Below, in pieces: positions 1 through 44,318 of a stretch of 44,318 nucleotides of DNA. Source of the stretch: Candidatus Methylacidiphilales bacterium (GTDB taxonomy: Bacteria > Verrucomicrobiota > Verrucomicrobiia > Methylacidiphilales > JANWVL01); contig JANWVL010000052.1 of the NCBI GenBank assembly GCA_025056655.1, positions 1-44,318 of the forward strand. The letters are read 5' to 3'. How positions within the stretch are numbered: position 1 is the first letter of the stretch; each line of letters begins with the position of its first letter. The notes beneath the pieces were generated by a model. The model had not been told where the DNA came from and searched no databases. It saw only the letters and a program-made list of their open reading frames with translations. The translations under genes and the position numbers were made by a program.

Positions 1-144
1 TTGGACAATCCCAAGTGGCTGGTGGACGCAATGGGCAGCGCGATCACGGTGTCGGTTGAGACGGTCAGACTTCACGCCGAGATGGAAGGCGTGGTCAATG
101 AGGTGCTGGATAGTGTGTATACACATGAATCCTCGCCAGAGTAA
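1..144 (+). CDS. C-terminal end of an unrecognised protein (partial)
   Basis: The window opens inside a reading frame that runs for 47 codons to a TAA at 142-144. The visible residues (DNPKWLVDAMGSAITVSVET and onward, ending THESSPE) are mixed polar and hydrophobic and look like one or two amphipathic helices followed by a loose acidic tail. Base composition matches the GC-rich genes of the window. I do not recognise a family, and the gene's start lies outside the window, so no function is proposed. The frame is supported only by its codon character and its position at the edge. Confidence 0.5.
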   Translation: MDNPKWLVDAMGSAITVSVETVRLHAEMEGVVNEVLDSVYTHESSPE

Positions 145-244
145 TAGGTAGTCTGTCCTGTCCCAGTCCTGTATAAAGTGTTTTCTTTCAAAAAGAAATA
201 ATTATCACATTAAGCAAAACGCGATCCTGCACCGCTGCATGGAA

Positions 245-343
245 GGGTATGAAGATGAAGATGAAAAGTGAAACTATCTCGCGGGAAAAAACTTTCCCGG
301 AAACATCTTCATCATCTTCATCATCTTCATCATCTTCATTCCC
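245..343. repeat. Hairpin-like repeat, copy 1 (four CATCTTCAT units)
   Basis: A 99-bp unit with near-perfect terminal inverted repeats: GGGTATGAAGATG at the left and CATCTTCATTCCC at the right match in 12 of 13 positions when one is reverse-complemented. The right arm is a perfect tandem of four 9-bp CATCTTCAT units. The centre holds a smaller inverted repeat (CGGGAAA against TTTCCCG). The whole unit could fold into one long stem. It is followed 20 bp later by a second copy. Confidence 0.85.
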
Positions 344-363
344 TTCGAGGGCGACAAAGCACA

Positions 364-453
364 GGGTATGAAGATGAAGATGAAAAGTGAAACTATCTCG
401 CGGGAAAAAACTTTTCCGGAAACATCTTCATCATCTTCATCATCTTCATTCCC
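364..453. repeat. Hairpin-like repeat, copy 2 (three CATCTTCAT units)
   Basis: This is almost identical to the copy at 245-343 but 9 bp shorter, because the right arm has three CATCTTCAT units instead of four. The central inverted repeat also differs by one base (CTTTTCCGG instead of CTTTCCCGG). The two copies lie in the same orientation and are separated by a 20-bp spacer. The structure resembles a small non-coding hairpin element (REP- or MITE-like), and the length difference looks like replication slippage. Confidence 0.85.
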
Positions 454-561
454 AGCGCCCGCTCTGCCCTTTCTGTGTCCTACTCGCACAATCTGGCACA
501 AAAAACAAGCGCCTCTGGCGATAAACCAGAGGCGCTTCTACTCTAGCCTGCTTGTGTCGTG

Positions 562-1142
562 CTATTCCGTTGCCGCGAGCCCAAGTCCTAGCATTACTGT
601 CCCTTTTGCTGTCCGCCTCAGCTCGAATCCCAGATCGCGAATGGCTCTTGACAATTGCCGTGAGTCGGCAAGTTCGCCGCCCCCACTCGGTATAAGCGCG
701 ATAAAGATCGCGCAAATTGACCTTAACATCTTGTCGCAGCACGCAGTGCTTCACAAACGCTCGCACATCATCCAATTCATCGCGATAGCTTTCGGTTTCT
801 GTTTTGATTTCGTCAGGAACACATAGTCCCCCTGCGTGCCAATCCACGGCAGCGCGAACCAGATCGGCTAGTATGCCGTCGCGCTCGGCGCTGAGTCGCT
901 CGGCTAGTTTGTCTTCCGCAGCGCGCGCCGCCTGCGCCAAATTGCTGCCGAAACGGCAACCGCAGCACTCGGCACCAAGTGCCCCAATCTCTGCCACATA
1001 GCTTAAGATTTACATTGCCAAAAATGATAAGCTTTGCCGTCGAACTGAAAGTAAACGGCTGAGCATACAGCCTTCGCCTATGCACTGTGTTTCCACCCAC
1101 GATCGCCTTAATGAGCACTTCGTCAATTGCTTTGCTGCTCAT
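562..1142 (-). pseudogene. Remnant of a P4/D5-type phage or plasmid primase-helicase (C-terminal part)
   Basis: Read across three frames, the minus strand gives the end of a P4-family primase/SF3 helicase. The first segment has the landmark RLYAQPFTFSSTAKLIIFGN, followed by a WCRVLRLPF stretch (the family's PtxKlixxGN and WRRxxxxPF region). A second frame gives DKLAERLSAERDGILADLV and DLYRAYTEWG, the usual C-terminal helical domain. A third frame gives ELADSRQLSRAIRDLGFE and LGLGLAAT before a stop. At least two frameshifts separate the pieces, and the N-terminal primase and Walker A part is missing. Such genes drive replication or excision of phages and integrative plasmids. It abuts an integrase remnant on the same strand, so both are probably left from one integrated element. 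Confidence 0.75.
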
Positions 1143-1765
1143 TTATTCTGGCGACACAATGAGCTGCCGTCCAGATAAAGCACGTGATCAACATTCCCCT
1201 TGCAGATAATGCGTATTTCAGCGCTACCCTTGCGCAGGTCAACGATGGCGATGCGGATGTGCACAATCTCCTCGCGCTGTGCGCCTGTCTTTGCCGCGAT
1301 TGCAATCATCGCCGCGTCTCGTAATTCTCCTTGGCTTGAGTCTTGAGCACAGGCGCGCATCAATTCCGTCAGCTCTCGGTCTTCGACCATGCGCCCTCAA
1401 GGAAGGTGCCCCTGAACGCTTGCGTTGCTCTCTCAATGCGCCGCATGTCGTCGCCGCTGAGGACGCTGAGATTGAAGACCTGCCGAGCCCCACCCGCAGC
1501 GCAGCAAGAGTTTTTGTCACGGTCGCAGGTGCACATTGTAGCCGTGTACGAATAGCCCCGCTGCCTCAGGCGTTAGCGCCGTCCAGTCCAGCGCTGCACA
1601 GTTTTCAGAGCCTGCTAATCGCGCAATCGCGTTCAGCGCAGGCGCTTGTCCACTCCGACTTGTCTCGCTGTGTAGTGTGGCGAAGTAGAGAGCCGCGGGC
1701 TTGGCAGTCGCTGGAATCGCCTCTGTGGTCTCGGTCGGTTGAATCGCGATCGTGCTCATGGTCAA
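1143..1765 (-). pseudogene. Remnant of a tyrosine recombinase/integrase
   Basis: Segments in different minus-strand frames together resemble an XerC/phage-type tyrosine recombinase. The N-terminal piece (ALNAIARLAG, ALDWTAL) resembles the SAM-like core-binding domain. A middle piece reads LSGDDMRRIERA. The best piece (ELTELMRACAQDSSQGELRD, then AAMIAIAAKTGAQREEIV) is the start of the catalytic domain, where the first catalytic Arg is expected near TGAQREE (usually TGLRRxE). A degraded KGN-VDHV follows where the beta-sheet Lys lies. The C-terminal half with the HxxR box and the Tyr nucleophile is absent; the frame runs straight into the primase remnant. Frameshifts and this deletion make it non-functional. 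Confidence 0.7.
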
Positions 1766-2334
1766 TGGGCATGGTCTCTTGCATTCCTGACTAAAAATCT
1801 ACTTCTATCAAGAGAGCAGGTAGATATAGCCATTATTCGTTATGCAGTGAAAACTATAAATAAATACACATCTAGCAATATAATTTATAGGATATCGTTT
1901 GTAGGATATCGGTAAAATACAGAACGACGCATGTATAATGTCTTCATCTATATAATACATCAAAAGTAAACAAAGTGACAGATATCTAATCACTATTTTT
2001 TGTGCATCTTAATATCCATGACTGCTGACGCCGAATGATAAGTATCCAGCTTGCAGAATCTGTATTTCGGTATGCTCTCCAAAAGATACCTATGAACACA
2101 TTTTCATGTATTAAGAGCTATCGCGACATGTTTTGCCCTTCCCTTTAATATGTCACCGATTTATATTCAATTAAAACAGCCAGCCTTTTATATTTATTTA
2201 TTTGCAGGTGTATTCCATCATCCATGTTTTACAAGACTGGGATTTTCTATCAATTCATATTTCATCATGCAGATTCTATTCGTCTGTTGTGCTATAATAT
2301 TTTATATCACGGCGATTGATTTTGATTTTATTCC
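1766..2334. other. AT-rich spacer without a gene
   Basis: There is no credible coding sequence. The composition drops sharply in GC at about 1.8 kb. A 10-bp direct repeat (TAGGATATCG at 1888-1897 and 1902-1911) and a possible extended -10 element (TGCTATAAT ending at 2297) upstream of the next gene are the only patterns I can point to. Confidence 0.6.
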
Positions 2335-2814
2335 GTGGCAAATATTGATCTATCTCATGAGTATATGATAACCGAGCAAACTCGCTCCATGCTATCACAG
2401 GAACTACAAGTCCTGCGCGCCTTGTACGAAGGTGGCCCATGCTTGCCGTTCGAGGTCGCTGTTCGTGTGCGCAAGTTCCCTGAAGAAATCGGACACACAC
2501 TGCAGATCCTGATCGTTAGTGGACTCATCAGATCTGATCGTTTTGGCGGTAGCCTCTTAGGCAATGAATTACTTTCCATTACACCCATTGGAATACGATT
2601 GCTGCAGTGTTTTGATACCGCCGAACGACAAATCAGTACAAACATTGGTAAATGCGCTACATCATCACGAGAATTTACCGAAGAATGGGTAGCTGAACTG
2701 TTACATAAACTCGGCGACATAGCCGCTGCCTGTGGTGATACTGAAAATGCTGTCAGGTATTATCAAGGGGCGCTAAAGATCCTCCGGCATTTTAACAACT
2801 CTTTTACACTATAA
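2335..2814 (+). CDS. Winged-helix-like protein with a C-terminal TPR-like helix pair
   Basis: This is a 159-residue protein if the GTG at 2335 is used; an in-frame ATG at 2365 gives a slightly shorter form. Neither has a clear Shine-Dalgarno sequence. Residues about 20-95 (ELQVLRALYEGGPCLPFEVA, then LQILIVSGLIRSD and LLSITPIGIRLL) have the pattern of a winged-helix DNA-binding fold, as in MarR/ArsR-like regulators. The last 45 residues (VAELLHKLGDIAAACGDTEN followed by AVRYYQGALKIL) match a single tetratricopeptide repeat. I infer a small transcriptional regulator or adaptor. A TATAAT with a TG one base upstream lies at 2292-2297. The winged-helix assignment is by pattern only. Confidence 0.65.
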   Translation: MANIDLSHEYMITEQTRSMLSQELQVLRALYEGGPCLPFEVAVRVRKFPEEIGHTLQILIVSGLIRSDRFGGSLLGNELLSITPIGIRLLQCFDTAERQISTNIGKCATSSREFTEEWVAELLHKLGDIAAACGDTENAVRYYQGALKILRHFNNSFTL

Positions 2815-3634
2815 GCTGAGCTGCCAGCATTATGATGAAAACTTCTTGCAATTTAGGCAGCTTAAAAATGATTAACTTCGTGGTATTATTCAAACAAAAT
2901 CAGACTACAATTCGTTATACTGTGGCTTAACCCATTCTTTACAAGATTTGACCGTCACAAATGAAAATGGTTAGAATAGATTTATATGATAATCTCGATC
3001 GGTACACCTAACTAAATCATCAGTGCACCTCTTCTGTCAGTCGCATTTGGTATACAAATCGTGCCCCATGTTCCATTATCAGCTATAGCGATCATTCAAT
3101 CATCACGCGATATTCGCTAGTGAACGTCCCTCGCGATGAGACAGATACTTTTTACATATATATGAAAGAGTAATATTATGGCTGATGATGGATTAAACGG
3201 TGATTTTGATTCATAGGATGGGAGGAGACTGGGGAAGAATTGAAGCACAATAATCGGCATGTTTTATCCTCTATTTTATTAATTTATTAACTGACGAGTA
3301 GATTGTTACTGCTTTATCTAATGCCGTGGCAAATGTATATAGCTTTATGTTTTTAAGCCGAATTTTAGAGGTCTAGAACAACTAGTTATTTCGATGCATG
3401 AAATGACGAAAACGTATCTTGTATGTATAACGCAAAATCCTTCTTTTTCTATTTTCCTAGGTTGTCAGTTGATTTGCTCATACGCTTGTTTTTCACGCCT
3501 CAAATTTTATTTGCGATCTAACCAGATTAACACCTGCCATTTTTTTGCTATTTTTATAGACATATTCAATTTTGCCTTATCTCTATCATTTTGGCGTATA
3601 CATACTGGATATTATCTATAACTTCATGATGTGA
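2815..3634. other. Long AT-rich spacer, no convincing gene
   Basis: This 820-bp stretch has no reading frame with protein-like character. It contains a good sigma-70-type promoter at 2948-2977 that precedes no recognisable gene. The segment at about 3115-3145 is slightly more GC-rich and may be an old coding remnant. Confidence 0.6.
2948..2977 (+). promoter_or_regulatory. Orphan sigma-70-like promoter
   Basis: TTGACC (2948-2953), an 18-bp spacer and TAGAAT (2972-2977) form a near-consensus promoter. Eight bases after the -10 box an ATG (2986) opens a nine-codon frame ending at 3015 (MIISIGTPN). This is the same leaderless spacing seen at real genes in the window. It may drive a small RNA or a mini-ORF, or be left from a lost gene. 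Confidence 0.35.
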
Positions 3635-4258
3635 TTAAGAGATCAAAAAATACTCCACTGCTTGTTCTTTTCTATTGTTATCTTCAGAAGATAATTTGCT
3701 GTAATAATAATCAAAGAATAGTTGATGAGTTTTTACATCGATGGGGTAAATACCTTCTTGATAATAATCATGGCATAAAACATGATTGATATAGCTCAAT
3801 ATTCCCATCGGTATATCCTTATTTTCTTCTATTGTTATTATCAACCCGGCTGATTTGTCATACATTTTTATCACAATAGGCAATTGGCTTTCTTCTGCTG
3901 GGGTTTTAGGTGTAATGTGGATAAAACTATACTGCTTCCAACTATTATAAGCCAACCAACTGGTGATTTCTTCTACAGATATATAGCAAGGATGATTATC
4001 ATCACCTTGATTCGTTCTTGAAACGTAATCATACATAAATTTTTGACACATATTATGAGGAATGTTAATTGGTATTATATTCAAATTCTTTTCGTAAAAA
4101 TCTTTTAAAATAGCGTAAGCGGATTCCATGGGACCTTGTCCTACGTAACCCGCCCCAAACCCTGTTAGTGAATATTGCTGCGATGGATAGAGTGGTTGAT
4201 TTTCTGGAGAAAGAATCTCTACTTGATCACCTGATCTATGAATAGTATATGTTGACAT
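3635..4258 (-). CDS. DUF6166-like protein
   Basis: This is a 207-residue soluble protein. Residues about 33-54 (GFGAGYVGQGPMESAYAILK) match the GYxGxGPxxxAxxIL signature near the start of DUF6166 proteins, a family of unknown function often found near mobile elements. A second feature is an acidic helical segment around DYVSRTNQGDDNH. The remainder is longer than a typical DUF6166 domain and is not recognised. The start is well supported: a TATAAT on the minus strand (4265-4270) lies six bases upstream of the ATG, with no Shine-Dalgarno sequence, so the mRNA is probably leaderless. It is divergent from the helical-repeat gene at 4704. Confidence 0.65.
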   Translation of the reverse strand: MSTYTIHRSGDQVEILSPENQPLYPSQQYSLTGFGAGYVGQGPMESAYAILKDFYEKNLNIIPINIPHNMCQKFMYDYVSRTNQGDDNHPCYISVEEITSWLAYNSWKQYSFIHITPKTPAEESQLPIVIKMYDKSAGLIITIEENKDIPMGILSYINHVLCHDYYQEGIYPIDVKTHQLFFDYYYSKLSSEDNNRKEQAVEYFLIS

Positions 4259-4264
4259 GATCTC

Positions 4265-4270
4265 ATTATA
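4265..4270 (-). promoter_or_regulatory. -10 hexamer for a leaderless transcript
   Basis: TATAAT reads on the minus strand, with six bases between its last T and the ATG at 4258. The transcription start would fall at or next to the start codon. Confidence 0.6.
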
Positions 4271-4690
4271 AACTGCAGTTACTGACTGGATGGGTTAAAT
4301 TTTTAGACATAAGCGTCACCTTGATTATTGTATGATTTGATTGTTGAGATCTAACCGGCAGGTTTTGCTACTCCATCGAAATATTTATTAAAGATACAGA
4401 AGCCATTAGTCAAATTGTTTTTCTTATGTCTTATCACATGCTAACGATAGGCGAATAATCATTTTCCGAAAATTTATGTTATTTTTAAATATCATCTATA
4501 ATACAAGCTATGGAGTTAAGCATATAATTCATAATCTTAAAGAGCGATGATCTTTCCACACATCTTCGATCTTCTTCAGGATAGGAGTTAGTAAGATATC
4601 ACGACACAAATGTATGGTACTCTTCAATAGATTTCAGCTATGTTGCGTAGGCCTTTCTGTTCAACATATTTATTTAGCAGTGTTTTGTAT

Positions 4691-4696
4691 TATAAT
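4691..4696 (+). promoter_or_regulatory. -10 hexamer for a leaderless transcript
   Basis: A TATAAT lies seven bases before the ATG at 4704. There is no room for a Shine-Dalgarno sequence between the expected transcription start and the start codon. Confidence 0.6.
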
Positions 4697-4703
4697 ATAA
4701 AAT

Positions 4704-6689
4704 ATGAGTTATGAAGACACCACATCTCAAGTTGAAAATGGACTATTATCACAGCTAAAAAATGCACCTTTATTAGCTTTGAGAAAAAAAGCAGCTGAGT
4801 TAATCAGCAGTTATAAAATAAAAAAGATAAATAAAGATGTAGTAGATATTTTTTACGAAACAGATGATGAGGAAATAAGGAGAATAATTGCTCGTGTTCT
4901 TTTAGAATCAGATAAAGACAAAGCGATCAGCGTTGTTGTAGATTATATAAACAAAAATAAAGGTGTTAATAACGCTGAATATATAAAGCTCATAGTAATG
5001 TATGGAGGCCAAAGTATCACGAGTATCCTCGCTGATATCTTATTTGATTTGACCCACTCTAAAGAAACTAGATCTGCTTGTGCTACGATAATAGGAGAAA
5101 ATCGTTTTTACCACCTTAGCCATCTACTCAGAAAAGGTTTAATTCATGAGGAATACGGAATACAAGAATGCTGCGCTCATGCTTTAGCTCTTCTTAACGA
5201 TAAACAATCATGCGCCGCTTTGATTTTCACAATAAATAACACAGATGATTTTACTATTAAAAAAAGTTGTTTGCAGGCTTTATTTGCAATTGACCCATTA
5301 TTAGCTACATACAATTCACTTTCATGGATTAAAAAATCCGATAATGATCAATGGACAGCAACGCTTTTAATGTACTTAGGAATAAATTACCAACCTAACT
5401 TTATGCTTTATTTTGAAATGTTCGCAAAACTATTAAACCATCAAAATACTGATATAAGAACATATGCAGCTGTACTACTCGGCCGTATGATAAACGAAAA
5501 GACCGCCGAAACATTTTTAGACAAAATGAAGACAGAGAAGAGTTATACCGTAAACTTAGAATTAGCTAAAGCCCTCATTGATTCAGGCTATGGCGATAAG
5601 TTGATAAGACTAATGGAAAGTGATTTGTTTAATAGGGATGCTATCTTGGCGTGTATTAGAGCGATGCAAATCTGCGAATATCAGGCTGGATTCAATTTAC
5701 TTAAGCATATGATATACAATAGCAAAGATTTAGATATATTATTTTGTGCTATAGAAGCTGCACCAAAACTAAATACGATGATGGGCATAAATATTATCAC
5801 CAACTTACTCGAATCAATAATAAATAAGCGCCCCTTTGATTTCGATGATCAATCCATTAACTTAATTTTGAATAAGCTCTTGTCAACTATTGGATTATAC
5901 GGAGACATTCAACATCTGGAAATACTACTTAATATACTAGAAATGCCATTACACGATAAACATAAAATAATATGCGCACGTTCTATAAATGATATTTTGA
6001 TGAGGAATAAAGACACTATAATGAAAACCAACGAAAAAAATGAGCAACACAACGAGAGAATTTACAAAGAAAAGGCACGCATGTTTATCATGCGTCTAGA
6101 TAGAATATTGACAGAATGTCCACCGTCTATACTTATTGAAGCAATGGATGTGATGAAAACATTTCACATAGGTATATCGGCATTGTTTAATGTTCTGTCT
6201 CTACATGAAAAGGATGATTCAACGCGCGATTTATTACTAAATTTATCAAACCAACAGGTATATATTTTAATAGACGCTTTGATCAAGAAATTTGAACATT
6301 CTGAGAACTTGAAATTAAGGAAGACATGTGGAGAGGTTTTGTCTAAATATATCGATGATAAAACAGTGAGAAGAGTCTTCATAGATTTATCTTTTCATGA
6401 AACCGATTTCGAGATTAAACTACTCTCTTTAAGAGCACTAATCTCTGGAGGGTGCCTTGAAGTTATACCAATATTGCATGCGCAGATTCTTCGTGAAGAT
6501 GATCCGGAAAGATTGTCTCAATACGCAGAAGTTATATTAAAGGAAGGTGTTTATAATATTGAAAATATCTACCAACGTCTAGTTCAATCAGATATTAGCA
6601 ATGATTTAAAAATAGGACTAAATAGAATACTGAATGAAAGAAGGATAATGATTAAACAAAACGATCATTCGCAAAATATTTTACCGTGA
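4704..6689 (+). CDS. Large HEAT-like helical-repeat protein
   Basis: This is a 661-residue, Ile/Lys/Asn-rich protein with no signal peptide or membrane span. The whole length is made of roughly 30-40-residue paired helices typical of HEAT/armadillo solenoids, for example LRKKAAELISSYKIKKINKD, then VVDIFYETDDEEIRRIIARV. Later repeats include TRSACATIIGENRFYHLSHL and DIRTYAAVLLGRM. HEAT solenoids usually act as scaffolds for protein binding, and some bind DNA; nothing here shows a catalytic site. The start is fixed by the -10 box seven bases upstream. The gene stands alone, with long empty spacers on both sides. Two other long solenoid proteins occur at 9908 and 18015. The function is unknown; the solenoid fold is inferred from the pattern. 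Confidence 0.75.
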   Translation: MSYEDTTSQVENGLLSQLKNAPLLALRKKAAELISSYKIKKINKDVVDIFYETDDEEIRRIIARVLLESDKDKAISVVVDYINKNKGVNNAEYIKLIVMYGGQSITSILADILFDLTHSKETRSACATIIGENRFYHLSHLLRKGLIHEEYGIQECCAHALALLNDKQSCAALIFTINNTDDFTIKKSCLQALFAIDPLLATYNSLSWIKKSDNDQWTATLLMYLGINYQPNFMLYFEMFAKLLNHQNTDIRTYAAVLLGRMINEKTAETFLDKMKTEKSYTVNLELAKALIDSGYGDKLIRLMESDLFNRDAILACIRAMQICEYQAGFNLLKHMIYNSKDLDILFCAIEAAPKLNTMMGINIITNLLESIINKRPFDFDDQSINLILNKLLSTIGLYGDIQHLEILLNILEMPLHDKHKIICARSINDILMRNKDTIMKTNEKNEQHNERIYKEKARMFIMRLDRILTECPPSILIEAMDVMKTFHIGISALFNVLSLHEKDDSTRDLLLNLSNQQVYILIDALIKKFEHSENLKLRKTCGEVLSKYIDDKTVRRVFIDLSFHETDFEIKLLSLRALISGGCLEVIPILHAQILREDDPERLSQYAEVILKEGVYNIENIYQRLVQSDISNDLKIGLNRILNERRIMIKQNDHSQNILP

Positions 6690-7452
6690 TGGAATCATAA
6701 TAATAATTCTAGTGGCCCATGAATATTAGGCGATAATTTAAATGATATATCAACTCATTTTCTACGGCTTAATGATATGTAAGAATATCGCGTCTTTAAA
6801 TTTATCTGTAAATAACTTTTTATAACTAAATTACTTGCACAACCAAATAATTGGCGTAATTCACTATTTCCCTATAACAAACTATTAGACATATCTTGCG
6901 ATGAGTCGCCGTAATAGATAATGACACATTAAGCGCAAAAAAATATAGTGCAATTTTATCACATAGAGCCTCTATAAGCTCTTTTATCAGCATGTTCGTG
7001 GTTTGTCTAGTAAAATGATATAAAAAGAAGCCTTGCCAAAGAAAATAAGTTGTTCTTATGCAACCTTAAATCATTTGTTCTAAAACCATGCTAAAGTAAA
7101 TTAATGATTTGGTTTAATGTCAAAGAAAGAGGATACAAGAATGCCTTGATTTTTCATTTCAATGTAAAGCTTATATGAAAAATAAAGCGAAGATAAGATT
7201 TATTGAACTGATAAACATCGGGTAATTACAGCATTATCACATCAAACTAACAAGGAGTCAGTCATAGTTGATCATTTTATGTGTGGTGAGGCAACCCATG
7301 TCACTGGTGACATTGGCACACGAATTTTGTTAGGCGATTGAACAAAAAAGTGCAGCAAAGTACAGCGGTGGTTTATTCAATATGCATAGATAATGACCCG
7401 TTAAGTCGTTTACACAACCGTTTGAGTTGCGCAAAGCAGAGAAGCCAAGTGC
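6690..7452. other. AT-rich spacer with a small remnant near radA
   Basis: No gene is visible for 760 bp. From about 7250 the composition becomes less AT-rich. A purine-rich AAGGAG (7251-7256) and a short frame (TTG at 7268 to a stop at about 7333, encoding about 21 residues) may be the head of a lost gene. Inside it lies a 16-bp inverted repeat, ATGTCAC-TG-GTGACAT (7298-7313). Confidence 0.45.
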
Positions 7453-8832
7453 CTACAAACTTAACGTGGCATGCAACGCCTCACCTAGGCTGCGCACCGG
7501 CAATAGTTGCAGACCATCTGGAGGGCGTTCTACCTTGCGCGCTGTTTTTGGCAAGATACAACGCGTGAAGCCAAGCTTGGCCGCTTCGTTAATCCGCTGG
7601 TTAAGCTGGCCGACGCTACGTACCTCGCCGCTTAGTCCCACTTCGCCCACTACAACGATATCGGCTGGGACAGGCACGCCTTTATGGGCGCTTGCGATAG
7701 CAACTGCAGCGGCTAGGTCAGCGGCTGGTTCGTCAATCGTTAATCCCCCCACAACATTCACAAATACGTCTTGGTCATGGAGGCGAATGCCGACGCGTTT
7801 GCCCAATACCGAGATCAGCAGAAATAATCGGTTGTAGTCGAAGCCGTTAGCAGTACGGCGCGGCATAGGGTTCTGAGTGGGGCTGGTCAATGCCTGCACT
7901 TCGACCAGCAATGGACGAGTGCCTTCCATTGTCACGGCAACTGCGCTGCCGGGCGTGTACAGAAGACGTTCGGCTAAGAAAGCCTCGCTGGGGTTGATCA
8001 CCTCGCGCATACCGTCACCGGTCATCTCGAACACGCCGACTTCGCTAGTGGCGCCAAAGCGATTCTTCATGCTGCGCAAAATGCGGAAGGACTGGAAACG
8101 ATCACCTTCCAATTGCAGCACGGTGTCTACAATGTGTTCAAGCACCTTCGGTCCAGCCAGATTGCCTTCTTTGGTCACGTGGCCGACGATGAACACGGCC
8201 ACATCATTGGACTTGGCAATCGCCTGCAAACGTTGTGCGCTTTCTCGCACCTGGGTAATTGTGCCCGGAGAAGATGGCAAGCTGTCCATATACATGGTTT
8301 GGATCGAGTCCACGATGCATAGCTTTGGTCGCAGCGCTTCAATAGCATGAATTACGTGGTCAAGGTTAGTCTCGGAGAGCAGGTAGAGATCGCTCTGGCC
8401 TACGCCTAGGCGTTCAGCGCGCATCTTGATCTGCTGGGAGCTTTCTTCGCCGCTTACGTAGAGTGTTGTCCCGATATGTCTGGCGACGAGTACAGCGCTT
8501 TGGAGTAGTAACGTACTCTTGCCGATGCCCGGGTCACCACCGATCAGTACAAGCGAACCTGGCACGATGCCGCCGCCTAACACACGGTTGAATTCACTGA
8601 TTGGCAAAGGCAGACGCTGGGTCGCGTCAGCGCGGATATCGCACAGCTTCTGTGGTGTAGTGCTGAGCGTCGGCGCGCGCCGGTCGACGTTCGGCTGCGC
8701 CCCGACGACTTCCTCAATCAACGTGTTCCATTCGCCGCATGCTGGACACTTACCTACCCAGCGTGCTTGTGTACAGCCGCACTTATTACAAATATACTGT
8801 GTCCTTAGCTTGGGCATAATCGTTTTTGGCAT
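7453..8832 (-). CDS. radA: DNA repair protein RadA
   Basis: RadA is a RecA-like ATPase that speeds branch migration and processing of recombination intermediates. The 459-residue product has all family landmarks. The N-terminal zinc finger reads YICNKCGC, then GKCPACGEWN. The Walker A reads GGDPGIGKSTLLLQ (about residue 100), and the Walker B region KLCIVDSIQTM. The RadA-specific KNRFG motif is present (MKNRFGATSEVGVFEM). The C-terminal Lon-like domain ends RSLGEALHATLSL. I chose the ATG at 8832 (MPKTIMPKLRTQYICNKCG); a TTG ten codons upstream is in frame but less likely, and an ATG at 8817 would also be family-typical. The gene is GC-richer than the AT-rich sequence around it, so it looks like a conserved chromosomal gene stranded in accessory DNA. 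It appears to be monocistronic. Confidence 0.97.
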   Translation of the reverse strand: MPKTIMPKLRTQYICNKCGCTQARWVGKCPACGEWNTLIEEVVGAQPNVDRRAPTLSTTPQKLCDIRADATQRLPLPISEFNRVLGGGIVPGSLVLIGGDPGIGKSTLLLQSAVLVARHIGTTLYVSGEESSQQIKMRAERLGVGQSDLYLLSETNLDHVIHAIEALRPKLCIVDSIQTMYMDSLPSSPGTITQVRESAQRLQAIAKSNDVAVFIVGHVTKEGNLAGPKVLEHIVDTVLQLEGDRFQSFRILRSMKNRFGATSEVGVFEMTGDGMREVINPSEAFLAERLLYTPGSAVAVTMEGTRPLLVEVQALTSPTQNPMPRRTANGFDYNRLFLLISVLGKRVGIRLHDQDVFVNVVGGLTIDEPAADLAAAVAIASAHKGVPVPADIVVVGEVGLSGEVRSVGQLNQRINEAAKLGFTRCILPKTARKVERPPDGLQLLPVRSLGEALHATLSL

Positions 8833-9907
8833 AGCGATCAGTTTATCACTTATATCAGGCAAGGGTAAATAAAATTGGGATGTAGGCTATGCAAGATCTA
8901 CCTATGCAACCCTATCAATTTAAAACGATTATTGTTAGACAATCGAAACTAAGACAATATATCAATAGTATATTAAATATAAATACGGATCGTGTGTTAT
9001 TTGTCTTGATTATCAAGGCCTGTCTCGTGTAGATAAAATCAGACGAAGAACGCGGTTATCATATCACTAAGGCCTTTTTTCTTTGATGCATATCAACCAA
9101 AATACTTTCTTAGTTATGCTGATGTTGTCACAAAGATATACTTCCTTAAAGATAGTTGGTTATATCAGCGTAACACAAATGACGTAACAAATATGATCAT
9201 CTTCTTAAACTAATGCTAAAGTAGATGATTCAGCAAGTATAATCTAGATACATCCCCTGCGAGTCGTTTAACTTCATCGCAACCGAATATACTCTAGAAT
9301 TTATATACCGAGACAAAAAGAATTGCCGGAAGAAGTATAAAACGACATATTAATTAAATCTGTTGATGCAATACTGGGATACCTATGGCTTTCGATCCTT
9401 TGATCCTTTTTATTTCAATAATATCATTGCGCCATGATATTATTTATTACCTCATCATGCAGTGTGTACCAGTGTTTGATTTGTGCTATAAGTCATACAT
9501 TCAATTCTTAAAAATCTTAGCGTGTTGATGATTATGATGGTGAGTTAATCATCAGTTATTGGAATATGAAATAGAAGGATAAAAGCACATTTACCAGCAT
9601 ATACCCCATCGAGTAAGTTGTAGATTACTAATTTAAGCCATAAATTATTGATAATAATGCGAGGATTTGGTTATCAATATACATATTATGATTTTTGCGG
9701 TATATTTCATATTGGAAGATTAAATGATCGCTTCAGTTGTAAGTTAAAGCAAAAATGATATGCTCTGCATAGGTTATCTGATTGATGTCGCGATTATTTT
9801 GCTTTTTTGCTACAGCTTCGCTGAAATTTCTTGAGTGCGTCGTATATCGAATGATACCCATTTACATATCTAATCCCACACGGATCTTCAGTTATAATAT
9901 GAAATAT
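8833..9907. other. Long AT-rich spacer
   Basis: Over 1 kb with no protein-like frame on either strand. Short GC-richer patches (around 9030-9085 and 9255-9300) may be eroded coding sequence. In the last 130 bp a frame joined to the next gene is open, but its translation has no similarity in character to the protein, and the promoter at 9893 lies inside it. Confidence 0.55.
9893..9898 (+). promoter_or_regulatory. -10 hexamer that decides the start of the next gene
   Basis: TATAAT lies nine bases before the ATG at 9908 and directly abuts another ATG at 9899. A transcript starting 6-8 bases after the hexamer could only use 9908. This argues against the longer frame that opens at 9782. Confidence 0.5.
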
Positions 9908-11746
9908 ATGCCTTGCTTTAACTTAATAAACCGCATTTTATCTCGCAGTGCATATGAGGATTTGCCCGATGGAATATACAAAATTAAAGATGATTTGATA
10001 AATGAGATTTTGTCAAATAAAGAAGAGGCTTTCTTTGTGCTTAGTAATTTATTATCAAATGATGAAAATCTGCCTCTTATCTATAAAGCCTTGATTTTGA
10101 TTTATATAGGCGCGACAAAGATGGATGAAGCTGAGAAGGTTATTGATGAATACAAATACTCTAAAGATTCTTTTATAGCCTATGCGGCAAATTTAGCATG
10201 GTATTATATGAATAGAGATGAAGATTCTTATAATTACCTAATTGCTAAATTACATGTCGTGTGTAAAAACAATAATCACGATTTATTACTATTATTTAAA
10301 AACGTCTTCCTACTTGATCGAGAAATAAAATTAGCTGTAGCTAATTTAATTGAAAATATATGTAAAATTGATCAATATCCTTTAATTGATGAATGCATTC
10401 AATTATTAGAAGAAATGGAATGTTCTGAACATATATGCAGGATTCTGCTGTATGTATTAGATCATAAAAACGCCGAGAATATCATCATATTTAAAAGTCA
10501 TCCCCTCCTTTGCCATGGAATATTTAAAGTATTAAAAAACATGCCGCAGTGGGAAAAAGTTAAATTAGCCGAGAGTATTAGTCGTATAGATTATTTCAAT
10601 CTTTGTGAATTTTTGTTGGATGCATATAATGAGAGTGATGAAGTGCTAAGACTTACTATCCTTAAAAATACATCCTCGATCATTAACAAAATTCGTAAAT
10701 CATGTATTAACTGTATTGATTATGATAAACAAGAACATAACATTTTTACTTTACAAAGATGTGGCGAAATATCTGAGGTTGTATTTAAACACATCGAAAG
10801 AGATGTCAAGGATAAATTGCATTCAAAGTCATTAATCGGTTTATGTGGTGGAGATAGCGCAGTAAAAAAACTAAGAGTTTTATTAACAAACAAAAAGAAA
10901 TTGAACAGTTCTTTTATAAAGGCAATTCTTGATACTCTAGATAAAAATCTAGTGAGTGATTTCGTTGAAAACGCATTAAATCATGACGTTTCTTTGTTGA
11001 ATAATATTCCGGATGATGATTGTTATATATTTTTAATGAGAGAAGGATTAATAGACATGATGCTAGATTATTTCGTAAAATCACCAAAGGTTAGAAATAG
11101 AACTCTTTTCTGTATTTTAATGAAGTATTTCATGCATAAAAAAGACTGTCAAGCGATGAAAATGATAGTTGATCATTCGTATAATATTAATATAATAAAT
11201 TGTAATAGTATTCACAAGGATATATTGGAAATTGGATCGGATTTTGCGTGGTATTATTTTATGAAAATCATTGAGAGGGATAATTTGAAGAATTTCTGTT
11301 TAAGTTTGAATAATTTTATATGTCTTTATACACCTTTCTTAATTTCTCAAGAGAACAGGAAGATACTAGAATTGTTGGATCATGTCATTGACCTAAAAAT
11401 AGATAAGAAAAAATTATTTCTGGCTATTTTATTGTGCAACAACGATTTGTCTTTCGAGCTTATTTATAAATTCTCACAACATTTCGATTTTTTATTAGAT
11501 GACATAAATTTGGTGAACTGCCATATATTAAACAAGGAAAAGATAATAAAAAAATTGTGCGATTTTTTAATAAAAGAAAAAGACGAGGGTAAAATATTAA
11601 GTATAATTAAAATAACGGAAATGTTGGATAAGAATATAAAATATAATTTGATAAAACAGAGGGATTTATCCTTCTATGTAATAAAATTAATAGATATGAT
11701 GATGTATGATAAAAGATACAATTCAGACGAGACTTTATTGTTATAA
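9908..11746 (+). CDS. Large helical-repeat protein (solenoid family A)
   Basis: The protein is 612 residues from the ATG at 9908; the frame is open upstream to 9782, but the -10 box at 9893 favours the shorter form. It is very rich in Leu, Ile, Lys and Asn, with no signal peptide or membrane span. The body is all-helical with 30-40-residue paired helices (for example LINEILSNKEEAFFVLSNLL and LIYKALILIYIGATKMDEA). The first 100 residues align with the start of the protein at 18015: YKALILIYIGATKMDEAEKV against IKAQALIYLALINSDKLKDV, followed by matching YxxS, AA and NRxE positions. I infer that the two are paralogues. No catalytic motif is visible and the function is unknown. The gene is solitary. 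Confidence 0.75.
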   Translation: MPCFNLINRILSRSAYEDLPDGIYKIKDDLINEILSNKEEAFFVLSNLLSNDENLPLIYKALILIYIGATKMDEAEKVIDEYKYSKDSFIAYAANLAWYYMNRDEDSYNYLIAKLHVVCKNNNHDLLLLFKNVFLLDREIKLAVANLIENICKIDQYPLIDECIQLLEEMECSEHICRILLYVLDHKNAENIIIFKSHPLLCHGIFKVLKNMPQWEKVKLAESISRIDYFNLCEFLLDAYNESDEVLRLTILKNTSSIINKIRKSCINCIDYDKQEHNIFTLQRCGEISEVVFKHIERDVKDKLHSKSLIGLCGGDSAVKKLRVLLTNKKKLNSSFIKAILDTLDKNLVSDFVENALNHDVSLLNNIPDDDCYIFLMREGLIDMMLDYFVKSPKVRNRTLFCILMKYFMHKKDCQAMKMIVDHSYNINIINCNSIHKDILEIGSDFAWYYFMKIIERDNLKNFCLSLNNFICLYTPFLISQENRKILELLDHVIDLKIDKKKLFLAILLCNNDLSFELIYKFSQHFDFLLDDINLVNCHILNKEKIIKKLCDFLIKEKDEGKILSIIKITEMLDKNIKYNLIKQRDLSFYVIKLIDMMMYDKRYNSDETLLL

Positions 11747-12192
11747 AAGCAAGTGTTTTAATATCATTTTATCTTAAAATTCATAAAATCATTGCATATA
11801 TAAACAACATTATGGGTAAGTATTAATTTATAAGCGAACTACTTGACATACAAATGATGAGTGAAGATCAATGATATTTATTTATCATGATGCATATCGT
11901 TACCTTGATTGTAATTATGATTAGATCGAATAATTTTTCATTATACATTAAACAGTTGATTTAAAATCAAATAATATAACTTTCGCTGGTTATTAATTTA
12001 ATTATTATATGTCTGGTTTATAAAAATATTACAATAACTACGACTCATTTATCACAAGCTTAGGCTATTCTGATATATCGTGATGGCTTAAAAATTGATT
12101 ATATGCATGCATTAGATTGATTTAACCTGGATAGTAGAAATAAAATTATTGCGTGATTGTAGTAGCATTTATCCTTCCAGCTTTACCTAGTG
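11747..12192. other. AT-rich spacer between convergent genes
   Basis: 446 bp without a gene. No clear intrinsic terminator is visible, and a TTGACA at 11843 has no -10 box at normal spacing. Confidence 0.5.
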
Positions 12193-12393
12193 CTATTTCA
12201 TTAAAGCCCCCTCTTTATTTATTTTACTATATTTATTAACTAATGAATTTTTTAGAGGGGTGATTTTATTTAAAAGATCTTCTGGAATGCCATTTTCTGT
12301 GCAATTCTTAGCCAGATCAATTGCTTCTTCATAGCGCCCATTTTTAAGAAGATCGTCCATAAGCTCTTCGTCTAATGGGATATACTTCCTCAT
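12193..12393 (-). CDS. Small acidic/basic helical protein, 66 residues
   Basis: This is a short protein beginning MRKYIPLDEELMDDLLKNG, followed by RYEEAIDLAKNCTENGIPED, and ending in a Lys/Asn-rich tail. The central part looks like a single TPR-like helical hairpin (NGRYEEAIDLA). The reading frame is supported by a TATAAT six bases upstream of the ATG on the minus strand, the same leaderless layout as at larger genes. I do not recognise a family. Small size and isolation would fit an antitoxin-like or adaptor protein, but no toxin partner is adjacent. Confidence 0.6.
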   Translation of the reverse strand: MRKYIPLDEELMDDLLKNGRYEEAIDLAKNCTENGIPEDLLNKITPLKNSLVNKYSKINKEGALMK

Positions 12394-12399
12394 GCTTTA

Positions 12400-12405
12400 A
12401 TTATA
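12400..12405 (-). promoter_or_regulatory. -10 hexamer for a leaderless transcript
   Basis: TATAAT on the minus strand is separated from the ATG at 12393 by six bases. Confidence 0.6.
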
Positions 12406-12519
12406 CGCCATCAGATGAAATAAAACTGTTATTTTAAGCATGAGAGAGATTTCCTAACCTAATTTACTTGACATTATAATTTATTAAATTAACAATAATG
12501 CATTTTCATCTATATCATT

Positions 12520-13130
12520 CAACAAACATCCAGCGAGGCATCTCAATATTTCGACCCACGTCGAAGATAGCGTCAAAGGTAATTGCGAACCCGATGTTCG
12601 TCGCACTAGTGATATCCCCTTAGATTATTCTGATCACTGGAGCAGACTGCTCGTCGTACAAGCAGCGCTGTCCACCATGCACGCAGCCGAATCAACGTTC
12701 CAGTATTCATTCACGACGTTGGCTGTGTAGGCCTCAAACTTTAGGCCGCAACTTTTCTTTTTAGCTCGGTAATTTGAGTGATCATCTTAATCACCAGACT
12801 GGGCTCAGATAAATGCATCAAGTCTTCAGTAAAGCTGCCAAGACATTAAGTATTGCAAAAGCAGGATGCTAGATTGTAATCTCTGCGCGTCGATGAGATT
12901 ATGGCCTTCTTGAACCCCACAAAGCCCAGCTCGTGCAACTGAACGAGTATCCTAATTCGTTCACGCAAATTAGCAACGACGTAGCTATGTTTGCGATCAA
13001 AAGATATGTTCAAAATTATCTCGCCATTGATGAATTTGATGCTCCAGTGCCAACGTCACCTATGGCGATGAAAGTCTGCCCGATGTGCCTACGTGTCGCG
13101 CAGAAGCGCCTCTAGTTGTTTAAGCAATGC
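12520..13130 (-). pseudogene. Unidentified degraded coding remnant(s)
   Basis: The composition is GC-richer than the spacers on either side, and protein-like stretches appear in several minus-strand frames but are cut by stops. Examples are NLRERIRILVQLHELGFVGF with a KKAI continuation, LMHLSEPSLVIKMITQITEL followed by KRKVAA, and NIGFAITFDAIFDVGRNIEM followed by PRWMFVE. They read as helical segments of one or two former genes. I cannot assign a family. The stretches 12394-12519 and 13131-13364 hold nothing recognisable. Confidence 0.4.
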
Positions 13131-13364
13131 TTTCAAATTCTGCTGATTGGGGTGATTGATCGAAAATATCGTCCGTCTATATGAGCGAGATAGTCAAAAC
13201 TTTGAAAATGGCGGTGCTCCAGCATTTGACCACTGGTTAGCTTATATCAATCAGACGCTTCATATATACAATTGATCTACTTCTGATTTACTGCATGACT
13301 TGATCAACCGATCAACAAGACAACATAAATATTTAGATTTAAATATCCCCGAATGTGTTGGCCT

Positions 13365-16175
13365 TTAGAGGTCTTTCAGAAGTATTGGAACTAAGGCACA
13401 GCGTGGAACAACTGATACACCCGGCGCACTACGCACGATCTCACATTCATGCGCACCGATTACCACGTTGTTGTTCAACACATAGACATCTGGTAGTGGT
13501 CCACTACCTGCACATACCGTCAATGTGATCATCGTAGTTCCATTCGCTGGCACAGTCACATTGCTCCGCACCAGTGTTTGCCCGCTCTGCACATAGCCAG
13601 GTGTTGCTCTCAGCAACGTCATACGCACCACTAGCGTGTCAGTCTCTCCCGCACTGTCGCCAGCAGGCTGCCGTTGTTGCTCAGTACGATGGTATACGTC
13701 ACCGCATCGCCCATGCGCACCGCCGTCGGCTTCGCCTCCTTGCGCGTGCCGGTCAAGCCGCTCGTGTTCAGGGTGCCGATCCTGTCATCTTGAACGATAA
13801 GCAGCCAGCGTTCGCCGTTGTCCGCCTGCGTGGTGTCACCATCGTAGTCCATCGCTGTCACCTGCCACCAATAGCTGCCCTGGTGCAAACCGACCACCGC
13901 GTGGCTCGTCCCGGTCACTGTGACGTTATTCATCACATCACACAGCCCCCATGCTGTCCCGATGTATACGCGCTAACCCACTGCGCTGCCTGCAACCATC
14001 CAACTCAGCACTGTGCTGTTGCCCACTACCGTTCCACTGATCTGTGCGACATTCTGGAAGTTGTCTGTCCTGCTCATGATGTCATTAGCCGTTGTAAACA
14101 TCCATCACTGCTCTGCATTTGCTAGGCAGGACTGTCCGTCGTTGTAATCCCACACTTGCCACCAGTAAGTGCGCTCGGCCTGCGCACTTGCCAGCACCAG
14201 GCTGGTTGTTGGACTGATCACCTGAACATGATTCATTACGTCACGCGGCCAGAGCAAACTGCCCAAGCACACAGTGTAGCGCTGCGCGTGGACTGCTGCG
14301 CCCCAGCTCAACGGCGCGCTGACCGCCACATAGACCGTGGTATTGGCCGGCGCGGCTTTGCTGAGTGCGCCAATCGGTGATCCTGGATTGTTGTCAGTGC
14401 TGAAGCGCCACCACGCTCCACCATCAGCCCGGGTTTGTCCGGATGCATTCACCGCACGCACTTGCCCCCAGTAGATAGTGTCATATGCCAGACCGCTCAG
14501 TACGTAGCTCGTCGCGGAAGCGTTCGTCCAGCCGCCGGTGACTGAGCAGTCGCCGGACAGGCTGCCGACGCCCAGCTGATAGCCGATCGTACCGGGCGAT
14601 GTGCTCCAGCTCAGTAGCAAGGTGGTCGCATGATCCGCCGCGCTGTTGGCCGGGCTGGTCTTGCCGAAGGTGCCTGGCGCACCGACAGGCGCTGCGGTGG
14701 TTAAGTGCTGCCATGCTCCGTTGTGGGCTTGCGTCTGCCCGCTCGTGTTCACTGCGCGCACCTGTCACCAGTAGGTGGTGACAGGATTCAGCACGATGGC
14801 GAAGCTCGTGTCACCAGCGTTGATCCAGCTTACCGTCACGTCGCACAGCCCGGCCTGCGTGCGATGCAGACCTGGTTGCTACTTGCACCAATCGCGCTCT
14901 GCCAAGCTAGCGTAACGTTCACTGGCACGCCACGGGCGCCTTGCAGCGGGATAAGCTTGCTAAATGCCCCAGGCCCAGGTAGCATATTGGGCACCGTTGT
15001 GAACGCCCACCACTGACCACTGTTGGCCTGCGTGCTTAGGCTGCTGCCCAGTGCGCGTACCTGCCTCCAGTAAGTCATCGGCGTTTGCATGGCCGGCGTT
15101 ATCGCCCATTGCGTGACAGTGCCGACGTTCACTCAGCCGCCGGTGGCATCGCACAGCCCAGATGCGCTGCCACGTATATAGCCGCTTGTGCCGGTGCTGA
15201 CGAACCAGCTTAGTACCAACGTTACAGTCAGGCGCATCGTCGCTAGGTAGAACGGCGGTGCTTTGCTGAACTCCGTCGGTGGGTTCGTATTGCGCTTGGT
15301 GAACCGTCACTACGCCCCGCCGTTGGCCGGGGGCGTCCCGCCGCCGTTCAGCGCGCGCACCTGCCATAAGTAGGTTATTCCGGGCAACAGGTTGGTCACG
15401 CTCGTGGTTAGCGCGTTGCCCACGTTGAGCCAGGTGTTGCCCGGCAGCGCGCCACAGCTGCTCGCTGCTGTGCCGGGGCAGACTTCATAGCTATTTGCAC
15501 CACTGGCTGGGAACCAGCACAAGGTTAAGCTGAATGTGGGCAAGTGAAACGTCCCGTTGACCGGTGCGTCTTTGCCGAGGTTGCCCGGTCCGCCTACATT
15601 CACTGTCGTGAAGTAGAAATCCACCCCACCATCGGCGAGCGCTCGCGTGGCCGTGACGTTGTTATAGGCGCGCACCTGCCAGTAGTATGTCGTCGCCGTC
15701 TACAGAGTTACGCTAAAAGGCAACTGGCAGACGTATCGCTTCAGCACGTTGACGACATCCTGAAAACCGCCGTCGCTGAGATCACACGTGCCAGGGAGCG
15801 TGCCCATGCACACTTCATATCTGTCAGTTTCTGTATAAGTTGTCAACTTTAAAAGCACGCCATCTGCGTTGGTTGGCATGTTGATCGCGCCGTTGGGTGT
15901 GGTGGTTTTCTGGAACGGGACAGGCACTGGCGGGTTGATCGTTTTGAAGTCCCATGCCACACCGCCGTTTGCAGGAGTGCATCCGCCTGCGTTGCAAGCA
16001 CTGACTTGCCAGTAATACTGTGTTCCGTAATCCAGACAGGTAAGAATGAAGATTGTGCTGTTGGCAGTTATCGTGACATTAGCCATATTGCAAAGGCCGA
16101 TGGCATTGCCGACTCAGACCTGATAGTAGGTCTCGCCCACTGCATCCTGCCATGTCAACGCCAGACCAATCGGTT
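13365..16175 (-). pseudogene. Broken gene for a secreted Fn3-repeat surface protein
   Basis: Minus-strand frames give at least seven copies of a module of about 90 residues. The module has an opening PxNG..N, a SW..s.ga..Y.vC.gT..G.C sequence, a WxNV stretch, the very regular YWWQVRAxNxxG, and an ending ANGGaWW.FTT. This is a fibronectin type III-like pattern. The last pieces (13631-13936, then 13365-13631) hold a DUF11-like module (RMGDAVTYTIVLSNNGSL, then RSNVTVPANGTTMITLTV) and the C-terminus RCALVPILLKDL. In-frame stops (near 13975, 15135 and 16110) and several frameshifts break it. The 5' end is cut at about 16175, where unrelated sequence begins, so no signal peptide remains. The C-terminal VPI-x-basic ending resembles that of the intact 1990-residue protein at 36759. 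Intact, it would have been a surface or extracellular adhesion-type protein. Confidence 0.75.
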
Positions 16176-16186
16176 GCCTTGAGGAG

Positions 16187-16903
16187 ATGTGCGTGCGCGC
16201 ATTGTGGTTGAAGGATGAGGAGAAACGCGCAGAGGTCCTGCGGGAGTTATATGACAGTGTGTTCAATAACGCCTTTCCGACATTGTCCGATGAGTTCGGG
16301 ATTGCGTATACCCATGTCGCGCTGGTTGATTATCTCGTGCGCAGTGCGGACCTGCTTACACAGAAGCACTTCGTTGTGCGGCTCGGTGACAAAACGTGCA
16401 CATCCTAGAGCCTTTCTCAGATACGGGGATGTTCGTGATGCGTTAGATGCACCACATTGCACAGCAAGATAGCTCGGAATGAGATTACGGCCAATGAGAT
16501 TCTGTTGCTGCCCTATCACGTGATGAGAGCAAATGCGGAAAGTGCGTATCTAGCTCTGACGGGAGAGTATTGCCCGTTTGAAGGCGCGCATGTGGCAGAT
16601 AGTTTCAAGCTGGCTGAGCTGATGTATAAGAATCAGGGGGTTGAAGCGATCCGGCTGTTTCCCGATGAATACATCGTCAGACTGAACGCACAAGTCAAAT
16701 GTTTTCTGTTTCTCACTGGCATAGGTAGTAACGTCGTGTTATGTGCGCTTGCTACGAGACATATCGTTGATAGCGGTGCTGTCTCGAACACTTCTTTATA
16801 TCCCTTATATACCCATGAAAGCATAAGAATGACTAACCTAGGTCTTTTCACTGAATCTGAACAGAGTAATGATCTGCAAGAAAGGAATATTAACATAAAG
16901 TAG
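16187..16903 (+). pseudogene. Remnant of a type ISP-like restriction-modification enzyme (methylase region)
   Basis: The frame starting at 16187 (EEKRAEVLRELYDSVFNNAF, then PTLSDEFGIAYTHVALVDYL and RSADLLTQKHF) closely follows the coupler/N6-adenine methyltransferase junction of single-polypeptide helicase-methylase restriction enzymes. After a frameshift, VHILEPFSDTGMFV is the degraded AdoMet-binding motif I (usually DPFxGTGxF). After a stop and another shift come EITANEILLLPYHVMRANAE and YCPFEGAHVADSF. The end (SNDLQERNINIK) may correspond to the region after the NPPY motif, which itself is not visible. The helicase/nuclease front and the target-recognition end are missing. It is a dead fragment joined head-on to the broken Fn3 gene. 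Confidence 0.7.
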
Positions 16904-16919
16904 GAATTTATTAAAAAGG

Positions 16920-17625
16920 TAGGAGTGAATAAAATTGGATACATGAAGTGGCTAAAGAGACATAAGCAAATCGGTGGTCAAACAAGGCAAGGATCACAGT
17001 GGCAGCCAGCGCTACCTGTACAAGGCCTGCAATCGTCATTTCATCCCTCAGCCCAACCTAATCGGCTACCCGCCTAGAATCCCGCGCCAAGCCGTCGAGA
17101 TGTATCTAGATGGCCACAGCTTCCGACGCATCGGGCGCAATCTGCGTGTCAAGTGCGCAATCGGTAGTCACCTGGGTCAAGTGCGCCGGTGAACGTGCCT
17201 TGGCTGCCCCCCATACCACAGCCCCCAACCGACGACGATACTGTTGTCGAGTTTGATGAGCTGTTCACATTATCCCGCGATGAAGCGATGTTGCAAGCGG
17301 TGGTGGATCAAGGACCACGCGCATTTCAGTATTGCACCAACGGCTTCAGTGGGTATGCTGCTTTGGACTACCGTGGCGGCTGCCTCTAGTTGCGCCGGGC
17401 AAGTCGCAGACCTATTCAGTTGAAGCAAGTCTCGCCGAGTTGTGGGGGATCTTGCTCGCTTAGGCCGACGGGCGCGATGCTTTTCGCGGTGCATTGAGGA
17501 GCTACGGTGGTCGGGTGAGTTCTTTGTGCAATGCTGGAATCGGCGGCATACCTTCAAGCAAGCGCATCCGGGTTATCAGAGTTATCCGCGGGACTACGCA
17601 AGTATTTGGATTTAGACACTTCTGA
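16920..17625 (+). mobile_element. Broken IS1-family-like element, copy a (best preserved)
   Basis: The order of pieces matches IS1 transposases. A zinc-finger/HTH part reads SGSQRYLYKACNRHFIPQPN, then AVEMYLDGHSFRRIGRNLRV. The DDE part reads TDDDTVVEFDELFTL, then YCTNGFSGYAALDYRGG, QTYSVEASLAELWG and a frame-shifted RCFSRCIEEL, WNRRHTFKQAHPGY. At least four frameshifts or stops break it. The left boundary is suggested by similarity to copy c beginning at GGAGTGAATAAAATTGGATA (about 16921). The right end, in reverse complement, has a loosely similar AGAAGTGTCTAAATCC, so these may be the inverted repeats. The coding pieces are near-identical in order to copies at 20070 and 24015. Confidence 0.75.
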
Positions 17626-18014
17626 TTGTTTGTCTTAAAATTTGATCGTTGCGTATGAAACCATTGAGATACGAATATCATGAAATAGATCCCTGCTAAA
17701 TTTTAAGTATCTAGTTACTTGAACTAGTTGAGTTAGTAAGTAACGATGTAACTTTTTCACAGTTAGCACTGGTTAATAGCGTAATTCTTGATTCATTTGC
17801 TTATAACTTCCCCGTATTTAATAATACAACGTACGTTTAAATCCTTGAACTTTATTCATAAAGCAACACATATATAATTATATGAAAATATGAATTGAGC
17901 GTAATACTTTAAAATACTTGAAATAAAGATAAAGCGACCCGGTTTTAATTTTAAGGCGATCGTTATTTCTGAGTAACTTGCGCAGTAGTTGTGTAAAATA
18001 TTAACAGGTGAAGC
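17626..18014. other. AT-rich spacer
   Basis: No gene is visible. The only clear elements are just before the next start: TAAAAT (preceded by TGTG) ending at 17999 and AGGTGA close to the ATG at 18015. Confidence 0.5.
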
Positions 18015-19787
18015 ATGAGCAATTTAAAAGTGCTAATAGACCATTTTATATTATACAGAAATATATACAATCATGACTATCGCGAAATGTTTAATTATAT
18101 TCAAAACCATAGAGAATTATCAGAGATGATATTGTTGACATCAATTATTAATAAATCAACTCACGACCTAATCAAAGCACAGGCTCTAATTTATCTCGCA
18201 TTGATCAATTCTGATAAATTGAAAGATGTTTTATACTTATATGAAAATAGCGAAACCCTAGTTATTCACACTGCTGCATACATCGCTAGATGTATATTGG
18301 AAAACCGCAACGAATATAAGGAGAAGATAATTGATTATATAAATAAACCGGGCTTGATAGTTGTAGAATTGGTTCATCTATTTGATTTAGTTTTAGATGT
18401 ATGTCAGGGTATACATGATGCAATATATAATGAAATGAGACGTTTTCCTTCTTGCGATCATTTTACGGAGAATATATCTGGTATACATTTTTATCTTGTC
18501 ATGTGTGAAAAGTTGGGGATAAACGATAAAGATATGATTGATATAATAGATAAAAGAGTTAGTTATTTAAAAATTTATGATTTAGAATATTTATTACACA
18601 ACCGCAACAAGAATGCTTTAAGATACATTTATGATTTAGCTTCGAGGGCGGTTAATATTTTAAAAGAAAAATATGGTAAAAATGATGAAATAAATGAAAG
18701 CGATAAAGAAAAAATAACAGAAGTGATATCTATTTTAAGTCAAGGTCAATTAGATGAGCTTTATTTTCTAGTAAATCAATTTCTTCTGAACGAAGAAGTA
18801 TATGAAAAGATAAAGGACGGAGAAATAGAAGAAGAAGTCCTATCTTTAATTGAAAATGTGCTATGTTATTTTGATACACCAGATAAACCTTTTCCATCTG
18901 ACTTTTTTGGTATTTTACTGGAAAAATTGTTTCGACGTAGATATATAGGCGATTTTATGTCCGAATCATTAGCTCTTTCCCAGAACGCTCTTGCTGTGGA
19001 TAAAATTGTTAAGTGTATAAAAACAATAGATTCAATGAAAGATATATACAATAAAGCAGTAGAAAAAGGAAACGGTCTTTTAATCATCAAATTGAAGGAA
19101 AAAATTAGGGAGATTGATCCTGAGGGTAAATATATTCATGAATTTTATGATAAAAATATTTGCGATAATGAAAGAAAAAAGCTAATAGATAGATATAATA
19201 CTCAATTAAAGTTAGATTTTTATCTTCGCAGAATCTACGAAACAGAAGAAGATAATATAAAGGATAGCCTTATATCTTATCTTGATTTATTTATATCATC
19301 TTATCAAAAAGGAATATATCCATATAGCTTGTATAACAGCGTCGAGTATTGTTTGGCTCTATTAATATTAAAGAATGATCTAGAACAAAAAGATCTGATT
19401 AAGAAGGTATTAGACTGCTTCAGTCATGACAAAAATAAGTTATCTAGATGTATGTTCCTATTGTGTTTAAATAACAATGAGGAATGGATTTCTCTTTTGT
19501 TTAAATACGCCGATAAATTACTAGAATATCCAGCTAGAGAAATATTTAATCTACTCGAGTTAATGGATAAAGATAAGATTTCAAGATGTATTGTCAGCAC
19601 AGTTCAAGATGCTAGGTATGATTATGAAATAAAAAATATATTGAAAATATCTAAAAATATATGGTCAGACTATGCTGAAAGAATTCTTTGTTATATCAAT
19701 AAACGCAATATGTCAGATAAGAAAAGAATAGATCACAAACTTATTAGTAATTTAGGAGATTTAGAACACGAACAATATTATATATGA
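18015..19787 (+). CDS. Large helical-repeat protein (solenoid family A)
   Basis: This 590-residue, strongly charged, Lys/Asp/Ile/Tyr-rich protein has no signal peptide or membrane span. Most of it is predicted by pattern to be paired helices. The first 100 residues (EMILLTSIINKSTHDLIKAQ, then ALIYLALINSDKLKDVLYLY, with HTAAYIARCILENRNEYKEK) align with the front of the 9908 protein, so I infer a paralogue. The middle has a run of acidic residues (KDGEIEEEVLSLIENVL). Unlike most AT-rich genes here it has a recognisable AGGTGA ribosome-binding site four bases before the ATG. No enzyme motif is seen. The gene is solitary. Confidence 0.75.
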   Translation: MSNLKVLIDHFILYRNIYNHDYREMFNYIQNHRELSEMILLTSIINKSTHDLIKAQALIYLALINSDKLKDVLYLYENSETLVIHTAAYIARCILENRNEYKEKIIDYINKPGLIVVELVHLFDLVLDVCQGIHDAIYNEMRRFPSCDHFTENISGIHFYLVMCEKLGINDKDMIDIIDKRVSYLKIYDLEYLLHNRNKNALRYIYDLASRAVNILKEKYGKNDEINESDKEKITEVISILSQGQLDELYFLVNQFLLNEEVYEKIKDGEIEEEVLSLIENVLCYFDTPDKPFPSDFFGILLEKLFRRRYIGDFMSESLALSQNALAVDKIVKCIKTIDSMKDIYNKAVEKGNGLLIIKLKEKIREIDPEGKYIHEFYDKNICDNERKKLIDRYNTQLKLDFYLRRIYETEEDNIKDSLISYLDLFISSYQKGIYPYSLYNSVEYCLALLILKNDLEQKDLIKKVLDCFSHDKNKLSRCMFLLCLNNNEEWISLLFKYADKLLEYPAREIFNLLELMDKDKISRCIVSTVQDARYDYEIKNILKISKNIWSDYAERILCYINKRNMSDKKRIDHKLISNLGDLEHEQYYI

Positions 19788-20069
19788 CCACGTGAAAATT
19801 TTTATAACATTTTCGTATATAATTATTTACTTTATTTTATTAATTTATTTATAAAACAAGGCAAGACGTTTGAACCACTATCTGGCAAAACTTAACTATC
19901 AAGCCAAAGATCAAACCTCGCCTAACCATGTGTCAATATCAGCACTTGTTGTTGATTTTTTCATATCATAATTAGAAAGGATTTCTTATCAATTATGTAC
20001 GATTATCGAGCGTCATTTCGTAATTCAAGCATTATTTTGACTATACAATCGGATATCGTGATAAGATAA
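19788..20069. other. AT-rich spacer
   Basis: No gene. A six-bp hairpin (GAAAAT at 19794-19799 with ATTTTC at 19809-19814) sits seven bases after the stop codon but lacks an immediate U-tract, so it is at best a weak terminator. Confidence 0.4.
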
Positions 20070-20345
20070 ACGCGCTTTTTTACTCCCGACGAATGTGAAC
20101 TGCTCATCGAGTTTGACGACAGTATCGTAGTCGGTTGGGGGGCTGTGGGATAGGGAGGGCCAAGGCATGGTCACCGGCGTAATTGATATACAGACTGCGC
20201 CCGACGCTTCGGAGGCCGTAGCTATCTGGATACATCTCAAAAGATTAGTGCGGGATTCTAAGCGATTATCTGATTGTGTTAGTCTGAGAGATGATATGAT
20301 GATGACAGGCCTTGCGCAGCTTGCGCTAGCTTCTGCAGTGTTTTA
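20070..20345 (-). mobile_element. Decayed IS1-like element, copy b (fragment)
   Basis: On the minus strand this matches copy a in order: the AVEMYLDG region, then MRCIQIATASEASGAVCISI in a shifted frame, then PTDYDTVVKLDEQFTFVGSK (the IS1 DELxTFVGxK region). Compared with copy a there is an internal deletion of about 30 bp and many transitions. Only the middle third of the element is left. The rest on both sides has been lost or has drifted beyond recognition. Confidence 0.7.
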
Positions 20346-20971
20346 CCTTATTTGATCATCTATTCATTGATATCTTTAAAATGCCTTCCTAGACTAATTT
20401 CACTCATTTAATGTGATATGTGCTAAGCAAAAAACTATCTGAAATTTTATATAAAAATAACACTATCCATCAAATATCAAAAACATTCGTTTTTATTTCA
20501 TTCAATCACAGAAGTGATACAATTGTCATGTTTCCATTTAAAGATTTACATTATGCAATAAAAATTAGGTCAATATCTGATTGCTAGATACTTATATAAT
20601 TTTATAAATATATATAAATAACACAAACAAAGAAAAAGAATGTATCCATAGAATGAATTCTAGCGTCATGTAATCAAATATATTTATAAAAATAATTTAA
20701 GTCAAATTAAAGAGTTATAATATATCGTGAAATAAACGTGCAAACATATAATTTGCATCATATTAACAGTAAAAAACGTTACATTTGATTGTTTTTTGTC
20801 GTCAATATTTCTTTGTTTTATAATAAAAGTATACTGAAGCATGCTAAATAATTAATGTAATATAGATTTGGCGGAATTATACTACTATTGTTTTTTATAA
20901 CACTATGTATTAACAAAGTCGTTTTAAATTATATGCCACAAGGCATTTAGATCTGGTGCTATAATAAAAGT
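20346..20971. other. AT-rich spacer and promoter region
   Basis: About 625 bp that are overwhelmingly A+T, with no gene. Only the last 40 bp show clear control elements for the gene at 20972. Confidence 0.5.
20933..20965 (+). promoter_or_regulatory. Extended -10 promoter with an overlapping inverted repeat
   Basis: TGCTATAAT (TG, one base, then TATAAT at 20960-20965) is a classic extended -10 element six bases before the ATG at 20972. An inverted repeat, ATGCC-ACAA-GGCAT (20933-20946), lies where the -35 region would be. A protein bound there would block or replace -35 contacts. Confidence 0.5.
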
Positions 20972-21844
20972 ATGAAATCGTTATGGCCTATTGGAACTAA
21001 CAAACGTTCTCATCCAAATTATAAGGCTGTTATTAGCCGATGGGTACCTTATCATGATCGTCAAATATTAGCTCAGGATATTAATCCTGATCACAATAAT
21101 GTCGATGCAATTGCATTACGTGCTATTCGTTATGCAAAGGCAGTAGAAATTGAAGATGAAGACATAAAGTCCGCATTCTTTCATACTCTAGAATATCTAG
21201 AGCATGTATATGGATACCATAGAATAAAGGATGCGGAAGAGATTGTTTTCGCTGCCTTAACGATGATTCGTAAGATCAATGATCAGGATATTGCATATTT
21301 ACCAAAACAATACGGACATGCTTATCTTGATATATTTATCGGTGCATTAATTGAGCAAGAAGCTAATATTAAGGGTGTATATAACAATCAACCTGTGCAA
21401 ATAAATATACGTAGAAAAAGTGCTTCTGTTGAACTTTGTGATGCTTTGTATGCAGCTAGAGCAATGCAAAAGTTTAAATTGTCGGAAGAGGAAGCTAAAA
21501 TGATCGCAGTTGTACATGTTGATATGCGTTTACAAGCTATGGAAGAGATCGGTAAACAAATCCTGTATCAATCTGAAACTTTAGCCCATTTTGTAGACGA
21601 AATAGAGAAGTTGAAACTAAAAGATTTCCAATTCCAGCAAGCGCTATTTGTGATGACTTATAAGTCCAGATATTTACCCAGTGGTATTCTTGAGATAGAT
21701 GATACTCATAAAGAGCACATTTTACCAGAAAATAAACAAAACCCTGAAAGTAAGGGCGAGGATATTTATGATAGCAATAATATCAATGTTGAAGATGATG
21801 TGATGGTTGATTTATATAAGTTAATATCTGAAGATAATTCATAA
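20972..21844 (+). CDS. Unrecognised 290-residue protein
   Basis: The protein starts MKSLWPIGTNKRSHPNYK and is soluble and mostly helical. It has a Tyr/His-rich first third (LEYLEHVYGYHRIKDAEEIV), a helical centre (ELCDALYAARAMQKFKLSEE) and an acidic, probably disordered C-terminal 50 residues rich in Glu, Asp and Asn. I do not recognise a family. The start is set by the extended -10 element six bases upstream and the absence of a ribosome-binding site. A strong AT-only hairpin terminator follows 13 bases after the stop, so this is a single-gene transcription unit. Its long conserved-looking frame in AT-rich DNA suggests it is under selection. Confidence 0.7.
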   Translation: MKSLWPIGTNKRSHPNYKAVISRWVPYHDRQILAQDINPDHNNVDAIALRAIRYAKAVEIEDEDIKSAFFHTLEYLEHVYGYHRIKDAEEIVFAALTMIRKINDQDIAYLPKQYGHAYLDIFIGALIEQEANIKGVYNNQPVQINIRRKSASVELCDALYAARAMQKFKLSEEEAKMIAVVHVDMRLQAMEEIGKQILYQSETLAHFVDEIEKLKLKDFQFQQALFVMTYKSRYLPSGILEIDDTHKEHILPENKQNPESKGEDIYDSNNINVEDDVMVDLYKLISEDNS

Positions 21845-21857
21845 TAAAGCGGAGATA

Positions 21858-21889
21858 ATTATAATAATAACTTTATTATAATATTTTTT
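21858..21889 (+). terminator. Intrinsic terminator after the 290-residue gene
   Basis: A perfect 10-bp stem (ATTATAATAA with TTATTATAAT), a five-base loop (TAACT) and then ATTTTTT. The stem is entirely A-T, which is weak in isolation, but stem, loop and U-tract are in textbook order right after the stop codon. Confidence 0.65.
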
Positions 21890-21999
21890 ATAATTTAAAT
21901 ACTACCTTGTAGATATTGAATATAAGCAAAAAGGCTCAATTCTCATGACATCAATCAGTGTGATGTTAAGATGAGTTTATAATATAATTTCAGCATCTT

Positions 22000-22088
22000 C
22001 ATGTGAATATGGATTTGAACCCTAGGTCCACTTTTACCAGGACAACCGCTTAGCAGGCGGCTACGGTTGTCCACTCCAGCATCTCCCC
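22000..22088 (-). tRNA. Degenerate tRNA-Ser (anticodon GCU), probably a pseudogene
   Basis: The minus strand from 22088 gives GGGGAGA, a D arm (GCT paired with AGC around GGAGTGGACAACCG), an anticodon arm GCCGC-CTGCTAA-GCGGT with anticodon GCT, and a long variable arm (GTCC with GGAC) typical of serine tRNA. The T loop TTCAAAT is present, but the T stem has a mismatch. The 3' acceptor strand (about TTCACAT) does not pair with GGGGAGA. The 5' three quarters are therefore well preserved and the 3' end is wrong. This is what remains when the 3' part of a tRNA used as an integration site is lost, or simple decay. It is unlikely to be charged. Confidence 0.6.
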
Positions 22089-22309
22089 AATTTGAGTTTC
22101 CAACGGCAAGGATGACAATAGAGACGATCGCACTGATGACGGGGCCGAGAGTCACAACTGTTTTCAACTCCGCCGGTTGAGATCATCTTACTATCTTTCT
22201 GTGATTTACTGATATAGGTTCGCTTATTGGTCTATCCCTATGTTAACATGAAAAGCTCGGAGCAGATAAAAATGAATATACAAAGATAAAGTCGGCATGG
22301 AATGTAAAA

Positions 22310-22470
22310 AATCAAGTAAAAACTAGATAAACTAAAGAGAAATGCTGAAATACCTATGCAAGGCCAGCAATCGTCATTTCACTACTCAGATAGTCAAACT
22401 GTCTAGATACCTATAACCTAGAGATAAGCTCTTTTGAGATATTCGGATATCTATACCTTCATACGTCTCG
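22310..22470 (+). mobile_element. Strongly decayed IS1-like remnant, copy d
   Basis: The stretch around 22349-22398 (GCAAGGCCAGCAATCGTCAT and the following TTCACTACTCAG) matches the zinc-finger coding part of copies a and c. Downstream similarity (CCTAGA, AAGCT, GATGT/GATAT, ATCTA) can still be followed for about 70 bp but has drifted to A+T. It no longer codes for anything. Flanking bases up to the gene at 22588 hold nothing else I can identify. Confidence 0.55.
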
Positions 22471-22587
22471 ATAAGATTTTAAGTTCTTCGATCGATAACC
22501 AACAAGATGAAGCAGGTCTGCAATTATGCTTTTATGATTATATCTTATAATTTGCGGTGCGATATCTTTTTAATTTACCTATATAGC

Positions 22588-23793
22588 TCAATCCATGTAT
22601 AAACCCTTGTTTATATAATCATCTTTATCTATCACGACGTAAAGCTCGTTTAAACTGATATTCAAGAGACTGGCAGCCTCACGATAGAGGAAAAACCCAG
22701 TCTTAACCCCGTGGATAATACTTTGAGTAAATGAAACCCCGTAAGTATAAATCAAATAATCATAAATATCGTTATGATGTTCTATATTAAAAGTGGTTTG
22801 GTTTTCTGATGAAGTGGTATGTACGATATCTTGCAAAAAGACTTGTCTTTGTCTTTCGTCTATAATTCCCAGCGCGTTCAATTTATTCACAACAAGTATT
22901 GAATCTACGCAGAGAGATTTGGAAATATTTTTTATCCTGGCAATTATATCATTGGATTTATTTTCGTTCCATGTCTTAATGATAAAATTTTCTGGCAATA
23001 GGATCTCTGATGCAATTTTATGGAAAATATCATTATTGCCGTTTGAACCAATTATGCTACTTTTACCTAACCATAGATAAGCTAAAGCACTAACAAGCGC
23101 ATAGGTCTTTTTTGCGAAGCTTTCCAAATTATTTATAAAAATAAAAGGGGCATATAAATCAGACACGACAAAATCAAATGGCTTGTCTTTTGATAAATTC
23201 CAATTATGATGACCTAGTACATTGGAGCTTACAATCACAAAGATGTTGTTGTTTTCCAATATATTACGCAATATTTTGAAATACTGTTCCGCATTATTTA
23301 TGTTAGCGCTTGGCATATTTGGTAAACTGAGACGTTGACGGATAGACATTGCCACTTTCTTATAATCATCACTCTCATTAGAAATACCGATAAAATCCAA
23401 AGGTTGATAACCTTCTTGCCTTCTATAATCGCTTAGCCAGCCACATTTATATAAAACATCGTTCATCAAATATTCCAGATCAGGGTTATCAAGATACTGG
23501 CCACATGATGTATCATTACAAAAATACTCTATGCTTGAATAAATTGTTGATGAGGGATCATCTATGAAAAGATAGCCAATTGGAATATGTAAAATATCCG
23601 CTAATTGACACGCTTGTTTCCAAGTTGACACACCACCATTTTTTTCCCATGTTTTTAAATCTGATTCCGATATGGCTAACTTTTGAGCTAATTCGCCTTC
23701 AGATAATCCAGCACGCCGACATGCCCAGCGAACCGTATTAAAGTTAACAGGAACGCTGCAATGGCTTATATTTTTATCTCCATCAACATCCAT
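22588..23793 (-). CDS. XRE-type regulator with an ImmA/IrrE-like domain lacking the zinc-protease motif
   Basis: This 401-residue protein has an N-terminal XRE helix-turn-helix (about residues 18-75: AQKLAISESDLKTWEKNGG, then ADILHIPIGYLFIDDP). The rest follows the XRE-ImmA/IrrE layout. IFINNLESFAKKTYAL leads into SALAYLWLG, where active members have HELAHLWLG. HKIASEILLPENFI then matches the ANxFAxxxLmP helix, and a C-terminal segment (FFLYREAASLLNISLNEL) is typical of the family. The HExxH zinc site is replaced (SALAY), so protease activity is not expected. Active relatives cleave repressors in mobile elements. This one may keep only DNA binding or sensing. The frame is uninterrupted and has its own leaderless-type promoter, which argues against simple decay. 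Confidence 0.75.
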   Translation of the reverse strand: MDVDGDKNISHCSVPVNFNTVRWACRRAGLSEGELAQKLAISESDLKTWEKNGGVSTWKQACQLADILHIPIGYLFIDDPSSTIYSSIEYFCNDTSCGQYLDNPDLEYLMNDVLYKCGWLSDYRRQEGYQPLDFIGISNESDDYKKVAMSIRQRLSLPNMPSANINNAEQYFKILRNILENNNIFVIVSSNVLGHHNWNLSKDKPFDFVVSDLYAPFIFINNLESFAKKTYALVSALAYLWLGKSSIIGSNGNNDIFHKIASEILLPENFIIKTWNENKSNDIIARIKNISKSLCVDSILVVNKLNALGIIDERQRQVFLQDIVHTTSSENQTTFNIEHHNDIYDYLIYTYGVSFTQSIIHGVKTGFFLYREAASLLNISLNELYVVIDKDDYINKGLYMD

Positions 23794-23802
23794 ATATGAT
23801 TT

Positions 23803-23808
23803 ATTATA
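23803..23808 (-). promoter_or_regulatory. -10 hexamer for a leaderless transcript
   Basis: TATAAT on the minus strand lies nine bases before the ATG at 23793, with no ribosome-binding site between. Confidence 0.55.
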
Positions 23809-24014
23809 CCTCTAACACACCCCAAAAGAACGGAAGTGCTTAAATCAAAATAATTATGTATTCCAGCGGATATCTCTGATAACTCGAACACGCTTTCTTG
23901 AAGAACTATTCGCTGATTGCAATATTGAACAAAGGATATAACCGATTGCGAACGATCCTTAACGCACTGCAAAAATCAATGCAACCTTCGGCTTAAACAA
24001 ATGATATTCACAAA

Positions 24015-24619
24015 AAGTCCGCAGAACTTGTTTCAACCGAGTAGGTCTGCGACTTGCTCAGCGTAGTGAAAGATGCCTCCCCGTTGTTAATCTAAAGCAG
24101 CATACTCAATGAAGCCGTCGGTGCAGTACTAAAATGCCTGTAGCTCTGTATCTACCATCGCCTGCACCACAGCCTCATCGCTAAATAGAGTATCTACCAG
24201 ATCATCATGCAGTGTGTTCTGCACTTGACATTCTTGATCAGACAGAAGCATTTTTACTCTCAACGAATTTGAACAGCTCATCGAGCTAGACGACAGTATC
24301 GTCGTCGTTTTGGGACTGTGGGATGGTGCAGCCAAGGCACGTTCACCGGCGCACTTGACCCAGTTGGCTACCAATTGCGCACTTGATATGCAGATTGCGC
24401 CCGATGCATCTGAAGCTGTGGCCATCTAGATACATCTCGACAGCTTGGCGCGGGATTCTAGGTGGGTAGCCGATTGGGTTGGGCTGAGGGGTGAAATGAC
24501 GATTGCAGGCCTTGCACAGGTAGCGCTGGCTGCTGCTGTGATTCTTGACTTGTTTGAAAACCGATTTGCTTATGTATCTTGGGACACTTCATGTATCTAA
24601 TTTTATTTACTCCCGAAGA
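24015..24619 (-). mobile_element. Broken IS1-like element, copy c
   Basis: The minus strand matches copy a at about 85-90 percent by eye from GGGAGTAAATAAAATTAGAT (left end, near 24615) through the zinc-finger/HTH region. The match continues through the TVV-LDEL region and on to SQTYSVE (about 24040). Stops and frameshifts occur throughout, and an extra segment around 24195-24245 is absent from copy a. The left end stops at or just before the start codon of the small gene at 24620, so the element may have landed immediately upstream of it. The stretch 23809-24014 holds no gene. Confidence 0.7.
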
Positions 24620-24799
24620 ATGAATCAGGAGAAACACTACACAATACCGCTACGCGCTCTTTTCAATCATTTATACGAGCTGATTGAGCTGGTGATTTAC
24701 ATCTCATCAATAACGCAAGACCCTCTACATGCGGCAGCGGTAGAGCACCTCATGTCCGCTGCAGAGCTAATTGAAAAGAAATTAGATAGTGACAATTAG
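24620..24799 (+). CDS. Small helical protein, 59 residues
   Basis: From the ATG at 24620 the frame encodes MNQEKHYTIPLRALFNHLYE, followed by LIELVIYISSITQDPLHAAA and an acidic helical end (EKKLDSDN). It resembles a two-helix bundle with a hydrophobic face. The frame is open farther upstream, but that part overlaps the IS1-like copy c, so I take the first ATG outside it. There is no ribosome-binding site. The family is unknown. Position, just before the DnaA-box array and the VirB4 gene, is the only clue. Confidence 0.5.
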   Translation: MNQEKHYTIPLRALFNHLYELIELVIYISSITQDPLHAAAVEHLMSAAELIEKKLDSDN

Positions 24800-24983
24800 T
24801 ATTATTGGCCAAGATATTTTAAATAAAATGATCATTGATGTGCTTAAATAAATATGACAGGCATCTTTTTAAACTCAACCGCGGAATATATTAATAAAAA
24901 AGGTCTCGTATTGTACTATCAAATGAAGGTTTAATGGTTATACTAGGATACTATTCAAAGTAAAACGTCGAGCTTGTTGAAAA

Positions 24984-25178
24984 TTAACCCACAACCTATT
25001 CACAGTTTATCCACAACTCAAAGCGATTTATCCACAAAAAAACGCGGATATTATGTGAGAAAAAACCTCTCGGTGGAATTATTTTGGCCATTATCCACAA
25101 GAAATGCGGCCTTATCCACAAAATATGCGAAGATATCCACATATAAGTCGGAGAATATCCACAAACAATTGGTCCACA
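24984..25178 (+). other. Putative replication origin: helically phased DnaA-box/iteron array
   Basis: Four perfect TTATCCACA boxes start at 25007, 25028, 25091 and 25112. Near matches start at 24985 (TAACCCACA), 24996 (CTATTCACA), 25133 and 25155 (ATATCCACA), and 25170 (TGGTCCACA). All lie on the same strand. Steps of 11, 11, 21, 63, 21, 21 and 22 bp keep all but the last box on one face of the helix. Several units share more than the box (TTATCCACAAnnAATGCG), so they behave like 21-bp iterons. The 150 bp upstream are A+T-rich with runs of A or T and could serve as the unwinding region. This is the layout of bacterial and plasmid origins. No dnaA or plasmid rep gene lies within the window. 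Confidence 0.65.
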
Positions 25179-25244
25179 GGCGCTACTACTACTACTAATA
25201 CATGTACTATGTCGATGAAGGCATAAGCGCAAATGTTAAAATGC

Positions 25245-25274
25245 TTTACTCTACAGATACTACTATGCTAGAAT
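25245..25274 (+). promoter_or_regulatory. Promoter of the VirB4-like gene
   Basis: TTTACT (25245-25250), an 18-bp spacer and TAGAAT (25269-25274). The -10 box ends six bases before the ATG at 25281. This is the one leaderless-type promoter in the window where a plausible -35 box is also visible. Confidence 0.6.
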
Positions 25275-25280
25275 AAAGCC

Positions 25281-27125
25281 ATGATTAACACAATCCAGCA
25301 AATTTTGAAGCGCAGAGGACAAGATGTTAAGATACCTGAAGACATAAAAATAAAAGAGGAATCTCCACCGTTTAAGATAGGTGATGATGAGTTGAGCGAT
25401 AAAATTGCGCCGCCTTTTGTCTACATTGAAGATGATAAGATTAATATCGGTGGTGCATACTATCGCCTTTTTTATGTAGCAGAATGGCCACCAGTCGTCT
25501 CTCGTGACTTGTGGCATCGCATACTCCAGTTCAGCGGAAATATCTATATCGCACTCCATCATACCGTTATCAGTCCTGATATAGCTTCTCAAGCGCTAGC
25601 CCGGGAAGCGACCGCGCTTCGCACACAACGTAACCTGTTGGCCATTCAAAAGAGAGATCCAAACGAAGCCGATGCTCTTAGACTTAATCGCATTACTGAT
25701 GCGCGAATAAAGGTTGTTTTACATGGCGAACCTATTTTTATGTTGACTGCAGTCATTGGTATAGCTGCTCCTACAGTGGAGATGCTTGAAAAATATAGCA
25801 CTATGATCAAACAACTGCTTCAGTATGCAGGAATCAACTCTTTTTATGTGGCTCAATTTGAGCAGGATAAAGCCTTCACCAGCATATTGCCATTGGGCGT
25901 AAATCTGATGGCCACCCATAGAAGAAATATCGATGCCGATACTGCGGTATCCATGTTCCCTATGATCTCCGAAGAGAACGTGGTAAAGAAAGGATTTTTC
26001 TACGGTGTTGATGTGGCTAATAAAGCAGCTATATTTGTTAACCCGATGGCTTTAGACAATCCTAATTCGATTATCATTGGCATACCCGGATCAGGCAAAT
26101 CTTTATTTCTCAAAGACCTCATCGAACAGGCTATTCTTAGAAAAATGAAGGTTTTTGTTATAGATATCGAGGACGAATATCGAAAATTATGTGATGACCT
26201 TGGTGGTGCATATCTCGATATGGCGAGCAATAGTCAGTATAAGATTAATGTGATGGAGCCGGCTTATAACGATCCCGAAGGTCTACACGGCGCGATGAAA
26301 GATTTTCTAACCTGGGTTGAATCTATACAAGGTATTCCATTAGACGCATTCCAACGAGAGGCGTTTCATAAAGCTTATTTCTTGGCTTTTAATAGCAAGG
26401 GAATATATCATGATAAACCTGAGACGTTGAGAAAAGCGCCTCCTAAACTATCAGATTTTTATGATGCGCTGGAGACTGTTGCTAAAGTCCATCGTACCAA
26501 GAATCCTGCCGTGGAAAAAGCAGCACGTCATCTCCAAAGCATTTTATATGCTTATACTTATGGCGATACTAATAAAAGCTATGACTGCGACTCAAATATC
26601 GATGTGGAAACTTATTCTCTTGTAGTTTTCGGACTTAAAAATCTCAAGCGCGGTGACTTGAGGGCCAGAATGCAGCAAATTCTGAGTTGGACTTTAGTTC
26701 AGGTTTTAAATAACACAGAAATTCCTAAACTAGAAATTGTAGACGAGGCATGGTTCTTGCTCGATTCTGATTCTACGGCCGCAGCTTTAGCTGAACGCGC
26801 TCGTCGCTTCCGCAAAAAAAATGCCTCATTGTGGCTAGCTACCCAGAACGTAGTTGATTTCGCTGCTAATCGGCACGCTTCAACTATCGTTTCAATTGCC
26901 GACACGCGGCTGTATTTTAAGCAAACTCCAATTAGTGTCGAGCAAATCGGGCAGATCGGGAAATTAAGCGCTGCTGAGAAAGCAGTCTTACCAACTCTCG
27001 AACCGGGCAAGTTCCTCCTTCATGCAGGCAATATTAGAAGGCTTGTATACAAGCCTTATCCACAGTCAAGGCATAAACTTTATACAACTCGTCCATCAGA
27101 TCATTATCCGAATAGTCCAGTTTAG
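25281..27125 (+). CDS. VirB4/TraC-family type IV secretion ATPase
   Basis: This 614-residue protein follows the VirB4/TraC family, the cytoplasmic ATPase that powers assembly and transport in conjugative type IV secretion systems. The N-terminal 240 residues are the family's helical/alpha-beta domain (RDLWHRILQFSGNIYIALHH, later GVNLMATHRRNIDADTA). The RecA-like ATPase domain has Walker A IGIPGSGKSLFLKDLI (about residue 267). A VFVIDIEDEYRKLCDDLGG segment follows, then Walker B LEIVDEAWFLLDSD (about residue 487). A later WLATQNVVDFA is typical of the family. No membrane segment is present. It lies immediately after the DnaA-box array and 29 bp before a membrane-anchored glycosidase-like gene, probably in one operon. 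No VirD4 coupling protein or relaxase is seen nearby. Confidence 0.9.
   Translation: MINTIQQILKRRGQDVKIPEDIKIKEESPPFKIGDDELSDKIAPPFVYIEDDKINIGGAYYRLFYVAEWPPVVSRDLWHRILQFSGNIYIALHHTVISPDIASQALAREATALRTQRNLLAIQKRDPNEADALRLNRITDARIKVVLHGEPIFMLTAVIGIAAPTVEMLEKYSTMIKQLLQYAGINSFYVAQFEQDKAFTSILPLGVNLMATHRRNIDADTAVSMFPMISEENVVKKGFFYGVDVANKAAIFVNPMALDNPNSIIIGIPGSGKSLFLKDLIEQAILRKMKVFVIDIEDEYRKLCDDLGGAYLDMASNSQYKINVMEPAYNDPEGLHGAMKDFLTWVESIQGIPLDAFQREAFHKAYFLAFNSKGIYHDKPETLRKAPPKLSDFYDALETVAKVHRTKNPAVEKAARHLQSILYAYTYGDTNKSYDCDSNIDVETYSLVVFGLKNLKRGDLRARMQQILSWTLVQVLNNTEIPKLEIVDEAWFLLDSDSTAAALAERARRFRKKNASLWLATQNVVDFAANRHASTIVSIADTRLYFKQTPISVEQIGQIGKLSAAEKAVLPTLEPGKFLLHAGNIRRLVYKPYPQSRHKLYTTRPSDHYPNSPV
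27038..27064. other. Perfect 20-bp palindrome with an adjoining DnaA box inside the VirB4-like gene
   Basis: AAGGCTTGTATACAAGCCTT (27038-27057) is perfectly self-complementary, and a perfect TTATCCACA (27056-27064) overlaps its end. Both are within the last 30 codons of the coding sequence, where the protein is not strongly constrained. It may be a protein-binding site connected with the origin array 1.9 kb upstream. Confidence 0.4.
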
Positions 27126-27154
27126 CTCTCAAAATGAGGCCTCTAGCATAAGAT

Positions 27155-28555
27155 ATGCGCAAACTAAAAACCAAAAAAATCATTTTCCTCCTTGCAGTTG
27201 TATTATCAATCATTCTTTTCTTGTATTTAATGATAAGAGATAATCGTAACGACAAACTGTCAACAATAGATGCGAATTCATCAATGATAAATGAAGATAA
27301 AATCACAGCTGTACAACCAACTATAAAGATTGACTCGACAAATACACCAAGCACAAATAAGGAAATACATGGCATAACGTCTGAAGCCCAAGATCAAACA
27401 GAAATACCTTATTCGATGCTCCTGCCAGGTTTACCGGAAGAGCCTCCACCTACGTCTTCCCCTGATGAAATCATACCTCCAGATGACTTTATCCCCGGAT
27501 CATATTTCGAGATTAAATATGAACAGTTGATGGATGATCTAACCGTTATGCACGAATATGGTATTACACACACATGGCCAAGCTTTCCGCAAATCACTGA
27601 ATTCGGCATTCAGATCGATGGATGTCACAATCCTGTTTGGCCTGCCGTTGAGACAGCTAAGAAAGTAGGATTGATATGGATAAAACAACAAGTTAGATGG
27701 GGCGACATTGAATATCTTGACGGAAATATTAGAAGAGTACGCTGGCAATGTTTAGACGATGTAGCCGAAGCAACATCAGCGTATGGTATGAAACTAATGT
27801 TTTCGATAACAACAAGCCCAAAATATCTAAGGCCTTCTTATGCCAATACAGTACTTGGTCCGCCAAGAGATCTAGGCGCATGGCAACAATTTTTATCCGC
27901 CCTGCTTAAGCGTTATAAAGGCAAGATCAATGCAGTTGAAATCTGGAATGAACCTAACTTAGACGCCGAATGGGAGGAGGGCGTAAATCCTTACCAGTAT
28001 CTGGACTTACTGCGCATCTCTTATACGATTATCCGTCGTTCTGATCCGAACATTATAGTTATATCAGGTGGTATGGCACCACTTGATCAAAGTTCATATC
28101 CAAGTTATATAAGTGATGTAGAGTATTTAAAAAATATTTCTCACGAGGGAGGATTTCTATGGTTTGATTGTGTAGGGTATCACGCTAATGGACCAGATGG
28201 CATAGGCTATGCAGATCAGGTTATATCCAGATTTGCCGAGAATATATTTTATAAACAAGATAGCCGACTCAGACGCCCTTTATGTATAACAGAATTTTCA
28301 TTTTCTTTGCCAATAAATGGCCAAACCCCTAAGAACTTTGCATGGGCAGCATCACATACAGAAGAACAACAAGCTGAAAATATGATTAAATGGATGCGGA
28401 TAATTAAACGATCAGGTCTTGTTGCTATAGCCATCGTCTTTAATTTAAATTACTCGGATGGTCTTACGCCTAACTCAATAGCAGCTTTGCAAAGACAAGA
28501 TCTTCGTGGTCTAACATTACAGGCAATACAAAATGAATTAGCAGCCAATAAATAA
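27155..28555 (+). CDS. Membrane-anchored glycoside hydrolase-like protein (clan GH-A)
   Basis: This 466-residue protein starts with a basic stretch and one hydrophobic segment (IIFLLAVVLSIILFLYLMI), a signal anchor. A Thr/Ser/Pro-rich linker of about 90 residues follows (LPEEPPPTSSPDE and nearby). The catalytic-type TIM barrel spans about residues 145-465. The clan GH-A acid/base signature is clear (AVEIWNEPNLDAEW, Glu near residue 266), and the usual nucleophile strand appears as LCITEFSFSLP (Glu near residue 379). WGDIEYLDG and MKLMFSITTSP resemble the early strands in GH39/GH5-like enzymes. It would act outside the cytoplasmic membrane on a polysaccharide or glycan. Location behind the VirB4-like gene suggests envelope remodelling for a secretion channel. 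The substrate cannot be read from the sequence. Confidence 0.8.
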   Translation: MRKLKTKKIIFLLAVVLSIILFLYLMIRDNRNDKLSTIDANSSMINEDKITAVQPTIKIDSTNTPSTNKEIHGITSEAQDQTEIPYSMLLPGLPEEPPPTSSPDEIIPPDDFIPGSYFEIKYEQLMDDLTVMHEYGITHTWPSFPQITEFGIQIDGCHNPVWPAVETAKKVGLIWIKQQVRWGDIEYLDGNIRRVRWQCLDDVAEATSAYGMKLMFSITTSPKYLRPSYANTVLGPPRDLGAWQQFLSALLKRYKGKINAVEIWNEPNLDAEWEEGVNPYQYLDLLRISYTIIRRSDPNIIVISGGMAPLDQSSYPSYISDVEYLKNISHEGGFLWFDCVGYHANGPDGIGYADQVISRFAENIFYKQDSRLRRPLCITEFSFSLPINGQTPKNFAWAASHTEEQQAENMIKWMRIIKRSGLVAIAIVFNLNYSDGLTPNSIAALQRQDLRGLTLQAIQNELAANK

Positions 28556-29075
28556 AGAGAGGAATTATGCCTTTTTTATTCCTTATCTCGTCAGTATTTC
28601 ATACTTTAAAGAAACACACCTACGATGATCATGGCTTAATTCAAAAAACATCAACTGTTTGAATATATCAGCTTATATAATAACAATAAATAAATATAAA
28701 TGTAGGCGTATTAATGCCTACAAGCCTTATATTAAATTCGTCTTTTTTTGCATATTTGCATGCATCTTGTTTAGTCAAGTGCTATATAAAGAATTACCCC
28801 TCATGAAAAAATCCTGCACATTGCATAAGTAGATATGATAATGGCTTAAGTAGTTAGAATATTTCTCCATCTGACTAAATGACTAGTCATTTCAACAGAA
28901 TACGCCTGCAGTTTGATCTATAATTTAGTTCTGTGCAGGTTAGGAATAAGAGAAGGGATACATCATACTAGTCAATAGTAGTGAAAAGAAGCCCCTGAAT
29001 TACAAAATAGTGTAGTGATTTTTTAACGACAGTATACAAACACTAACTATTCAGACGATGTTTGTATATAACCTA
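28556..29075. other. Spacer between convergent genes, with two inverted repeats
   Basis: 520 bp with no gene. TGTAGGC (28701-28707) and GCCTACA (28716-28722) form a seven-bp stem with an eight-base loop, followed 20 bases later by a T-run, so it could work as a terminator. Farther on, AAATGACTAGTCATTT (28877-28892) is a perfect 16-bp palindrome that looks like a protein-binding site but has no gene directly downstream. Confidence 0.5.
28701..28722. terminator. Possible terminator hairpin after the glycosidase-like gene
   Basis: Seven-bp perfect stem (TGTAGGC/GCCTACA), loop GTATTAAT. The poly-T run begins about 20 bases after the stem instead of directly, so the assignment is tentative. Confidence 0.3.
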
Positions 29076-30197
29076 TCAAATCGCCAATGCCTCTAAAACG
29101 TTCTTCTGCCATAACTCACCTAAGCTATATTCTGCAAGCCATGGCACAATTTTATTTTGATCTATGCGACGGATCATGGATATACCATGGTCAAGTTCTA
29201 CGAGTAAAATATCCTCATGTTCAAACTGATCAATAAGCGTAGCTGATTGAGTAGATAAAACAACTTTCGTGCGGTCAGTTACAGTTACGCTATGAATCAT
29301 CTCAGCCAGCAAAACAATAGCATATGGATGTAATCCTAGGTCAGCGTTATCTAGGACAATTAAAGAAGGTAACATTTCACGTGGTTGCAAAAACAATGTA
29401 GTCAAGAAAATAAATCGGAGCATGTTATCAGAAAGCATATTTGCGTTGAAGATGAAATCTGTATTATTTTCCTTCCACATCAATTCAACATGGTTAAAGA
29501 TGAATGGATGTCTTCGCAGGAAAAAATCACTGAAGGATGGATTCACCATCCGTATAGTTTGAACAATGCTGTCGTAGTTCTTCGGATATTTATTTCTTAG
29601 CATGTCGAGATAAGCGGGTAAATTGCTCGCGTCAGGCGCCAAACAGAGATTATCATCAAGGTTGCAAGGCTGTTTTGCGCGCGCTAATGCACTACTGTCG
29701 TTAAAATTATAAATATGCCAACTACGTATAGCGTCAAGAATTTGACGAGGTATATCAGAAATGTTTGCCCAGTGCGGTAGATGACTTTCCGTCGTGATAT
29801 TATCATGTTCACAATAAACGATTGGGTCAGAAAATTTGCTGCTATCGCGAACATAGATCGTTTCATTAACCAATTTCATGCTCTTTTCGGCTGGAACTAA
29901 CTTGCAATGATAAGCAGAGGATAAATTGTTATCATGCTTAAACCATATTGTAATATTTATTAGATCACTTTTCATATGACCGTAGTGCAGTATCGCGCCT
30001 GAGCCATTTGATTTATCTATATATGCTTGAAATTCCTGATTGACTATACTTTTAATCATACCGAAAAGCCTTTGAATATTAGATTTTCCGGCACCGTTGG
30101 CTCCAATTAGCACATTCACTTGTTTTATTGGCAGATCTAACGTCCTAAAGGATTTGTAATTCGTTGCGATAATTCTTTCGAGAATTATACTTGACAT
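29076..30197 (-). CDS. AAA-family ATPase (RecF/OLD-like, AAA_21 type) with an altered Walker B
   Basis: This 373-residue ATPase is of the SMC/RecF-like, single-gene type often found in accessory DNA. Walker A is LIGANGAGKSNIQRLFGMI (about residues 30-48), directly after the typical front NYKSFRTLDLPI. The C-terminal half has PSLIVLDNADLGLHPYAIVL (about residue 275-295), where relatives read IDEPELGLHP. The STQSATLIDQFEHEDILLVE segment matches the usual end. The catalytic Glu after the Walker B Asp is Asn here, so hydrolysis may be impaired. The start has a good ribosome-binding site (AAGAGGGA) and a TGCTATAAT 27 bases upstream, so unlike its neighbours it has a leader. Related proteins occur in anti-phage defence loci, but no partner nuclease is adjacent. 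Confidence 0.85.
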   Translation of the reverse strand: MSSIILERIIATNYKSFRTLDLPIKQVNVLIGANGAGKSNIQRLFGMIKSIVNQEFQAYIDKSNGSGAILHYGHMKSDLINITIWFKHDNNLSSAYHCKLVPAEKSMKLVNETIYVRDSSKFSDPIVYCEHDNITTESHLPHWANISDIPRQILDAIRSWHIYNFNDSSALARAKQPCNLDDNLCLAPDASNLPAYLDMLRNKYPKNYDSIVQTIRMVNPSFSDFFLRRHPFIFNHVELMWKENNTDFIFNANMLSDNMLRFIFLTTLFLQPREMLPSLIVLDNADLGLHPYAIVLLAEMIHSVTVTDRTKVVLSTQSATLIDQFEHEDILLVELDHGISMIRRIDQNKIVPWLAEYSLGELWQKNVLEALAI

Positions 30198-30203
30198 ATC
30201 GAT

Positions 30204-30229
30204 CCCTCTTATGAATGCATAATATTATA
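30204..30229 (-). promoter_or_regulatory. Promoter -10 and ribosome-binding site of the AAA ATPase
   Basis: On the minus strand, TGCTATAAT (-10 hexamer at 30224-30229) is followed by AAGAGGGA (around 30204-30211) and the ATG at 30197. This is a conventional leader with a Shine-Dalgarno sequence. Confidence 0.5.
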
Positions 30230-30491
30230 GCACCAAATATATTAAAACAAGTTGGTTAAATAGGACATAACATTTATTAAACTATCTCAGTGTAATTCAT
30301 GTAAAACATCTTAAACATAATCTATTGAAAATAATTATATAGATATTTTTTGCACATGTATTATTCTCATAAAATCATTTACGTATAAAGAAGTAAAGAA
30401 ATAGCTCTAGTACGGTAGTAATTTTTCCAATATTTATGCGATTTCTTTAAATATTATATAAACACCTCGATTAGATATACTTATAAATATA

Positions 30492-30547
30492 ATGTATGTA
30501 TATAAAAATATTTAATCAAATGTATGCATATAAAAACATTTAATCAT
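30492..30547. repeat. Two tandem copies of a 28-bp AT-rich repeat
   Basis: Copies at 30492-30519 and 30520-30547 agree at 25 of 28 positions (beginning ATGTATGTATATAAAAATAT and ATGTATGCATATAAAAACAT). They lie in the 441-bp spacer between the AAA ATPase and the M23 peptidase gene, about 90 bp upstream of the latter. They may be a binding site or a simple duplication. The rest of the spacer holds nothing recognisable. Confidence 0.65.
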
Positions 30548-30626
30548 GTGTAAAATAACCAGACATATTGATTGGTAAAACAATGTCATGATTTATATAT
30601 AATGATGAAATAAAGCAATGATGTGT

Positions 30627-30632
30627 TATAAT
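30627..30632 (+). promoter_or_regulatory. Extended -10 element for a leaderless transcript
   Basis: TG-T-TATAAT, with the hexamer ending six bases before the ATG at 30639. Confidence 0.6.
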
Positions 30633-30638
30633 GTTGGC

Positions 30639-31475
30639 ATGAGATGGGTAGTTTTTTTGGTAATTCCCTGGATTTGTTTAGCAACTATTTTTACATACGC
30701 CATTTTGATACTGGGTAGCAGTGTAGTTTCGTCTAGTGTTTACTTTCTCGGTATGCGTACTCCGCCAATTATGAATAAAGCTGCTCCTTTCTTTGGTGTA
30801 ACATATCACGAGGTGGGTGATGCTATGAAACAGTGGGTGTTGGATGGGCGACATCCGGCTGTGACGGCTGGCGGAAATGATGACAATTATGACCCTCTTG
30901 CAGACGAAAATATGTTATATTTCTTGCCGAACGGCAATGTAGGTTATCGGCCAATTCCAGGTGCACGACCATTGCCAAACAGAAAACGCTGGTTCGAAAG
31001 TCCTATCGATCCAAATGCAGCTGTACAAGGAGGATTAGTGCGTTTTCCCATCAACCAAGCTTACGTTAGGATCACGAGTAAATATGGTGACCGGAGAACT
31101 GATACAGATTTCCACAATGGAATTGACATATCTATGTATTCAGGCACACCGCTTAGGCCTTTTGCAGGGGGTTTATCGCAAGTTGTCGCAGTTGGATACA
31201 TGGAAGGGGGATATGGCCATTACGTTGTGCTCTCGCATGGTTCGGGGAATGATCGCGTGCTTACGCTTTATGCACATCTTTCAAGTGTACACGTTCAACC
31301 AGGCCAAGTGATCGGAGAAAATGATACTATCGGTTTATCCGGGAATACGGGTAATTCTACAGGGCCTCATCTTCACTTCGAGGTTATTCGTATGGGCGAA
31401 AATGGTATCCCGGTCAATATTTCACCATGTGAATTGCCAAGTTTTGCTGAGTCTGCACCTGAGGGTGCATGTTAA
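30639..31475 (+). CDS. Membrane-anchored M23-family peptidase
   Basis: The protein is 278 residues from the ATG at 30639. An ATG seven codons upstream is in frame, but the -10 box lies between the two, so 30639 is preferred. An N-terminal hydrophobic segment (VVFLVIPWICLATIFTYAIL) anchors or exports it. The C-terminal half is an LytM/M23 zinc endopeptidase: DFHNGIDISMYSGTPL (first His about residue 159, with Asp four residues later), LYAHLS, and GPHLHFEVIR (final His pair about residues 245-247). All metal and catalytic positions are present. Such enzymes cut peptidoglycan peptide bridges and often accompany type IV secretion systems. With the VirB4-like gene and the glycosidase-like gene it may open the wall for a channel. 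The gene is followed by 33 bp and a convergent gene. Confidence 0.9.
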   Translation: MRWVVFLVIPWICLATIFTYAILILGSSVVSSSVYFLGMRTPPIMNKAAPFFGVTYHEVGDAMKQWVLDGRHPAVTAGGNDDNYDPLADENMLYFLPNGNVGYRPIPGARPLPNRKRWFESPIDPNAAVQGGLVRFPINQAYVRITSKYGDRRTDTDFHNGIDISMYSGTPLRPFAGGLSQVVAVGYMEGGYGHYVVLSHGSGNDRVLTLYAHLSSVHVQPGQVIGENDTIGLSGNTGNSTGPHLHFEVIRMGENGIPVNISPCELPSFAESAPEGAC

Positions 31476-31508
31476 ATTAACACTTTTTCAACGATGATTA
31501 TAAAAAAT

Positions 31509-31943
31509 CTATTTTATATTCTCGATCATAAAGGCGATAGGGATTCCACTTGGAGTAAGGAGATGCTGCATAGGAGGAATATAGTAAGCCTTACGTATCA
31601 TATCTGGCAAAAGGCCTTCTTTGACACAGAAACTTATTTTTTCGGCTAGATTGGACCACTCTGATTCATCCTCAGGTTGTGTAATAGCATCCTCGAAGAC
31701 CTTTTCAAAAATTGCGTCAATAACTTGTCTGTAATTTATTTTAACATCACACCCATCGATATGTTTTTCATTTTCAGGGTCTAAAAATAATATATTAATC
31801 ATCGGCTCATCTTTAATCATTGCCAAATTAATTGGTACAAACTGAAGCGTGGTTGAACTTGTATTCGAAATCATTGCACGAATCATGTCAAGTGTATCTG
31901 TGACGAGAGGTATGTCCTCTTTTATCGTAATAATTCCAGGCAT
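31509..31943 (-). CDS. Unrecognised 144-residue protein, second gene of an operon
   Basis: A longer frame opens at 31976, but it overlaps the upstream gene. The ATG at 31943 (MPGIITIKEDIPLVTDTLDM) has a strong ribosome-binding site, GGTGAGGAG, overlapping the upstream stop codon, and is clearly better. The protein is soluble and acidic in the middle (FLDPENEKHIDGCDVKINYR, then ITQPEDESEWSNLAEK). No family is recognised. The seven-base gap to the preceding membrane-protein gene shows translational coupling, so the two probably work together. Confidence 0.7.
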   Translation of the reverse strand: MPGIITIKEDIPLVTDTLDMIRAMISNTSSTTLQFVPINLAMIKDEPMINILFLDPENEKHIDGCDVKINYRQVIDAIFEKVFEDAITQPEDESEWSNLAEKISFCVKEGLLPDMIRKAYYIPPMQHLLTPSGIPIAFMIENIK

Positions 31944-31950
31944 AAATACG

Positions 31951-32520
31951 TTACTCCTCACCCGTGAAAACTTCATTATATTTTAGATAATTTAGCGAAG
32001 TTTCTCGCCCAAATGGGCCAACATGTAGTTTTAACCTTGTGGTAAGAACTGTGAAATCATAATTATCTATTTTACCATGGGATAGAGTCGGTGATGGATC
32101 ACCGATCTCAGGCCATAATTGGCCAAGGCCTTGCTTCCCAAACTCCATCCTATTATTCTTAAATATATCGTAAGTTATCGTCGCGTTGTACTTTATTTCA
32201 GCATATTCGTCTGAATTTAAATACATTTTATTCAATGTATCCGTAATTCCACCTACAAATAGAGAATAGCACCACATAAAATTCTGGATATTCAATGCTA
32301 GCATTAAGATATATACTAGGATAAGCACTGGCTCTAAGATGTAGGTAGATCCTGATCTTCTCCCAGATGATTTTTTATTACTCGGTTTTGATTGTATAGT
32401 TGGCGGAAGATCTTTGGATCTTTGTTCTTCCGAATGCTCTATGATTTCAATTCTTGGCGGCCAAATTTCACTAATCTTTGATATCAGTCTGACCACATGG
32501 AAGTGATTTTTATCTCTCAT
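31951..32520 (-). CDS. Single-pass membrane protein, 189 residues
   Basis: The first 60 residues are charged and probably cytoplasmic (IEIIEHSEEQRSKDLPP, then SNKKSSGRRSGS). One transmembrane helix follows (ILEPVLILVYILMLALNI, about residues 61-80). The remaining 105 residues would be extracytoplasmic (TLNKMYLNSDEYAEIKYN, later KLHVGPFGRETSLNYLKY). The layout vaguely resembles TadE-like pilus assembly proteins or bitopic secretion-system components, but I cannot assign a family. TACAAT on the minus strand seven bases before the ATG suggests a leaderless mRNA. It is the first gene of a two-gene operon. Confidence 0.7.
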   Translation of the reverse strand: MRDKNHFHVVRLISKISEIWPPRIEIIEHSEEQRSKDLPPTIQSKPSNKKSSGRRSGSTYILEPVLILVYILMLALNIQNFMWCYSLFVGGITDTLNKMYLNSDEYAEIKYNATITYDIFKNNRMEFGKQGLGQLWPEIGDPSPTLSHGKIDNYDFTVLTTRLKLHVGPFGRETSLNYLKYNEVFTGEE

Positions 32521-32527
32521 AGTACTT

Positions 32528-32533
32528 ATTGTA
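32528..32533 (-). promoter_or_regulatory. -10 hexamer for a leaderless transcript
   Basis: TACAAT on the minus strand, seven bases before the ATG at 32520. Confidence 0.5.
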
Positions 32534-32574
32534 GCAAGTTTTATCTGTCTTGTCGAGAGCAGAGGTAATATTTT

Positions 32575-33795
32575 GCAGGGAAACGCATGACATAATGCAG
32601 GTTTAAGAATGCGATGATTATTTGGGTATAACTCTCATCCGCACAAGCTTGAAAAGCTACCTAGACGAGCTGACACTCCCTCGCCGAGATCACGGCAAGC
32701 TATATCCGCTGAAGACCGTCATCATCATGGCCATTATTGCCATAATCGCTGGTGCAAATGAATGGGTGGCCATCGAGCGCCATTGCAGGCTCAAACGCGA
32801 CTAGCTGGCCACGGTCCTCGATCTTTCTTGAGGCATCCTTTCGCATGACACCTTTCGGCGCATGTTCATCTTCTTGTTGTGCCAGACGACCTTTCAGCCC
32901 TGCTTTATCTGTTGGATGCAGGCGATCTTATGACTGAAACCCGAGAAGTGATCACCTTAGATGACAAGACCATCCGACGCAGCTACAACCGATAGAGTAG
33001 GCGGGCAGCTATCAAGATAGTCTGCGCCTGAACCAGCAGTGCCTGGCTGGTGCTGGCTAAGCGGTAAGTGCCGAGGGGAGCAATGAAATTGCTACAGTAC
33101 CGGAGATCTTACAACAGTTGGTGCTGAAGGGTTGCATGGTGACTGCAAATACAGCTTATTACCAGACGTAGCATGCGCGGATCGTCGTGGAACATGGCGG
33201 TGATTATGTGTTCGCGCTGAATGACAATCAGGGACATCTATACGATGAAGTGATCGCGATGATAGCGCATGAAGCGCTGATCGGTTATCGAGCGGTCAAG
33301 CATGAGCGCTGGGCAGACCGTAGCAAGGCACAAGGCCGGATCCAGACGCGGCGCTACGTGCTGGTGAGCGATCCGGAATATGTGGCGTATTTCAACCACA
33401 AGGGAGCCTGGTGGCAACTTGGAACGATGGGGATCGTGGATCGCACGCGGTAGATGGGCGATCGGGTGGAACGGAGTCAAGCGTTCTTCATTACCAGCCT
33501 GAAGGGGGATGTGAAGCGCTGTACCCAAGCGGTGCGACGATATTGGAGTCTCGAGAACAATCTGCACTGGACGCTGGATGTGATCTTTCAGGAAGATCTG
33601 AGTCGAGCGCAGGTGGGCTTTGAGGCGACGAACTTCGCCGTGGTGAGACGTTTTGCGTTGAACTTGCTCGAGCTGGAGAAGACGACCAAAGACAGCTTAG
33701 CGGGGAAGCGGCAGCGTGCGGGGTGGGACAACGATTACCTGCTCAAAGTGCTCCAAGCGGGCGCGACCTTAGAATGAGTGATGCGTTTCCCCTGC
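32575..33795 (+). mobile_element. Broken ISAs1-family insertion sequence
   Basis: A 1.2-kb element bounded by inverted repeats, GCAGGG-AAACGCAT on the left (32575-32588) and ATGCGTTTCCCCTGC on the right (33781-33795), equal except for one extra base. Family members end in CAGGG. The transposase is in pieces. LKSYLDELTLPRRDHGKLYP and ANEWVAIERHC come first, then a stop at about 32803, then SHDTFRRMFIFL in another frame. After those come GDYVFALNDNQGHLYDEVIA, a stop at about 33452 and finally RRYWSLENNLHWTLDVIFQE. The order is that of ISAs1/H-repeat DDE transposases. At least three stops or frameshifts inactivate it. I see no clear target duplication, and it marks the switch from AT-rich to GC-rich DNA. 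Confidence 0.85.
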
Positions 33796-33842
33796 GTGTA
33801 GCTAGAGCTTAGCGAACAGGGCTGCTTCTTTCAAGTAGAATT

Positions 33843-33859
33843 TGATCAAGTTCTGATCA
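33843..33859 (+). promoter_or_regulatory. Pair of TGATCA boxes at 11-bp pitch upstream of the STAND gene
   Basis: TGATCA at 33843-33848 and 33854-33859 are separated by AGTTC, so their centres are exactly 11 bp apart. The second ends 36 bp before the ATG. A three-box version with the same pitch and a near-identical spacer lies upstream of the giant surface-protein gene (42836-42863). Confidence 0.5.
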
Positions 33860-33895
33860 TCATCGGCCTACCTAAGTTTGGTTTGTGAGCCGAAC

Positions 33896-36694
33896 ATGGG
33901 CAAACATCGCCGGCTGAGTGCATTAGGTAAAAAGGCGGCGCAGTCATTAGAAGATTTGTATGGGCGCCAGTCACTACGTCGCTTACTGCGCGCCTGGCAC
34001 GATCCGGCGAGGCTGTGCGCGCATCCCCTAGCGCGGGGGCGATTGGTGACACAGCGGCTCACAGCGCATCACGAGGAGACTGCCACAGCCGTGCGCGCTG
34101 TCGTGCGTGATTTCATCGAGCGTCTACGGCCGGCCAGCACAGTCCCCAGTCCACTTGACCGCAGATGGCGTGCGTATCTGACGCTGACCGAGCACTACCT
34201 GGAGGGCAAGCCACTGGCCGAAATCGCTCGTGAACTGTCCGTGCAGCCAGTCAGCTGCCGCCGCGCGTTGCAACAAGCACTCGACGCACTAGGAACGCAG
34301 TTGCAGGAGGCCGAGGCGCGTGCGATCACAAGCGTGGCGGCCTCGACGACGTCGAATTCTGGTCAGGCGAACTGGCCCATCAACACCGCGCCAGTGGTAA
34401 GCGGGCCGTTCATTGGTCGGCAGAGGCTGCTGGAACAGGCCGAGTCGCTGCTGGCATCTGGTTGCCGGCGGCTGGCTCTGTATGGCTTGCCAGGCAGCGG
34501 CAAGAGCACAGCGCTGGCCCGTGTAGTGCGCTCGCCGTTCGCGCAGGCGCAGTTCGCCGACGGCGTGCTGTGGGCTTATCTGGGAGCGCAGCCCGATCTA
34601 GCCACCATCCTCGGTGACTGGGGGCTAGCGCTCGGCCTAAGCCAGCATGACCTGGGCCGGCTAAACACAGCGCAGCGCGCGCAGACGCTGCGCCACTTGC
34701 TGGATGCGCGGCACATGTTATTCGCCTTCAACGATGTATGGCAATGCGAGCACATCGCGCCGTTGCTCATCGGCAACGAGCACTGCGCCTATGTCCTTGC
34801 GACATCGAATGCCGAGGTTGCGCTAGTCTTTGCCGACGCGCATGCCACTCTGCGCGTCGAGGAGTTGACGCTAGAGGAAAGCCTGCAGGTGCTGAACGCC
34901 CTAGCCCCTGGCTTGGAAGCAGACTGGCGCGAGGCGATGGAGGAAATCGCGCAGGCGTGCGGCGGTTTGCCGCTGGCGCTGTCCTTGATAGGCCACTACC
35001 TGCGTCGCGAATCCCACGCCGGCCAGCCACGGCGCATTCAAGCGGCGTTCGCGCGGTTGCGCGAGCGCCGCGCACGACTGAGCCTACAACCCGCGCTGAG
35101 CGAACCCAGCGGGCTTGCGCCCGGTGCGCGCTCGCTAGGCGAGACCATTGCGCTGAGCGTCTCGCTGCTGAGCGCCCGAGAACGGCGCGGTCTGGCCAGC
35201 TTGTGCATATTTCTGCCCAAGCCGGTAACCTTCGACGAAGAAGCGGCGCTGGCGGTATTGCGCGCCACTGTCGGCGATCAGGCAGAGCTAAAGGTTCTGG
35301 ACCGACTAGTAGACGCCAGCTTGATCGAGTGCCGCGGCACTGCCTACAGCATCCATCCGGTCATCGTGGACTGGCATGTGGCCGCTACATCTCCTCGAAC
35401 AGAGGTGATCCGTGACGCTGCCCGCAAAGCCTTCCTTGAGCATGCGGTGCAGCGACTCCGCTCGCCTGAATTATGCCCGCTTCCGCCAGCCGAGTGGAAC
35501 GTTGCCTTGACCGCTGTTCAAGCCGCCATCGAGGCACGCGCGCCTCAGGCCGCCGCTCACTTCGCAATCCTCCTGTTCGACTGCCTCGACCGGCGCGGGC
35601 TGCGCCCCCTCGCCGAGCGACTGTTAGAGATCGCCGAGGCAGGCCTGCCGAATGATGACTCCGCACAGCGCCACCACCTTGGCATCCTGCGCGGACGCGT
35701 ACTCCTGTGGCACGGCGAGCTGCGCGCTGCCATCCGCCACCTCGATCAGGTTGTGGCCGACATCCGCGAACGAGCCACCCATCTGCTGCCGACGGCACTG
35801 CTTGCCCTGGCTCATGCGCACCTACAGGCCGGCGACGCCCGGCAAGCACTGGATGCCTGCGATCAGGCACTCGCCCTGGACGAGATCAATCGTTCTCCCG
35901 ACCAACGCCTCGCCGCGCTGGCCACTCGAGTCAGCGCCCTTGGCCACCTGGCCTGCTACGATGAAGCCGAGGCCGCCATCCAGCAGACGCTCAGCCTGGC
36001 TCGCGATCTCCAACGCCCTGTGACGGAAACTATCGTCCTAATCTACATGGGTGCTTTGTGCTGGCAGCGTGGCCGCCGCGCCGAAGCTGTCCGATACTTG
36101 CAAGCTGGCCTCGACTTGGCTCGTCGCATTGACTTCCGCGATCGCGTACTGTACGCCTCGACAGCGCTGGGGATCATCGCCGCCGAGGGCGGCGACGATG
36201 AGACTGCTGAGCGCTACTACCGCGACGCACTTCCGCTCGCCCGCCAGCTCAACAGCTTGCCCAATATCGTGCTGCTGGAATACGCTCTGGGATTGCTGGA
36301 GACACAACGCCAGCGCTTTGAATCGGCGCGCCAGCACCTGAGCGAAGCGTTAGGGCTGGCTGAGCAGCATGGGTTCGCCTGGTTCTCTGCCAGCGCGCAC
36401 GTCGCCTTGGGCGAATATCATCTAGCGCAGAATGCGCTAACAGACGCCGAAGATGCGTTCACGCGCGGCCTGGAGCTTGCCGACCAGCGGGGCTACGCCG
36501 ACGTGGCCGCGCTTGGGCGATTCGGCCTGGCGCGTGTGCGCGCTGCACACGGCGACACGATCGGCGCGTGCGATCTAGCCGAATCTAGCCTGAAAGAATT
36601 GCGTGCCCGCGCGCACTACCGCGCCGACGAAGTGGCGCATTGGATTGACGCGCTACCACCCACCACGCCAGCGCAACTTGAAGGCCTGGGCTAA
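33896..36694 (+). CDS. STAND-type NTPase regulator with HTH and TPR repeats
   Basis: The protein is 932 residues from the ATG at 33896; a TTG six codons earlier is less likely. Residues about 88-130 contain an HTH-like segment (YLEGKPLAEIARELSVQPVS). The NB-ARC-type core follows: GPFIGRQRLLEQAESLL, Walker A LALYGLPGSGKSTALARVV (about residue 194-212), a Walker B-like MLFAFNDVWQ, the sensor-like VLATSNAEVAL and the GLPLAL box (CGGLPLALSLIGHYL). Residues about 600-930 are tetratricopeptide-like repeats (LLALAHAHLQAGDARQALDA, ERYYRDALPLARQLN). STAND proteins are ligand-sensing switches, here probably a transcription regulator. The first Walker B acid reads Asn (FNDVW instead of LDDVW). It is convergent with the giant surface-protein gene; a hairpin spans its stop codon. 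Confidence 0.88.
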   Translation: MGKHRRLSALGKKAAQSLEDLYGRQSLRRLLRAWHDPARLCAHPLARGRLVTQRLTAHHEETATAVRAVVRDFIERLRPASTVPSPLDRRWRAYLTLTEHYLEGKPLAEIARELSVQPVSCRRALQQALDALGTQLQEAEARAITSVAASTTSNSGQANWPINTAPVVSGPFIGRQRLLEQAESLLASGCRRLALYGLPGSGKSTALARVVRSPFAQAQFADGVLWAYLGAQPDLATILGDWGLALGLSQHDLGRLNTAQRAQTLRHLLDARHMLFAFNDVWQCEHIAPLLIGNEHCAYVLATSNAEVALVFADAHATLRVEELTLEESLQVLNALAPGLEADWREAMEEIAQACGGLPLALSLIGHYLRRESHAGQPRRIQAAFARLRERRARLSLQPALSEPSGLAPGARSLGETIALSVSLLSARERRGLASLCIFLPKPVTFDEEAALAVLRATVGDQAELKVLDRLVDASLIECRGTAYSIHPVIVDWHVAATSPRTEVIRDAARKAFLEHAVQRLRSPELCPLPPAEWNVALTAVQAAIEARAPQAAAHFAILLFDCLDRRGLRPLAERLLEIAEAGLPNDDSAQRHHLGILRGRVLLWHGELRAAIRHLDQVVADIRERATHLLPTALLALAHAHLQAGDARQALDACDQALALDEINRSPDQRLAALATRVSALGHLACYDEAEAAIQQTLSLARDLQRPVTETIVLIYMGALCWQRGRRAEAVRYLQAGLDLARRIDFRDRVLYASTALGIIAAEGGDDETAERYYRDALPLARQLNSLPNIVLLEYALGLLETQRQRFESARQHLSEALGLAEQHGFAWFSASAHVALGEYHLAQNALTDAEDAFTRGLELADQRGYADVAALGRFGLARVRAAHGDTIGACDLAESSLKELRARAHYRADEVAHWIDALPPTTPAQLEGLG

Positions 36695-36705
36695 CCCAGG
36701 CCTTC
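36680..36705. terminator. Hairpin spanning the STAND stop codon, between convergent genes
   Basis: A perfect 11-bp stem, GAAGGCCTGGG with CCCAGGCCTTC, with the loop CTAA that contains the TAA stop codon. There is no U-tract on either side, so it may act as a weak bidirectional terminator or an mRNA-stabilising hairpin. A second, weaker stem (TCTCTT/AAGAGA, 36732-36745) follows before the convergent stop. Confidence 0.6.
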
Positions 36706-36758
36706 ACAAGTTTCACTGACCCATCTATTTCTCTCTTTGAAGAGAAGCAGGAGTGATG

Positions 36759-39700
36759 CTACGGTTCCCGCCGCACGATTGGCACGTAGGCGTAGCGCGG
36801 CCCGACCGGGATATTCTGAAAAGCCTTCCCGAAGTGCGCGCTCGCTGCTCCCTGGCTCGGCACAGTCACGCCCACACTGTTCGGCGTGGTGTTCGTGTAG
36901 CCAGCTGGGTTGCCCGCGCTCACCGTCCCGCTACCGCTCGGCACACACGCGAATGCATACATCCAGTTCGTCCGCTGCGTCTGCACCCCGAACGTCACCG
37001 GCGCCTCCGTCAGTGTTGGTCCGTCCACTCCCAGCAAGAACTGCCCAACCGGTATTGTGTCTGAATACACGAACCCGTTCACTATGCCCGTCCCTGCCGC
37101 ACACTGCGTCGCGTTGATCATCCCGAAGTCCACCCTCAGCCGACCAGTGTCTGGTGCGCTTAGCGGCACCGCCGCCGGCGTCAGCGCGACATATCCGCTC
37201 GGCAATGTGTAGCTCACCACCCCGTTGCCCGCAGGCACCTGCACATAGTAGAACCCGCTCGCGTCCGTCGCGTCGCTCGCACTGAACGTCCCGATCGTCG
37301 TCCAGACGTCCACCAGCGCTAGCGGATCATCCCCGGGGCCGATCAGCCCATCCGGCGCGTTCAACGTCGCGTCCGCGTCGCGATACACATAGCCGAACAA
37401 CCACGCATACCCCTCTGGCGGATCTACGCACACCGGCGACCCAGGCGGGCACTGCCATACCCCGAAGTTTACCTCATGCACCCCCTGTGACGCTACTACC
37501 ACCGGCACCAGCGCTGGCGTCGTCGCAACCCATCCTGTCTGATTAGTCTGCGTGATCACGCGCCCACCGGCTGCCAGCAGGAAGAAGTAGCTCCCATCCG
37601 CCAGCGTCTGCATCGTCTGCCCGTCACTCGCCGTTACTGTCCATCCGCCCAGCCCTACTTCGCTGAAGATGTTGCGCTGCCCGTCGCCGTTCGCATCGTT
37701 GAACACCACACCCTTCACCCAGCCGAAGCCCACTGGCGCGCCAAGCGCGTTGCGGAACACCACGTTGTATACCCCACCTTCGACCACCCCGGGTACGCCT
37801 ACGGGATTCGGCGTCAGGTTGACGTAGCCAGGCGGCACAACTTGGAACACCGCGTAGTTCGTCGGCGTCATCCCAGCATCCACCAGCAGACCCGCATACC
37901 CGCTTGTGTCCGTGTTCCGCGTCACCGTCACCAGCCCGGCCGCGCTCACCTGCACGCCTACCATCGCCGTCGCCCCCGTGCCGCTATACACAAACGTCCG
38001 GATCAGCGCCTTGCCCGCCGGCACATCCACTGCTGTCGTCGCCACGAACGTGTCCAGGTCGCTCACCCCGTCGAACGAGCGCGCCTCGTTCAGGATCAGC
38101 GACCCTGCTGGCGCGCCTGCCTCTACCTTCACCCGCCACGTAATGAACGTCGGCGCTGTGATCCACACTGGCCCACTCCATTCCAGCCGTTGCTGCGCTG
38201 CGTTATAGGTCACTACTCCCCGGTTGGACTGCGCCGACCCGGCCACATAGCTCGTCCCAGAAGGCAGTGGATCGGTCACTACTGCGCTCGCCGCCACCGC
38301 GTTCCCCGTGTTCTCTAGCCGGATAGTGTAGGTGATCTCCTCCCCTACTCTCGCGCTCAGCGGCTCAGAGAACTTCTCCCCGTTCAGCGACGGCGCAGTG
38401 CCAACCAGCACCTCGCGCGTCAGCGTGTACACCCGTCCGCTCGTCACGTCCGTCATCACCGCTGTGTTCTTCAACACTCCGTCTAGCAAGTTCAAGTTCG
38501 CCCGAATCGTAATCAGTGCCTGGCCGCCAGGCAGCAGGCTGCCGTCCCATTGCACCATGCTGCCTGCCACATTCACCGTCCCTGCTGTCGCGCCCGCTTG
38601 CACATTGCTTAACCCCGCAGGCAGCGGATCGCGCAACTGAATGGTCGAGGTCGTCGTCCCGTCGTTGATCACTGCGATTGTGTAGGTGATCTGGTCGCTC
38701 GTTGCGTAGCTCAGCCGATCTGATGTCTTGTATGACCCGGCCAGCGCCGGCCCGCCTGACCCCACTATCGTCCGCGCGCAGCGACGGAAAGTCCCATTCA
38801 GCGCGTCGCGCATCGTCGCGCAGTTATCCACCACGGCGTTCGCTACGTTCACCCGCACGCGGAAGCTCACCTCTAGCGACTGCCCGGGGTTTAGCGTCCC
38901 CGTCCAGCGCACCCGGTTCTGTAGCGCGCTGTAGATGGCGCTGCCGCTCCCGCCGGTCGCGGTCAGGTTGCCTTGGAAAGTCACCGGGCTTGGCAGCGGA
39001 TCGTCTATCAGCGTCCCGCTAGCCGCCGCCGTGCCCGTGTTCGTCACCCGGATTGTGTAGGTCAGCACGTCCCCCAATTGCGCTTCGGCGCGATCCACCG
39101 TCTTCTCCGCGCTGCTCAGGTTCGACGCTCCTACAGACGCGTTCGCCTCTACGAGCGTGCGCACGCCCGTGCTCTGGTTGATCACCTCTGCTCGGTTGCG
39201 GATCAGCCCGCTGCTGAACATCGTCGTCACTTGCGTCTGGAAGGTGATCGTCACCGCCTGACCCGGTGGCATCATGCCGCCCGCGTCCCACGTAATCCGG
39301 TTGTTTGCCGCCTGGTAGCTCACGGCGCCGCTCGTCGCCGTCGCCGAGCCAGTCACGTAGCTGGTGTTGAGCGGGATCGGGTCGAACATCTGCGCACCCG
39401 CCGCTGCCACACCATTGTTGCGCACCACTACCGTCCACGTCACTACGTTGCCCGGCCCTGCCGTCGCCGGCGTCACGCTCTTAGCGCTCTGCCCAAAGTC
39501 ACCCGTCGCTGCCACCAGCACCATGTCGCTGAAGGTCGGCGCGGAAGCCCGTCCGCCTTGATACGCAATTACCTCTAGGAAGTAGCGCCGCCCTGGCACC
39601 AGTGGGCTGACCAACTGTGGGTTGCTGCCCCCGGCGCACAACACTACCCCCTGCACTGTGGTAGTCTCGCGGGGTACGTTCACGTAGCCCTGCGTCATCA

Positions 39701-42700
39701 GTGCGCCGCCCTCGTCGCGCAACGCCACGCGGAAGCCATTAGGCCAGCCCTGAAGCGCGTCCTGCGTCACCGTCCAGTGCCCGCGGTAGCAGGCGCGCTC
39801 CAGTTGCACATCAATGTCGTCGTTGATCACTGCGCTCTCGCCGTCCCAGACCAATGACGGCCGAGCGAAGGTTTGTTGCTCCAGCGCATATAAGAAGCCG
39901 TCAGCGACGCTGGCCAGCACCTCCAGTTGCAGGTCGTTGTCAATGTTAGCAACGGCAATATAGCGCACCGGATAGTAGAAGTTATATGCCCAGACCAGGC
40001 TGCCGTTCTCGGCGTTCAGCACATAGAGGTAACCATTTTCCGAGGCGGCCAGGATCTCATCGCCGGCGTCGTTGTCCACGTTGGCTACTGCGATATCGTT
40101 GATCGTCCATAGCCGCGCCGCGCCTGGACACATCGTTTCAACAGCGTCCACCTGACCGCCGAGATAGGCCACCGGCTGATTGATGAACGTCTCGCATGTG
40201 CCGGTGTTGAACGCCATCCCCAGCCCGCGCGTATAGATGTCGTTCCCGGTCACGCCGGAAGCCGTTGCTAGACTGCCATCCAACCAATTGAACACGATCT
40301 CCAGCCCCGGCTCCGCGGTGTTTACATCGGCCACTGACCTTGCTCGGTCATCAACAAAAGGTACGGTGCGTGAGAAAGTCACATTGAAAGCTGCCGTGAA
40401 ATCAATTACGGTTAGACGGCTCTGCCCAACCGATATCGCCTCCAGCGGACTATCTGCGTCCAATTGTGCCAACATCGGCTGTTGCCGGCTGGCCCAACTG
40501 CTCCTCGACATGAGCAAGGCGCCGTCACCACCCGAACGCAACTGGATAAGGTCTGTCTGGAGCAAGAAATCATCGCGCCCATCCATGTTGATGTCTCCGC
40601 CGACTGCTACGGGCGCCGATGTATTAGTCCGAGGCGAGCCAAGAGCATACGGATTCCATATTTGCAGCAATGCGCTGCCGGACAGCCGAATGCCATGAAC
40701 TGGGAATTCGCCGATCCATCCCTCCGACATTAGCAGTTCGCTCTGTGCGGGATTGGAGTCGAACTCGCCAACGCCTAGCAGATGAGGGGTGAGCGTACCG
40801 GTTGGAACCGGATAACTAGCCAGAACGCTTTCTGCACCGCTCAGGGGGTTTTTACGCAGTAAACGCACGACATACCCGGTCGGCACCGTGCGCTCGAACA
40901 GTGGGTATTCCCACAAACCATCTTGATCAATATCTACAGGATGCCAACGGTTGAGATTGCGATCTTCAAGCAAAGCAAGGCTTTCTAGTCGATACGTCCA
41001 GTTCCTCTGCGGCGGGGTCTGCTGTGTAGCATTGTAGGGGTCAAGGTTCTGCAGACCGAACGGCGTCACAATAATCACTTCGTTGCGCGCGTCATTGTTG
41101 GTGTTCACCACGTAGGGTTGCACCGTTGCTGTGCCAGCATACATCGCCCGCTGAAACTGGAAGGTTCTGTCGAGATAGCGCAGGAAGCCGTCCGCACCGG
41201 CCAGAAGCAGCTCCGGCGTGTTAGGGTTACCCACTCCGCCAATGAATCGCACGTCGTGTGGCACATCGTTGGGGAAGTTAAAGCGACGAATCTCTTCCCC
41301 ATCGCTGCCGCGATATGCTACAACCGCCGCGTTGTTGCTCTCGATCGCTACTATGTCACGCACGCCGTCGCTGTCGAAGTCGGCGTTGCCTAATACCGCT
41401 ACTAGAGGCTCCCTGAGCCAGTCGCCACCGAAAGTGACCAGGCGCCTAACCGTGCGCTGCCACTTCAAGGTCGGGGGAATTCCATCGTAGACTCGCACGA
41501 TCAGATTGCTGCCGGTCGGCTCGCATAGGACAAGCTCGTCAAACGCGTCGGCATCTAGGTTGGCCGCGCCACACCAATACTGGTTGTTGACCGAGGCAAT
41601 CGTTGTCCCATTTAGCGGATCATGAATCACCGTTTGCCACTGCCCAGCGATCTGTCGGGAGAGTACCACTTCGCGATCTCCGCCGTTCAAGTCGGCTATG
41701 CCCACTACTTGCTGTGAAGTCTGTGTAGTCGTATTCACCCACAACGTCGTGATCGGATAGCTTGGCGCTGCACCGATTCGACTGATTGCGAACGCAGCGT
41801 AGGGCGAGGATAGCGAGTATCTGCTGAGGATGATTTCCGGGCCAGGATAACTCGGCCCGAACAACACATCGCTTATCGTTCCATGATAGTTCTCAACCCC
41901 TGAAACACTCGTCACCACCGCTGTTACAACTGCCCAGGTGCTCGAATTGACTATCTGGATGTTGCCTCCTTGTCCTGTATAAAGCAGTTCGCGGATAGCG
42001 TCATTGTTAACGTCTCCAACGCTTGCCATTGATAGATCGGCAGTGACTACCGCAATGAGTGTTGGCATCGTAGCGCCAGATGCAAACGTGTAAACCACTT
42101 TTTGAGAGCGACTCCCCTGCTCGGCGACCTCGATGCGTCCGTCACCGTTGATATCGGCGATCCGAGGAGGCCTGCTCTCTGGCGTGTTCTGACTGATGAC
42201 AGAGAGTTGCTGACCGTTTGCACCGGCTAATGTATACAGGAACCATTTTGACCCAGACGTCACGGCAACGAGTATCTCCACGCTGCCATTCGCGCTGAGA
42301 TCCACATTGCTAATATGCACGACGCCGCTCTGATAGGCATACATGTCTAGGTCAGCGATGAGCTCACTGATCCAAATTAACTCCCCGTTACGCGGGTTGT
42401 AGGCGCGCACACGCCCGCCGCCCCAAGTGACAATTTCTGGCTGCCCGTCTGGCACGCCGTTCAGGCCGGTGATGTCGGCGACCGTCGCACTGGGTGCCCC
42501 ACCGACGGGATACGTCCACTTGACCGCCGGCTGGGTGATGTTGGCCTGCCCTGCGGATGGCGGCACACGGTTGGTGCGCTGCAGGTCGTAACGGTAGAAA
42601 GGCCATGTCCCTGTCGGCGGCACTGGTGCGGCCTTGGCCACCTTCTCCGGCGTCGCGGCCGGTAATGCCATCAGTGCCAGCATGATCGCCGCTGTCAGTG

Positions 42701-42731
42701 AACCCCACTTTGAGGCGTGTTGCTTGGTCAT
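36759..42731 (-). CDS. Giant secreted surface protein: FG-GAP propeller, DUF11 and SdrD-B-like modules
   Basis: The protein has 1990 residues. The signal peptide is clear (basic start, then TAAIMLALMALPAATPEKVA). Residues about 50-980 form beta-propeller-type repeats with Ca-binding FG-GAP/VCBS sequences (DINGDGRIEVAEQGSR, DFDSDGVRDIVAIESN, NMDGRDDFLLQTD) and PQQ-like ends. About residues 1080-1560 are four DUF11 modules (GPGNVVTWTVVVRNNGVAAA, GDVLTYTIRVTNTGTAAAS). About 1570-1975 are prealbumin-like SdrD-B-type modules (VKGVVFNDANGDGQRNIFSE, FGYVYRDADATLNAPDG). It ends RYAYVPIVRREP, similar to the broken protein at 13365. It would sit on or outside the cell surface, perhaps in adhesion. A strong GAGGGAGGG ribosome-binding site precedes the ATG, and three TGATCA boxes lie about 105 bp upstream. 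Confidence 0.9.
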   Translation of the reverse strand: MTKQHASKWGSLTAAIMLALMALPAATPEKVAKAAPVPPTGTWPFYRYDLQRTNRVPPSAGQANITQPAVKWTYPVGGAPSATVADITGLNGVPDGQPEIVTWGGGRVRAYNPRNGELIWISELIADLDMYAYQSGVVHISNVDLSANGSVEILVAVTSGSKWFLYTLAGANGQQLSVISQNTPESRPPRIADINGDGRIEVAEQGSRSQKVVYTFASGATMPTLIAVVTADLSMASVGDVNNDAIRELLYTGQGGNIQIVNSSTWAVVTAVVTSVSGVENYHGTISDVLFGPSYPGPEIILSRYSLSSPYAAFAISRIGAAPSYPITTLWVNTTTQTSQQVVGIADLNGGDREVVLSRQIAGQWQTVIHDPLNGTTIASVNNQYWCGAANLDADAFDELVLCEPTGSNLIVRVYDGIPPTLKWQRTVRRLVTFGGDWLREPLVAVLGNADFDSDGVRDIVAIESNNAAVVAYRGSDGEEIRRFNFPNDVPHDVRFIGGVGNPNTPELLLAGADGFLRYLDRTFQFQRAMYAGTATVQPYVVNTNNDARNEVIIVTPFGLQNLDPYNATQQTPPQRNWTYRLESLALLEDRNLNRWHPVDIDQDGLWEYPLFERTVPTGYVVRLLRKNPLSGAESVLASYPVPTGTLTPHLLGVGEFDSNPAQSELLMSEGWIGEFPVHGIRLSGSALLQIWNPYALGSPRTNTSAPVAVGGDINMDGRDDFLLQTDLIQLRSGGDGALLMSRSSWASRQQPMLAQLDADSPLEAISVGQSRLTVIDFTAAFNVTFSRTVPFVDDRARSVADVNTAEPGLEIVFNWLDGSLATASGVTGNDIYTRGLGMAFNTGTCETFINQPVAYLGGQVDAVETMCPGAARLWTINDIAVANVDNDAGDEILAASENGYLYVLNAENGSLVWAYNFYYPVRYIAVANIDNDLQLEVLASVADGFLYALEQQTFARPSLVWDGESAVINDDIDVQLERACYRGHWTVTQDALQGWPNGFRVALRDEGGALMTQGYVNVPRETTTVQGVVLCAGGSNPQLVSPLVPGRRYFLEVIAYQGGRASAPTFSDMVLVAATGDFGQSAKSVTPATAGPGNVVTWTVVVRNNGVAAAGAQMFDPIPLNTSYVTGSATATSGAVSYQAANNRITWDAGGMMPPGQAVTITFQTQVTTMFSSGLIRNRAEVINQSTGVRTLVEANASVGASNLSSAEKTVDRAEAQLGDVLTYTIRVTNTGTAAASGTLIDDPLPSPVTFQGNLTATGGSGSAIYSALQNRVRWTGTLNPGQSLEVSFRVRVNVANAVVDNCATMRDALNGTFRRCARTIVGSGGPALAGSYKTSDRLSYATSDQITYTIAVINDGTTTSTIQLRDPLPAGLSNVQAGATAGTVNVAGSMVQWDGSLLPGGQALITIRANLNLLDGVLKNTAVMTDVTSGRVYTLTREVLVGTAPSLNGEKFSEPLSARVGEEITYTIRLENTGNAVAASAVVTDPLPSGTSYVAGSAQSNRGVVTYNAAQQRLEWSGPVWITAPTFITWRVKVEAGAPAGSLILNEARSFDGVSDLDTFVATTAVDVPAGKALIRTFVYSGTGATAMVGVQVSAAGLVTVTRNTDTSGYAGLLVDAGMTPTNYAVFQVVPPGYVNLTPNPVGVPGVVEGGVYNVVFRNALGAPVGFGWVKGVVFNDANGDGQRNIFSEVGLGGWTVTASDGQTMQTLADGSYFFLLAAGGRVITQTNQTGWVATTPALVPVVVASQGVHEVNFGVWQCPPGSPVCVDPPEGYAWLFGYVYRDADATLNAPDGLIGPGDDPLALVDVWTTIGTFSASDATDASGFYYVQVPAGNGVVSYTLPSGYVALTPAAVPLSAPDTGRLRVDFGMINATQCAAGTGIVNGFVYSDTIPVGQFLLGVDGPTLTEAPVTFGVQTQRTNWMYAFACVPSGSGTVSAGNPAGYTNTTPNSVGVTVPSQGAASAHFGKAFQNIPVGPRYAYVPIVRREP

Positions 42732-42835
42732 TTTGCCCTCCCTCTAGTGAACATAAAGTGGAATTTGCTTTACTCAGATAACTTCGATTCGCGCAAATCA
42801 ATCTAGTCATCCTTCACCATAAATCAAGACTGTTT

Positions 42836-42863
42836 TGATCATGTTTTGATCATGTTCTGATCA
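42836..42863 (-). promoter_or_regulatory. Three TGATCA boxes at 11-bp pitch upstream of the giant surface-protein gene
   Basis: TGATCA occurs at 42836-42841, 42847-42852 and 42858-42863, with spacers TGTTT and TGTTC. Because the box is palindromic and the pitch is 11 bp, proteins would bind on one face of the helix as an array. The same arrangement with two boxes precedes the STAND gene. Confidence 0.55.
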
Positions 42864-42974
42864 GGCGGCGCCGCTGCCATCGCCTGCTCACGCCTGGAAA
42901 TGCGATTTCCTCTGCACGCGCCGGCGCGGAAAAGGCATCGCGCGCGTCCTATCTTGACGCGCGCGATGTAACGT

Positions 42975-43200
42975 CTATCGCGTGCGTTCTAGGGACGCCG
43001 CGCACCATGTCGGTGTTGCGGCGCAGCGTGTCGGGGAAGTCCATCGTCACCAGCAGATCGTAAATCCTATCCATTGTCGCTAGCAGGGGCTCGGCTTCCT
43101 GCTGTGGCCGCTGCGGATCTCGTCCAGCACACGCCGACGCAGCTCGCCGGCGGCCTCAGCGAGGCCGTTAGCCGCTTATCGGTGGCGTGTGACGCGCGCT
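42975..43200 (-). pseudogene. Remnant of a translin-family protein
   Basis: One minus-strand frame reads LAEAAGELRRRVLDEIRSGH. After a frameshift near 43100 the next reads EAEPLLATMDRIYDLLVTMD and FPDTLRRNTDMVRGV. Another shift gives LERTR and a stop. The order (GELRR, MxxIYDxL, LRRxxDxxRxLLERTR) is that of bacterial translin-like RNA/DNA-binding proteins. The N-terminal half is not found up to 43400, and the frameshifts make it a dead fragment. Of the sequence around it, 42864-42974 and 43201-43359 show no gene. Confidence 0.6.
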
Positions 43201-43359
43201 GGCCTACTAAATCTAGGCTTAATAGAGCGCAACCGTCCACGAAGCGCGAATTAGGTTGTTGTGGATGGGGCTTGTCCACAGGTCTGGATAACGCCCAGGA
43301 CTGGCTCAATCTAGCGGAATACTAGCGGAGTACCAATGATCGAAGCAGCATGCTCAGGG

Positions 43360-43900
43360 CTAAACGCGAGCGCAGCGCGCGCTTGAGTGATCGAACGGGC
43401 ACCCCGGAAGCGCAGCAGCCGATCGCCCTATCGCGCAAGGCCACTCACGCACGTGACGCCTGTCGGCGGCGCGCCGAACAGCGGTCTTCGCCAAACTCCA
43501 CATCCCGCACCCAGTGCCCGTGGTTCTCAATCTGCCCGTCACCGCGCCACCACTCAAACACCCGCCTCGCCGGTGCTTCCTTCGCGGTCAGGTTGGTGAT
43601 AGCGTAGTGCGTGTGACCAGTCTCGACCCTGCTGGCCATCCGCAGGCTCCGCTGTTGAATGCACAGACATTGTCCGACCTTTGGCCAGCCTAACGTTTGC
43701 AGATAGGCGTCGAGCACGGTCGTCGCCCGCACCTGATCCTGCACAAGGCGACCATGCTCTTTCTCCATGGTGCACCAGTGCACCGTCTCCGGGCGAACGG
43801 GCTAGTCGAACCATAGCCGCAATGCTTCCAGCACCACCAACAGCAGCTGCTCTGGCAAGCTCGGCGGTGTGCTGGTCTCATGCATCTCCGCAGGGTTGCA
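43360..43900 (-). pseudogene. Remnant of a second DDE transposase (ISAs1-like)
   Basis: The minus strand gives HETSTPPSLPEQLLLVVLEA, a stop, then VHWCTMEKEHGRLVQDQVRA and LDAYLQTLGWPKVGQ. HYAITNLTAKEAPARRVFEW follows, with RGDGQIENHGHWVRDVEFGE after it. The last motif (WRGHWxIENxLHWVRDVxFxED) is the C-terminal DDE signature of ISAs1-type transposases, with its Glu. The catalytic front (the first two Asp) is missing, and the fragment is only about 540 bp. It differs in sequence from the element at 32575, so it represents a different IS. Confidence 0.7.
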
Positions 43901-43926
43901 CTAAAAATAGGACACAAATAGGACAT

Positions 43927-44177
43927 CTGGAGGCGCGCAGCTTGTAGGATTGCTCGTTGCCAGAGACGACGAACTGAGGATTATGTAGCGCAATCACAGG
44001 CAACGCTCGAAATGAATGGTCAGACTATTGGAGCAGTAGAAGGTAACGCGCCAGGTACTGCCGGCACCGTCGGCGTATCCGCCGCTGCCGTGTCGCTTCC
44101 GCATCACCTGAAGCCCTATGGTGTGGTGTTACGTTCGGGAGCTTGCGCGCTAAAACGATTGCGCCCAATGGCCGCAG
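43927..44177. other. Spacer after asnS, no gene seen
   Basis: About 250 bp of GC-rich sequence between the asnS stop and the transposase remnant. A plus-strand open frame at 44012 has no protein-like character. No clear terminator hairpin with a U-tract is visible. Confidence 0.4.
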
Positions 44178-44318
44178 CTAGGGGTAGAGGCGATTGAGCA
44201 AGCGCGGGAATGGTGAGGCCTCGCGCACGTGTTCGATGCCGCAGATCCAAGCCACCGTGCGCTCGACGCCCAGCCCGAAGCCGCTGTGCGGCACGCTGCC
44301 GTATTTGCGCAGCTCGAT
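44178..44318 (-). CDS. asnS: Asparaginyl-tRNA synthetase, C-terminal end (partial)
   Basis: The last 47 codons before the window edge read [20 protein letters not shown], then [20 protein letters not shown] and LNRLYP before a TAG. This is class II aminoacyl-tRNA synthetase motif 3 (GFGLGxER) and the family's C-terminal end, IEHVREAxPFPR. [15 protein letters not shown] is characteristic of AsnRS; AspRS differs here. The enzyme charges tRNA-Asn in the cytoplasm. The reading frame is intact in the visible part, and it is a core chromosomal gene, which supports a chromosomal origin for the GC-rich block. Confidence 0.9.

Follow-up and report, generated by a model that had tools for sequence, protein, structure and literature searches.

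Candidate leaderless promoters at AT-rich gene starts of a putative separate replicon in a Methylacidiphilales bin

In Deinococcus radiodurans and the Deinococcus-Thermus group, a -10 motif lies 6–7 bp before the open reading frame (ORF) in about a third of the genes, which are leaderless (PMC12340547). In the survey of Zheng et al. (2011), genes termed TA-led carry a TA-like signal about 12 bp upstream of the start (counted from the first T) and are promoter-proximal; the signal takes the form TAtaaT in medium-GC genomes including Chloroflexi, for which an average of 4.7% was given in 4 of 12 genomes (PMC3160421). The giant phage AR9 has two multisubunit RNA polymerases, with late promoters of the AACA type and untranslated regions of 26–491 nt (PMC5312081). 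A leaderless -10 spacing of 6–7 nt is already known (PMC12340547, PMC3160421); the setting in which it is found here is unusual.

The DNA analysed (hereafter, the window) is a whole contig of 44,318 nucleotides, C52, from a bin named as a Candidatus Methylacidiphilales bacterium, which comprises 2.44 Mb in 178 contigs and is 96% complete with 3.1% contamination. Nine gene starts in the window very probably represent leaderless promoters of the sigma-70 type, on a putative AT-rich replicon, distinct from a normal-GC genome without the signal. The arrangement is like the Deinococcus -10 motif in its spacing and has a similar frequency, but the Deinococcus consensus is mostly TACACT/TANNNT and experimentally tested, whereas here it is TATAAT, in the AT-rich genes of one replicon, read from sequence alone (PMC12340547). 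The Deinococcus-type motif needs no -35 element; a weak, about twofold excess of TTGACA-like -35 sites is seen here (20 of 68 candidate starts on AT-rich contigs, versus 10 expected). Spacing and promoter-proximal position are also those of the TA-led genes, although about a third of the ORFs of the replicon are involved, versus 4.7% in Chloroflexi (PMC3160421); as in that class, the box is fixed at 6–7 nt above chance, Shine-Dalgarno (SD) sequences are almost always lacking, and the starts are AUG and promoter-proximal. Like AR9, the replicon encodes extra beta and beta' subunits; unlike AR9, it has a sigma-70 factor, conjugation genes and predicted leaderless promoters (PMC5312081).

The nine hexamers were first pointed out in a sequence-only reading, which gave their distances to the ATG as 6, 7, 9, 6, 6, 9, 6, 6 and 7 nt; all proved correct when the sequence was re-read, and the absence of an SD sequence was confirmed at every start. 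On the forward strand, TATAAT at 4691–4696 ends 7 nt before ATG 4704 of a candidate leaderless ORF of 661 aa with HEAT repeats (4704–6689), and TATAAT at 9893–9898 ends 9 nt before ATG 9908 of a 612 aa candidate (9908–11746) that has no Pfam match and belongs to a paralogous family of the AT-rich replicon. The three other forward candidates have an extended -10 element ending 6 nt before the ATG: TGC-TATAAT (20960–20965) at a 290 aa ORF of no family (20972–21844), TGC-TAGAAT (25269–25274) at a 614 aa TraG/VirB4-like ATPase of type IV secretion (25281–27125), and TGT-TATAAT (30627–30632) at a 278 aa M23 peptidase (30639–31475). On the reverse strand, TATAAT at 4265–4270 ends 6 nt before the ATG of a 207 aa DUF6166 candidate (3635–4258), TATAAT at 12400–12405 ends 6 nt before ATG 12393 of a short 66 aa candidate (12193–12393), TATAAT at 23803–23808 ends 9 nt before ATG 23793 of a 401 aa candidate (22588–23793), and TGC-TACAAT at 32528–32533, again an extended -10, ends 7 nt before ATG 32520 of a 189 aa candidate (31951–32520); the last three belong to no family. 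The TG extension had been noted at only two sites (20972 and 30639), and is in fact present at four (also 25281 and 32520).

Genes proposed as a contrast generally have the expected ribosome-binding sites, correctly assigned at 42731 (reverse strand), 31943 (reverse strand) and 18015. The last of these, a leadered control at 18015–19787 on the forward strand, has the SD sequence AGGTG, which is kept in a paralogue (L047:1937-3733). The AAA ATPase (29076–30197, reverse strand) is a more qualified case: an SD-like AGAGGG is indeed present, and it sits between the start and a TGC-TATAAT box 26 nt upstream, so that a short leader would be expected on this mRNA. The ORF at 27155–28555 (forward strand) lies within an operon, 30 nt 3' of the 25281 gene, and its start has no nearby -10 element, as expected for a downstream gene.

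The outcome of comparison with shuffled sequence depends on which ATGs are counted. The pattern TATAAT-N6..9-ATG occurs nine times at any ATG in the window versus 4.2 expected, with nine or more in 7 of 100 shuffles, and individual sites of this kind can be due to chance in such AT-rich DNA. Among the 13 AT-rich gene starts of the window, nine have a hexamer 6–9 nt upstream, far above dinucleotide shuffles of the upstream regions (mean 0.6, maximum 4 in 2000 trials), and seven still do when the first ATG is chosen blindly. The hexamer spacing alone is therefore unremarkable in the AT-rich DNA of the window and remarkable at gene starts, where chance is excluded statistically.

Statistics for the bin were collected from a sample of 1.3 Mb of the 2.44 Mb, with contigs below 3 kb read as N. 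GC content in the sample is bimodal, with an AT-rich set near 0.30–0.40 and a core near 0.48. Starts were called mechanically, with a blind variant in which the first ATG was taken. Among 165 AT-rich ORFs, a hexamer ends 6 nt before the first ATG in 29 and 7 nt before it in 16, against a background of about 1.9 at each other position; the combined count of 45 compares with a mean of 3.5 and a maximum of 9 in shuffled upstream regions. In-frame ATGs near the starts give a similar picture (of 290, 35 have the hexamer at 6 nt and 26 at 7 nt, over a background of 3.9), whereas GTG and TTG starts subjected to the same test in the AT-rich set show no peak at 6–7 nt. Neither do the normal-GC ORFs of the same bin, with 3 and 0 of 538 at the two positions. 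The sharp peak anticipated by the sequence-only reading is thus found, in the AT-rich ORFs only, and its proposal of consistency in this lineage gives way to a signal that belongs to a separate AT-rich replicon. Over the whole bin, TATAAT-N6-ATG has 52 matches versus 15 for the reversed control; the relaxed form TANNNT-N6-ATG was too unspecific over whole genomes to give a clear leaderless signal.

Leaderless-type starts account for 68 of 174 AT-rich ORFs (39%). The background, measured at internal in-frame and out-of-frame ATGs, is only 5–6% per ATG, which at 1.7 ATGs per ORF amounts to about 9%; the corrected estimate is therefore about one third. Leaderless starts had been suggested to be the norm for the AT-rich genes, which holds within the window (9 of 13) but overstates the case for the AT-rich set overall. 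An SD sequence is also present in one of the 68 candidates and in 34 further ORFs; 72 ORFs (about 40%) have neither this nor a close -10, in part because starts were called mechanically. Candidates are concentrated at promoter-proximal ORFs (47 of 104, or 45%) as compared with ORFs that follow a co-directional ORF within 50 nt (4 of 31; Fisher p = 0.001). An extended TGn motif accompanies 12 of the 68, a threefold enrichment over the 4 expected.

Conservation among paralogues bears on the choice of start codon. In a paralogous family with roughly 31–48% identity, four of five members have the box 7 nt ahead of the ATG. Across paralogues the box is kept at 7–8 nt and the aligned part of the proteins starts at the first Met or next to it, while two paralogues of the SD type retain the SD in place of a close -10. 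The homologue of the 9908 gene at L033:597-2444 (40% identity) has an identical box 8 nt before its start, and its first Met aligns with 9908, supporting this position over 9785.

Bacterial RNA polymerase starts transcription some 7 nt past the -10 hexamer. For a hexamer that ends 6–7 nt before the ATG, the mRNA would therefore start on the A or one base before it, and such a spacing is conventionally taken to mean a leaderless mRNA (PMC3160421, PMC12340547). The proposed mechanism involves promoters of the sigma-70 type that often carry the TG extension and have a weak -35 at best. Their -10 elements end 6–9 nt before the ATG, which would place the first base of the transcript on the A of the AUG or 1–3 nt ahead of it. 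The ribosome would then start on the leaderless mRNA without SD pairing, binding directly at the 5' AUG, and roughly a third of AT-rich ORFs, or near half of the promoter-proximal ones, may use this mode. Leaderless transcription is strongly supported as the best reading by the spacing peak, its restriction to ATG, the exclusion of SD sequences, operon avoidance, the extended -10 and the paralogues, all of which uphold the original proposal in substance if not in its scope; the actual 5' ends, and translation by such direct binding of the ribosome, are what we infer from it.

Ordinary promoters could produce the same boxes if translation in fact began at later start codons, preceded by a normal 5' leader. 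The mechanical calling of starts and the presence of several possible ATGs in a few ORFs, such as 9908, leave some room for this explanation, but in several paralogue sets the similarity between homologues begins with the very first residue behind the close -10, and the peak, seen at ATG only, matches the canonical discriminator length exactly. With an SD sequence at the candidate start in just one of 68, we regard downstream starts as improbable. Still more doubtful, indeed barely credible, is the proposal that the boxes are not promoters at all, and arise by chance or as a consequence of AT-rich composition, or act as A/U-rich enhancers of translation (S1 binding sites, for instance). It agrees with the lack of significant enrichment over all ATGs of the window; against it are the 45 boxes where shuffled gene starts yield 3.5, the 5–6% seen at internal and out-of-frame ATGs, and the association of the boxes with an extended TG and a weak -35, and an enhancer would not need a fixed spacing of 6–7 nt.

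The signal might also be a property of the whole lineage for which the bin is named, as the window and the bin share one name and TATAAT-N6-ATG is mildly in excess in some relatives from that order. The 538 normal-GC ORFs without a peak argue against this, as do a repeat that the AT-rich contigs share and the core lacks and the duplication of RpoB, RpoC and sigma; a lineage-wide trait is accordingly very improbable, if a little less so than chance or enhancers. Leaderless promoters on the AT-rich contigs are the preferred reading, and these contigs are, as judged from their repeat and gene content, probably a separate replicon or genome within the bin. They are marked by a degenerate IS-like repeat (16920–17640 in the window, also given as 16900–17640; strand not assigned), found in 26 sampled contigs, of which 25 have a GC content of at most 0.45 and one, of 3.7 kb, has 0.50; no other core contig in the sample has it. 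This GC-rich element also occurs in the window at 20092–20364 and 24266–24613, and there are tens of copies on AT-rich contigs.

In addition to the core rpoBC on contig C154, full-size RpoC and RpoB are encoded a second time in the AT-rich set, which also has a further small RpoC (954 aa) and small RpoB (823 aa). Of the two extra beta/beta' sets, the full-size one is very divergent and the small one is phage-like; the genes lie at L137:889-4728 and 7865-10336, L048:11767-16056 and L034:12519-15383. The replicon's own sigma factor is a full RpoD-like sigma-70 with regions 2, 3 and 4 (L047:11860-13263, an AT-rich contig), and two smaller sigma factors (L045:859-1635 and L047:18617-19429) themselves have leaderless-type starts. 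DnaE, DnaN and DnaG are also encoded, together with UvrD helicases, a Tad-type secretion ATPase, PrgI and the conjugation ATPases TraG/VirB4 and TrwB-like; a DNA polymerase III alpha gene (L046:6593-9865) has a leaderless-type start, with TAAAAT 6 nt before the ATG. In this fragmented assembly, the only L14 gene of the bin lies on contig C178, and AT-rich contigs have none. Searches with approximate query sequences for E. coli ribosomal proteins and EF-Tu gave no match in the sampled part and are therefore uninformative about either replicon. A search for RecA across 20 genomes recovered it in 19, but not in the bin (G000). A PHROGs scan of 37 long proteins returned one terminase-like match and no capsid, in the presence of conjugation genes. 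In IMG/VR, no relatives were found of the VirB4-like protein of the window or of the small RpoB, and the small RpoC had only distant matches, in viral contigs.

The affiliation of the replicon with Chloroflexota is indicated only by the ranking of best hits and a 16S fragment. The best matches of its RpoB are Chloroflexota RpoBs, at 40–46% identity, and in a tree the branch of this protein is extreme in length, at about 3 changes per site, and no placement was obtained for it. A partial 16S gene at the end of a contig carrying the shared repeat (L076:1-829) is 96% identical to that of one Chloroflexota genome and 76% identical to the bin's own 16S; the bin holds rRNA of two lineages. A 96% match in 16S against 46% in RpoB would be unexpected for one chromosome; we therefore infer either that the replicon is an element hosted by a Chloroflexota-like organism or that the 16S contig is not part of it. 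A more specific possibility, tentative and on balance unlikely, is that of a large extrachromosomal element equipped for its own transcription and replication, whose polymerase would transcribe leaderlessly beside a host or bin partner with leadered genes; the machinery would consist of the highly divergent full-length RpoB, RpoC and sigma-70, the second minimal beta/beta' pair, and DnaE, DnaN and DnaG. If this is true, it would become possible to test whether a private polymerase is linked to a leaderless style of promoter.

Over 251 Chloroflexota genomes, TATAAT-N6-ATG gave 3662 matches versus 1257 for the control. Of the 66 genomes with at least 20 matches, 22 surpass the control by a factor of five (76:4 and 69:2 are examples); several enriched genomes are among the nearer 16S matches, and the three nearest have few matches. 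A very strong excess over the reversed control is seen in genomes G079, G105, G113, G121 and G277. These counts suggest that leaderless genes are widespread in parts of Chloroflexota, and the 15-base pattern would extend the leaderless arrangement to many members of a phylum for which the earlier survey gave a few per cent. In the bin itself, the known pattern is extended to AT-rich genes, with a strong leaderless architecture in one replicon and none in its companion genome, a contrast visible from the DNA alone; leaderless usage can therefore help to separate mixed replicons.

Some further features of the window may be mentioned. AT-rich and GC-rich stretches are joined on this contig, where a GC-rich gene for a giant protein with DUF11 and FG-GAP repeats (36759–42731) is adjoined by that of an NB-ARC/TPR protein (33878–36694). 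At 4497–4530, 5' of the 4704 gene, a TATAAT lies 7 nt before the ATG of a five-codon frame (MELSI, then a stop). Near the beginning of the contig, an 87-bp direct repeat (244–330 and 363–449) is 99% identical between its two copies.

Follow-up and report, generated by a model that had tools for sequence, protein, structure and literature searches.

In bacterial origins, the "basal unwinding system" (BUS) is formed by a DnaA box, a spacer and DnaA-trios (PMC6669920, PMC8287927). The published search rules accept a box with no more than 2 mismatches, a spacer of 0–16 bp, and three or more trios, each with an A at its centre; the GC-rich part of the spacer has a mean length of 4 bp, and for a second box the search program allows a mismatch not above 4 and a gap within the pair of at most 3 bp (PMC8287927). 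In the case of C. difficile, the trio of oriC2 is 5'-CACCTACTACTATTACTACTATGA-3' (PMC7561715). For Chloroflexota, a literature search returned no oriC study.

The window analysed here is the whole of contig C52 (44,318 bp), which belongs to a genome assembly (G000) of 178 contigs and 2.44 Mb, and it carries an array of DnaA boxes ending in a block of the BUS type. The array shares with the B. subtilis-type oriC BUS (PMC6669920, PMC8287927) the boxes, a GC-rich spacer of about 4 bp and the repeated 3'-GAT-5' trios; however, it is not situated by dnaA/dnaN, its proximal box has 2 mismatches, and it lies in an AT-rich island bearing a VirB4 gene. C. difficile oriC2 likewise has CTACTACTATTACTACTA trios after a cluster of boxes, together with a candidate unwinding region, and the trios of the array are close to those of oriC2, but oriC2 is chromosomal, bipartite and located in the dnaA region (PMC7561715). 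Iteron plasmid origins also contain 21-bp direct repeats, whereas the repeat core of the array is the DnaA box itself and no rep gene is seen.

The DnaA-box array and its terminal block

24800–24980, no strand: AT-rich left flank of the array, 71% AT
24985–25178, + strand: array of nine DnaA boxes, four of them perfect, all on the same strand
25007–25163, + strand: 21-bp iteron array with the DnaA box as its core; TRF finds the 21-bp period
25007–25036, + strand: pair of perfect TTATCCACA boxes, 21 bp apart
25091–25120, + strand: pair of perfect TTATCCACA boxes, 21 bp apart
25133–25163, + strand: pair of ATATCCACA boxes with 1 mismatch each, starting at 25133 and 25155, 22 bp apart
25170–25178, + strand: BUS-proximal DnaA box TGGTCCACA, 2 mismatches, as many as the BUS search program accepts (PMC8287927)
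25179–25182, + strand: GC spacer GGCG, 4 bp
25183–25197, + strand: five perfect DnaA-trios, CTA five times on the + strand and thus 3'-GAT-5' five times on the − strand
25198–25280, no strand: candidate unwinding region to the right of the trios, 65% AT over 83 bp and only moderately AT-rich

The starts of the nine boxes are separated by steps of 11, 11, 21, 63, 21, 21, 22 and 15 bp. The perfect TTATCCACA occurs four times on the + strand, at 25007, 25028, 25091 and 25112, and the boxes with 2 mismatches, also on the + strand, are TAACCCACA (24985), CTATTCACA (24996) and TGGTCCACA (25170). The 63-bp step corresponds to three 21-bp units, the box having been lost in the units at 25049 and 25070. 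In the tail of the unit, GCG near unit positions 16–18 is the most constant element. The first-pass annotation had described four perfect and five variant boxes on one strand as a 21-bp iteron array with a DnaA-box core, and this description is largely upheld. The count and the strand are confirmed, the place is right with the first base at 24985 instead of 24984, and the steps agree except for the final 15-bp step, which had been left out; the 21-bp period is recovered, but the AATGCG tail given for the unit is shared only partly.

Such a density of boxes is far beyond chance. In 2000 dinucleotide shuffles of positions 24801–25280 (480 bp), boxes with at most 1 mismatch have a mean of 0.1 and a maximum of 2, against 6 observed, and perfect boxes have a mean of 0.0045, against 4 observed. 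Dense clusters elsewhere had been proposed as a check, and the whole 2.44-Mb assembly contains no second place with two perfect boxes within the spacings searched; this agrees with the earlier reading, but the assembly-wide count is weak evidence because the contig apparently comes from an organism other than that of the assembly's remainder. A plasmid blastn search with the array as query gave no match.

From the last box onward, the order is TGGTCCACA-GGCG-CTACTACTACTACTA-ATACATGTACTA (25170–25209). The box in front of the trios has the 2 mismatches that the search rules allow, the spacer is GC-rich and, at 4 bp, lies within the 0–16 bp range, and there are five 3'-GAT-5' trios where at least three with a central A on the 3'-5' strand are needed. 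The second box, ATATCCACA, starts 15 bp upstream of TGGTCCACA and leaves a 6-bp gap, compared with the published limit of 3 bp, and more boxes are located beyond it. The window contains a single box with a spacer and four YTW triplets, against 0.01 expected. The block of box, GGCG and (CTA)5 at 25170–25197 is absent from the first-pass annotation and alters the interpretation: the origin-like character proposed there is now supported more strongly, by the DnaA-trios of the BUS. Since this block ends the array, the two together very probably constitute a BUS-type DnaA-dependent origin, functional or recently so, and not an ordinary box cluster. From the architecture and context of the sequence we infer that DnaA binds here and that the DNA is unwound and replicated. 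The same-strand boxes, which are one or two helical turns apart, would be occupied head-to-tail by DnaA-ATP; next, guided by the last box and the GC spacer, the DnaA filament would pass onto the five minus-strand 3'-GAT-5' trios, and the duplex would open to the right of the array, at approximately 25183–25280, admitting the helicase.

The contig and the putative oriC of its relatives

7453–8862, − strand: RadA, 90% amino-acid identity to Thermoflexales bacterium SKYG109, close to Ca. Roseilinea
42979–43169, − strand: translin-like gene, broken C-terminal part with the N-terminal part missing, 13-base shortfall against relatives
43200–43308, no strand: flank of the relatives' putative oriC, including CTAAATCTAGGCTTAA and weak boxes at 43260–43291; aligns with the relatives
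44178–44318, − strand: asparaginyl-tRNA-synthetase-like C-terminus at the contig end (named by eye), a chromosomal anchor

Besides RadA, the VirB4 of the window has its best relatives found in the same family (Thermoflexales, 41%), and the right end of the window matches Thermoflexales-family DNA at up to 81%. On account of these three matches, the contig is apparently derived from a Thermoflexales/Ca. Roseilinea-like member of the Chloroflexota and mis-binned in an unrelated genome, as far as its sequence can tell. It is chromosomal in part, yet apparently not from the organism that forms the rest of the assembly. A point against mis-binning is that the assembly contains no other full-length radA, its sole full-length match being located on this contig. 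The dnaA contig of the assembly (G000 C110) has a PEP-CTERM protein and RpoN among its ORFs (named by eye), and its DnaA is only 37–47% identical to Thermoflexales DnaA. The array as the oriC of the assembled genome G000 was dropped as a candidate in view of this low identity and of the apparent Chloroflexota affiliation of the contig. The boxes of the array are not adjacent to dnaA, and GC skew across the 44-kb contig displays a compositional mosaic and is uninformative.

In the Thermoflexales family, box clusters are situated upstream of a translin-like gene, beside CHAD-type and LCP-type genes (named by eye). The translin-like gene is present in 22 of the 28 genomes; at its locus, G090 and G091 have 10–11 boxes, and Roseilinea has mostly weak boxes. 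The family is not uniform, and some members carry box arrays with steps of 11–22 bp upstream of dnaA. In the complete relative G093, GC skew sampled in 42 pieces of 16–20 kb from a 4.67-Mb contig places the origin at 3.0–3.6 Mb, and none of 500 permutations is as good; translin at 3.163 Mb and ftsZ at 3.583 Mb are both compatible with this interval, and dnaA at 4.02 Mb is disfavoured. The translin locus is thus the putative Thermoflexales oriC, for which the skew of G093 is support and not proof. Away from dnaA, this translin-CHAD-LCP locus is represented by L202, L211, L219 and L220.

A box pair TATCCACAGTGTCAAGC..TTATCCACA is also conserved in Thermoflexales (G093:C1:3583425, and in G060, G061, G062, G064, G094 and G096), located in G093 between ftsA and ftsZ, where it possibly serves DnaA control of cell division or as an alternative origin site. 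As the Thermoflexales oriC, this TTATCCACA pair is less likely than the translin locus with its up to 11 boxes, and the sampled skew fits both.

Compared with the putative Thermoflexales oriC, the array is likewise a DnaA-box cluster, and the broken flank of that locus is found at 43 kb of the window; however, the translin-CHAD-LCP clusters consist mostly of weak boxes in both directions, have no CTA trios and are of another sequence. The array neither occupies the translin/CHAD/LCP position nor shares sequence with the origins of the relatives. A box, spacer and (YTA)4 combination occurs in none of the 28 Thermoflexales-family genomes, so the BUS of the array appears foreign to the oriC of this lineage.

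At the right end of the window, the alignment with the relatives' flank ends exactly at the start of their TGTGGA...TGTGGAT cluster, and this truncated copy of the putative oriC locus is 18 kb from the array. Either the old origin has been destroyed, or a rearrangement has split it from translin. Loss of the origin is not claimed here, because G064 and G066, where the translin-like gene was not found, still have the box cluster next to LCP or CHAD genes. Given that the contig has only a truncated copy of the relatives' putative oriC locus, the array may itself mark an unusual chromosomal oriC location, as the first-pass annotation had suggested as an alternative. An 11-bp repeat of the TGTTTTGATCA type is present in three tandem copies at 42831–42863, immediately to the left of the broken translin-like gene.

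The island around the array and similar arrays in phage contigs

22588–23793, − strand: transcriptional regulator, phrog_2439, of mobile-element type
24620–24799, + strand: 59-aa ORF, predicted helical hairpin, no family
25281–27125, + strand: VirB4/TraG-type conjugation ATPase, CD1110-like, below the curated cut-off
30618–31475, + strand: M23 peptidase, a VirB1-like partner that comes after VirB4 in the conjugation loci of relatives

The VirB4 gene starts 84 bp past the trios. Its product is 41% identical to those of G064:C82 and G087:C597, relatives occur in only 14 of 396 genomes of the class (E 1e-20), and neither genome_contigs nor viral_contigs contains a close one. The order of VirB4 and M23 matches the gene order of Chloroflexota conjugation loci. 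All flank loci fetched around the VirB4 relatives are devoid of a DnaA-box cluster; the array as a fixed part of a VirB4 conjugation locus is therefore rejected, and the origin and VirB4 may adjoin by accident.

The composition of the island differs from that of its surroundings, GC3 being 0.24–0.38 in the genes around the array, against 0.60 in radA and 0.72 in the other chromosomal-type genes of the contig. In addition, the region contains inverted IS-like copies, and an integrase piece is present at 1.1–1.4 kb of the window. The approximately 20 window ORFs scanned include no recognisable relaxase, coupling protein, Rep or ParA. A VirB4 ATPase is thus found without the relaxase and coupling protein of a conjugative element, and no Rep initiator gene of the iteron-plasmid kind lies beside the iterons in these ORFs; the conjugative element here may be a remnant. 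The first-pass proposal of an integrated plasmid or conjugative element accordingly fits the AT-rich, IS-scarred island with VirB4 and M23, but none of the four marker genes was recognised in the scanned ORFs. Its suggestion that the 59-residue product is an initiator accessory finds no support: the ORF has no family, its predicted fold is a confident but generic helical hairpin whose structural matches are generic only (E >0.2), and it shows no initiator likeness. For a sizeable unknown ORF nearby (290 aa, 20972–21844), the predicted fold has a pLDDT of 35 and is unusable. Rfam and tRNA gene searches gave no hit in the window, and the ends of the contig have no overlap that would indicate a circle.

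Arrays of closely similar design exist in phage contigs. The IMG/VR contigs L332, L336, L344, L347 and L356 share the one-strand steps of 11/12 and 20–22 bp and the box with a short spacer and (CTA)4–6; there are differences, however, as their proximal box pair is often 8–9 bp apart, compared with 15 bp in the array, and they are phage-borne and not beside VirB4. In IMG/VR, three perfect TATCCACA cores spaced by exactly 21 bp are found in 61 stretches, and TCCACA-N2-6-(CTA)4 is found in 35. Counting the box before the trios, about two-fifths of these 35 have at least five same-strand boxes and about three-quarters have at least three. Some of the (CTA)4 contigs, such as L332, flank terminase-like genes (named by eye). 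Origins of the DnaA/BUS type are thus found repeatedly in mobile DNA, and the most economical interpretation of the array is therefore a mobile origin.

Competing readings of the array

Since both its sequence and its place differ from the family's putative oriC, the array is most likely a mobile-element origin, probably of the DnaA/BUS type and belonging to an integrated element, plasmid-like or conjugative, that would employ host DnaA. This origin would be situated within the AT-rich, IS-scarred VirB4/M23 island, inside a Thermoflexales (Chloroflexota) chromosome contig. The GC3 contrast, the order of VirB4 and M23, the presence of VirB4 in so few class genomes and the likeness to IMG/VR stretches argue for it; the unrecognised Rep, ParA, relaxase and coupling protein in the scanned ORFs and the VirB4 relatives' flanks without clusters argue against it, as do, furthermore, the distance from dnaA, the only moderate AT content of the unwinding region and the uninformative GC skew. 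A turnover of origins is considerably less likely: the array would then be the active chromosomal oriC, imported by the mobile island and replacing the ancestral oriC. The relatives' putative oriC flank is present with its translin-like gene broken and its box cluster cut off, an intact and strong putative origin lies 18 kb away, and the sampled skew of G093 favours 3.0–3.6 Mb (translin, ftsZ) over dnaA. However, the truncation may represent a rearrangement breakpoint, and the cluster could survive by the CHAD/LCP genes, as it does in G064 and G066.

Arrays of DnaA boxes also exist outside origins. One example is datA, which is a subject of PMC4585315. A datA-like site for titration or regulation of DnaA, or a promoter through which DnaA would control the VirB4 operon, is improbable as a substitute for an origin. 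The proximity of the VirB4 start to the trios is suggestive, but neither titration nor promoter control calls for a GC spacer with five DnaA-trios in register where the array ends. Still less probable is a Rep-iteron origin, in which a plasmid Rep binds the 21-bp repeats and the likeness to DnaA boxes arises by convergence: the 21-bp periodicity with the shared GCG tail fits this reading, but the core is a perfect DnaA box four times, no Rep family occurs in the window ORFs scanned, and the fold of the unknown ORF at 20972–21844 is unusable on this point. A functionless combination of a chance microsatellite and a decayed box cluster, in a contig with many pseudogenes and IS scars, is hardly credible in the face of four perfect in-phase boxes and of trios whose position, order and strand are all correct.

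The array is a sequence-defined, testable putative DnaA origin in Chloroflexota, with the box, spacer and trios of the BUS on an apparent mobile island. Should it fire, chromosome-type origins dependent solely on host DnaA can be carried by mobile elements, and oriC could be relocated or replaced naturally in this way. Simultaneously, the comparison points to the putative Thermoflexales oriC away from dnaA.

Further genes of the contig include that of an AAA ATPase (29076–30197), a relative of the anti-phage protein MAD3 that scores below the curated cut-off. Very AT-rich long ORFs (GC 0.28–0.33) lie between Roseilinea-like genes at 4704–6689, 9782–11746 and 18015–19787; the first encodes a HEAT-repeat protein, and the other two are without a convincing family match. 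At 12933–16086, a large surface-protein gene is split into many frames, and the contig displays signs of genome decay.
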